64,000 bases of DNA from positions 62,001-126,000 of the forward strand of contig NW_027062660.1 in the NCBI RefSeq assembly GCF_032884065.1. The letters run 5' to 3'. Positions 1 through 64,000 of this stretch are shown here, one piece after another. Each line of letters starts with the position of its first letter. Position 1 is the first letter of the stretch. Below the pieces are notes generated by a model, which was not told the DNA's origin, made no database searches, and saw nothing but the letters and a program-made list of their open reading frames with translations. This DNA is from Artemia franciscana. Lineage: Eukaryota > Arthropoda > Branchiopoda > Anostraca > Artemiidae. The translations under genes and the position numbers were made by a program.

Positions 1-1401
1 TACTCCCTGTGTCCCGGTCGTCATTTGTGTCCCGGTGCTTTGTTGATGGTGATTGCTAATCGAACATCCCTTGTGTCCCGGTCGCTTTCTCTTTGAGTGT
101 CCCGGTCGTCATTTATATTCCCTATGTCCTGGTCGTCATATATATAGATAGATGTCCCGGTGTCCCTCGCGCGCGTAAGTCGTTACGCGCCATTGTAGTT
201 GTTTCCCTGTGTCCCACCTGTGAATATACATAGATATATAAATATATGTTTTTAACTACGTAAAACTTACGAATATACAACATTCTTCGCTGTCCCATTG
301 TCTGTGCATATAAATAGATTGTTAGGTTTACCGACTCTTGAACATGCAACATATAATTGTCCATGGGAAAACAATCCGTATTCAGATCTATACCTCATGA
401 TTCTAATGATTGCCCTTAAACTTTGTTGATGGTGATTGCTAATCGACCATTCCCTGTGTCGCCGTCGTCATTTATATATCCCCCTGCGCCCCCCGGCGTC
501 CCCGTTGTAGTTGTGTCTCTATATCCCGGTCGTCATTTATATTCCCTGTGTCCCGGTCGTCATTTGTGTCCCGGTGTCTCGGTCTGTATATACATTCGTT
601 TTTGAATTGGTCTCTTTTTTAGTTATTAGTTTTTTACCTTTTTTTAGTTCTTTTAGTTATACCTCATGATTCTAATGATTGCCCTTGAGCTTTGTTGATG
701 GTGATTGCTAATCGAACATTCCCTGTGCCCCCCGGCGTCCCCGTCGTCATTGTGTCCCTGTGTCCCGGTCGTCATTTATATTCCCTGTGTCCCGGTCGTC
801 ATTTGTGTCCCGGTGTCCCGGTGTGTATATACATTCGTTTTCGAATTGGTATATGATGAAATAAATTTTTGTGTTTTTCTTCTTTTTTTCTTTTTAGTTT
901 TTTTTTTGTTTTTACTTTTTTTAGTTTTTTTAGTTTTTTTTCTTTTTTCTTTTTAGTTTTTTTTGTAGTTTTTACCTTTTTAGTTTTATTTTTATTTTTT
1001 TTAGTTTTTGTTTTCTCCTTTACTTTTCAGTTTTTTCCTTTTTTTATTTTTTTCTTTTTTAGTTTTTTTTAGTTTTTTAGCTTTCTTAGTTTTTTTTATT
1101 AGTTTTATTTTTTTTCTTTTTATTTTTTGTAGTTTTTACCTTTTTTTTAGTTTTTTTTAGTTTTTTTTTACTTATGTCCTGGTCGTCATTTATACTCCCT
1201 GTGTCCCGGTCGTCATTTGTGTCCCGGTGCTTTGTTGATGATGATTGCTAATCGAACATTCCTTGTGTCTCGGTCAACATTTGTGTCCCGATGTCCCGGT
1301 CTGTAAATTCGTCAGTCGAAAACATGACGTCAGTCGACACACAAACATGACGTCACTCGGCACACACACACACACACACAACTTATTTTTATATATATAG
1401 A
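1..1401 (-). mobile_element. Helitron remnant, minus strand (3' end truncated)
   Basis: The 5' end is at 1401 (TCTATATATATAAAAAT on the minus strand). Moving down the element there is a CGTCA-rich segment, minisatellite (1170-1310), an A-rich array (860-1165), more minisatellite, the helicase C-terminal end (252-452), and part of the GC-rich 3' region (165-235). The terminal hairpin and CTAG are missing, and minisatellite follows directly at 1-160. Confidence 0.75.
252..452 (-). pseudogene. Helitron helicase C-terminal remnant
   Basis: It encodes the last ~65 codons of a Pif1-like (SF1B) Helitron helicase. ITINKAQGQSLE corresponds to motif V; an in-frame TGA comes next; then [20 protein letters not shown] (motif VI region), a [12 protein letters not shown] segment and the natural stop. 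This copy has small decays (AAGTTTAAG for AAAGCTCAAG, TAAG near the end). The helicase core upstream is replaced by minisatellite, so no active protein is possible. Confidence 0.8.
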
Positions 1402-1579
1402 TAGATAAGTTGTCTGTGTGTTATGTCTGTCGAGTGACGTCATGTCATCATGTCGTCATGAAGTTAGTTGTCGTCATGTTTTTTATAACGATGACGTCAT
1501 TAAAAGTATTTAACAAAATCGTTCAAAGACAAATTTTTAATTGTAAGAAGATCGTGGACCGAAAAATGTTTAATTTAAA

Positions 1580-1813
1580 ATGACTGAAGAACCTACAATG
1601 GCAACAGCCGAGGAAGCTGCTCAAAGAGTCTATGCCAACAACTTGCGGCTGATAGAGAAAGTAAGAAAAGAAAGCTTGCCGACGAATCACAAGAACAGCA
1701 AGAAAACAGGCTTGCGGCTGATTGAGAAAGTAAGAAAAGAGAGCGTGCCGAGGAATCACAAGAACAGCAAGAAAACAGGCTTGCGGCTAAAGAACGCAAA
1801 ACCGCGCAGTTAG
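1580..1813 (+). pseudogene. Helitron replicase N-terminal remnant
   Basis: It starts with MTEEPTMATAEEAAQRVY, the opening also seen in the Rep copy at 10331 and in its right-arm partner. This is followed by repeated RAEESQEQ-type units, read out of frame because of small indels. The code then passes into a short non-conserved stretch ending near 1925. The zinc finger, Rep and helicase domains are all absent. Confidence 0.65.
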
Positions 1814-2186
1814 ATGAAAATCCACCTGGACAGCGAGACTCAAAACATATCAAAACTAAAATGATAGCGATGATGATTGGGTTTGGGATTTTGACTTGGA
1901 TAAGGTCATCAATGCCTACCAGATTTTAGTTAAAAAAAAATAAAGGTTTGGCGATATGTATTTCATAGTGACGCTGAAAAATAAAGAAGAAAAAGAAAAC
2001 TGAAAAAAGAAAAAAGGTAAAAAACTAAAAAAACTAAAAATAAAAAACACTCAAAGAGAAATTACAGACCGGGACACAAATGACGACCGGGACAGAGGGA
2101 ATATAAATGACGACCGGGACACTCAAAGAGAAATTAAAGACTGGGATACCGGGACACAAATGACGACGGGGACACAGGGAATATAA

Positions 2187-2441
2187 ATGACGACCAGGAC
2201 ACAGGTATTTAAGAAAATCGTTCAAAGACAAATTTTTAATTGTAAGAAGATTGTTGAAAGAGAAATTTCTAATTGTAAAATGACTGAAGAACCTACAATG
2301 GCAACAGCCGAGGAAGCTGCTCAAAACGAATGTATTCAAGCCGAAGTAGCTGAGCTGGTAAAGCGTCATGTTCCAGGTTCTAGATCCGAGAGGTTCCAGG
2401 TTCGAACCTTGGCTTTAGCATTAATACAAAAGAAGAAATAA
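2187..2441 (+). pseudogene. Second Helitron N-terminal start fused to tRNA-like sequence
   Basis: The MTEEPTMATAEEAAQ start segment is repeated inside the same Helitron. After AAQNECIQAE it runs straight into a tRNA-like sequence and then the A-rich array. The open frame is 84 codons and is probably not a gene. The right arm has the same arrangement at 38584-38838. Confidence 0.55.
2340..2420 (+). other. tRNA-like sequence inside Helitron
   Basis: It contains a D-arm-like GTAGCTGAGCTGGTAAAGC (box A), a T-arm AGGTTCGAACCT (box B), and roughly complementary ends GCCGAAG and CTTTAGC. The middle holds a direct duplication of GTTCCAGGTTC and no clear anticodon stem. It is more likely a captured tRNA-derived or SINE head than a working tRNA. 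Confidence 0.5.
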
Positions 2442-3030
2442 AAACTAAAAAAGGTGAAAACTACAAAAAAAACTAAAAAGAAAATACTGAAAAAACTAAA
2501 AAAGCTAAAAAGCACAAAAAAACTTAAAAAGGTAAAAAACTAAAAAAACTAAAAAAAAACTAAAAAAAGGTAAAAACTAAAAAAAGCTAAAAAGAAAAAA
2601 AAAACTAGAAACTAATAAAAAACTAAAAACTGAAAAAGAAAAAAAAACTAAAAAAAGGAAAAAAACTGAAAAATAAAGGAGAAAAAGAAAACTAAAAGCC
2701 GGGACACAGGGAATATAAATGACGACCGGGACGCTCAAAGAGAAACTACAGATTGGGACACTGGGACACAAATAACGACCGGGAGATATAATTGACGACC
2801 GGGACACTCAAAGATAAATTACAGACCGGGACACAAATGACGACCGGGACACAGGGAATATAAATGACGACCGGGACGCTCAAAGAGAAATTACAGATTG
2901 AGACACTGGGACACAAATGACGAACGGGATACTGCGAATATAAATGACGACCGGGACACAGGGACACAACTACAACGGGGATGCCGGGGGCACAGGGGGA
3001 TATATAAATGACGACGGGGACACAGGGAAT

Positions 3031-3458
<428 letters not shown>

Positions 3459-3474
3459 ATATTCACAGGTGGGA

Positions 3475-3592
3475 CACTACAATGGTGCGTAACTAATAGG
3501 GTGCGTAACGACTTACGCGCGGGGGGGAGGCTTGGGGGGCGCGAAGCGCCCCCACCAACTAGGTGTTGGGGCGCCCCCACCCCAACAGCTAG
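3475..3592 (+). other. Helitron 3' terminal region with stacked hairpins
   Basis: Three GC-rich palindromic parts follow each other: GTGCGTAACGACTTACGCGC, GGGGGCGCGAAGCGCCCCC-type, and a shortened last stem, then CAACAGCTAG. Subterminal hairpin plus CTRR is the Helitron termination signal. A further copy of the last two stems ends at 3682, after a short TA spacer. Confidence 0.8.
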
Positions 3593-3612
3593 TATATATA
3601 TACATATATATA

Positions 3613-3682
3613 TGGGGGGGGGCACGAAGCGCCCCCACCAACTAGGTGTTGGGGTGGCGCGAAGCGCCACCCCAACAGCTAG
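3613..3682 (+). other. Extra Helitron 3' end module
   Basis: This short piece holds GGGGGGCACGAAGCGCCCCC, CCAACTAGGTGTTGG, GGTGGCGCGAAGCGCCACC and CAACAGCTAG, followed by TA repeats. It is a free-standing 3' terminus without the rest of a Helitron and is absent from the right arm. Confidence 0.65.
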
Positions 3683-3700
3683 TATATATATATATATATA

Positions 3701-3708
3701 TCATGAAA

Positions 3709-3750
<42 letters not shown>

Positions 3751-4093
3751 GTGGCGAAACCCTATATAGGCCAGTGTATTCTCCTGATGAGCCCTTATGT
3801 TGAGTGTTGCCTCTGAATTTTTTGTCTATATTATTTTTTCTATTGTTTGGTAAATGACGACTTATACTTATTGACGACATGACTGCCTGTCCATGGATTA
3901 TTCTTTATGGTTGATTGTGTGTGGCTATGCTGGTTGACCTATGTGATTGTATGGATGAGTAGGGTTAAGGCCTCATTCAAGTGCTGGTCTATATTAATCA
4001 CTAATTTAGGAAAACAGTCTTCCTTTTCTCCTTCTGTCTCTCTCTCTTTTTTTTGTGTTTGTGCTGTTGCATTGGTGATTTCTCTTTTCATGA
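3701..4093. mobile_element. Short element with TCATGAAAA inverted ends
   Basis: Its ends are TCATGAAAA and TTTTCATGA, and it lies inside TA repeats between two Helitron 3' ends. The inside holds more TA and then a dispersed repeat (3890-4090), which also occurs in direct orientation at 39262-39460. There is no coding capacity. The element class is unknown. Confidence 0.4.
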
Positions 4094-4267
4094 TATATAT
4101 ATATATATATATATACTAGCTGTTGGGGTGGCGCTTCGCGCCACCCCAACACCTAGTTGGTGGGGGCGCTTCGCGCCCCCCCCCCAAGCCCCCCCGCGTG
4201 CGTAAGTCGTTACGCGCCATATTAGTTACGCGCCATTGTAGTTGTATATATATATATATATATGTTT

Positions 4268-4468
4268 TTAACTACGTAAAACTTGCGAATATACAACATT
4301 CTTTGCTGTCCCATTGTCTGTGCATATAAATAGATTTTCAGGTTTACCGACTCTTGAACATGCAACATATAATGGTCCATGGGAAAACAATCAGTATTCA
4401 GATCTATACCTCATGATTCTAATGATTGCCCTTGAGCTTTGTTGATGGTGATTGCTAATCGACCATTC
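4268..4468 (-). pseudogene. Helitron helicase C-terminal remnant
   Basis: It carries the same motif V/VI fragment and shared TGA stop as the other copies (INKAQGQSLES, stop, [21 protein letters not shown]), then the terminal stop beside a TA tract. The upstream helicase is missing. Confidence 0.8.
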
Positions 4469-4789
4469 CCTGAGTCGCCATCGTCATTTATATATCCCCT
4501 TTTGCACCCCGGCGTCCCCTTTGCAGTTATGTCCCTGTGTCCCGGTCGTCATTTATATTCCCTGTGTCCCGGTCGTCATTTGTGTCCCGGTGTTCCAGTC
4601 TGTGATTTCTCTTTGAGTGTCCCGGGCGTCATTTATATTCCTTGTGTCCCGGTGTCCCGGTCGTCATTTATATCCCCCTGTGCCCCCCGGCGTCCCCATT
4701 GTAGTTGTGTCCCTGTGTCCCGGTCGTCATTTATATTCCCTGTGTCCCGGTCGTCATTTGTATCCCGGTGTCCCGGTCTGTATATACAT

Positions 4790-7190
4790 TCGTTTTTTAG
4801 TTTTGTTTTTCTCCTTTATTTTTTTCCTTTTTTCCTTTTTTTCTTTTTTAGTTTATTTAGATTTTTAGATTTTTAGTTTTTTTATTAGTTTTTAGTTTTT
4901 TTGTAGTTTTTACCATTTCTTAGTTTTTTTAGTTTTTTTTTTTTTACTTATGTCCTGGTCGTCATTTATACTCCCTGTGTCCCGGTCGTCATTTGTGTCT
5001 TGGTGCTTTGTTGATTGCTAATTTATATTATATTTATATTTATATTTTTTATATTTATTAATATTTTTTTAGTTTTCTTTTTCTCTTATTTTTCAGTTTT
5101 TTCCTTTTTTTTAGTTTTTTCTTTTTTAGTTTTTAGTTTTTTTTTAGTTTTTTACCTTTTTTTAGTTTTTTTAGTTTTTTTAGTTTTTTAGCTTTTTTAG
5201 TTTTTTTATTAGTTTTTAGTTTTTTTTTTAGTTTTTGCCTTTTTTTAGTTTTTTCAGTTTTTTTTAGTTTTTTGTTTTTTACCTTTTTTTAGTTTTTTTT
5301 AGTTTTTTAGCTTTTTTAGTTTTTTTCTTTTTAGTTTTTTTTTGTAGTTTTTACCTTTTTTAGTTTTTTTTCTTCTTTTGTATTAGTGTGAAATAATTCA
5401 GACGTCATATGCGGACAAACACGACGTCACTCGACAGACAGACAGACAGACATAACCCAGAAAACAACTTATTTTTATATATATTTATTCATATTTTTTA
5501 GTTTTCTTTTTCTCTTTTATTTTTCAGTTTTTTCCTTTTTTTTAGTTTTTTTCTTTTTTAGTTTTTAGTTTTTTTTAGTTTTTTACCTTTTTTTAGTTTT
5601 TTTTTAGTTTTTTTAGTTTTTTAGCTTTTTTAGTTTTTTTATTAGTTTTTATTTTTTTTCTAGTTTTTGCCTTTTTTTATTTTTTTCAGTTTTTTTTTAG
5701 TTATTAGATTTTTACCTTTTTTTAGTTTTTTTTAGTTTTTTAGCTTTTTAGTTTTTTTTTCTTTTTAGTTTTTTTTTGTAGTTTTTACCTTTTTTAGTTT
5801 TTTTCTTCTTTTGTATTAGTGTGAAATAATTCAGACGTCATATGCGGACAAACATGACGTCACCTGATCCATCCACAGATCCACACACAGACAACTTACC
5901 TATAATACCTAGATCAACTCCTGCAGACGAAATGAATGCTTGCCTGAAAAATTCTAATTTATGGGCACACGTAGAAACATTTTTATTAATATTTTTTTAG
6001 TTTTCTTTTTCTCTTATTTTTCAGTTTTTTCCTTTTTTTTAGTTTTTTCTTTTTTAGTTTTTAGTTTTTTTTTAGTTTTTTACCTTTTTTTAGTTTTTTT
6101 AGTTTTTTTAGTTTTTTAGCTTTTTTAGTTTTTTTATTAGTTTTTAGTTTTTTTTTTTAGTTTTTGCCTTTTTTTAGTTTTTTCAGTTTTTTTTAGTTTT
6201 TTGTTTTTTACCTTTTTTTAGTTTTTTTTAGTTTTTTAGCTTTTTTAGTTTTTTTCTTTTTAGTTTTTTTTGTAGTTTTTACCTTTTTTAGTTTTTTTTC
6301 TTCTTTTGTATTAGTGTGAAATAATTCAGACGTCATATGCGGACAAACACGACGTCACTCGACAGACAGACAGACAGACATAACCCAGAAAACAACTTAT
6401 TTTTATATATATTTATTCATATTTTTTTAGTTTTCTTTTTCTCTTTTATTTTTCAGTTTTTTCCTTTTTTTTAGTTTTTTTCTTTTTTAGTTTTTAGTTT
6501 TTTTTAGTTTTTTACCTTTTTTTAGTTTTTTTTTAGTTTTTTTAGTTTTTTAGCTTTTTTAGTTTTTTTATTAGTTTTTATTTTTTTTCTAGTTTTTGCC
6601 TTTTTTTATTTTTTTCAGTTTTTTTTTAGTTATTAGATTTTTACCTTTTTTTAGTTTTTTTTAGTTTTTTAGCTTTTTAGTTTTTTTTTCTTTTTAGTTT
6701 TTTTTTGTAGTTTTTACCTTTTTTAGTTTTTTTCTTCTTTTGTATTAGTGTGAAATAATTCAGACGTCATATGCGGACAAACACGACGTCACTCGACAGA
6801 CAGACAGACAGACATAACCCAGAAAACAACTTATTTTTATATATATTTATTCATATTTTTTTAGTTTTCTTTTTCTCTTTTATTTTTCAGTTTTTTCCTT
6901 TTTTTTAGTTTTTTTCTTTTTTAGTTTTTAGTTTTTTTTAGTTTTTTACCTTTTTTTAGTTTTCTTTAGTTTTTTTAGTTTTTTAGCTTTTTTAGTTTTT
7001 TTATTAGTTTTTATTTTTTTTCTAGTTTTTGCCTTTTTTTATTTTTTTCAGTTTTTTTTTAGTTATTAGATTTTTACCTTTTTTTAGTTTTTTTTAGTTT
7101 TTTAGCTTTTTAGTTTTTTTTTCTTTTTAGTTTTTTTTGTAGTTTTTACCTTTTTTAGTTTTTTTCTTCTTTTGTATTAGTGTGAAATAA
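4790..7190 (-). repeat. A-rich higher-order array containing repeated Helitron 5' ends
   Basis: On the minus strand this is a degenerate AAAAAACTAAAAAAGC/AAAAAGGTAAAAAC array. A ~110-bp block recurs in it, made of TATAAAAATAAGTTG, CTGTCTGTCTGTCGAGTGAC and GTCTGAATTATTTCACAC. The block recurs at about 5381, 5813, 6310, 6743 and 7174, at intervals of about 432, 497, 433 and 431. The long interval contains a helicase fragment (5905-5988). Confidence 0.85.
5905..5988 (+). pseudogene. Helitron helicase internal fragment
   Basis: Reads IPRSTPADEMNACLKNSNLW then AHVETFLL on the plus strand. This matches the Helitron helicase stretch with PADEINACLKSS and WxxVxT that precedes the TTNMR motif, as known for the family. 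It lies opposite in strand to the Helitron that contains it. Confidence 0.7.
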
Positions 7191-7272
7191 TTCAGACGTC
7201 ATATGCGGACAAACATGACGTCACCTGATCCATCCACAGATCCACACACAGACAACTTATTTTTATATATAT

Positions 7273-8755
<1,483 letters not shown>

Positions 8756-8759
8756 AAGG

Positions 8760-9125
8760 ACTCAACTTAATATAATTTGAAACAAGGCGGTATTTCTTGA
8801 CTGTGAATTTTTCACTTCAATTTTTCACTTTAAATTTGAAATAAGGCGGTATTTCTTGACTGTGAATTTTTCACTTAAATTTGTCACTTAAATTTTTCAC
8901 TTAAAATTTGAAACAAGGTGGTATTTCTTGACTGTGAATTTTTCACTTAAATTTTTCACTTAAGTTTTTCACTTAAAATTTGAAACAAGGCGGTATTTTT
9001 TGACTGTGAATTTTTCACTTAAAATTTGAAACAAGGCGGTATTTCTTGACTGTGAATTTTTCACTTAAATTTTTCATTTAAATTTTTCGCTTAAATTTTT
9101 CACTTAAGTTTTTCACTTAAATTTC
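8760..9125. repeat. Minisatellite (CACTTAAATTTTT units)
   Basis: Repeated CACTTAAATTTTT blocks alternate with GAAACAAGGCGGTATTTCTT and GACTGTGAATTTTTCACTT. Five larger units can be counted. Right-arm partner: 35876-36236. Confidence 0.85.
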
Positions 9126-9351
9126 TCAGCTTTGACTTTCACTGAGTCCTTCTCCCTCCTTTTAAAAGGAATCTTTCAAAACTTCCCATAGCGAGACTTG
9201 GGACATAAAGAGCTTAGAGAATCGAAGCAGAATCGTCAAGGATGATTTGCAGAAATTCTAACTCTATTTTATTGCATATTTTAATACTGACTAATAACCA
9301 CGTTGAAAATTTTCAAATTTATTCTGGTAAATATATATGTTACTGCGAATA

Positions 9352-9770
9352 TCCTCAAATTGGTGAATGTCGACATTCACCGGTGAATGTCCGAAATGCC
9401 TTTTTTTCTTCTTGGATTTAGTCTGGGTTGCCAGTCAACTTTTTTAATTCAATACAAGGTCTGATGATGCCTGGTTAAGTTAGATAAGATTTGGCTAGGT
9501 TAGGTTAGGCTGGGTTAGCTTAGGTCACGTTTTAAACCCATTTCTGATATTTAAAATTAAATTTAACCTAATCTACCCTAATTTAACTTAATCTAACCTA
9601 AACTAACATAATATAACCTAATTTTAACTTTTACCATCAAAGCTTGCGTAAGACTGAAAAAAGTGACTCGCAAAGCTAATTGAATCCAAGCAGAGAAAAA
9701 GAAATTTCGGACATTCGCCGGTTAATTTCGACATTAACCAGATTTCAGACATTCATGATAACATATACAT
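9352..9770. mobile_element. Foldback element with TTAGG-like core
   Basis: Imperfect inverted ends: ATTCACCGGTGAATGTCCG and, in reverse complement, ATTAACCGGCGAATGTCCG, continuing through a matching CTTGGATT...GAGTCA part for about 200 bp per arm. The centre holds GGTTAGGTTAGG on one side and AACCTAATCTAACCTA on the other. It is matched in the right arm at about 35245-35655. Confidence 0.6.
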
Positions 9771-9885
9771 GGTGTCATGGGTGACATAGGGACAATATGA
9801 AAATACTACTCGATATATCTTTTATGATCCGTCTAAATATAATAATCATTTCACTTGTAAAACAGAAAGCAGGTCGACGGTAGAG

Positions 9886-10030
9886 ATGGGAGGATGTATA
9901 AAAGAAAGATTTAATTTGAACTTCCTTGAAGGGTGTAAAGATGGAGGCTTTGAATGGATGAGGAGCGTGCGTAGCTGTGTTGGCCTCAGGCGGCTTGGTG
10001 CTACGGGAGTTATTGATAGTAGTGGTGGTG
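9886..10030 (+). mobile_element. RTE-type LINE 3'-end fragment
   Basis: Reads WMRSVRSCVGLRRLGA followed by GTAGTGGTGG. This is the C-terminal tail of RTE-like ORF2 proteins followed by a trinucleotide-rich 3' end. The same tail ends the larger fragment at 19010-19690. Right-arm partner: about 34990-35135, minus strand. Confidence 0.6.
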
Positions 10031-10225
10031 GTTTCACTTGTATCCTTCCCCTTTATAGTCCCATATATAAACATAACGAGTATATTTTTCTGTTGTTTTG
10101 CAATTTGTCGATGCTTTGTTTATTTGTAAAGGGGTTATCTGAACTGTTAAAACTATTTGGTCTATATCTGAATATATTAGGCCAATCTGTCTATCTATAT
10201 AAAAATAAGTTGTCTTTGTGTCTGT

Positions 10226-12120
10226 GTGTCGAGTGACGCCATGTCATCAGGTCGTCATGTCGTCATTATGACGATGACGTCATTAAAGGTATTTAAGACA
10301 TTCGTTCACGGAAAAATGTTTAATTGTAAAATGACTGAAGAACCTACAATGTCAACAGCCGAGGAAGCTGCTCAAAGAGTCTATACCAAAAAACTTGCTG
10401 CTGATAGAGAAAGTAAGAATAGAAAGCGTGCCGAGGAATCACAAGAGCAACGCGAAACCAGACTTGCTGCTAAAAGAGAAAGTGAAAAAGAAGGCGTGCC
10501 GAGGAATCACAAGAACAGCTAGAAAACAGGCTTGCGGCTGATAGAGCAAGTAAGAACAGAAAGCGTGCCGAGGAATCACAAGAGCAACGCGAAACCAGAC
10601 TTGCTGCTAAAAGAGAAAGTGAAAAAAGAAGGCGTGCCGAGGAATCACAAGAACAGCAAGGAAACAGGCTTGCGGCTGATAGAGATAGTAAGAAAAGAAA
10701 GCGTGCCGAGGAATCACAAGAGCAACCTGAAAATTATCGCCTGACATTCAGGTACAGCCCAGTCGATGATTATAGCTTGAGTAGATGTGTTCAAGTCGGG
10801 ACTATGTCAAAAATTTTTTCTATATCAAGGCCTTGAAATTCAATGGTGAAACAATGGGAATGTGTTGCGCCTCAGGAAAAGTTAAACTTCCTCTATTGGC
10901 TGCACCACCAGAGCCATTGAAGACTTTGTTTACTGGAACTACGTCAGAATAAAATATAACTCATGTTTCCAAATGACGTCGTTTGGTGCCCAAATGGAAA
11001 ATCCAGGTCAATTTATGCCTACTTTCAAAGTAAAAGGGCAAATTTATCATAAAGCTGGGTCCCTTCTACCATTCTCAGGCGAGAATCATAAATTTTTACA
11101 ATTGTACTTCATCAGTGATAGAACTTCTGAATTGAATGCACGTTGCGAAATTTCTCCCAACGTTGAAAGGACAATCGTTTCCCAATTGCAACATCTTTTC
11201 CACGAAAATGATAATTTAGTGTGTCTGTTCAAAACAGCCATCGATTTGACGCCTACTGATACGCATAAAATTGTTATATCCGCTGACAAAACGCCTCCTG
11301 GCCAACATGTGCGTAGATACAATGCTCCAACTATCGACGAAGTGGCAATCGTTATGGTCGGTGATCAATTTTTACCTCGAGATATTTTTCTTCATAAGTG
11401 AAACGCTCAGTTGGTAAGAATTGCTGAAACTCATCGATGCTACGATGCCCTACAATATCCTATCATTTTTTTGGGATGGAGCCGACGGCTATCACTTTAA
11501 TATTAAATTCATGAATCCAGCCATTAATAAAGAAATGAATAAGAAATGCAATGCAATGCATTATTATTCCTATAGACTAATGATTCGGCAGGATGAAGAC
11601 AATTATATTTTAAAATGCCGTCAATTGTTTCACCAATACGTCGTTGATATGTATGCAAAAATTGAATCAGAACGTTTGCTATATATCCGTCTGAATCAGA
11701 CCAAGCTCCGCTCTGAACAATACATTCATTTGCGAGATGCAGTTGTAAATGACGGTAATACCACAAACGTTGGAAGATTAACGATTTTACCTTCGTCATA
11801 TGCTGGCAGTTCCCGTCATATGCATGAATATGCTCAAGATGCTATTGCGTATGTTCGTCTCTATGGTCGTCCAGATTTATTTATTACATTTACATGTAAT
11901 CAATCTTGGGACGAGATACAGCAGATTTTACTTCAAGGACAATCGGCGGTTCATAGACATGACATTACGGCCCGTGTCTTCCGGCAAAAGTTGAAATCAC
12001 TGATAAACTACATAGTAAAACTTGAAGTGTTTGGGTCAGTGCGATGCTGGATGTACTCAGTGGAATGGCAAAAACGAGGTTTGCCACACGCACATATACT
12101 AATCTGGCTACATAATAAAA
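10226..12120 (+). pseudogene. Helitron Rep/replicase N-terminal half (broken, left arm)
   Basis: In order it shows the MTEEPTMSTAEEAAQ start; about five 23-residue RAEESQEQ repeats; CVQVGTMSK, after which the CxxC of the zinc finger is mutated; MTSFGAQMENPGQFMPTF; GRPDLFITFTCNQSWDE (Rep motif 1 region); and RGLPHAHILIWLHN, the HUH metal-binding motif. Coding stops right after HUH, before the catalytic tyrosines, and passes into a CTGTCGAGTGACGTCATG segment. Lesions visible against the right-arm copy: TAG at 10519, a TGA at about 11399 (CGA in the partner), and one extra T near 11468. The family nicks and joins DNA in rolling-circle transposition. This copy cannot. Confidence 0.85.
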
Positions 12121-12184
12121 TTACTTCTGTGTGTCTGTCGAGTGACGTCATGTTTTTGTGTCGACTGACGTCATGTTTGTCGAC

Positions 12185-12547
12185 TGACGAAATTACAGAC
12201 CGGGACATCGGGACACAAATGACGACCGGGACACCGGGACATAGGGAATATACCATCGACAAAGCACCGGGACACAAATGACGACCGGGACACAGGGAAT
12301 ATAAATGACGACCAGGACACTCAAAGAGAAATTACAGACCGGGACACCGAAATACAAATGACGACCGGGACAAAAATGACGACCGGGACACCGGGACACA
12401 GGGAATATAAATGACGACCGCGACACTCAAAGAGAAATTACAGACTGGGACACCCTGACACAAATGACGACCGGGACACAGGGAAACAACAACAACGGGG
12501 ACGCCGGGGGGCACAGGGGGATATATAAATGACGACGGGGACACAGG
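12185..12547 (+). repeat. Helitron minisatellite (GGGACACAGGGAATATAAAT family)
   Basis: Tandem units of about 20-45 bp combine GACCGGGACAC, AGGGAATATAAATGAC, CGGGACACAAATGACGAC and CTCAAAGAGAAATTACAGAC. The last unit runs into the helicase motif V fragment. The same family occurs at 1-165, 440-600, 700-830, 1170-1310, 2060-2215, 2700-3025, 4495-4790, 26675-26890, 30240-30390, 31640-31785, 32495-32845, 38060-38320, 38820-38980, 46485-46690, 47030-47170 and 47280-47510. Confidence 0.9.
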
Positions 12548-12551
12548 GAAT

Positions 12552-13203
<652 letters not shown>

Positions 13204-13353
13204 TCCCAGGTGGGCCACAGGGACACAACTACAATGGCGCGTACCTAATATGGTACGTAACGACTTACGCGCGCGGGGGGCTTGGGGGGGGGGCGCGAAG
13301 CGCCCCCACCAACTAGGTGTTGGTGTGGCGCGAAGCGCCACCCTAACAGCTAG

Positions 13354-14030
13354 TATTATTTAAAAATGATGTGTGGATGGGGATAACAGATGGAAGTAAG
13401 CATGATTGTGTGATTAAAAAAACATGCTGCATTGGAAAGAAGAATTTTGTTGCTTTATTTTTTTTTTATAGTCTTGTACAAACCTATATCCTAGGGCTAT
13501 ACATGGGACCATAAGGATCAGGGATGCGTTTGCTAGTGAAATAATTATTATATTTGGAAACAACTCAAAAATCCGCATCGAGTTGTGTCTTCACCCTGCT
13601 CCTGTGTTACCAAAGAAATCATTTACATTTTTACCTTTATTTTATATTATAATTTTTAAAAATAAATTTTTACTTGTGGTTTTATGACAACTTATAATAT
13701 TGATAAGAGTACTTTTACATTGATGGAAGTATGTTATACGCATTTTTGATTTTTCTGGTATGTATATGCTTGCCTTGTACTAGTTGAGCGAGTAAGCTAT
13801 TTTCTATTCTTTTTTTTGGTTGTCTTTTGGCTTTTTTCTTGACTGTAGTTTGTTCTGTATATTTAAGTCAAAATTTTTGTGTTTGTAAGTTTAGATTTTT
13901 GTTGTATTTTGGCTTTATGGCACTTGGCATCTACCAAGTGACATACAGCGATCGCAAATTCTGTCGGTCTGTCTGTCGGTCGGTCTGTCCGTCTAGGTTT
14001 TGCTTGTTTAGGCACTTCCAGGTAAGCTAG
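13354..14030. other. Intron sequence with a short palindrome and GTCTGTC-type run
   Basis: No gene. Contains the short palindrome CACTTGGCATCTACCAAGTG near 13920 and a run of CTGTCGGTCGGTCTGTCC near 13970-13990. Its right-arm partner is 25716-26390. Confidence 0.6.
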
Positions 14031-15690
14031 GGGAGTGAAATTTGGCAGGCGTATCAGGAACCAGACCAGATTAAATAAAAAATTGTCGTTTCCCGATTTG
14101 ACTATCTGGGGGGAGTGGGGGATGGTTAGATCGGAAGAATTACGAACGGGTGTTCGGATCTTAATGAAATTATATGTTTGGAAGGATATTATGTCTCAGA
14201 GCTTTTATTTTAAATCCCGACTTGATCTGGAGACATTGAGGGGAGTTTGGGGGACCTAGATCTTTGGAAAACGCTTAGAGTGGAGGGTGCAGTGGAGGGA
14301 AAATAAGCACAAGTCCCAGATACGTCATTGATATAACCGGAACGGATCTGCTCTGTTTGGGGGAGTTGGGGGGATGGTAGTTAATTCTGAAAAATTAGAA
14401 AAAAAATGGGTTACTTTTAACTTACGAAGGAGTGATAGGATCTTAGTGAAATTTGATGTTTGGAAGAACATCTTGTCTCAGAGCTCTTATTTTCAATCCC
14501 GACCGGACCTGGTGACTTTGGGGGGAGTTGGGGGAGGAAACCTAAAATCTTGGAAAACGCTTAGAGTGGAGGGATAGGGATGAAACTTGGTGGGGAAAAT
14601 TAGCACAAGTCCTAGATATGTGATTGACATAACTGGAACGGATTTGCTGTGTTTGGGGGGGGGGTGTTAATTCTGAAAAATTAGAAAAAATGAGTTGTTT
14701 TTAACTTACGAAGAGTGATAGTATCTTAATGAAATTTGATTTTTAGAAGGATATTGTGTCTCAGAGCTCTTATTTGAAATCCCAACCGGTGAAATCCCAA
14801 TCCGGTGATATAGGGGAAGTTGGAGGGGGGGACCTAAAATCTTGGAAAACGCTTTGAGTGGAGGGATCAGGATGAAACTCGGTGGGAAAAATAAGCACAA
14901 GTCCTAGATACGTGATTGACATAATCGGAACAAATCCGCTATCTTTGGGGGAGTTGAGAGGGGAAGGTTAATTCTAAAAAATTAGAAAAAATCAGGTATT
15001 TTTAACTTACGAAGGAGTGATCGGATCTTAATGAAATTTCATATTTAGAAGGACCTCGTAACTCAGATCTCTTATTTTAAATCCCGACCGGATCCAGTGT
15101 CATTGGGGGGGGGGGATCTTGGAAAACGCTTAAAGCGGAGAGATCAGGATGAAACTTAGTGGGAAGAATAAGCACAGATCCAAGATACGTGGCTGACATA
15201 ACCGGACCGAATCCGCTCTCTTTAGTGGAGTTTGGGGGGGGGGGAGTAATTCGGAAAAATTAGAAAAAATTAGGTATTTGTAACTTCCGAACGGGTGATC
15301 GGATCTTAATGAAATTTGATATTTAGAAGAATCTTGTGCTTTAGAATTCTCATTTTAAATCCCGACCAGATTTGGTAACATTGGGGGGAGTTGGAGGGGG
15401 AAACCGTAATTCTTGGAAAACGTGAAAATCGACGAAAAAGTCTTACGAATGGGTGATCGGATCTTAATGAAACTTGATATATAGAAGAATCTTGTGTCTC
15501 AGATGCTCTATTTTCAATTCTAATCGGATCCGGGGACATAGAGGGTTGGGGGGGATGAACCGGAAATCTTGGAAAACGCTTAGAGTGGAGAGATCAGGAT
15601 GAAACTTGATGGGAAGATAAGCACAAGTTATAGATACAAAATTGACATGATTGGAACGGATCCGTTCTCTTTGGAGGAGCTGGGGTTATT
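14030..15690 (+). repeat. Tandem ~290-bp repeat array
   Basis: Six units are marked by GATCTTAATGAAATTTGAT-type starts near 14153, 14447, 14722, 15018, 15298 and 15458. Each has CTCAGAGCTCTTATTTTAAA, AATCCCGACC, a G-run, GGAAAACGCTTAGAGTGGAG and a TCCGCTCT segment. The last unit is short. Open frames here are fragments of the repeat. Partner array: 24060-25715. Confidence 0.85.
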
Positions 15691-15691
15691 A

Positions 15692-15852
15692 ATTACTCCG
15701 TATATTAAATGGGTTGTCCCCTCCGCAATACTTCGCTCTTTACGCTAAAGTTTTTAATTGTTTTAAAAAGTAGAATTGTGGCAAAGAGTCAAACTTTAGC
15801 GTAAAGAGCGAGGGATTGCGGAGGGGACAACCCATTTAATATACGGAGTAAT
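15692..15852. repeat. Hairpin-forming repeat (161 bp)
   Basis: Near-perfect inverted arms run from ATTACTCCGTATATTAAAT to its complement at 15852, through TTGTCCCCTCCGCAAT and CTTTACGCTAAAGTTT, around a loop of about 30 bp. Related copies are at 23877-24046 and 58993-59165, with decayed ones at 16255-16320 and 43640-43830. Confidence 0.85.
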
Positions 15853-17110
15853 TTCTGTTCGTTTTAAGTTTTAATGTCGCTCCTTACTTTCAGTTAAAAA
15901 AAAGAGTTTTTTTTATATTTAATTTCTGAACGTTTTTGAATTAAGGCATGTTTGATTTTGGCTCTCCGTACATAAATTATTAAAATGAAATTTGCATATT
16001 AATTCTTTTTTTGGCTAAATGGCTTTCTCTTAGTTTTTATCAGACGATTTTGAGAAATAAGGGGTGGGGAAAGAGGCCTAGTTGCCCTCCAATTTTTCGA
16101 TTACTTAAAAAGGCAACTAGAACTTTTAATGGGGGTTTGCCCCTCGTTAATACCTCGCCCTTCACACTAAATCTTAAGTTTTGTCCCAATTCTTTAAGAA
16201 TGACCCCTGAATCAGAAAGGCCGTAGAATAAATAGTTAAAATTACTACAAATACTTTAGCATAAAGAGCGAAGTATTTATCTCCTCCTGAATACCTCGCT
16301 CTTTATGCTAAATTATTTTTAGAACCCCTCATATGCGTAATAATCTCTGTTCGTTTTAAATTTTAATGCTACTCCTTACTTTCAATTGAAAAAACTTTCT
16401 CATGTTTATATTTTCATTGTTTTTTTTTAATAGTACTCCTAGAAAATCCTGCGCCCTTTTCATTGAATTTCTCTTCCCCCATGAAATATTCCTCCAAGTA
16501 AATATCCTCCCACATAGCCCCTCCCCTCAACCCCACACCCAAACCAAAGAAATCCCCCTGAAAACGTCGGTGCACTTCCCAATACCCATTACTGTATGTA
16601 AACATTGATCAAAGTTTGTAACTTGCAGCCCCTCTCCTTGGTGCCCTCCAATTTTTTTGGTCACTTAAAAAGGGCACTAGAACTTTTCATTTCCGTTAGA
16701 ATGAGCCCTCTTGCAACACTCTAGGACCACTTGGTCGATACGATGACCCCTGGAAAAAAAAATAGCCTAAACACGCACCCGTGATCTGTCTTCTAGCAAA
16801 AAATACGAAATTCCACATTTTTGTAGATTGGACCTTTTTCTTTATGATTGTCTGATACGCTGAATGCGATGCTGTGATTTTCGTTAAGATCCTATGATTT
16901 TTAGGGGGTGTTTCCCCCTATTCTCCAAAATAAGGCAAATTTTTTCAGGCTCGTAACTTTTGATGAAAAAGACTAAATTTGATGAAACCTATATATTTAA
17001 AATCAGCATAAAAATCCGATTATTTTGATGTATCTTTTAGCATCGAAATTCCGTTTTTTAAAGTTTCGTTTACTATTGAGCCGGGTCGCTCCTCACTACA
17101 GTTCGTTACC
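15853..17110 (+). repeat. Dispersed repeat adjoining the hairpin
   Basis: From TTCGTTTTAAGTTTTAATG to CCGGGTCGCTCCTCACTACA. The part up to 16569 is repeated inverted at 23143-23880. A diverged inverted copy of the whole stretch is at 57680-58990, and the last part also occurs at 51965-52250. No coding region is recognisable, so it may be a non-autonomous transposon. Confidence 0.65.
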
Positions 17111-17765
17111 ACTAATTGTTTGATTTGATATTTAGAAGGAACTCATGTCTCAGAGCTCTTATTTCAGAGCCCGACCAAATATGTTGAAATTGGGGAGAGT
17201 TGGAGGGGAAAACCGGAAATCTTTGAAAATGCTTATAAATGTCGTAGATACGTGATTGACATTACCGGACTGGATCCGCTCTCGTTGGAGGAGTTAGGGG
17301 GTGGGTTCTAATGCTTTGGCTTGTTTGGTGCTTCTGGACGTGCTAGGACGATGAAAATTTTTAGGCGTATCAGGGAGTGTCACAAATCGACTTGATAAAG
17401 TCATTTTCCCCGATTCGACCATCTGATGGGCTGAAGGAAGAGGAAAAATTAGAAAAATTGAGATATTTTTAACTTACGAGTGGGTGAGCTGATCTTAATG
17501 AATTTTTATATTTAGAAGGAGCTCGTGACTCAGAGCTCTTATTTTAAACCCGAACGGTATTAAGCCTTTGGTTTTCCTTTTAAAGCAATCTATTGATTCT
17601 TAGATTTTTCTAGAGCTCATACTATATGAGCTTTTGGCTCTTCCGACCTTGTCACAAGTGCCATATGAGCTCTTAGCTCTTGTTTCATGAGTGTATTTTG
17701 TTCTCTATAGTTTAGTTAAAATTTTAACCTTTGTGATTTTAGCTAAAGACTGGGCTCTTTTACAG
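17111..17765 (+). other. Intron with one more ~290-bp-type unit
   Basis: Holds a diverged copy of the 290-bp repeat (GATCTTAATGAATTTTTAT near 17492) and some GAGCTC/AGCTCTTG-rich sequence. It ends at the CABIN1 splice acceptor. Confidence 0.55.
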
Positions 17766-17938
17766 GATGGCCAGGACAAAGATGCAAAGATATTGAAGAA
17801 GAAAAAGAAGATTCACCATTTAGAAGGAATTGGGAGAAAAATTCGATTGACGAGGTCAAAGCATGCCCAGATGCGGAGTGAAGAGGAAAGCGAAACGCTA
17901 AGAGTTGAGCTGCGAAGTTTACTTCCTACGTCTTTACA
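17766..17938 (+). CDS. CABIN1: CABIN1-like exon (basic nuclear-signal-like stretch)
   Basis: Exon of 173 bases: acceptor TTTTACAG, phase 0 start, phase 2 end, donor GTAAGA. The peptide has a lysine run (ILKKKKKIHHLEG), then RKIRLTRSKHAQMRSEEE and LRSLLPTSLQ. Vertebrate CABIN1 has the same order: a Lys/Arg-rich stretch, an Arg/Ser/Lys/Glu segment, then ELL-x-FLPSRL. The basic run may be a nuclear localisation signal (inference). It lies on the plus strand, opposite to the three exons with earlier coding positions. An upstream ATG in the same frame at 17691 is intronic, because the splice acceptor falls inside that reading frame. Confidence 0.8.
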
Positions 17939-18529
17939 GTAAGAATCTAATTTTCTTCACTAATTTTGTCCTTAACTCACATGTTAACTGCGTCTTTCAG
18001 AAGCTGAGAGAATTATGTCGCATAGACTACATCTGTCAAATATAAATAGCAAGTAATAGCAGTAAAATTTAAAAGATTCATCTATATTATTATTTCAAAA
18101 ATCGATTTTTTACCCGGTGTTTGATCTGGACAGAACTGAGCATTATTCCTTTTTGTTTTAAATTATTAATGCATTCATTCATTTTTCTGTTAAATTTGTC
18201 GATCCTGTTAACCTAATTCGGTTGTATTTCGGTCCAAAATTATATTGTTTCTACCATATTAGTTTTTAAGCTAAAAATCCTGCTGAGCTATTCAGAAGCC
18301 AAACTAACTAATTTCATAAAACAGATTATAGAGAAATGATATAACTGAAAACCATTATGGGTAGTTTATGCTATATTAATCTGTAATGAGAAGAGGTTCA
18401 TATTTTGTTAGTTTTACTTATATTTTTGGGTATTGAAAATGTGTTAAATTACATTTAGGTTTGGATATCCACACAGGAGTAACCTACTTGATAATATTTT
18501 GGCTGCCTTGTGAAATAATTTGTCGAGTG
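17939..18529 (+). other. Intron, nothing recognised
   Basis: AT-rich sequence after the GTAAGA donor. No open frame or repeat family was identified. Confidence 0.5.
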
Positions 18530-18686
18530 GAAACAAATTCTGCTTTTGTCTGCAGCTACGCAATTGTTCCAGTAATTTTGCTCCAAAAATTCTGGCGGCT
18601 TTTGGAAACTTCAAAATTAATTAACTTTAAAGTTTTTCGTTGTTTTGTAATTAACTTATTGAGTGGAAAATATGTTTCAGGGTGCC

Positions 18687-18998
18687 AGAATAGGTTTGGT
18701 CAAGAATAGGTCAGGGTGCAAGAATAGGTCAGGGTGCAAGAATATGTTTCAGGTTGCAAGAATAGCCTTGATCAAGAATAGGTCAGGTGCAAGAATAGTT
18801 CAGAATGCAAGAATAGGTCAGGGTGCAGTAATGTTTCAGGGTGCAAGAATAGGTCAGGATGCAAGAATAGGTCAGGGTGCAATAATATGTTTCAGGGTGC
18901 AAGAATAGGTTTGGTCAAGGAAAGGTCAGGTGCAAGAATAGGTCAGGATGCAAGAATAGGTCAGGGTGCAAGAATATGTTTCAGGGTGCAAGAATAAG
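18687..18998 (+). repeat. 18-bp minisatellite
   Basis: Tandem AATAGGTCAGGGTGCAAG, with longer variants containing ATGTTTCAGG or TTTGGTCAAG. About 15 units. Confidence 0.9.
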
Positions 18999-19009
18999 TG
19001 CAAACTAAG

Positions 19010-19690
19010 TTGCTTAGACTGGGAATAAGTGAAGACGAAATTCATGTTGGATCACGAGAAGATCGATCAAGTGGGTAGCTTCACTTACCTAGGTAGTATT
19101 ATTAATAAAGATGATGGGTGCAATGGAGGTACTAAAAGCTGAATAGCCAAGGCCCAGAGAATATTTTAACAGTCGAAACAATTTTGGAAGGATTGGAAGA
19201 TAAGTCTACGAGCCACTGTTAGAACATTGAAAGGTACAGTGATGACAGGGGTCAAGTATGGTTTAGAAGCGTGGGCGCTCTGGAAAACGGAAGAGGATTT
19301 GCTGGATGGTTTCTAGAGAAATTGCCTACGGGTTGTTTTGGATACCCGACTGACCGACCTTATCTCAAACACTAAACTGTACGAACAGTGCGGTTCAACC
19401 TCGCTTGTATGGCTATAATGAGAAAAAGGTTGAGGTGGCGTGTACACGTTCTGCAGATGAAGAATGATATATTGCCAAAATTATCTTTTTGGGCCAAACC
19501 ATCTTGGGCCAAACGAAAATCAGGTCATCCTGGAATGGGGGGAGAGGAGGTCGTATGGAAATATTTGAGGGAAACTAAGATTTCTTGGTAGGGGGTAAAG
19601 AGGGATGCTCTAATAGATTTGGATTGCTGTATTGGCTGTATTGGCCTCAGGCGGCTTGGTGCGGGAGTAACTTGTTAGCAGTAGTAGCAA
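19010..19690 (+). mobile_element. RTE-type LINE ORF2 C-terminal remnant
   Basis: Scattered frames give FTYLGSIINKDDG; TVMTGVKYGLEAWAL (the 'YG-ETW' region after the RT palm); an LRWRVHVLQM block; GHPG; and finally WIAVLAVLASGGL/LRRLGA, the same tail as the 9886 fragment. There are many stops and shifts. In this family the segment lies between RT and the 3' end. This one is a dead 5'-truncated copy. Confidence 0.7.
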
Positions 19691-20400
19691 TGAGTGAAGA
19701 AAAAATCAATTTTTGTCTCCCAGCTACGCAATAGTTCCGATGGTTTTACTTTAGAAATTTTGATGGCGTCTGTAAATTTTTAAATTGATTAACTTTAGAA
19801 ATTGTTGGTTGCTTTGTCATTAATTGACTGAACCGAGAAAAATTCATCTTTGTCTTACATTTAAGCAATTTTACCGGTAATTTTGTTTTAGAAATTTTGG
19901 CCGCTTTTGAAAATATGAAAATTACATTGGAATTAATTACTCACCTATATTGGCTTGATTGCTAGATTATATGAGTAGAAAAAATGTTCAACTTTTGTCT
20001 GGCAGCTGCACAATTCCTATGGTAATTTTAATGTAGTAATTTCTTTGCTTTTGAATGTTTAAAAATTAATTATTTCAGAAATTTCGGTCGCTTTGTCGTA
20101 TAATAATTTATTGAGCGAAAAGAAAAAAAAAAAATCAACTTTCGTCTGGCAGCTGCATAATTGTTCCGGTAATTTTACTTTAGAAATTTAGTTGCTTTTT
20201 GGTATGTTTAATTAATTACTTTAAAGATTTCGGTTGCTTTGTCAAATAATGCATTAAGCAGAAAGAATTCAACTTACGTCTGGCAGCCAGGTAATTGTTC
20301 CGGTAATTTTACTTGAGAAATTTTAGTTCCTTTGTCAAATAATTTTTTAGTAGAAAAATTTAGCTTTTGTCAGACAGGTACGTAATTTTTCCGGTAATAT

Positions 20401-21485
20401 ATTTTTGTTGCAGCAGTAACGGAAAACGTTGTTTAACTTTTTTCTATACAGCACCATCAAACATGGAAGCAACAAGTAAGGTTTGAGCTTTGTCCAATTC
20501 TAGCTTTTACTACATCGAAATTTTCTAAAGATGGTATATGACTCATTGTTCGTGTCGACAACGATGCCGATCAAGAAAAAATCAGGAGAGAGAAGCACTT
20601 TATATTTTGCACTGTCTACCCAGGGTAACCCGATTAGAAGAATACTTTAGAAGGATTAGGGGGGTGTTAGTCCTACGTTTGTAGGTTTGAGTTGATTATT
20701 CATAATAATATATGTTCGTTTTCGGGCCCTTGTATAAGCGGCTATTGGACTCATGTCATTTCCAAAGGCATAGTTATTGGAGTTTCCGACTATTTTGAGC
20801 AAAATGGCTATCTCAAAATCTTGATCTAATGTATTTACAGCCGAGGAGGCGAATGGGAGGGCAGCCAAAAAGAATGTGAAAGGGAGACTGTTTGCCTCCC
20901 AATCACTTTTGACTGATCAAAAGAAGGCGAGAACTTGCAATTTCAAATCAAATGACCCTCTCTCCTAATATTTCGTAGTTAACTCCTTACACGCGAAGTG
21001 GCCTGTAAAAAAGAAAACTTTCAAGTCAGGTCACTCTTTACCGAGGCAGTGCTTTTACACTGCATATAAAAAGCTAGATTTTTACCTTTTGAATGGATCC
21101 TATATGGAAAAAAAATTTGAACTTAAGAATGTGTTGCAAGGACAAAAAATTGCAGACAATACATAATTTGGGCAATAAATTTCTTTTTCAAAGGTATTTG
21201 CCATTTTTTATCATCCCTTTTGTTTTGTTGGGATCCTCAAAAACCTTCAAAGTTGAGCCCCATTCAAGTGCTCTGATGGTAAATCTAAAAACTCTAGAAG
21301 TGTAACTTCATCAAACCAGAGTGGGTTTCTTATGTTTTTAAAGACTGCTTTCGGGAACCAATAATTTCTTCTTTTTTTTTCATTGGGCTTTATTGCATCC
21401 TTGCTTTTGAATCGAACTTGTGAGAGAGTCAGAAAATTGATCTCAAATTCTTAAAAAGTTTTGATTAAAAAAAAAATTCTTCTAG
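20401..21485 (+). other. Intron, nothing recognised
   Basis: Short open frames (20656-20868 minus, 21093-21305 plus) have no recognisable domain and look incidental. The stretch ends in a T-rich/A-rich run and the TTCTTCTAG acceptor. Confidence 0.5.
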
Positions 21486-22350
21486 GCGACAAAATGAAGG
21501 ACTTAATGAATGTGATGAATCAGACATAAGAGCTGCTAATCAGAATGGCAAAATTCGGCAACAGGATTTGAAGAGCTGCGAAGTATCAGTTATAAATGAA
21601 TTTCTTGACAACCATTCAGATAGTGTCTTGGTAAACCTCATGTGGGAGTTGTTAAACACACTCTCAGACAAGTGGGAGATGGTTTGGCCAGTAGAGCTAA
21701 GCTCCGCCTTTTGCGAGCTTTACACAAGAGTCATGACACACAGACGTCATCCTGATGTCATACATAGCTATTTGGGTGATCAAAGCATCCTTCAAGATAT
21801 TAGAGTTTGTCTGCTCAGTTGTGAGTTGCGTATTGCAACTAGAATGTGTATTGAGCATGACGATTTAAGCATTTTTGCTGATCCACTTACTTGTGATCTG
21901 ACTTATTTAACACAAATCCTGTTAGTGAAAGAGTCCCTCTTTGAAACAAATGATCTTTTGCTTTTGCGCCTGCGTGCACATTATGCACAATTTAATCACT
22001 TTAAATCACTGGGGTGGTTACGACAGGGTCAGTTTGCTGCTGAAGTAGTTCTAAATATTTTTGATGATTTGAAGAAGCTGAAGGCAAATGCTGATGGATT
22101 TTTCATTAAAGATAAATTAGGTACATCTTTTATAACAGAAAGTATGTGCGAAGCGAACCTTGACGTTATCAAAAGAAGTGCTCAAATGTCAAATCTTATT
22201 GAGCTGTTCGAGAAACGCCAGTATTCACGAATCGTTGAACTAGTAAAGTGGAGTTTCCAAATTTCAAAGAAGGTTAGATCAAAAGGATTTGAACGATCCA
22301 ATGAAATTGCTATTTTTATTGAAGCACTTTTTGAAATGAAAGAATATAAG
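21486..22350 (+). CDS. CABIN1: CABIN1-like large exon
   Basis: Exon of 865 bases encoding about 289 residues. The acceptor is TTCTTCTAG, its first base completes the codon from the 17766-17938 exon, and it ends phase 0 at GAATATAAG/GTGAGT. The peptide matches the CABIN1 central region by pattern: VINEFLDNHSDSVLVNLMWE against a HEFLLENL-type helix; KWEMVWPVELSSAF against the RWPPGLAEV-type segment; a long leucine-rich helical part; then LIELFEKRQYSRIVELVKW and ALFEMKEYK against the later TPR-like EAGDYKAVV and LKDYR motifs. It has no internal stop, and its composition is clearly distinct from the AT-rich flanks. The stop five codons past the donor (VSLYSY, then TGA) is intronic. The next exon is not visible before the gap. 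Confidence 0.88.
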
Positions 22351-23042
22351 GTGAGTCTTTATTCGTATTGAAATACCTTATAATATGTGCTAATCAAAAG
22401 TATAATGCCTTTTCGTTATTCTGATTAGAATTTACCTATGCTGCAAGGTTAGTTAAGATTCTGTAAATATATGGAATGTGTTAGGTTACGTTTTACGGTT
22501 GAACGATGATCGATTGGTGAAATCTAGCTTCTTGCCCATCTATGTGGAGCCAAATGCGATTGCCTTTTCTAGACTAATTAAGATGTTGCGTACCAACTGT
22601 AGAAAGTAATGGATATTTTAAGCAAACCTTTTGCTAAATCAACAAATTTTTGACTCAGTAAATGACGTAATTTTAAGTTTAACCAGTCCAAAGGAAACCT
22701 TCTCACAATTTTAAAAGACTTGATTTCAGGCCGGAAATCTGAAACCGGAAAAGACCGAAATCAAGTTCCCAGCAACCTAATAAGTTACCAGATATTGTGA
22801 TTTGGTTGAAAATATTTCAGGGAGAAAATATATGAGGGAAAAACATTAGAGGAATAAATCAAGAGGAGGGAGGTATTGGAAGAAACAGTGGAATACGGGC
22901 TAGTGAAAGTATGGAGACTTGGGAGCGAGATTTGTATTCAAACCATTGGGACTCTCATTAGGAGGTTCAGGGAGGTTAAAATTTATTTCAGAAGAATTCT
23001 TTTATTCTCATATCTATTCAATCTTCGATTTCGTTGCTTTGG
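22351..23042 (+). other. Intron up to the gap
   Basis: Starts with a GTGAGT donor. No further exon was seen. The open frames that cross into the N run are meaningless. Confidence 0.5.
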
Positions 23043-23142
23043 NNNNNNNNNNNNNNNNNNNNNNNNNNNNNNNNNNNNNNNNNNNNNNNNNNNNNNNNNN
23101 NNNNNNNNNNNNNNNNNNNNNNNNNNNNNNNNNNNNNNNNNN
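23043..23142. other. Assembly gap (100 N)
   Basis: Exactly 100 unknown bases, the usual placeholder for a scaffold gap of unknown size. The inverted right arm starts at the first called base after it, and CABIN1 exons change strand across it, so the join is doubtful. Confidence 0.98.
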
Positions 23143-24058
23143 CGACGTTTTGAGGGGGATTTCTTTGGTTTGGGCGTGGGGTTGAGGGGAGGGGGGCTAT
23201 GTGGGAGGGATCATTTCTTGGAGTGAATATTTCAGGGGGGAAGAGAAATTCAATGAAAAGGGCGCAGGATTTTCTAGCATTACTATTAAAAAAAAAAACA
23301 ATGAAAATATAAACATGAAAAAGTTTTTTTCAATTGAAAGTAATGAGTAGCATTAAAACTTAAAACGAACAGAGATTATTACGAATATGAGGGGTTCTAA
23401 AAATACTTAGCATAAAGAGCGAAGTATTCAGGAGGAGATAAATACTTCTCTCATTATGCTAAAGTATTTTTAGTAATTTCAACTGTTTATTCTACGGCCT
23501 TTTCTGATTCAGGGGTCATTCTTAAAGAATTGGGACAAAACTTGAAATTTAGTCTGAAGAGCGAGGTATTAACGAGGGGACAAACCCCCATTAAAAGTTC
23601 TAGTTGCCTTTTTAAGTAAACGAAAGATTGGAGGGCAACTAGGCCTCCTAGGCCTTCTTCCCATCCCCTTATTTCTCAAAATCGTCTGATCAAAGCTACG
23701 AGAAAGTCATTTAGCCAAAAAAAGAATTAATATGCAAATTTCATTTGAATAATTTATGTACGGAGAGCCAAAATCAAACATGCCTTAATTCAAAAACGTT
23801 CAGAAATTAAAAAAAAAAAAACTAGTTTTTTTTTACTGAAAGTAAGGAGCGACATTAAAACTTAAAACGGACAGAAAATTACTCCGTATATTAAAATGGG
23901 TTGTCCCCTCCGCAATCCCTCGCTCTTTACGCTAAAGTTTTGACTCTTTGCCACAATTCTACTTTTTAAAACAATTAAAAACTTTAGCGTAAAGAGCGAA
24001 GTATTGCGGAGGGGGACAGCCCATTTAATATACGGAGTAATTAATAACCCCAGCTCTT
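23143..24058 (-). repeat. Dispersed repeat plus hairpin (right-arm copy)
   Basis: Reverse-complement copy of 15690-16569, including the hairpin at 23877-24046 and a second small hairpin (AGCATAAAGAGCGAAGTATT region) near 23405-23475. Confidence 0.85.
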
Positions 24059-24059
24059 C

Positions 24060-25715
24060 CAAAGAGAACGGATCCGTTCCAATCATGTCAATTTTGTATC
24101 TATAACTTGTGCTTATCTTCCCATCAAGTTTCATCCTGATCTCTCCACTCTAAGCGTTTTCCAAGATTTCCGGTTACCAAGATTTCTGGTTCATCCCCCC
24201 CAACCCTCTATGTCCCCGGATCCGATTAGAATTGAAAATAGAGCATCTGAGACACAAGATTTTTCTATATATCAAGTTTCATTAAGATCCGATCACCCAT
24301 TCGTAAGACTTTTTCGTCGATTTTCACGTTTTCCAAGAATTACGGTTTTCCCCCCCTCCAACTCCCCCCAATGTTACCAAATCTGGTCGGGATTTAAAAT
24401 GAGAGTTCTAAAGCACAAGATTCTTCTAAATATCAAATTTCATTAAGATCCGATCACCCGTTCGGAAGTTACATATACCTAATTTTTTCTAATTTTTCCG
24501 AATTACTCCCCCCCCCCCCCCCAACTCCACTAAAGAGAGCGGATTCGGTCTCCGGTTATGTCAGCCATGTATCTTGGATCTGTGATTATTCTTCCAACTA
24601 AATTTCATCCTGATCTCTCCGCTTTAAGCGTTTTCCAAGATTCCCCCCCCCCCCAATGACACTGGATCCGGTCGGGATTTAAAATAAGAGATCTGAGTTA
24701 CGAGGTCCTTCTAAATATGAATTTTCATTAAGATCCAATCACTCCTTCGTAAGTTAAAAATACGTGATTTTTTCTAATTTTTTAGAATTAACCTTCCCCT
24801 CTCAACTCCCCAAAGATAGCGGATTTGTTCCGATTATGTCAATCACGTATCTAGGACTTGTGCTTATTTTTCCCACCGAGTTTCATCCTGATCCCTCCAC
24901 TCAAAGCGTTTTCCAAGATTTTAGCCCCCCCCCCCCCAACTTCCCCTATATCACCGGATCCGGTTGGGATTACAAATAAGAGCTCTGAGAAACAATATCT
25001 TCTAAAAATCAAATTTCATTAAGATACTATCACTCTTCGTAAGTTAAAAACAACTCATTTCTTCTAATTTTTCAGAATTAACGCCCCCCCCAAACACAGC
25101 AAATCCGTTCCAGTTACGTCAATCACATATCTAGGACTTGTGCTAATTTTTCCCACCAAGTATCATCCCTATCCCTCCACTCTAAGCGTTTTCCAAGATT
25201 TTAGGTTCCCTCCCCCAACTCCCCCCAAAGTCACCAGGTCCGGTCGGGATTGAAAATAAGAGCTCTGAGACAAGATATTCTTCCAAACATCAAATTTCAC
25301 TAAGATCCTATCACTCCTTCGTAAGTTAAAAGTAACCCATTTTTTTTCTAATTTTTCAGAATTAACTACCATCCCCCCAACTCCCCCAAACAGAGCAGAT
25401 CCGTTCCGGTTATATCAAAGACGTATCTAGGACTTGTGCTTATTTTCCCTCCACTGCACCCTCCACTCTAAGCGTTTTCCAAAGATTTAGGTCCCCCCAA
25501 CTCCCCCCAATGTCTCCAGATCAAGTCGGGATTTAAAATAAAAGCTCTGAGACATAATATCCTTCCAAACATATAATTTCATTAAGATCCGAACACCCGT
25601 TCGTAATTCTTCCGATTTAACCATCCCCCACTCCCCCCAGATAGTCGAATCGGGAAACGACAATTTTTTATTTAATCTGGTCTGGTTCCTGATACGCCTG
25701 CCAAATTTCACTCTC
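24060..25715 (-). repeat. Tandem ~290-bp repeat array (right-arm copy)
   Basis: Inverted counterpart of 14030-15690, with the same unit order and small length changes in the C/G runs. An extra partial duplication of 'CCAAGATTTCCGGTT' sits near 24160-24190. Confidence 0.85.
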
Positions 25716-26392
25716 CTAGCTTACCTGGAAGTGCCTAAACAAGCAAAACCTGGACAGACAGACCGACCGACAGACAGACCGACAGAATTTGCGATCGCTG
25801 TATGTCACTTGGTAGATGCCAAGTGCCATAAAGCCAAAATACAACAAAAATCTAAACTTACAAACACAAAAATTTTGACTTAAATATACAGAACAAACTG
25901 CAGTCAAGAAAAAAAAAAGCCAAAAGACAACCAAAAAAAGAATAGAAAATAGCTTACTCGCTCAACTAGTACAAGGCAAGCATATACATACCAGAAAAAT
26001 CCAAAATGCGTATAACGTACTTCCATCAATGTAAAAGTACTCTTATCAATATTAAAAGTTGTCATAAAATCACAGGTAAAAATTTATTTTAAAAAATTAT
26101 AATATAAAATAAAGGTAAAAATGTAAATGATTTCTTTGGTAACACAGGAGCAGAGTGAAGACACAACTCGATGCGGATTTTTGAGTTGTTTCAAATATAA
26201 TAATTATTTCACTAGCAACGCATCCCTGATCCTATTGGTCCAATGTATAGCCCTAGAATATAGGTTTGTACAAGACTATAAAAAAAAATAAAGCAACAAA
26301 ATTCTTCTTTCCAATGCAGCATGTTTTTTTAATCACACGATCATGCTTACTTCCATCTGTTATCCCCATCCACACATCATTTTTAAATAATA
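25716..26392 (-). other. Intron sequence (right-arm copy of 13354-14030)
   Basis: Reverse complement of the left-arm flank of the Helitron insertion site. No gene. Confidence 0.6.
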
Positions 26393-26541
26393 CTAGCTGT
26401 TAGGGTGGCGCTTCGCACCACCCCAACACCTAGTTGGTGGGGGCGCTTCGCGCCCCCCAAGCCCCCCGCGCGCGTAGTCGTTACGTGCCATATTAGGTAC
26501 GCGCCATTGTAGTTGTGTCCCTGTGGCCCACCTGTGAATAA

Positions 26542-26663
<122 letters not shown>

Positions 26664-26666
26664 ATA

Positions 26667-28840
26667 CTAGCTGTTCCCTGTGTCCCGGTCGTCATTTGTG
26701 TCCGTGTTCAGTCTGTGATTTCTCTTTGAGTGTCCGGGCGTCATTTATATTCCTTGTGTCCCGGTGTCCCGGTCGTCATTTATATCCCCCTGTGCCCCCC
26801 GCGGTCCCCATTGTAGTTGTGTCCCTGTGTCCGGTCGTCATTTATATTCCCTGTGTCCCGGTCGTCATTTGTATCCCGGTCTGTATATACATTCGTTTTT
26901 TAGTTTTGTTTTTCTCCTTTATTTTTTTCCTTTTTTTCTTTTTTTTCTTTTTTAGTTTATTTAGATTTTTAGATTTTTTAGTTTTTTTATTAGTTTTTAG
27001 TTTTTTTGTAGTTTTTACCATTTTTTTAGTTTTTTTAGTTTTTTTTTACTTATGTCCTGGTCGTCATTTATACTCCCTGTGTCCCGGTCGTCATTTGTGT
27101 CTCGGTGCTTTGTTGATTGCTAATTTATATTATATTTACATTTTTTAAATTTATTAATATTTTTTTAGTTTTCTTTTTCTCTTATTTTTCAGTTTTTTCC
27201 TTTTTTTTAGTTTTTTCTTTTTTAGTTTTTTTTTTGTTTTTTACCTCTTTTTAGTTTTTTTAGTTTTTTAGCTTTTTTAGTTTTTTTATTAGTTTTTAGT
27301 TTTTTTTTAGTTTTTGCCTTTTTTTAGTTTTTTCAGTTTTTTTTAGTTTTTAGTTTTTTACCTTTTTTTAGTTTTTTTAGTTTTTTAGCTTTTTTAGTTT
27401 TTTTTTCTTATTAGTTTTTTTGTTGTTTTTACCTTTTTTAGTTTTTTTTCTTCTTTTGTATTAGTGTGAAATAATTCAGACGTCATATGCGGACAAACAC
27501 GACGTCACTCGACAGACAGACAGACAGACATAACCCACAAACAACTTATTTTTATATATATTTATTCATATTTTTTTAGTTTTCTTTTTCCCCTTTTATT
27601 TTTCAGTTTTTTCCTTTTTTTTAGTTTTTTTCTTTTTTAGTTTTAGTTTTTTTTTAGTTTTTTACCTTTTTTTAGTTTTTTTAGTTTTTTTAGGTTTTTT
27701 AGCTTTTTTAGTTTTTATTAGTTTTTAATTTTTTTTGTAGTTTTTGCCTTTTTTTATTTTTTTCAGTTAGTTTTTTTTTTAGTTTTTTAGCTTTTTTAGT
27801 TTTTTTTTCTTTTTAGTTTTTTTGTAGTTTTTACCTTTTTTAGTTTTTTTCTTCTTTTGTATTAGTGTGAAATAATTCAGACGTCATATCCGAACAAACA
27901 TGACGTCACCTGATCCACAGATCCACAGATCCACACACAGACAACTTATTTTTATATATATAGTTTATATTTATTAATATTTTTTTAGTTTTCTTTTTCT
28001 CTTATTTTTCAGTTCTTTCCTTTTTTTTTTAGTTTTTTCTTTTTTAGTTTTTAGTTTTTTTTGTTTTTTACCTTTTTTAGTTTTTTTAGTTTTTTTAGTT
28101 TTTTAGCTTTTTTAGTTTTTTTATTAGTTTTTAGTTTTTTTTAGTTTTTACCTTTTTTTAGTTTTTTCAGTTTTTTTTAGTTTTTAGTTTTTTACCTTTT
28201 TTTATTTTTTTTTAGTTTTTTAGCTTTTTTAGTTTTTTTTCTTTTTAGTTTTTTTTTGTAGTTTTTACCTTTTTTAGTTTTTTTTCTTCTTTTGTATTAG
28301 TGTGAAATAATTCAGACGTCATATGCGGACAAACACGACGTCACTCGACAGACAGACAGACAGACATAACCCACAAACAACTTATTTTTATATATATTTA
28401 TTCATATTTTTTTAGTTTTTCTTTTTCTCTTTTATTTTTCAGTTTTTTCCCTTTTTTTTAGTTTTTTTTCTTTTTTAGTTTTTAGTTTTTTTAGTTTTTT
28501 ACTTTTTTTAGTTTTTTTTAGTTTTTTTTAGTTTTTTTAGTTTTTTTAGCTTTTTTAGTTTTTTTATTAGTTTTTATTTTTTTTGTAGTTTTTGCCTTTT
28601 TTTATTTTTTTCAGTTTTTTTTTAGTTATTAGATTTTTACCTTTTTTTAGTTTTTTTTTAGTTTTTTAGCTTTTTTAGTTTTTTTTTCTTTTTAGTTTTT
28701 TTTGTAGTTTTTACCTTTTTTAGTTTTTTTCTTCTTTTTGTATTAGTGTGAAATAATTCAGACGTCATATGCGAACAAACATGACGTCACCTGATCCATC
28801 CACAGATCCACACACAGACAACTTATTTTTATATATATAG

Positions 28841-28841
<1 letters not shown>
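26667..28841 (-). mobile_element. Nested non-autonomous Helitron, minus strand
   Basis: Ends: CTAG at 26667-26670 and TCTATATATATAAAAAT at 28841, both in TA repeat. Its interior resembles 4520-7275: minisatellite, then the A-rich array with 5'-end blocks near 27462, 27861, 28297 and 28743. The 3' hairpins and helicase remnant are missing: CTAGCTGTT runs straight into minisatellite. Confidence 0.8.
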
Positions 28842-28929
<88 letters not shown>

Positions 28930-29063
28930 TATATATTTCCATCCCAACACCTAGAAGGTGGGGGCGCTTCAAGCCCCCCAAGCCTCCCCGCGCGCGTAAG
29001 TCGTTACGCGCCATTGTAGTTGTGTCCCCCTGTGTCCCACCTGTGAATACATATATATATATA

Positions 29064-31981
29064 TCTATCTATATAAAAATAAGTTGTCTGTGGATCTGTG
29101 GATCGTGGATCAGGTGACGTCACCTGAAAAAACTGGATCAGGTGACGTCAAAACTGAAAAAACTAAAAAAAAAGGCAAAAACTACAAAAAAAACTAAAAA
29201 CTAATAAAAAAAATAAAAAAGCTAAAAAACTAAAAAAACTAAAAAAAGGCAAAAACTACAAAAAAAACTAAAAACTAATAAAAAAAATAAAAAAGCTAAA
29301 AAACTAAAAAAACTAAAAAAAGGTAAAAAACTAGAAAAACTAACTACAAAAAAAACTAAAAACTAATAAAAAAAATAAAAAAGCTAAAAAACTAAAAAAA
29401 CTAAAAAAAGGCAAAAACTACAAAAAAAAACTAAAAACTAATAAAAAAGCTAAAAAACTAAAAAAACCAAAAAAAGGCAAAAACTACAAAAAAAACTAAA
29501 AACTAATAAAAAAAATAAAAAAGCTAAAAAACTAAAAAAACTAAAAAAACTAAAAAAAGGTAAAAAAACTAAAAAAACTAAAAACTAAAAAAAAACTAAA
29601 AAAAGGAAAAAAACTGAAAAATAAGCTAAAATAAAGGTAAAAACCAATAAAAAACTAAAAAAAAACTGAAAAAACTAAAAAAAGGCAAAAACTACAAAAA
29701 AAACTAAAAACTAATAAAAAAAGTAAAAAAGCTAAAAAACTAAAAAAACTAAAAAAACTAAAAAAAGGTTAAAAACTAAAAAAAATAAAAAATAAAAAAA
29801 AACTAAAAAAAGGAAAAAACTGAAAAATAAGCTAAAATAAAGGTAAAAACCAATAAAAAACTAAAAAGAAAAAAAGGAAAAAACTAAAAAAAATTTTCAT
29901 CTAAAAAACTAAAAAAAAATAAAAAAGGTAAAAACTAAAAGAACTAAAAAAGAAAAAAATAAATGACGACACTCAAAGAGAAAGCGACCAGGACAAAAGG
30001 AATGTCCGATTAGCAATCAACAAAGCACCGGGACACAGGGAGTATAAATGACGACCAGGACATAAGTAAAAAAAAAAACTAACAAAACTAAAAAGAAGGT
30101 AAAAACTACAAAAAAACTAAAAAGAAAAAAAACTAAAAACTAATAAAAAAACTAAAAAATCTAAAAATCTAAATAAACTAAAAAAGAAAAAAAAGGAAAA
30201 AAATAAAGGAGAAAAACAAAACTAAAAAACGAATGTATATACAGACCGGGACACCGGGATACAAATGACAACCGGGACACAGGGAATATAAATGACGACC
30301 GGGACACAGGGACACAACTACAACGGGGACACCGAGGGAACAGGGGGATATAAATGACGACCGGGACACCGGGACAGGGAATGGTCGATTAGCAATCACC
30401 ATCAACAAAGCACAAGGGCAATCATTAGAATCATGAGGTATAGATCTGAATACAGATTGTTTTCCCATGGACCATTATATGTTGCATGTTCAAGAGTCGG
30501 TAAACCTGACAATCTATTTGGATCAGGTGACGTCACCTGAAAAAACTGGATCAGGTGACGTCAAAACTGAAAAAACTAAAAAAAGGCAAAAACTACAAAA
30601 AAAACTAAAAACTAATAAAAAAAATAAAAAAGCTAAAAAACTAAAAAAACTAAAAAAAAGGCAAAAACTAAAAAAAAACTAATAACTAATAAAAAAGCTA
30701 AAAAACTTAAAAAACTTAAAAAAGCAAAAACTACAAAAAAAACTAAAAACTAATAAAAAAAAATAAAAAAGCTAAAAAACTAAAAAAACAAAAAAAACTA
30801 AAAAAAGGTAAAAAACTAAAAAAACTAACTACAAAAAAAAACTAAAAACTAATAAAAAAAATAAAAAAGCTAAAAAACTAAAAAAACTAAAAAAAGGCAA
30901 AAACTACAAAAAAAAACTAAAAACCAATAAAAAAGCTAGAAAACTAAAAAAACTAAAAAAAGGCAAAAACTACAAAAAAAACTAAAAATTAATAAAAAAA
31001 TAAAAAAGCTAAAAAACTTAAAAAAGGTAAAAAACTAAAAAAACTAAAAACTAAAAAAAAACTAAAAAAAAAGGAAAAAACTGAAAAATAAGCTAAAATA
31101 AAGGTAAAAACCAATAAAAAACTAAAAAAAAAACTGAAAAAACTAAAAAAAGGCAAAAACTACAAAAAAAACTAAAAACTAATAAAAAAAGTAAAAAAGC
31201 TAAAAAAATAAAAAAACTAAAAAAACTAAAAAAAGGTAAAAAACTAAAAAAAATAAAAAATAAAAAAAACTAAAAAAAAGGAAAAAACTGAAAAATAAGC
31301 TAAAATAAAGGTAAAAACCAATAAAAAACTAAAAAGGAAAAAACTAAAAAAAAATTTCATCTAAAAAACTAAAAAAAACTAAAAAAGGTAAAAACTAAAA
31401 GAACTAAAAAATAAAAAAATAAATGACGACACTCAAAGAGAAAGCGACCAGGACAAAAGGAATGTTCGATTAGCAATCAACAAAGCACCGGGACACAGGG
31501 AGTATAAATGACGACCAGGACATAAGTAAACTAAAAACTAATAAAAAAAACTAAAAAATCTAAAAATCTAAATAAACTAAAAAAGAAAAAAAAGGAAAAA
31601 AATAAAGGAGAAAAACAAAACTAAAAAACGAATGTATATACAGACCGGGACACCGGGATACAAATGACGACCGGGACACAGGGAATATAAATGACGACCG
31701 GGACACAGGGACACAACTACAACGGGGACACCGGGGGAAACAAGGGGATATAAATGACGACCGGGACACCGGGGCAGGGAATGGTCGATTAGCAATCACC
31801 ATCAACAAAGCTCAAGGGCAATCATTAGAATCATGAGGTATAGATCTGAATACAGATTGTTTTCCCATGGACCATTATATGTTGCATGTTCAAGAGTCGG
31901 TAAACCTGACAATCTATTTATATGCAAAGACAATGGGACAGCAAAGAATGTTGTATATTCGCAAGTTTTACGTAGTTAAAA

Positions 31982-32058
<77 letters not shown>

Positions 32059-32205
32059 CAGGTGGGACATAGGGACACAACTACAATGGCGCGTAACTAT
32101 TATGGCGCGTAACGACTTACGCGCGCGGGGGGGGGGCTTGGGGGGGCGCGAAGCGCCCCAACCAACTAGGTGTTGGGGTGGCGCGAAGCGCCACCCCAAC
32201 AGCTA

Positions 32206-32206
<1 letters not shown>
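29064..32206 (+). mobile_element. Nested non-autonomous Helitron, plus strand
   Basis: 5' TCTATCTATATAAAAATAAG at 29064 and 3' CAACAGCTAG ending at 32206, both in TA repeat. It contains a GGATCAGGTGACGTCA block, a long A-rich array, minisatellite and a partial helicase end (30383-30520). A second round of GGATCAGGTGACGTCA, A-rich array, minisatellite and full helicase end (31783-31979) follows, then a TA tract and the hairpins. The inside is thus duplicated in tandem (about 29110-30520 against 30520-31980). Confidence 0.8.
31783..31979 (+). pseudogene. Helitron helicase C-terminal remnant
   Basis: Motif V/VI fragment with the single shared TGA after QSLES, then [16 protein letters not shown], the [12 protein letters not shown] segment and the TAA at the TA tract. 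A shorter copy at 30383-30520 stops within PDNLF, where GGATCAGGTGACGTCA begins. Confidence 0.8.
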
Positions 32207-32297
<91 letters not shown>

Positions 32298-32300
<3 letters not shown>

Positions 32301-32497
32301 ACTACGTAAAACTTGCGAACATACAACATTCTTGGCTGTCCCATTGTCTGTGCATATAAATAGATTGTCAGGTTTACCGACTCTTGAACATGCAACATAT
32401 AATTGTCCATGGGAAAAACAATCTGTGTTCAGATCTATACCTCATTATTCTAATGATTGCCCTTGTGCTTTGTTGATGGTGATTGCTAATCGAACAT
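32298..32497 (-). pseudogene. Helitron helicase C-terminal remnant
   Basis: Right-arm partner of 12552-12749: same double stop, motif V/VI fragment and TA tract at the stop codon. Confidence 0.8.
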
Positions 32498-32869
32498 TCC
32501 CTGTGTCCCCTTCGTCATTTATATATCCCCCTGTGCCCCCCGGCGTCCCCGATGTTGTTGTTTCCCTGTGTCCCGGTCGTCATTTGTGTCCTGGTGTCCC
32601 AGTCTGTAATTTCTCTTTCAGTGTCGCAGTCGTCATTTATACTCCCTGTGTCCCGGTCGTCATTTTTGCCCCGGTCGTCTGTCCCGGTCAATTTCTCTTT
32701 GAGTGTCCTGGTCGTCATTTATATTCCCTGTGTCCTGGTCGTCATTTTTGTCCCGGTGCTTTGTCGATGGTATATTCCCTATGTCCCGGTGTCCCGGTCG
32801 TCATTTGTGTCCCGATGTCCCGGTCTGTAATTTCGTCAGTCGACAAACATGACGTCACTCGACAGACAC

Positions 32870-34654
32870 ACAGAAGTAATTTTATTATGTAGCCAGATTA
32901 GTATATGTGCGTGTGGCAAACCTCGTTTTTGCCATTCCACTGAGTACATCCAGCATCGCACTGACCCAAACACTTCAAGTTTTACTATGTAGTTTATCAG
33001 TGATTTCAACTTTTGCCGGAAGACACGTGCCGTAATGTCATGTCTATGATAGGCCGATTGTCCTTGAAGTAAAATCTGCTGTATCTCGTCCCAAGATTGA
33101 TTACATGTAAGTGTAATAAATAAATCTGGACGACCATAGAGACGAACATACGCAATAGCATCTTGAGCATATTCATGCATATGACGGGAACTGCCAGCAT
33201 ATGACGAAGGTAAAATCGTTAATCTTCCAACGTTTGTGGTATTACCGTCATTTACAACTGCATCTCGCAAATGAATGTATTGTTCAGAGCGGAGCTTGGT
33301 CTGATTCAGACGGATATATAGCAAACGTTCTGATTCAATTTTTGCATACATATCAACGACGTATTGGTGAAACAATTGACGGCATTTTAAAATATAATTG
33401 TCTTCATCCTGCCGAATCATTAGTTCATAGGAATAATAATGCATTGCATTGCATTTCTTATTCATTTCTTTATTAATGGCTGGATTCATGAATTTAATAT
33501 TAAAGTGATAGCCGTCGGCTCCATCCCAAAAAATGATAGGATATTGTAGGGCATCGTAGCATCGATGAGTTTCAGCAATTCTTACCAACTGAGCGTTTCG
33601 CTTATGAAGAAAAATATCTCGAGGTAAAAATTGATCACCGACCATAACGATTGCCACTTCGTCGATAGTTGGAGCATTGTATCTACGCACATGTTGACCA
33701 GGAGGCGTTTTGTCAGCGGATATAACAATTTTATGCGTATCAGTAGGCATCAAATCGATGGCTGTTTTGAACAGACACACTAAATTATCATTTTCGTGAA
33801 AAAGATGTTGCAATTGGGAAACGATTGTCCTTTCAACGTTGGGAGAAATTTCGCAACGTGCATTCAATTCAGAAGTTCTATCACTGATGAAGTACAATTG
33901 TAAAAATTTATGATTCTCGCCTGAGAATGGTAGAAGGGACCCAGCTTTATGATAAATTTGCCCTTTTACTTTGAAAGTAGGCATAAATTGATCTGGATTT
34001 TCCATTTGGGCACCAAACGACGTCATTTGGAAACATGAGTTATATTTTATTCTGACGTAGTTCCAGTAAACAAAGTCTTCAATGGCTCTGGTGGTGCAGC
34101 CAATAGAGGAAGTTTAACTTTTCCTCTATTGGCACAACACATTCCCATTGTTTCACCATTGAATTTCAAGGCCTTGCAATAGGGACAAATTTTAGACATA
34201 GTCCCGACTTGAACACATCTACTCAAGCTATAATCATCGACTGGGCTGTACCTGAATGTCAGGCGATAATTTTCAGGTTGCTCTTGTGATTCCTCGGCAC
34301 GCTTTCTTTTCTTACTATCTCTATCAGCCGCAAGCCTGTTTTCTTGCTGTTCTTGTGATTCCTCGGCACGCCTTCTTTTTTCACTTTCTCTTTTAGCAGC
34401 AAGTCTGGTTTTGCGTTGCTCTTGTGATTCCTCGGCACGCTTTCTGTTCTTACTTGCTCTATCAGCCGCAAGCCTGTTTTCTTACTGTTCTTGTGATTCC
34501 TCGGCACGCCTTCTTTTTCACTTTCTCTTTTAGCAGCAAGTCTGGTTTCGCGTTGCTCTTGTGATTCCTCGGCACGCTTTCTATTCTTACTTTCTCTATC
34601 AGCAGCAAGTTTTTTGGTATAGACTCTTTGAGCAGCTTCCTCGACTGTTGACAT
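32870..34654 (-). pseudogene. Helitron Rep/replicase N-terminal half (better preserved, right arm)
   Basis: An open frame of about 390 codons (34026 down to 32836) runs from MTSFGAQMENPDQFMPTF through GRPDLFITLTCNQSWDE and RGLPHAHILIWLHN (HUH) with no stop. Upstream, RAEESQEQ repeats (34654-34259, shifted by indels) and a zinc-finger-like MSKICPYCKALKF with both CxxC cysteines are present. The protein breaks off straight after HUH, where a CTGTCGAGTGACGTCATG segment starts. The catalytic tyrosines and helicase core are therefore missing. It differs from the left-arm copy by lacking the TGA and the extra T. A full-length family member would be over 1000 residues. Confidence 0.85.
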
Positions 34655-34989
34655 TTAAATTTTACACATTTAATTTTATTGACATTTAATTTTACAATTA
34701 AACATTTTTCCGTGAACGAATGTCTTAAATACCTTTAATGACGTCATCGTCATAATGACGACATGACGACCTGATGACATGGCGTCACTCGACAGACAGA
34801 CACAAAGAAAACTTATTTTTATATAGATAGATAGATTGGCCTAATATATTCAGATATAGACCAAATAGTTTTAACAGTTCAGATAACCCCTTTACAAATA
34901 AACAAAGCATCGACAAATTGCAAAACAACAGAAAAATATACTCGTTATGTTTATATATGGGACTATAAAGGGGAAGGATACAAGTGAAA

Positions 34990-35135
34990 CCACCACCACT
35001 ACTATTAACAACTCCCGCAGCACCAAGCCGCCTGAGGCCAACACAGCTACGCACGCTCCTCATCCATTCAAAGCCTCCATCTTTACACCCTTCCAGGAAG
35101 TTCAAATTAAATCTTTCTTTTATACATCCTCCCAT
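34990..35135 (-). mobile_element. RTE-type LINE 3'-end fragment (right-arm copy)
   Basis: Partner of 9886-10030: WMRSVRSCVGLRRLGA followed by GTAGTGGTGG on the minus strand. Confidence 0.6.
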
Positions 35136-35244
35136 CTCTACCGTCGACCTGCTTTCTGTTTTACAAGTGAAATGATTATTATTTTTAGACGGATCATAAA
35201 AGATATATCGAATAGTATTTTCATATTGTCCCTACGTCACCAAT

Positions 35245-35655
35245 GACACCATGTATATGTTATCATGAATGTCTGAAATCTGGTTAATGTCGAAATTAAC
35301 CGGTGAATGTCCGAAATTTCTTTTTCTCTGCTTGGATTCAATTAGCTTTGCGAGTCAGTTTTTTCAGTCTTACGCAAGCTTTGATGGTAAAAGTTAAAAT
35401 TAGGTTATATTATGTTAGTTTAGGTTAGATTAAGTTAAATTAGGGTAGATTAGGTTAAATTTGATTCTAAATATCAGAAATGGGTTTAAAACGTAACCTA
35501 AGCTAACCTAACCAAATCTTATCTAACTTAACCTGTCATCATCAGACCTTGTATTGAATTAAAAAAGTTGACTGGCAACCCAGACTAAATCCAAGAAGAA
35601 AAAAAGGCATTTCGGACATTCACCGGTGAATGTCGACATTCACCAATTTGAGGAT
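35245..35655. mobile_element. Foldback element with TTAGG-like core (right-arm copy)
   Basis: Partner of 9352-9770, with the same inverted ends and the same AGGTTAG/CTAACCT-type core. Confidence 0.6.
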
Positions 35656-35875
35656 ATTCGCGGTAACATATATATTTACCAGAATAAATTTGAAAATTTT
35701 CAACGTGGTTATTAGTCACTATTAAAATATGCAATAAAATAGGGTAAGAATTTCTGCAAATCATCCTTGACGATTCTGCTTCGATTCTCTAAGCTCTTTA
35801 TGTCCCAAGTCTCGCAATGGGAAGTTTTGAAAGATTCCTTTTAAAAGGAGGGAGAGGGACTCAGTGAAAGTCAAA

Positions 35876-36236
35876 GCTGAGAAATTTAAGTGAAAAATTT
35901 AAGTGAAAAACTTAAGTGAAAAATTTAAGTGAAAAATTCACAGTCAAGAAATACCGCCTTGTTTCAAATTTTAAGTGAAAAATTTAAGTGAAAAATTCAC
36001 AGTCAAGAAATACCGCCCTGTTTCAAATTTTAAGTGAAAAACTTAAGTGAAAAATTTAAGTGAAAAATTTAAGTGAAAAATTCACAGTCAAGAAATACCA
36101 CCTTGTTTCAAATTTTAAGTGACAAATTTAAGTGAAAAATTCTCAGTCAAGAAATACCGCCTTATTTCAAATTTAAAGTGAAAAATTTAAGTGAAAAATT
36201 CACAATCAACAAATACCGCCTTGTTTCAAATTATAT
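35876..36236. repeat. Minisatellite (right-arm copy)
   Basis: Reverse-complement partner of 8760-9125. The unit number and order differ slightly (fewer AAATTTAAGTG repeats in places). Confidence 0.85.
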
Positions 36237-36239
36237 TAA

Positions 36240-37568
36240 GTTGAGTCCTTCCGAATCTGAATCGTTACTCAAATAAGATGCTTTTGTTAGAGTTAGAGTG
36301 GAGGTATTTTATTATAGAAAATTATATTTCAATCACAACGTCTTTTTAGAATGACATTAGGTCAATCCTTTCCAACCTTTCATTGTTTGGCAAGTGTTTT
36401 AGATTTGGCAATTTTTTGATTGGTCTAAAGGAATTCCCAAGCGACCTTTTTTTCTCGGAAACCTTTGTCAAATTTTAGTTCAAGCTAGCCGCAAAATATA
36501 TGAATGGGTTGCCCCAAGCCTCAAAAATGAATAAGGGTATGAATAACTATTCTTACTAGTGCCAAGGCTCCTATGCCATCTTTCGGATTACATTCAAGAA
36601 GAAGTTTTGTCTCCAGGCTTTGTATGTACTTTAACTACCTTAAGTACTTAACTTTGTACTATTTTGTACTTTAACTATACGTACTTTAACGAATGTCAGG
36701 ATGGAGGCATATAGAGGCATATTGCAACAAATATTCAGTCAGAAGTCTGCAGTTCTCCACATTAAAAACAAGTAAAACCCCATTTTTGCATATAGAAAAC
36801 ATATTTAAAATATAGAAAACAGAAAATATATAGAAAACTATAGAAACATATCATTAACGTACCTCTTTTTCTTCATGTCTTTATTTTCCTCATACACAAG
36901 AAATGGGCGGGAAATATAAACTAAGGATCATATAAATGTTAAATATCAAGTACTTTTCGTAAATCGACACTGATAGGGACAAATTTAAATGCCATATGGA
37001 TGCCGTTACGGGACATAACCGGAGAGGAGTGATTTTAAAAACTGGAAACAACACTATTTTAATCACAAAAGTTGAAAGCCCTTCAAATCCTTCTTTATAG
37101 TCATGTGATCACAGCATATCCTTAACTATTTCCAGAATGATTCTGTTGACAATACATAAATCATCCCCCGGAATACTTACCCATTAACCTCACAGAAATT
37201 TGACCTATAATGGCCAACCGACGTATATTTCTGTTAAAGTTTAAATGAAATCAAAAATAAAACCTATGCATAATGCTACATTTCAACAAAACATACCACT
37301 AGCTAATTTCTGTATCATTTACTTAAGTTAGGTATAGAACTCGTTGCTAGTTTTGTTTTGCACCAAAAAGGAGCAAATTACATGGCAACTTAAGTTTTTT
37401 ATGGAAGTAAAGAGGAAAACATAAAAGAAAAAAAAATATTGCTTTTCGGTCTATGAAACATGTATCTATAACATGAATAGGTCAAAGAAAACTGATAGTA
37501 ATTCCCGATTATTTGTTGGAGTTATGCAAAACTAACACTTCATTGAAAGCAAGAAGCTAAACAAGAAG

Positions 37569-37570
<2 letters not shown>
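36240..37570. other. Unique intron sequence (right-arm copy)
   Basis: Reverse complement of 7423-8755 with scattered substitutions and a few short indels. No gene recognised. Confidence 0.6.
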
Positions 37571-37644
<74 letters not shown>

Positions 37645-37784
37645 TATATTAGCTGCTGGGGTGGGGCGCCCCAACACCTAGTTGGTGGGGGCGCTTCGCG
37701 CCCCCCAAGCCCCCCCCCCCGCGCGCGTAAGCCGTTACGCGCCATATTAGTTACGCACCATTGTAGTGTCCCACCTGTGAATAT

Positions 37785-37863
<79 letters not shown>

Positions 37864-37865
<2 letters not shown>

Positions 37866-38064
37866 TAACTACGTAAAACTTGCGAATATACAACATTCTT
37901 TGCTGTCCCATTGTCTGTGCATATAAATAGATTGTCAGGTTTACCGACTCTTGAACATGCAACATAAAATTGTCCATGGGAAAAACAATCCGTATTCAGA
38001 TCTATACCTCATTATTCTAATGATTGCCCTTGAGCTTTGTTGATGGTGATTGCTAATCGAACAT
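37864..38064 (-). pseudogene. Helitron helicase C-terminal remnant
   Basis: Partner of 3031-3227 with the TAATGA double stop. Here CSRVGKP is intact, whereas the left-arm copy reads CSTVVKP. Confidence 0.8.
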
Positions 38065-38604
38065 TCCCTGTGTCCCCGTCGTCATTTATAATATCCCCCT
38101 ATGCCCCCGGCATCCCCGTTGTAGTTGTGTCCCTGTGTCCCGGTCGTCATTTATATTCCCAGTATCCCGGTCGTCATTTGTGTCCCGGTGTCCCGGTCTG
38201 TAATTTATCTTTGAGTGTCCCGGTCGTCATTTATATCTCCCGGTCGTTATTTGTGTCCCAGTCTGTAGTTTCTCTTTGAGTGTCCCGGTCGTCATTTATA
38301 TTCCCTGTGTCCCGGCTTTTAGTTTTCTTTTTCTCCTTTATTTTTCAGTTTTTTTCCTTTTTTTAGTTTTTTTTTCTTTTTCAGTTTTTAGTTTTTTATT
38401 AGTTTTTAGTTTTTTTTCTTTTTAGTTTTTTTTTAGTTTTTACCTTTTTTTAGTTTTTTTTTAGTTTTTTTTTTAGTTTTTAGTTTTTTACCTTTTCTTA
38501 GTTTTTTTGTGCTTTTTAGCTTTTTTAGTTTTTTCAGTATTTTCTTTTTAGTTTTTTTTTGTAGTTTTCACCTTTTTTAGTTTTTATTTCTTCTTTTGTA
38601 TTAA

Positions 38605-38685
38605 TGCTAAAGCCAAGGTTCGAACCTGGAACCTCTCAGATCTAGAGCCTGGAACATGACGCTTTACCAGCTCAGCTACTTCGGC
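38605..38685 (-). other. tRNA-like sequence inside Helitron (right-arm copy)
   Basis: Counterpart of 2340-2420 with a few substitutions (GCTC for GTTC, CTGAG for CCGAG). The box A- and box B-like blocks are intact. Confidence 0.5.
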
Positions 38686-39261
38686 TTGAATACATTCGTT
38701 TTGAGCAGCTTCCTCGGCTGTTGCCATTGTAGGTTCTTCAGTCATTTTACAATTTGAAATTTCTCTTTCAACGATCTTCTTACAATTAAAAATTTGTCTT
38801 TGAACGATTTTCTTAAATACCTGTGTCCTGGTCGTCATTTATATTCCCTGTGTCCCGGTCGTCATTTGTGTCCCGGTATCCCAGTCTTTAATTTCTCTTT
38901 GAGTGTCCCGGTCGTCATTTATATTCCCTCTGTCCCGGTCGTCATTTGTGTCCCGGTCTGTAATTTCTCTTTGAGTGTTTTTTATTTTTAGCTTTTTTAG
39001 TTTTTTACCCTTTTCTTTTTTCAGTTTTCTTTTTCTTCTTTATTTTTCAGCGTCACTATGAAATACATATCGCCGAACCTTTATTTTTTTTAACTAAAAT
39101 CTGGTAGGCATTGATGACCTTATCCAAGTCAAAATCCCAAACCCAATCATCATCGCTATCATTTTAGTTTTGATATGTTTTGAGTCTCGCTGTCCAGGTG
39201 GATTTTCATCTAACTGCGCGGTTTTGCGTTCTTTAGCCCTGTTTTTCCCGTTCTTTAGCCT

Positions 39262-39457
39262 GTCCATGGATTATTCTTTATGGTTGATTGTGTATGGCTA
39301 TGCTGTTTGACCTATGTGATTGTATGGATGAGAAGGGTTAAGGCCTCATTCAAGTGCTGGTCTATATTAATCACTAATTTAGGAAAACAGTCTTCCTTTT
39401 CTCCTTCTGTCTCCTTTTTTTTGTGTTTGTGCTGTTGAATTGGTGATTTCTCTTTTC

Positions 39458-39460
<3 letters not shown>
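39262..39460 (+). repeat. Dispersed repeat (second copy of 3890-4090)
   Basis: Nearly identical to 3890-4090 and in the same orientation, from CCTGTCCATGGATTATTC to GGTGATTTCTCTTTTCAT, followed in both cases by TA repeats. Confidence 0.85.
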
Positions 39461-39686
<226 letters not shown>

Positions 39687-39689
39687 AAC

Positions 39690-41405
39690 ATAAATATTGA
39701 TATTACTGTCAGTAGCTTTCAACATACAAATATAAATACTTTAAAAAATGAGTAAATAAAATTGTAAGTGAATACAAAAAAAAGACTTAATGTAAACACG
39801 TTAAAAAGAACACGAAAACGACAGACTTTAAGATCACCCATTGGTATTACCAGTTATAGCATCAAAAGCCAGTAAAATACACTTTTTAACTCTGGAAACA
39901 TGTTTAAGTATTATTCGAAATCAAGAACTAATAAACTCTAATATAAACTCCACGAATGCACACACCTCGACACATAGTATAGATGATTACTGATACGTAT
40001 TTCTGAAGTTAGTCCATAGCTTGGATATTTACCAGGAAGTCTCAGGTTTATCTACAAGGTAATAATAGAATGTCCTTTTAGGTCAACAAGAGAGCCATCC
40101 ATCAGACTGGGCTCTCATTTTGTAAAATATGTATCAAATAAAACGAATTCACCCCATAAAATAATATTCTGAAATACCCTGTTTTAGCACTCATTCTACT
40201 AAAACCATAGCCTATATTGTTTTGTGTTCTCGCTACAGCACTAGTTCTATAATCCTACAAGATGCTGCCTAGAATTTTCACGGAATGATTTTTTATTCAA
40301 ATTAGATTAATCTACATGAAATTTCTAAATCTTTTTAAATGATTTAATGTAAATCTAATTAAATTTGATGTGAATTTATCGTAAGATAAATATGCTGCGT
40401 ACGCTGATTATCAATGGTTTTTGTTCCTTTTAAGTGTTAATTTCGCACTTTACTTCCAGCAGACAAAACGTTTTTGTGTTAATATTGTTAATGGTCTGAC
40501 TATTAGCACATGTGCTTAAGTGTTTTCTACTAGAAGGAAAAAACAATGAAAATAAAAACTAAAAGTAAAAAAGAAGCATAAAATAACAAGAAAACTTGTG
40601 TGTTTCTATACAAAGTGCGTCACAAGAAAGTTAAATAAGTGTCGTCGTCTTGGAAGCATCGGATTTTCATGGGAAACTTTATTAGTAAACATGGTGAATT
40701 CAGTGACGATGTAAAAAAGAGAATATTTCTGATCAGGCTCTCAAATATCAAGGACTGCGCTGAAGTTCCTTTTTTTTTCTTTTTTAAGCCTTTTGTTCGA
40801 CTGATTGTAAAAAGTGAACGAGTTGCTTGATGTACAATCCTTAGCCCAGGGCTGTGAGGGACAGGCTATATGTAAGTCACAGTAATTAACTATACTTGAA
40901 AACACTTTTCAGCCATAAAAATTTAAACGTGAATAGTTTTTTCATTCCACCCCCCAAAAAAATCAGGGGTTTCAAAAAACGACAGAAATTTGTTTTTATA
41001 AATTTTGTAATATTTTTATGAGTCGGACAAAAATTTAAGGGGGGGGGGTTCAAACCAGGTACCTCCTCGCCTATGTTCCAAACGGTGCTTTTACGGAGGT
41101 GTGAAAACTTTAGAAGAATAGACAGATACACTTTCCAACTAAGCTTAGAACAATAAAAGCCACGGAAATATTTTCATCAAGATCAAACCCTCTTAGCTGA
41201 GGGTACTTTGTTCAATTTTTCAAAAGTTTGTACATTTTTTGACGCTAGTAACTATCCATGGATGCCTTTAACCTCAATTCATTTTATATATTTGAAATTG
41301 GAAAAAACTATAATTAAAAAAAAATTACAAAACTAGATATTACAGTAGTTTGTTTGGAATGATTTTGAGTTGAAACTATTTGATTTTTGATGCACCTTAT
41401 AAGTA
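39690..41405. other. Intron, nothing recognised
   Basis: AT-rich sequence with only short incidental open frames. A run of G near 41039-41048 is the only odd composition. Confidence 0.5.
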
Positions 41406-41410
41406 ATATA

Positions 41411-41552
41411 CAGTAGCGAATTATTTCCCGAACATGTCACACATTTCACAGCGCGTGATTGTGTAAGTTGACGGACCGGACCGTCAGAGCAATGCATCGG
41501 CTGAGATCTGTGAAAAAAATTTCAATGGAGAGTATATGACTTTTCGCTACTG
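41411..41552. mobile_element. 142-bp MITE with TA target duplication (pogo/Tc1-like ends)
   Basis: The ends are CAGTAGCGAA and TTCGCTACTG, exact inverted copies, each flanked by TA (41409-41410 and 41553-41554). CAGT-starting ends with TA duplications are usual for pogo/Tigger and related elements. The interior holds GACGGACCGGACCGTC and no coding sequence. Confidence 0.7.
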
Positions 41553-41555
41553 TAA

Positions 41556-42351
41556 ATTACCTTGATTTGATTTGATGTCACAAGGCCTTAATTTGCTCAA
41601 GCAAACCATACACTTATGATTTTTTCCTCTTTTTTATCGTTATATTCTTCTTTTTTATGATTTTATTCTTCTTTTTATTTTCTTATCTATAGTGTAAAAT
41701 TATAAGAAAAAAACTAACAAAACGAATAAAAATAAAACAATAAGAAATACTTTAAATCATTTTGTTAGAATTTCTCTTTGAAAAGCAAAAACAAAACATA
41801 TAGATTCGAACAAATTGTACTTTCACAATTTGGAACAAAATTGAAAGGGGTATCGGACACCAGTGATCACTAAGGAAATTAAACGGTCCAATCTATAAAA
41901 CGCTAGAAAACAGTTAGTATAGTACAATAGTGCAATAATTAATAAGTCTAGACAACACCACACTTTTCTTTTATCTTTCCCAACAAATCCAGACGATTAT
42001 ACTTATTTACTACACTGTAAGTTTCGCAAGGGAGACGAATTGCAAAACAAGTAAAAATAATAAACAAAATTTTTTAAAATCAATATCTATAATGGTAGAA
42101 CAGTATTATTCATATAGTTCTTTGATTAAAAAATTATAACATATAAAAAGGCTAATACAATTAAAACAAAATACATTTTAATTTACCAATAGAGGAAAAA
42201 TAAATATTCCTAAGAAAAATAGCAAGCACAGTAAAGGAATACTTCATATTAATAAGCAGTAATCAGTCAAAATAGAGATAAAAACAAACAAAACTTTAGA
42301 AGGAAAAAGGCATTGAAAAAATCTCCGTTAAAGGATCACCATTAAAATTAC
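41556..42351. other. Intron, nothing recognised
   Basis: AT-rich sequence. No element or frame stands out before the donor of the small CABIN1 exon. Confidence 0.5.
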
Positions 42352-42459
42352 CTGTAAGTCGGTATCCTCAACTTCGGAAGGCGTATCAGAAGACGGTTGA
42401 GAGCTGATCAATAGGGGAGCTTCAGACTTCAACTTGACTTTGATTATATCCGAGAACGA
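42352..42459 (-). CDS. CABIN1: CABIN1-like small linker exon
   Basis: A 108-base exon (36 codons, phase 0 at both ends) between TGTCTTCTAG and a CAG/GTAATT donor. The peptide starts SFSDIIKVKLKSEAP and ends in a Ser/Glu/Asp-rich run. It is low-complexity and acidic, like the poorly conserved CABIN1 linker between the first TPR block and the basic stretch. Sequence similarity alone would not identify it. The call rests on the splice signals, the open phase-0 frame, and the exact phase match to the exons before (51463-51673, minus) and after (17766-17938, plus). It is the last exon seen on the minus strand. Confidence 0.65.
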
Positions 42460-42844
42460 CTAGAAGACACTTGATTAGTACACTGCTTCAAAAGGTTTTC
42501 TTATATCTCATTTCCTTCTCTAGAAACTTATATTTTTCTATTTTCTCCATAATATATTATATTCTCTTTTCTCACTGATTAAAATTATTATGAAATTCAT
42601 CCTTTCCTGCATTTGAAAGGAAATCAATAAATAAACTAGATATAATTTCAACACTGGTTCATAGGATTCTTTCCTTAAGCTCGTGAGTGCACACACAAGG
42701 GGAAGCCCGACGGACCTTTGAAGGTCACAACTAAGCGATATAATTTTCCAGGTCGAAAAATAGGACACCAGTCCAAATGACTTTAATTTTATGAGACTGG
42801 AATTCCCCGAGGGTCTGTTTAGGTCTTTTTCGAGTAATACATGC

Positions 42845-42960
42845 TATTACAACTACTAACAATTCAACGCAGACCAAGCCACCTGAGGCCAAAACAGCTA
42901 CACACGCTCCTCGCCCATCCTACTCTATTCAAATCTTTACTCTTTAGACCCTCCCATGAA
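42845..42960 (-). mobile_element. RTE-type LINE 3'-end fragment
   Basis: On the minus strand it has the GTGTGTAGCTGTTTTGGCCT and CAGGTGGCTTGGTC tail seen in the 9886 and 34990 fragments, followed by a GTTAGTAGTTGTAAT end. Confidence 0.5.
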
Positions 42961-43639
42961 GTTCTCTGGTAATACATAGGTCAAACTGATTTTTCCCACA
43001 CCTTGGGTGCCAGAAAAACCTTGGACTAGTATGTCCTTGTTAAAAAATTCAAAAGATCCGAAAAACAGTTTTAGTTTCCACTTTCTAAGAGAGGCTAAGA
43101 TCAATAGTATAGGATGCATGCAGAAAGTAAATCATTAACAAGTTTTATGATCTTCATCCTAAATCGGCAGGTAATAGCAAATTGGGCACTTTATACTCTT
43201 TATTAAGCTTTAGATATTCATAATATGGTTATAATAATGCTCAATACATACTCAAACACACTGATAATAAGTAAAATGGACAAATAATGAACTGAGTAAT
43301 GTACTGAACCTATGATAATAAAATAAAAAATCTGAAGTTTTCTATTTGGTTACCTGGGGCCCTCGAACTAAAATACAAAAGCAAATAATTATCACTGAAA
43401 GTAATTGATTGTTTCTTATCAGTTGGTAAATCAATACAAAGATTTTACTAAGGGCGTAAATCTGTTCTAAAACCGAACTGGCTATACACAACAAATACCT
43501 TGGTTTTATACCAAGATCATTGGACTCCATTAATCAAAATCGGGTCTTTACACAAGCTGCGTTTACCGTTAGGGAGAAAATTCTTGCCTAATCTAACTTG
43601 TGAATAGTTATTTCATTTATTTTGGCTTGGTTTTATGTC

Positions 43640-43870
43640 ACTGTTCTCCCTGTATGAGAGGGGCTGCCCCCTTCTCCATCCCTCGCTCCTTACGATAAGG
43701 TTTTTAGTACTATAAAAGCTGCGCATTCCATTTCAAGGACCCCCTGTCTTTTGGAGTCGTTCTTAAAGAATTGGGACAAAAGTTTAACTTTAGCGTAAAT
43801 AGAAACCGGTTGAAGAGGAGGAAAAACCACTCAAGCGGAATAACTTCTGTTATTTTTAAGTTACGATGTT
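43640..43870. repeat. Decayed hairpin-type dispersed repeat
   Basis: Holds CTCGCTCCTTACGATAAGG, AACTTTAGCGTAAAT and a GTTGCTCATTGCTTTCTAC tail. These are the landmarks of the 15692 and 58993 hairpins, but the arms no longer match. Confidence 0.6.
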
Positions 43871-44004
43871 GCTCATTGCTTTCTACATAAGATATTAGTT
43901 AATATAGACACCAAAAAAGGTTTGGGAATAAAAATAATGTAAAATAAATATAAATAACACAATAAATATAAAACCTGGGTGGCACTCTTATTAAAAAAAG
44001 ATAA

Positions 44005-47669
<3,665 letters not shown>

Positions 47670-47939
47670 TAATAAATAAAACAATGAACCAGCGTTACAG
47701 GTGATTTAATTTTTTGATAAAATTTAATAATAAAATTCTAGTAAAATCTGCGTCTTCATTCTAAGACGCAGATTTAAGACAAAGAAAAAAAAATTCAGAC
47801 TGATGTTCTTTATGGTTGCACCAGTAGCTGCAATCTAGCAAGCGTTATCAAAACAATTTTAAAGATTGGAACAGGCTAACCAGGAAAAACAAAAAAATTT
47901 TAAAAATTTAATCATAAAAAAGTAATAATAGCAAAAGCT

Positions 47940-49565
47940 GGCAATACAATAAATAAATAAATAAAAAATAAATATATTCGCAAATTTGATGGCAGGCCGT
48001 TAAGCCTCTACAAAACAAAAATCTTAATTTGCATTTCTTCTAAATTTGCATAAGGAGAAAATGTCACTTGAATAATATTCATCAACTTCCTTCTTGAATG
48101 TCCGTAGGTTTCTGGAGCAGATTACTCTTTCTGGTAAGTTGTTCCAATGCTGAACAACTCGGTTGCCGAAAGTCCATCGGCCCATGTCCTTGTAAAAACG
48201 TTCCATACTCACTTTGTACTGATGTCCTCGGAGATGATTTTTATTGAACTGCACAATTCTCTGGGCTGGTACGTTATCATAGGCTCCATTGCAGAGCTTG
48301 TACATTTCAATAAGATCACCACGATGGAATCTATATGCGAGGGTTGGGATTTCAAGCTTTCTAAGCCGCTCTTCGTAGGGAAGGAAGCGTAACCTGGGAG
48401 AGAATTTAGTTATCCTCCTCTGAACATTTTCGAGAGCATCTATGTCCTTGTTGTAGTATGGTCTTGTAGAACAATGTCCATACTCAAGAATCGGGCGGAC
48501 AAGGGACTTATAGAGCGTAGCAAGCATTTTGTCGTCCTCGCACGAAAAGTTTCTTCTGATCATACCAGCAACTTTGGAAGCCTTCTTGACGACAGCTTCA
48601 TAGTGGCTACTGAAGTTCAGTTCAGAATCCACTAAGATGCCTAGGTCTCTTTCTTCTCTACTAAGAGTGATTGCAGCGGAACCAAGAAAGTATGAGGATG
48701 AAAAGTTTTGTGGACCCAGAGTGAGGATATGACTTTTCTGGGTATTGATTTCCATGATCCACTTCCTCATCCAGTCATCGATCCGCCTGCAGGTGGTGAA
48801 TGTCTTCACATGACGAGATGACACGATAGAGCTTTGTGTCGTCCGCGTAGAGAAGGATGTCAGATTTGATGCCCTCAACTAGGTCGTTGATGTAGAGATT
48901 AAACAGAAGGGGGCCGAGAATTGACCCCTGGGGTACTCCGCTAAGAACTTCTTCTTCGGCATTGCTGAGACAACCTTCTACGCACACAACTTGCTTTCTT
49001 CCAGTTAAGAAGTCCGTAATCCATTGAAGAAGACTGAATGAGGACCCGGATGATGAGAGACCGTATTTCCTGAGCTTCTTGACGAGACGCTTATGGGGAA
49101 CTTTGTCAAAGGCTTTCTTGAGATCCAAGTATATGAGATCAATCTGGAACCCCTTGTCGATGTTTTTCTTCCAATCATCTGTGGCACAAAGCAGTTGGAT
49201 CTCTGCAGATCGTTCCTTAAGAAAACCAAACTGCTTTTCGGTAAGTATTTTTTCTCGTTTTAAGCGTTCTAGGGTGTGGTCTGCAATGAGAGACTCAAGT
49301 ACTTTACACATAATACAAGTGAGGCTGATCGGTCTGTAGTTTGATGGGTCTTCTCGTTTCCCACCTTTGTATATTGGGACGACAATAGCTTTTTTCCAAA
49401 TAGTGGGAAGCTCACCGAGTTCAAGAGACTTTCTGTAAATGTAGACTAGTGGCTCTGTTATTACCGTTGCAAGTTCTTTTAGCAGTTTTGGATGTAGATT
49501 GTCTGGGCCTGTGGACTTGCTTGGGTTAAGTTCTCTGAGTTTTTTTAGAACATCGCTAATTATTA
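47940..49565 (-). mobile_element. CR1-like LINE, 5'-truncated, one frameshift
   Basis: Non-LTR reverse transcriptase. In order: NPSKSTGPDNLHPKLLKELA; NYRPISLT; QFGFLKERSAEIQLL; DLKKAFDKVPHKRL; SGVPQGSILGPLLFN; the catalytic YADDTKLY; then the C-terminal DLGILVDSELNFSSH, LYKSLVRPILEYG, ENVQRRITK and LPERVI parts typical of CR1/L2-type elements. A one-base shift near 48790 separates the two frames just after YADD. The C-terminal frame ends at about 48024. The tail contains a TTTA-type microsatellite (47955-47975), as usual for the group. The endonuclease part is absent. Confidence 0.85.
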
Positions 49566-49569
49566 AATA

Positions 49570-50990
49570 TAATAATAATAATTAATAATAGCAAAAAACT
49601 TATATTTTGTTGCACTTCAGCACAAAATTAAGATAAAGATATCATTCTATAGCAAAAGCTATTAATTCGATCTTGAGTAATTCGATTTTTTTTTATAATA
49701 TTGCAACAGTACTACAAAATATTTAAAATATTTTTGCAACAATACCTAAAATATTTTTGCAACAATACTTAAAGTATTTTTGAAAAGTTGGGACTAATTG
49801 GGATTCTAATAAGGAGTCTTTATTATGAATCGAAATAAAAAAATATATGTATATATATAGACCATTGCATTCATCATTTCCTAACCTAGATGATCAGGAA
49901 ATTATCACTTTTTTCAAGGTTCAAGGTTCTCTTTTACAGTAGCAATGAAATACACAATTTTACATTTTTTTTTTCGTTGGCGAGGAGCAGAGTTCGTATA
50001 CTAACGAGAAAAAAAAATAAAATAAAAAATACATCATATTACTGAAATAAACACAACTATTCATGCCTGATTTTCTTATTGAAGAAGCAACACCGAAATA
50101 CCACTCAAACCTACCGTCAAACACTGGTTCATTCGAGACAATACTAACTTAAATTATCAGGCTTACACTAGGCAGGGTGTGCAGAAAGATCAAATCCAAA
50201 CAATCACAAAATAATAAAAATAATAAATACAAGCATTGAATACAAGCAAACGTTTTCCGGTATGGGGGGAGGGTTAACAATTTTCAAGGGTGATTCCCTT
50301 CCCCTCTCGTGTACAGTATTCCAGGTAGCAAATTACAGCCAATATGAAATATATTTTGATAATCAATCCACGAAATTTTCATTAGACTAGGCGATTCGCA
50401 AGGTCTTAATATGACCCTGATTACTCTTTTCGTTGGTTACATAGCTTGGATTATTGTTATCCATCTAATTTCTACTTAATAACTTACAAAAGTTCGAATA
50501 GCAATTCGGCTCCAGTCAATTTCAATAAGTTCCGACACAGGTAATTGTCCTACACCAAAATAAGTTTAAATTTTTTAATTTTTAAAGCATTGAATGACCA
50601 ACGTTCTGAGCCGAAATCTAATGGTAGCAAGTGACAATGTTACATCTATAAATACGATAAACTTAGACCAAATCAAAGGAACCATGTACCGCACTGTAAA
50701 TCTTGACCATCTGAAATCTGAATTATCATTTCAATATTATAATTCGGTGGGTGCCCTCTTAAGTGTCAATGAACGAACCCAACACTGATTTTAGAAAAAT
50801 GGATGAAATTCGATATATTGCTTTTAGTCAGACATTGAAAGCAGAAAAGAAGAGCTGGGAATTTTCTATTCCAATTAAAATTTGTAAGTAGAGTATTTGT
50901 GTTAAATAGATCGAATTTTATAGTGTGGTTGGAAAGCTGTATTAAGTTGTAAGTAGTGTATGGAAAGTTATAGTTTAGTAAGAAACTGCA
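49570..50990. other. Intron, nothing recognised
   Basis: AT-rich sequence. It has short repeats such as AATATTTTTGCAACAATAC near 49730-49770 and no supported gene. Confidence 0.5.
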
Positions 50991-51132
<142 letters not shown>

Positions 51133-51462
51133 GTTAGTTATTTATGTTAGAAAATGTGACTTAATACAAGATGTTTTGTTTGGGTATAAGGTCATCCAAG
51201 ACGTTTGAACGAGTAGGTAAGGTCAAAACTTCGATCAAGTGTCGATCTTTTCAAAATATCAATGTATGAGCACATTTTATTTTTTACGAAATTATCAAAT
51301 TGTTTATACTAAAATATGTCAACAGATTTCCTCGCAACAAAACGCTGTAACAGTCAATTTCAACAATTGCAATTTAGGAAATACCCTTTTTTATAGAATC
51401 TGCCTTACACGCCAATGGCTGCAATGGAGGTACAGAAAAGATCAAAACAATATGTGACTTAC

Positions 51463-51673
51463 TCTACCATCAGGATTTGAGGTTAAAGAATCGTAGTATT
51501 CAATTAGAGAGTGGCAAAGAGCCAAAAAAGTTGGTTGATCAACAATTAACGTTGCTTGCTTTGCTGGTTCCATAGGGGGCACTTGAAATCTGAGTTTACG
51601 CAGTGAAAGTGCTTCTTCCATAAACGAATGAACCAATCCTTCATCACAGGGGTAGGTATCCCACAAACCAGAC
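51463..51673 (-). CDS. CABIN1: CABIN1-like exon
   Basis: Internal exon of 211 bases. The acceptor is TTTGAAG, the first base completes the codon left open by the 59-kb exon, and the end is phase 0 before GTAAGT. The peptide carries SFMEEALSLRKLRFQ and later IVDQPTFLALCHSLIEYYDSL. These correspond to the CABIN1 stretch with VDEALGLRKKRQ followed by an aromatic/leucine-rich helix, just after the TPR block. Phase and peptide order both support joining it after the 59264-59472 exon, about 7.6 kb upstream in the gene. Homology comes from remembered family sequence, not a search. The exon is plainly coding-like against repeat-rich flanks. Confidence 0.82.
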
Positions 51674-51810
51674 CTTCAAATAAAGAACGTCGCTTATCTA
51701 AAAATTGCTAAAAAGCAGACGTTACACATACTAGAAAACGTACTAAATCATACATTCATTAAATTTGGCATTTCGCCAAATATTTATGCCACATACTACT
51801 ATGCACACAG

Positions 51811-51900
51811 TCCTCTGGTGGCCCAATGGGTTTGATCTCAACTTGGTAATACGGGATTCAAAGTTTAAACCCGGCTGCACCAACACATTGCAGGGCTGAT
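51811..51900 (+). mobile_element. Possible tRNA-derived SINE fragment
   Basis: TGGCCCAATGGGTTTG resembles a degenerate box A, and GGATTCAAAGTTTAAACCC resembles a box B about 45 bp later, as in the tRNA head of a SINE. No target duplication or tail was found. Confidence 0.3.
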
Positions 51901-51964
51901 ACAAGGACCTTAATAGTCAAGAAGCATCGTTAATCTGACACAATACAGTACAGAAACTTGAAAC

Positions 51965-52250
51965 CTCTAAAGTAGGGCTCTCAGATACGCTAAATCTGAT
52001 GGTGTGATTTCATTAAGGCCACTTATCTTTTTGGGGGTGTTTCCCACTTTTTTTCAAAAATCAGACAAATTTTTGCAGCCTTGTAGCCTTTGATGGTTAA
52101 CATTAAATTTAATAAATTTTATACATTTGGAAATAGCGTAATAAGCGAATTCTTTGATATAATACTTGTTATTAAAATCATTTTTTACAGTCTCGGCTAT
52201 TACTGGGCCGAGTCGATCCTTACTTACAGTTAGTTACCGCCAATTGTTGG
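51965..52250 (+). repeat. Dispersed repeat fragment
   Basis: Diverged copy of 16860-17110: GGGGGTGTTTCCC, CCTTTGATGG, GGGCCGAGTCGATCCTTACT, CAGTTAGTTACCGCCAATTG. A third copy lies inverted at 57690-57860. Confidence 0.7.
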
Positions 52251-52379
52251 ATTTATTTCTTCTTATTTTTCACCAAGGCACTCCGTATAGAAGGAATTGC
52301 GGTAGCAATTTCGAAGGGGACTCATTCGATTGCAAATTTAAAGTTCTAATTCCCTTTTTTAGATTTAAAAGTAACTGGG

Positions 52380-52580
52380 CTTCTACTACTACTATTACTA
52401 CCACTACTATGAAAGCTTGGGGTGTTGGGGTGAAATTTTATGGGAATGTTTATGGGGAGTTCGAATAAAACAAAAATACACATGCATGCAGGTTGTGAAA
52501 AGGGAATATAGACAATATCTTAGGAACAGCTGAGAGTATTATGTTAAAACTTTCAGGGCATGTTGAGAGGGATGTTGAAC
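52380..52580 (+). repeat. Dispersed repeat with ACT triplets
   Basis: CTACTACTACTATTACTACC, then GCATGCAGGTTGT, TTAGGAACAGCTGAGAGTAT and TTTCAGGGCATGTTGAGAGG. The same landmarks recur at 55560-55990. Confidence 0.6.
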
Positions 52581-53159
52581 TAACCAAAAGGCACAATAGT
52601 ACAGTTAATCGAAGGTTTAACCTCAAACAAACTGCAATAATTTTGATTTTGGTACTATTGAAACCAAATAAAAAAATTCGACAACACATAAAATATGGGC
52701 AAAAATCGAACGAGGCAAAATTGACCATTTTTCGTCTTTCCTTATAGAATGACAACTTTTAAAAACAACTGAATTTGTACGTATAGAAAGTCTGTAATAG
52801 GTAAATCTGGTACGTAGATCACGAACATGCACTTTTTTTTGTTATAAATCCTCACGTTCAGTCCCCCCCCCCTCATGCCCATAATTCAAGCGTCGATATA
52901 GGTCTGAGAGCAACACTACGCAAAGTTGAATTCATACAGGCAAAATAGGATTGCTAATACAGAAAAGAAGTCGTGTACATGACAATTTACCAAACCCCCA
53001 TCCAACCCTCCACCCTAAACATGACCATCCCAAATTTTTAGAATCCAATAAGCAACTTCTCACAACTACTTAAATCATTGATTTTGATTTGAACAAAAAA
53101 TCACAGATAATTTGAAAGTGCAAAAGGATTGGAGATTCATCACATTTTATTTAATTAAT

Positions 53160-54240
53160 CACAAGTATTCTTCATCTTCGATTTGAACCCGAGCATTAGA
53201 ACAACTAGTTCCTTTGCAAGATTTGCAAGCAATGTCACATTCGATGCCATTTTGATGACAGCTGCACCGGTTACTATCACATGATCCCTTACAACCATAC
53301 TTCAAAACAGTGAGAACTTTCTTTGATGCCGCTGGAAGATCCGTGAAGATAGGATACAGCATGCCGTTCTTAAGTTTCCGTCCCCAATTCTCAGGATCAA
53401 GAGCAGGTCTCTGAAGCTCAATCTAAGTAGACCTTGTGGTGCTCAGGAATAAAATGATAAAAGTAACAATACAAGTTGGTATCGTCACCGATAACAACAG
53501 TGTACAAAGTATTCGAACACTCAACCGCAGTAAGTAAGTCAGCATTAGCTTTAGCTTGGATGGTTTTCAGACCTTTGCCTCATAAATGATCAGAAAATAC
53601 ATTGACGAAGGGCTATATTCTATATGCACGAAAAAAAATTTTTTTGGTGGTCAGTGTCATTTCTAGGCTAAACAGTATTTCCCTTCCAGTGACACGGTTT
53701 CACATAGGATGAGTCACGTCTTTTGTCGAAGCAGCAATGTCGTAGCCATCAAAGACAATAATGGTGTTTGGATATTCGGCCGAAACGTAGTTCAAGTATC
53801 GGTCTAAGATCTCGGAGTATGTTTATTTCTTCGTCCAGGGAATCCTGTGAAGCAAAGTGCCCTCGTCTAGACGTAGGTGTAATTCAGAATATGCTCTTCC
53901 CCAATAGTATCAATATCCGAAAGTCGCTTGGTAGCTTTTGCTAGCTCTGGTATATTTTCTTTTGGAATGTGCCAGAATCTTCAAAAATAGACGCAGGATA
54001 GGAACAAAGTTCTTATTAAAATGAAGATAATTCGTCCATATTCAGTCTTTTGGATATAGTTAGAAGGTGCAGAAACAATAATGAAGGGTCTAAACGGTGG
54101 ATTTCTCCCCCGTTTCTTTGCTTCGTCGTCATAAGGACTGCCTGATCCTACTGTCCTAACAGATGCTCCTTCAGAGATTTCCACACCATTTCGTCGAGAG
54201 TCTTCTTCCTGACTTACACCGCATTGTCGAAGTTAACATT
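53160..54240 (-). pseudogene. Degenerate gene with Cys-rich C-terminal domain
   Basis: Pieces read along the minus strand: PASIFEDSGTFQKK; RYLNYVSAEYPNTIIVFDGY with ASTKDVTHP; LKTIQAKANADLL with TLYTVVIGDDTN; ALDPENWGRKLKNGMLYP; and finally a Cys-rich end (YGCKGSCDSN, CSCHQNG, CDIACKSCKG). The family is common as multicopy genes in arthropods. The VVIGDDTN and FDGY parts look like a PIN-type nuclease fold, but that is inference from memory. Stops and frameshifts occur throughout, and only the last ~67 codons are open. Confidence 0.55.
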
Positions 54241-54244
54241 TTCT

Positions 54245-55220
54245 GCAGCAGTCATGCCAGTAGCAAGCATTGGAAGCAATAGCGGATCACCCTCAAAAGG
54301 AGACGACTGCTCTATAAAGTAGATAACTATTTGTGTGTCTTAGCAGTCCCTCTGCTGCCTTGGAATACCAGACCCTTTGTCTTAATCGCTTGTGTCCGGT
54401 TGAACCCCAACCTTAACTATGTAAAACCGGGTGAAGCTGATCACTTTAGAGTATGAATAACACCAATCTCTTGAGATACTTTTGACAGCTTAACAAGACA
54501 TTCTTGTCATACCGTCAGTGTAATTATAAAGTATCAGTTATCATTCTAGTGCCGTTATCATTATCATTCTAGTAGAGAAGTAGTATTTATTGACAATAAA
54601 ATGTAGCCTTACTTCTGATGGCTCATAGTAAAACATACCCATCGTGTCCTTTCACTATTTAGCTATGCTCCAATTTCAGCTTGGCAAAACCTACCTTGGA
54701 TCTTGAATGTAACTAAAAAGTGAAATAAAAGCCAAAATTGATAAGTAAGCGTACTACTTACACGTTCTTTAAACTTGAAAGTCGACAAAATGGGTCAGCC
54801 TGTTCTGGCGCATTACCGCATCTGTGGGAAAATTTTCAAATGTGTGCAAAACCATTTATTTAATTAGGTGTGCATGGGAGGAGGGCAAAATGTGCAAGAA
54901 GTTAGGACATGTGCTATTCCTAGCGTTTTGGCACAGGATGTGTAAATTTTCTTTGCATGGATCCAAATCCTTGTAATATCCAACGTGTATTAATGCTCGC
55001 TTTATCAAGCGCATTTATGTATGTTGCCAACGACTCAGGGATGGTAAAAATACAGAAACTAGTCCATATTAGTGGTCTATGTACCATATTTTTCTATCAA
55101 CAAATTCCTAAAAGTGCAAGCTATTTCTTTTCAGTCTTTATTTTATAAGAAAATGCGAGAAAACGTCAATTTCGCATCGACCAATGTTGGTCGATTATTT
55201 TATATCTACATTTTTGTACA
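54245..55220. other. Intron, nothing recognised
   Basis: No coherent frame. Short duplications such as TATCATTCTAGTGCC/TATCATTCTAGTAGA near 54540 are the only structure noted. Confidence 0.5.
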
Positions 55221-55224
55221 ATTT

Positions 55225-55990
55225 GTTTGAGGTAACCACTAAAATTAATCAAGTCACCCTATGCGCATGCAGGTTGCTATATGCATGCACAATATGCATA
55301 GGCAATCTCCAACGGACGAGTTAGACTATTTGAAATTTTCATGCTATGTTGAGGGAGGTAACCACAAAAATTAATCAAATCAGACTATATGTATGCACAA
55401 TATGCATCAGCAATCTTCAACGGACGAGTTAGAGCATTTGGAATTTTCATGCTATGTTGAGGCAGGTGTTGAACTAGTAACAAGGTCCTATGTACATACT
55501 ACTACTATTAATACTAGTAGTAGCACCACTACTACTTACCATTACTAGCGCTATTATTACTGAGACTAATGGTATTAAACTGAAACTTTCAGAAATGGTT
55601 GAGGGAGATGTAAGACTAAATCAAAACACGTTATGTGCATGCACGTTATCAGAAGGGCCAATCAGCAATGTATCAGAAACACCTTAGAGTACTGGGTTGA
55701 AACTATCAGGGTATGTTGAGGGATGGCCGAATAGGCACAATGTGAATACTACTGCTTCTACTACTACTACTAATATTGCTACTGTTATCACTACTGCTAC
55801 TCCCACTGCTCTTACAAATAATACTACTGTTACTACGACTACTATTATTGCTAATACTACGGGTACTTAGGTAAAACTATCAGGGAATGAAAACAGCTTG
55901 GTTGAACTAAATCAGAAAGCACTATGTGCATGTGGGTTGCCAAAAGGGTGTATCAGCAATATCTCAAGAGCAACTTAGTGTATTCAGCTA
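55225..55990 (+). repeat. Tandem/dispersed repeat with ACT-triplet runs
   Basis: Two tandem units (about 55228-55350 and 55350-55465) share GAGGTAACCAC, ATTAATCAA, ATGCACAATATGCAT, ACGGACGAGTTAGA and TTTTCATGCTATGTTGAGG. They are followed by ACT-triplet runs and two looser units with TTTCAGAAATGGTTGAGG and ACTATCAGGG. Confidence 0.7.
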
Positions 55991-56199
55991 AAGCATTGCC
56001 GAATGAACAAAATTCATACATTCTAAATTCATAAATTCACAAAATTCTAAAATTCATTTGTGCCTTGTTATCTGTCAGTTTTTAATACGTACTGTCCAAT
56101 GCTTTTTCCGTTTTATTTTGGACGTTTTTCTTTTTTTTTAAGTACAAGCGTCATTTAGTCTGAATTAATTTTTGATTAGACTGCTTGTATGAACTATCA

Positions 56200-56790
56200 C
56201 TATTTTGATTCTAATTTTACACTGGCAGTTGTTACATCAGTGATCCTTATAGAAATCCATTTATTTTCCTTACTGTAAGTACGTACACGACTTAACAGAA
56301 TTTTATTCTTAGCTGAATAGCTTATACAAACAAAAACGACTTTGATTCTAATCTTACACTGGCAGTTGTGTTACATCAGATGATGCTTATAGGAACCCCA
56401 TTTATTTTTCTTTATAGTAGGTACGTATGCCACTTATCTCAAATTCATTCTTAGCTGAACAGCTTATATGAACAGTCGCAATTTTGATTCTAATTTTACG
56501 GTGACATTATGTTACATCAGTGATGCTTATAGGGACCTATTTATTAGCCGAGCAGCTTACATGAACTAAAACGACTTTGATTCTAATCTTACACTGGCAG
56601 TTGTATTATATCGGTGATGCTTATAGGAACCTTTTACTTTTTCTTCACAGTAAGAACGTAGGCCACTTAGCTGAAATTTATTCTTAGCTGAACAGCTTAT
56701 ATGAACAAAAACGATTTTGATTCTAATCTTACACTGGCAGTTGTGTTACATTAGTGATACTTGTAGGAAGCATTTTGCCTTTTTTTTCAA
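56200..56790 (+). repeat. Tandem ~140-bp repeat
   Basis: About four and a half units, each with TTTGATTCTAATCTTACACT, GGCAGTTGTGTTACATCAG, GATGCTTATAGGAACC and TTCTTAGCTGAACAGCTTAT. The third unit is shortened to about 100 bp. Confidence 0.85.
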
Positions 56791-57283
56791 TTAACATTAT
56801 CCAACTATATGAGAAATGGAAATTACGAGGATGATTTCAAATCAAAATTTGAATCATTAAATAAAAATTATAGCGACATTAACTTCCAAATTAGTAGCAC
56901 TAAGTTGAAAATAGCTGAATAGGGCGTCTCTTACGGCTAAAGGATTAATGAACATGAAAGGAAAAAAAAAATCTGTCACCATGCTCTAGGAATTATTAAG
57001 TTTTTTTAGTCACCCACGAAAGAGTAGATGGTAGCTAAATCTCTTGAAACAGATTTTGCTTAAGGTCTGTCTTTTGTTATTTGTCAACAATTTTTGGGTT
57101 CCAATATTTTTTCCAGTCAGTTTTATCATTTATACACATTAAAAAATTTACAACCCTGTATTGGCATAAATAAGCATATAGCAAATTATAACAGCTTAAC
57201 TATTATAACAATAGCTTGTAAATTACAATAACTTGGCACCGCAAGAATATGACTTATCAGTGACATGAAACTAAAATTATAAG

Positions 57284-57510
57284 AGGACGAGGGTTCGAAT
57301 CCTAGTGTACCCAATTATTTAGTTTGGGACGGGGGTCAGTGGCATGACTCTGTAAGCTCAGCCAGAGTCGACCCAGCTCTAAATGGGCACCTGGAGAAAT
57401 AACGGGAAGATAAACAGGAGGGGTGTGCAAAAGCACAGGATGGTTGGCCCCTTACCCCCCCCCCATTGCACTTCCTGGCTGAAGGGCCAAGAATTCTTTA
57501 CCTCTCTTTT
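57284..57510 (+). mobile_element. tRNA-derived SINE with target duplication
   Basis: It starts after TAAAATTATAAG and is followed by the same 12 bases (57272-57283 and 57511-57522). The beginning keeps a box B (GAGGGTTCGAATCC). The body has CAGCCAGAGTCGACCCAGCT and CTAAATGGGCACCTGG, a segment found in several SINE families as far as I recall. The tRNA head is 5'-truncated. Confidence 0.75.
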
Positions 57511-57522
57511 TAAAATTATAAG

Positions 57523-57600
57523 AACTTACATATTGACCATGGATGGCAGATTTTACTTTATAGTTGGCTGAACCTTAATTATTTAAGCTGATCCTTTGTT
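57523..57600 (-). pseudogene. Decayed copy of CABIN1 exon 3' end and donor
   Basis: On the minus strand TTCAGCCAACTATAAAGTAA, ATCTGCCATCC and the GTAAGTTCTTATAATTTT donor region match the end of the real exon at 59264-59310. With the SINE and one target duplication removed, homology continues to 57255 (CAGTGACATGAAAC against CAGCGACATGAAAC at 59229). The matching frame is broken. Confidence 0.7.
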
Positions 57601-57679
57601 ATTTGTTATATAAGCTGATCCTTTGTTATTTTTCAGCAGTATTTTGGCTCCAAAATTTTAATACTAATAAATACATCAA

Positions 57680-59225
57680 AAGAATCAGATTTTTATGCTC
57701 ACTTTAAGTATATAAGTTTCATCAAATTTAGTCGTACTCATCAAAAGTTACAAACCTGAGAAAATTAGCTTTTTTTAGAAAATAGGGGGAAACACCCCTA
57801 AAAAGTCATAGGATCTTACCGAAAATCACACCATCGCATTCAACGTATCAGAGAACCTTGCAGTAGAAATTTCAATTTCTTATCTACAAAAATATGGAAC
57901 ATAGTATTTTTTGCCAGAAGACCGATACCGGGTCCGTGTTTATTTGTTTGTTTGTTTATTGTTGTTTTTTCCCCAGGGGTGATCGTATCGACCAAGTGGT
58001 CCTAAAATCTCACGAGCGGGCTCATTCTAACGAAAATTAAAAGTTCTAGTGCCCTTTTCAAGTGACCAAAAAACTGGAGGGCACCTAAGCCCCCTCCCAC
58101 GCACATTTTTTTCCCAAAGTCAACGGATCAAAGTTTTGAGATAGCTATTTTGTTCAGCTTAGTCGAAAAACACAATAACTATGTCTTTGAGGCTGACTTA
58201 CTTCCCCACAGTCCCCGGACGAGGGCCTGCAAGTTACAAACTTTGACTAGTGTTAACATACAGTAAGTGGTTGCTGGGAAATATACAGATCTTTTCAGGG
58301 GAATTTTTTGGTTGGGGGGGGGGGGGTTGAGAGGAGGAGCTACGCGGGAGGATCTTCCCTTGGAGGAATTTGTCATGGGAGATGAGAAATTCCATGAAGG
58401 GGCCGCAGGATTTTCTAGCATTATCTAAAAAAAAATGCAAAATAAATAAGTTTTTTCAACTGAAAGTAAAGATCCGCGTTAAAACTTAAAACGAATAGAG
58501 ATTATTGCGCATATGGGCGGTTTATCTCCTCTTAAATTCCTTGCTCTTAACTCTAAAGTATTTATAGTAATTTCAACTATTAATTCTGCAGCCTTTGTGA
58601 TTCAGGGGTCATTTTTAGAGAATTGGGACAAAATAGCTTTAATGTAAAGAGCAGGTATTAACGAGGGGGCAAACCCCCTCATATACATAATAAAATACGA
58701 ATATAGAAGTTCGCTACGTAAGTTAATTTGTATATTTTTACTAATAAAAACGTTCGTTAAAAATTAAAAATTCTAGTTGCCTTTTTAAGTTACCGAAAAG
58801 GGCAACTAGGCGTCCTCCCCACCCTTTTTCTTAAAATCGTCTGATCGAAACTAGGAGAAAGCCATTTAGCAAATAAAAATAATACGCAAAAGAGCCAAAA
58901 TCAAACATTCATAAATTCAAAAACGTTCAGAAATGAAACAAAAAAAAAGCTTTTTTAACTGAAAGTAAGGAGCGACATTTAAACTTAAAACGAACAGAAA
59001 TTACTCCGTGTATGAAAGGGGCTGTTCCCTCCTCAACGCCCCGCTCTTTACGCTGAAGTTATTTACCGTTTTATAAAGTAGAATTGAGAGAAAGAGTTAA
59101 ACTTTAGCGTAAAGAGCAGGGCGTTGAGGAGGGAACAGCCCCTTTCATATACAGGGTAATTCCTGTTCGTTTTAAGTTTTAATGTCGCTCCTTACTTTCA
59201 GTTAAAAAAAATAGTTTTTTTTTAT
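57680..59225 (-). repeat. Dispersed repeat plus hairpin (third copy)
   Basis: Inverted, diverged counterpart of 15690-17100: AAACACCCCTAAAAAGTCAT near 57790, GGGGCCGCAGGATTTTCTAG near 58400, and the hairpin at 58993-59165 with CGCTCTTTACGCTGAAGTT arms. It ends beside the CABIN1 exon donor. Confidence 0.75.
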
Positions 59226-59263
59226 TTAATCAGCGACATGAAACCAAAATTATAAGAACTTAC

Positions 59264-59472
59264 ACATCATTGAACATAGATGGCAGGTCTTCCTTTATAG
59301 TTGGCTGATCCTTAACTATAGCATCTCGAATCGCATGTCCTTTCAAAAACGTGGGATCCATCTTGAAAGCAGCTTTGATGTAATATAAACAGCTGACGTA
59401 GTCAAAAATGGCAAACAAAAGGGTGATCAGCTGATCTAAACAGGGCCAAAATGATGGAGTCGCCGTAAATCC
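59264..59472 (-). CDS. CABIN1: CABIN1-like exon (TPR region)
   Basis: Internal exon of a calcineurin-binding protein cabin-1 homologue, 69 codons plus 2 bases. It begins after TTTACAG (phase 0) and ends before a GTAAGT donor (phase 2). The peptide contains PSFWPCLDQLITLLF, then DYVSCLYYIKAAF and FLKGHAIRDAI. This follows the helix pattern of the vertebrate CABIN1 TPR segment (HWPCLDNLITVLY, then TTCLYFICKAL), by comparison with the family from memory. CABIN1 is known as a TPR scaffold that binds calcineurin and MEF2 and works with the HIRA histone-chaperone complex; that role is carried over from the family. Decayed copies of the exon's first part lie just upstream, and a decayed copy of its 3' end lies at 57523-57600. 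No earlier exon was found in the rest of the window, so the N-terminus probably lies beyond 64000. Confidence 0.85.
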
Positions 59473-60075
59473 CTGTAAATACAATTATAAACAGCTAATA
59501 TAGTTAAAAAGGGCAGCGAAAAAGCGCGATCAACTGATCCAAATAGGGCGAAGTGTCATTCTAAATCCCTGCAAATAAAATTATTAACAGCTTACACAGT
59601 CAAAAATGGGGAACGAAAGGGTTATAAACTGATCTAAACAGAACCAAAATGATGGTTCTCGTTGTAAATCCCTGCAAATAATATCATAAACAAAAACAGG
59701 AGGCACGGTCAAAAATGGTGAACAAAAGTTTGATGAACTGATCAAAACAGGGCCAGAAGTCATTCTAAATCCCTGCAAATAAAATTATTAACAAATGACA
59801 CAGTCAAAAATAGGAAACAAAAGGGTAATAAACTGATCTAAACAGGACCAAAATGATAATCTCCTTGTAAATCCCTGCAAAAAAATCATAAACAAAAAGA
59901 GGAGGCATGAACAAACGTTTGATGAACTGATCAAAACATAGCCAGAAGTCATTCTAAACAACTGCAAATAAAATTATAAACAGTAAATGTAGTCACAAAT
60001 GGCGAGTAAAAGGGTAATCAACCGATTGCAACGCTAAAATGACGGAGTCCTTTTAGCTTCCTGCAAATATAACTA
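59473..60075 (-). repeat. Tandem ~98-bp duplications of a CABIN1 exon's 3' splice site and 5' part
   Basis: Upstream of the real exon, six more units each carry TTTGCAG followed by exon-like sequence (GGATTTAGAATGAC, then GATCAACTGATC/GATCAGTT and CCATTTTTGAC-type parts). First exon-like bases: 59568, 59671, 59772, 59874, 59961 and 60060. Copies have drifted and contain indels. The exon itself contains AGCTGTTTATA and the intron AGCTGTTTATAAT, so the duplication joints may lie there. Confidence 0.82.
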
Positions 60076-60084
60076 ATAATCGGT

Positions 60085-61690
60085 TGTTATAATTATATTT
60101 AGCATTCTTTTTTTATGATTACTTGGTTTTAGTTATTAAACTCATGTAATCTTCAGCAATTTTATCCCTGGCTTCCACTTCACACTTCCTCAATTCATAT
60201 TTTAAAGCTTCCCCAACTGTCTTTGCATTCCTCTTATTTTCATATGATCTATCGTTCAAATAATTCCTCTACAAACTCCTCGCTTCTCTATTACACATAA
60301 GAATTTTCAATAATATTCCTAGTTGTGTTTAAAACTCTCTTCCCTAAGACATCATCAGCGACTACACAAACAATTTTCCAGAAATTATTCCATCCATCTT
60401 CTACATTATCAAAATCATGACGAAGACCACACTGCTTTTCCATAATACAACAACAAAAGAGAAAATAATGAGGACTTTTTTCCCAAGACAGTGAACCAAC
60501 AAAACCTATTTGAATATTTCGGCCCTATATCTAAGGGCCGTCTTCAGCAAAGAAAAAATAAAAAACAATAAAACACTTACAATAAAAATTCTCAGCTGAA
60601 AATCCATTTGTTTTTATTTTAAAATAGCCTTGGCATCATTACTTCTTAAGGAAAAGTTCAGCCAAGACTGTCTGATAAAAGCTAACATTTTGCAAGATAA
60701 AAAGGTTCATTCATTTCACTAACTGTATTTATTAAAAATTGGAATGATTTCTTATTGCGATATTTTCGAACGAATATTGCGAACTTTTCGTTAAGAAGTA
60801 ATGATGCCAAGGCTATTTTAAAATAAAAACAAATGGATTTTTAACTGAGAATTTTTATTGTAAGTGTTTTATTGTTTTTTATTTTTTTAAAAACAAGACG
60901 GCTGAAGACGGCCCTTAGACATAGGGCCAAAATATTCAAATATGTTTTGTTGGTTCACTGTCTTGGGAAAAAAGTCCTCATTATTCTCTCTTTTGTTGTT
61001 GTATTATCAAAATCTAAAGTCTCCAGTTTAGTAGTCACCTGTTCCTGGAAAGCTCTGCTCAAATTTACAACCTGGAGTCTACAAACGTCATAGGTTCCCT
61101 GAAGGCAGATACCCTTCCTAAATTCCAGCTTTAAATTAACCCTAGAGATTACTAGATGATGATGTTTGCTTTTAACATGAATAAGAACACTCCTATATAC
61201 CCTAGCATTGACCTGCCAGTCTTCTGTTTACTATAACATAATCAATAAGTTTAGCTGTCTTACAATATGTATATACCATGTTAATTTAATGGTCATTTTA
61301 AGACCAAATGCTGTACTGGTTATAACTAGATTGTTATAACTACAAAATTGCACCTGTCTGTAACATTTACTGCTTTCTTTTCCCACACCAAGTTTACCTA
61401 GGCTAGGATACCATCGATCCCTATTTCTACCGACCTGGTCATTAAAGTACCTTAATAAAAATAACACATTTCCACCTGCGACCTTGTCTATTTGTTCCTG
61501 TAACTTTAAGCAAAATTCATCTCAGTCACCCCTGCCTCAACCAGTCGGTTCTATAGGGGCATATACTACTGACTGACAGCCCACTCATTTTAGTTATAAA
61601 ATGAGCAACTGGCATTCTAATATTAATACATTCCCAACCTAAGCAAGACTTTGCAGCTTCCTTGTTCATCATGAGCTCTACTCATTGCCA
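60085..61690 (-). mobile_element. RTE-type LINE remnant (endonuclease and linker region)
   Basis: Read from 61690 downwards in broken frames: LMMNKEAAKSCLGWE; MPVAHFITKMSG; FNDQVGRNRDRWYPSLGK (the GDFN-x-x-G part of an APE endonuclease); FCSYNNLVIT; KLIDYVIVNRRLAG; KHHHLVISRVNLKLEFRKG; then, after a foldback insertion, FDNVEDGWNNFWKI; DRSYENKRNAKTV; and ALKYELRKCEVEARDKIAED. These are the landmarks of RTE-clade ORF2 proteins upstream of the RT domain. It is dead, with many stops. Confidence 0.78.
60441..61007. mobile_element. Foldback element (~570 bp) inside the RTE remnant
   Basis: Long inverted arms: ATAATACAACAACAAAAGAG at the left and its complement at the right end, continuing through ATGAGGACTTTTTTCCCAAG, GGCCCTATATCTAAGGGCCG and AATCCATTTGTTTTTATTTT, for more than 200 bp per arm. 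A TAAGAAGTAATGATGCCAAG segment near the centre is also inverted. GATTTTGATAAT occurs on both sides and may be the target duplication. No coding capacity. Confidence 0.75.
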
Positions 61691-64000
61691 ATTACGTGAA
61701 TAATATCACAAATCCGACGAATATGCACAATCCTAGATACTGAAAAACATAATAACAATAATACATACGGAAGAACAGACAAATAAATTAAGCTTATATG
61801 CAACAATCAACAGTTTTGAGAGGGAGGGAAGAAACCTTAAGATTTGGTGATAAAATAAACATGGTGGTTTTAAATATATTGGACTTGGAGTTGGAATGCA
61901 GCATGCGCCACTGTCATCTATACTTGCGATTACGAGAACATCTACTAATCGCTACAACCAAGCAAAAACCAACATTCTTAAGCCTTTTAGAAAAAGTTTT
62001 TCTTTTAAGATCGATGGTAATAAAGTACAGACTAGCAAAGATGCTTTTACAGACGATAAACACAAGAAACAAATTTTTTTGTTTGAATTTAATTTCATCC
62101 TTTTTATGCTTTAATTTGATGTCGTACATATACATTTTCGTTTGATATTTGATTTTAATTCAGTTAATTATCAATCATTTATTTAAATATTTAATTTTTT
62201 CATTTTTCATTTTAATCTAACAATCTACAAATTTATTCTGCAAGACGCAAATTAGATAGGACAAAGGGAATACACCACCCTCCAATTTCCCATTCAATAC
62301 TCTTTCCAAAAATAATAATAAATGCCATAAAATTGCGTCCTATTGTTAGGATTATCAGGTGAGAAATCAAAAGCCGTGAGTTACTTTTTACCAATTCGGC
62401 ACAGCATCTGCCTTAGTACCATATATTGCATTACCACACCTTACCCGCACATGCCAATTTTTGTTGTCTTATATTGCCATAATTTATACAGCCTTACAAC
62501 ATAAATTATCATAAGTAAATCACTGAAACGTTTAGGATTGCCATCTTTAAGATCCTGATATAACTTGTGGTTTCGGGGTCTTTTCCCAGCCGAAGAATAT
62601 GAGGGTGTGAATCACGAATCTCCACCTGGCTGAACAAAATATTTCTAGCTATTAAAACAAGTTATGCATTCTTAATTAGTTCTTAATTAACAAATTGGAA
62701 CACTTTTTTAACCAAAAAACAACTTGTCAGCTAGATTTTGAATATTTTACATAGACAAACTTCAATTAAATTAATTATATTTAAATCTTCAAAATTTTTA
62801 AGAAATATTCGAATTTAGTAAACAAAAAATATCAGAGTCACATGTTTTGTGCAAAAAAAAAACGTATTGTTTAAGGCAAGTTTCATTATCAATAAACTTT
62901 GTAAGAGGGGTTTCATAAGGAACCGCCCCCTGCGCATGGAAATATTGCATAGATGAGTTTTTTAAGGATATTTACTAATTTCTAGAAGAAATATTTGCTG
63001 GAGAACAATCCACATCAATGATTCAGTTTGAATAATGTCAGATATTGTTGGAAAATAGTCTTGGGAAGTTCGTGATTCGACTACTTCTAGCATTTTTTTT
63101 ATACCCTGCATCCCTCATCCTATACCCTATACCCTGCATCCTATGGAGGGCATTTTATACCCTCCAATATCGTCATTTATTTAATTGAATCCATGCTACT
63201 GTTGGCCGACGAGAGTAACTTGTCAGAACCTGGCTCACGTTTATTGTGAAATCAATGATTAATTAAGACACGTTTGTGAAGAGGAAACATTATGAAGAAA
63301 AGACTAGTGTGAAGACAATATGTCTTCACACTGAGAAGACCAAATAATGAAAATGGTGGAACTAAGTCGAGTTAATTTTTAGGATCCATACTTTAAATTC
63401 GTTTAAAGTACCAGGAACATCAATCTAAAATAAGTTTTAAATGATCTTCCCATCTTAGGTGGGATGGGAACATCCAGAGATGTTTCATTCCCTGGACCCA
63501 TCTTAGGTTTATTCTTACCGTAAAAAAAAACAACTTTCTAATATTTATTTTCAAAAACATGAAATTTTAAGGGCAGTACCACATTATCATTCACCTTGAA
63601 CCGTGAAAACTAATAAATAAAACTAATTAGTTAAATTTAAGAACACTTTTCTTCTGTAAAATTCAAAAATTAACAATGTGTTCACTCTCAAAGACAACTA
63701 CACCTTCAAAGGAAAACTACACCCTCCTAACCTATACATTTTAAAAATATTTTAGGTTATTTTGTACCAACTTTTCGTCCATTTTTCCATTTTTTATTGG
63801 CACTCGCTACAAACACAAACTTCATAATTGAAAAAAGAAGGTTTTTCACTAAAAACTGAATTCTCTGTTTTTAATAGTTCCTTTAGATATATATTGCTGA
63901 TCAAGTTTCTATTTGGCCAATTCAACAATTAGATTTTACTTTCTGTGTTCTTGAAACCTTGAATCAACTATACAAACTTATGTCAACAGAGACTGTAGGC
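61691..64000. other. No recognised gene
   Basis: AT-rich DNA. Open frames at 61798-62145 (plus) and its overlaps show no domain. A CCCTGCATCC/CCCTATACCC short repeat lies at 63107-63165. I found no further CABIN1 exon here. Confidence 0.45.

Follow-up and report, generated by a model that had tools for sequence, protein, structure and literature searches.

A CABIN1-like gene of Artemia franciscana whose exons lie on both strands of the published assembly is, at a probability of about 0.93, one ordinary CABIN1 gene that a scaffolding error has cut apart, and not a piece of new biology. The window that we analysed is a stretch of 64,000 nucleotides (scaffold C74:62001-126000) with a single run of N, at 23043-23142. 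The earlier note had located the strand switch at this gap, and our analysis supports a fault there. We refer to the contig on the left of the gap as contig B and to that on its right as contig C. Contig B is 25,098 bp long (C74:59945-85042) and is flanked on both sides by gaps of 100 N (C74:59845-59944 and C74:85043-85142), and contig C is free of gaps for at least 170 kb.

1-23042, plus strand: part of contig B inside the window and very likely the misoriented piece, delimited by the flanking 100-N gaps
23043-23142, no strand: 100-N scaffold gap and strand switch point, seen as a run of N

The note had also proposed that five CABIN1-like exons form one in-phase series when the minus-strand exons of contig C are read before the plus-strand exons of contig B. 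This proposal held: all five exons are preceded by AG and followed by GT, their phases fit in order (0-2, 2-0, 0-0, 0-2 and 2-0), and when joined they give 1566 bases in a single open frame of 522 codons.

59264-59472, minus strand: CABIN1 exon, phase 0-2, TPR region; AG/GT borders, open frame, profile match with E 2.5e-24
51463-51673, minus strand: CABIN1 exon, phase 2-0; AG/GT borders, open frame, contained in published protein P0005
42352-42459, minus strand: probable CABIN1 exon, phase 0-0, the least certain of the five; AG/GT borders, open frame, candidate from a scan
17766-17938, plus strand: CABIN1 exon, phase 0-2, with a basic stretch, on the reversed contig; AG/GT borders, open frame, contained in published protein P0004
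21486-22350, plus strand: CABIN1 exon, phase 2-0, on the reversed contig; AG/GT borders, open frame, profile match with E 2.3e-19

The exons differ in what supports them. When each exon was searched on its own with a CABIN1 profile built from six species, two of the five (59264-59472 and 21486-22350) matched at E ≤ 1. Exon 51463-51673 is supported by the joined alignment, and exon 17766-17938, which falls between the two profile matches, by its splice sites and its presence in the published model. Exon 42352-42459 is missing from that model and poorly conserved, and because its phase is 0-0 the reading frame is kept whether it is included or skipped. It is one of nine exon-like candidates that a simple scan returned on the minus strand of 39300-51462, and four of the other candidates are nested inside one reverse-transcriptase-type frame. 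For the first exon, the published model places the donor at 59276 (GTTCAA), 12 bases earlier than the donor of the note at 59264 (GTAAGT). Phase agreement by itself is weak evidence, and the case is carried by homology and by an overlap between the two contigs.

The published annotation contains two genes here, QYM36_017847 and QYM36_017848. We compared the published protein from the minus-strand exon group (P0005) and that from the plus-strand group (P0004) with cabin-1 of the horseshoe crab Tachypleus. In this one protein, P0005 matched residues 1-290 (E 8e-48) and P0004 residues 520-799 (E 1e-7). The two strand groups thus align to successive parts of one protein, which bears out the CABIN1 identity given in the note. 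A wasp relative was matched at residues 1-364 and then 626-886, with residues 412-666 of the joined protein aligning to wasp 626-886 at E 6e-9, and the six-species profile gave matches at 1-315 and then 483-750. The likeness to CABIN1 therefore consists of an N-terminal TPR region and a middle region, both colinear with arthropod cabin-1. Against bat cabin-1, P0005 was colinear over the N-terminal part (E 3e-42), whereas the match of P0004 was not significant (E 0.02).

Domain searches added the TPR assignment. In Pfam, TPR_2 (E 1.4e-10) and TPR_1 (E 1e-8) were both above the curated cut-off in P0005; nothing was above the cut-off for P0004, no family was returned for the joined 522 residues, and the TPR models fell below the cut-off in the wasp relative. 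A PDB sequence search returned three weak matches to FACT subunits for the joined protein (E 0.14-0.16) and 28 matches for the wasp relative, of which the named ones are designed or TPR-type proteins and fusions.

The portion of the gene located here is roughly the first third of CABIN1, which is described as belonging to the HIRA complex, a chaperone of histone H3.3. A profile scan of C74:1-256000 and 456001-529349 for exons after the fifth found none, a result that we counted against a scaffolding error; it returned three real exons and otherwise degenerate partial copies of exon 59264. PF09047 was listed for vertebrate matches, and in vertebrate cabin-1 a MEF2-binding region lies in the C-terminal part. 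Our literature search found no paper joining cabin1 with artemia.

If the annotation is taken at face value, QYM36_017847 and QYM36_017848 are distinct genes that lie next to each other on opposite strands. In favour of this is the annotation itself, which drew on RNA-Seq and Iso-Seq (PMC11492255); that an annotation made with such evidence gives two genes is a point that we also counted against a scaffolding error. Nevertheless, two genes are extremely unlikely, since in other animals the counterparts of the two proteins follow one another within a single CABIN1 protein and since both models have a doubtful end. QYM36_017847 starts with an exon inside a duplicated intron, and QYM36_017848 finishes in a short tail outside the profile-supported exons. 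The two models very probably represent one CABIN1 gene.

13684-13728, plus strand: first exon of QYM36_017847, probably spurious; inside the overlapped intron, with a counterpart in contig C at 26021-26065 on the minus strand
50673-50720, minus strand: last exon of QYM36_017848 (tail and stop), probably spurious; outside the profile-supported exons

Stronger evidence than the exon phases is an end overlap of the two contigs. When contig B is reversed, its window positions 1785-16569 align with 39238-23143, where contig C begins, as three colinear blocks of 91-95% identity, and the alignment ends with the very first base of that contig. Substitutions over the three blocks number 234 in 10,306 ungapped columns (2.27%). 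Contig C ends within an intron, and contig B continues through the same intron to the next two CABIN1 exons. The inverted overlap was absent from the earlier note.

13071-16569, plus strand: overlap block 1; partner 23143-26666 on the minus strand, 95.1% identity, ending at the first base of contig C
7343-12840, plus strand: overlap block 2; partner 32207-37649 on the minus strand, 95.4%
1785-3312, plus strand: overlap block 3; partner 37781-39238 on the minus strand, 90.7%
23143-39238, minus strand: partner arm at the start of contig C, from alignment and 25-mer pairing

Among 25-mers that are unique within C74:1-256000, pairs between contigs B and C were inverted in 4297 cases and direct in 221, and mostly formed one descending diagonal. 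For the contig B stretch 16570-23042, the matches outside itself, among 11 of 115 and 7 of 7 rows, fall in 16570-19687, with none of these at the right end of the contig. The outer 3,840 bp of contig B (C74:59945-63784) are without a colinear partner in contig C past 39238. Each arm also holds repeat-rich sequence that is missing from its counterpart (4.0 kb in contig B, 3313-7342; 5.5 kb in contig C, 26667-32206), and dispersed repeats make up parts of the overlap. These three features were likewise counted against a scaffolding error.

We then asked if the overlap could reflect transposon similarity alone, with contig B misplaced from elsewhere. Each arm carries a Helitron-type frame, and the repeat families concerned occur in numerous partial copies, whose identity reaches 96-97% in some cases. 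We searched the genome for partners of two of the three blocks (1785-3312 was the third), scoring the 40 best candidates for each. All 3499 bases of block 13071-16569 were matched at one other place, C74:85143-88666 on the minus strand (40 of 31,837 candidates scored); the remaining scored places matched over part of the block, and none of those longer than 140 bases exceeded 91% identity. Block 7343-12840 likewise had one full-length partner, of 5498 bases (40 of 13,403 candidates scored). For each of these large blocks the sole full-length partner among the scored candidates is thus the start of contig C, and contig B moreover bears CABIN1 exons that continue those on contig C. A misplaced contig is accordingly the least credible of the alternatives.

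A real inverted repeat is the third reading, in which arms of 15-16 kb would enclose exons 17766 and 21486 in a loop that can flip when the arms recombine. The layout of arm, loop, gap and arm is indeed present as assembled. If this were true, the loop would be at least 6.5 kb long and some chromosomes in the population would carry CABIN1 split over both strands. However, no one contig contains both arms, the sole link between them being the 100-N gap; the match stops exactly at a contig end (although contigs also break at the ends of true repeats); and the fifth exon (21486-22350) was found in one copy, the genome search returning a single match at its own place in the window. We regard an inverted repeat as very unlikely, the least so of the three alternatives.

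Contig B is therefore very probably the end-overlapping neighbour of contig C, left unmerged and scaffolded backwards, and probably stems from another haplotype. The misoriented contig that the note proposed agrees with this: with contig B reversed, its end overlaps that of contig C, and homologues carry both exon groups in one protein, those of contig C first. The note would have flipped 23143-64000 and placed it before the left contig; the relative order stands, and the piece to flip is instead the left contig of 25,098 bp. The smallest repair is to flip contig B in place, which from the coordinates puts the gene on one strand with its exons in order. As the contigs overlap end to end, the overlap must be merged as well.

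How the error arose is suggested by the way the genome was built. According to the assembly report (PMC11492255), the input was 14 pooled females, Purge Haplotigs was applied, and RagTag was used after Hi-C scaffolding "did not work well"; the authors remark on a somewhat high duplicated BUSCO value. RagTag is described as inserting 100 N as its default gap and as taking contig orientation from the primary alignment (PMC9753292), and the gaps around contig B are exactly 100 N. We infer that RagTag, and not ARCS/LINKS, built this scaffold. Contigs B and C may represent two haplotypes present in the pool, as their 2.3% substitutions and repeat-length differences suggest, and this divergence would have led the assembler to leave them unmerged. 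A scaffolder that orients by the longest alignment to A. sinica could then have set the repeat-rich contig B backwards, with 100 N between the pieces, and the annotator would have divided the gene into two models, both with one spurious end. The 100-bp gaps and orientation by primary alignment to a reference are shared with the RagTag orientation error (PMC9753292), with the causal step here being the conjectural part.

The error type is already known. False heterotype duplication (Ko et al, 2022; PMC9516828) is alike in having two divergent haplotype copies in a haploid assembly, a gap between them and a false annotation, whereas the copy here is inverted and partial, at a contig end, and the gene is split, not gained. 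A haplotype origin is suggested here by the divergence, at 2.27% substitutions. The heterozygosity of A. franciscana is estimated at 0.655% (PMC7955100), and 2.3% set against this value counts against a haplotype origin; duplicated haplotypes are reported to tend towards higher divergence (PMC9516828).

For the published chromosome-level genome, this amends a single locus, in which a 25-kb contig is reversed and 15-16 kb of sequence (10.5 kb alignable) stand twice in the assembly. A cheap check for errors of this kind would be to look for contig ends that overlap in inverted orientation on either side of a 100-N gap, in combination with genes that the gap divides. We checked the gap at C74:492376-492475 for a similar overlap: among the best 8 of 37 matches, one of 428 bases (90.9%) starts from the first base of the right piece and ends ~0.86 kb short of the end of the left piece, and we did not count it as an end overlap. 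The assembly size is given as 1.27 Gb and the size estimated from k-mers as 0.87 Gb, with 1.13 Gb for another A. franciscana assembly, and since the assembly is larger than the k-mer estimate, similar cases may exist in the genome.

The five exons that the earlier note joined into one CABIN1 gene lying on both strands were borne out as a chain. All five have AG in front and GT behind, the phases run as claimed (0-2, 2-0, 0-0, 0-2, 2-0) and the joined exons form one 522-codon open frame. The strand switch falls at 23043-23142, the sole run of Ns in the window. In scaffold coordinates the window is C74:62001-126000, C74 being 529,349 bases long.

CABIN1 exons in reading order; each has AG/GT boundaries and fits the frame
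59264-59472, minus strand: first exon; the published model ends it at 59276 instead
51463-51673, minus strand: second exon
42352-42459, minus strand: third exon, plausible but not proven as a CABIN1 exon
17766-17938, plus strand: fourth exon, positioned between both profile matches
21486-22350, plus strand: fifth exon

The published model uses a GTTCAA donor at 59276; GTAAGT, closer to consensus, lies 12 bases further at 59264 and leaves the phase unchanged. Next to this exon is a degenerate tandem array (59384-59982) of partial exon copies, with units like the exon's first part and in-frame stops in some of them.

Protein search retrieved two annotated A. franciscana proteins, QYM36_017848 from the minus-strand exons and QYM36_017847 from the plus-strand exons, which matched residues 1-290 (E 8e-48) and 520-799 (E 1e-7) of a Tachypleus protein, respectively. 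The joined sequence covers residues 1-364 and 626-886 of a wasp protein, from which a search led to 167 proteins including itself (7984 candidates scored); among the 120 of these listed, very many are named calcineurin-binding protein cabin-1. A six-species profile matched the 666-residue join at positions 1-315 and then 483-750, ordered and non-overlapping. QYM36_017847 alone gave no significant match to bat cabin-1 (E 0.02), and two of the five exons matched the six-species profile singly at E<=1. Exon 17766-17938 carries a basic run that, judged by eye only, resembles the KRRSARVR stretch of relatives. The same CABIN1 profile also matched an upstream exon at scaffold positions C74:127458-127712, and with it exon 59264 turned up in two further, degenerate copies. 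Profiles detected no CABIN1 exons past exon 5 in C74:1-256000 and 456001-529349.

The scaffold has 100-N gaps at 59845-59944, 85043-85142 and 492376-492475. The first two bound the left contig (contig B), which is thus 25,098 bp long; the right contig (contig C) starts at C74:85143 (window 23143) and is gap-free to C74:256000. The two contigs share three colinear inverted blocks.

Inverted overlap blocks, contig B versus contig C
1785-3312 versus 39238-37781: inverted, 90.7% identity, 41 substitutions in 1442 ungapped positions
7343-12840 versus 37649-32207: inverted, 95.4% identity, 102 substitutions in 5394 ungapped positions
13071-16569 versus 26666-23143: inverted, 95.1% identity, 91 substitutions in 3470 ungapped positions

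The last block ends exactly where contig C begins; past it only contig B continues, and exon 17766 follows 1.2 kb on. We searched the 1.27-Gb assembly for partners of two blocks. Block 13071-16569 gave 129 matches (40 scored of 31,837 candidates), and among these 40 best candidates only the block itself and C74:85143-88666 covered all 3499 bases. Block 7343-12840 gave 59 matches (40 scored of 13,403 candidates), with a full-length match among those scored only at its contig C partner. Partial copies of this block elsewhere reach 96-97% identity, so its repeats are no evidence for the overlap, whereas the full-length match is. With 25-mers unique within C74:1-256000, B-C pairs were 4297 inverted versus 221 direct; most inverted pairs lie on the diagonal of the blocks, with some strays elsewhere.

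Each overlap arm has a Helitron_like_N frame, at 11418-12281 (plus strand) and 32836-34113 (minus strand); the open frame is 425 aa in contig C versus 287 aa in contig B, an allele-like difference. A dispersed repeat at 13914-15694, containing tandem units of about 280-290 bases, has many partial genomic copies, the longer ones at 81-87% identity.

The inverted overlap supports and sharpens the suggestion of a misoriented contig: the split CABIN1 is an assembly artefact of known type, repaired by flipping contig B in place and merging the overlap. The exons are then ordered on the minus strand, with an intron of ~19-20 kb from 42352 to 17766. The flip first proposed, of 23143-64000 to a place before the left contig, gives the same arrangement apart from the overall orientation of the locus; here the 25-kb piece moves and the larger one stays.

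Some points fit less well. The outer 3,840 bp of contig B had no colinear partner in contig C, the two copies each carry a repeat-rich 4-5.5 kb insertion absent from the other, and B-C divergence exceeds the heterozygosity published for the species (0.655%; PMC7955100). The lack of matches to later CABIN1 exons in the C74 stretches given above is a further such point. The unmatched sequence and the divergence may be typical of a pair of haplotypes when a repeat-rich genome is sequenced from 14 pooled females (Jo et al, 2024, PMC11492255, presumably the same assembly).

That account describes poorly performing Hi-C scaffolding and the use of RagTag with A. sinica, following an ARCS, LINKS and Tigmint step. 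RagTag is described as orienting contigs by the primary, longest merged alignment, with default gaps of 100 bp (PMC9753292). Orientation by primary alignment could have placed the short, repeat-rich contig B backwards, and annotation after scaffolding would have divided the gene into QYM36_017847 and QYM36_017848. The first exon of QYM36_017847 (15 residues, 13684-13728) lies within the duplicated intron, with a counterpart in contig C at 26021-26065, and QYM36_017848 terminates in a short tail (50673-50720). The biological interest of the split is low.

The region also holds a nearly pure 2.4-kb TG repeat at 44026-46459 (about 1,218 copies, 99% matches) and, inside a CABIN1 intron, a LINE-like element with a reverse transcriptase frame at 48775-49581 on the minus strand (RVT_1, E 5.1e-26).
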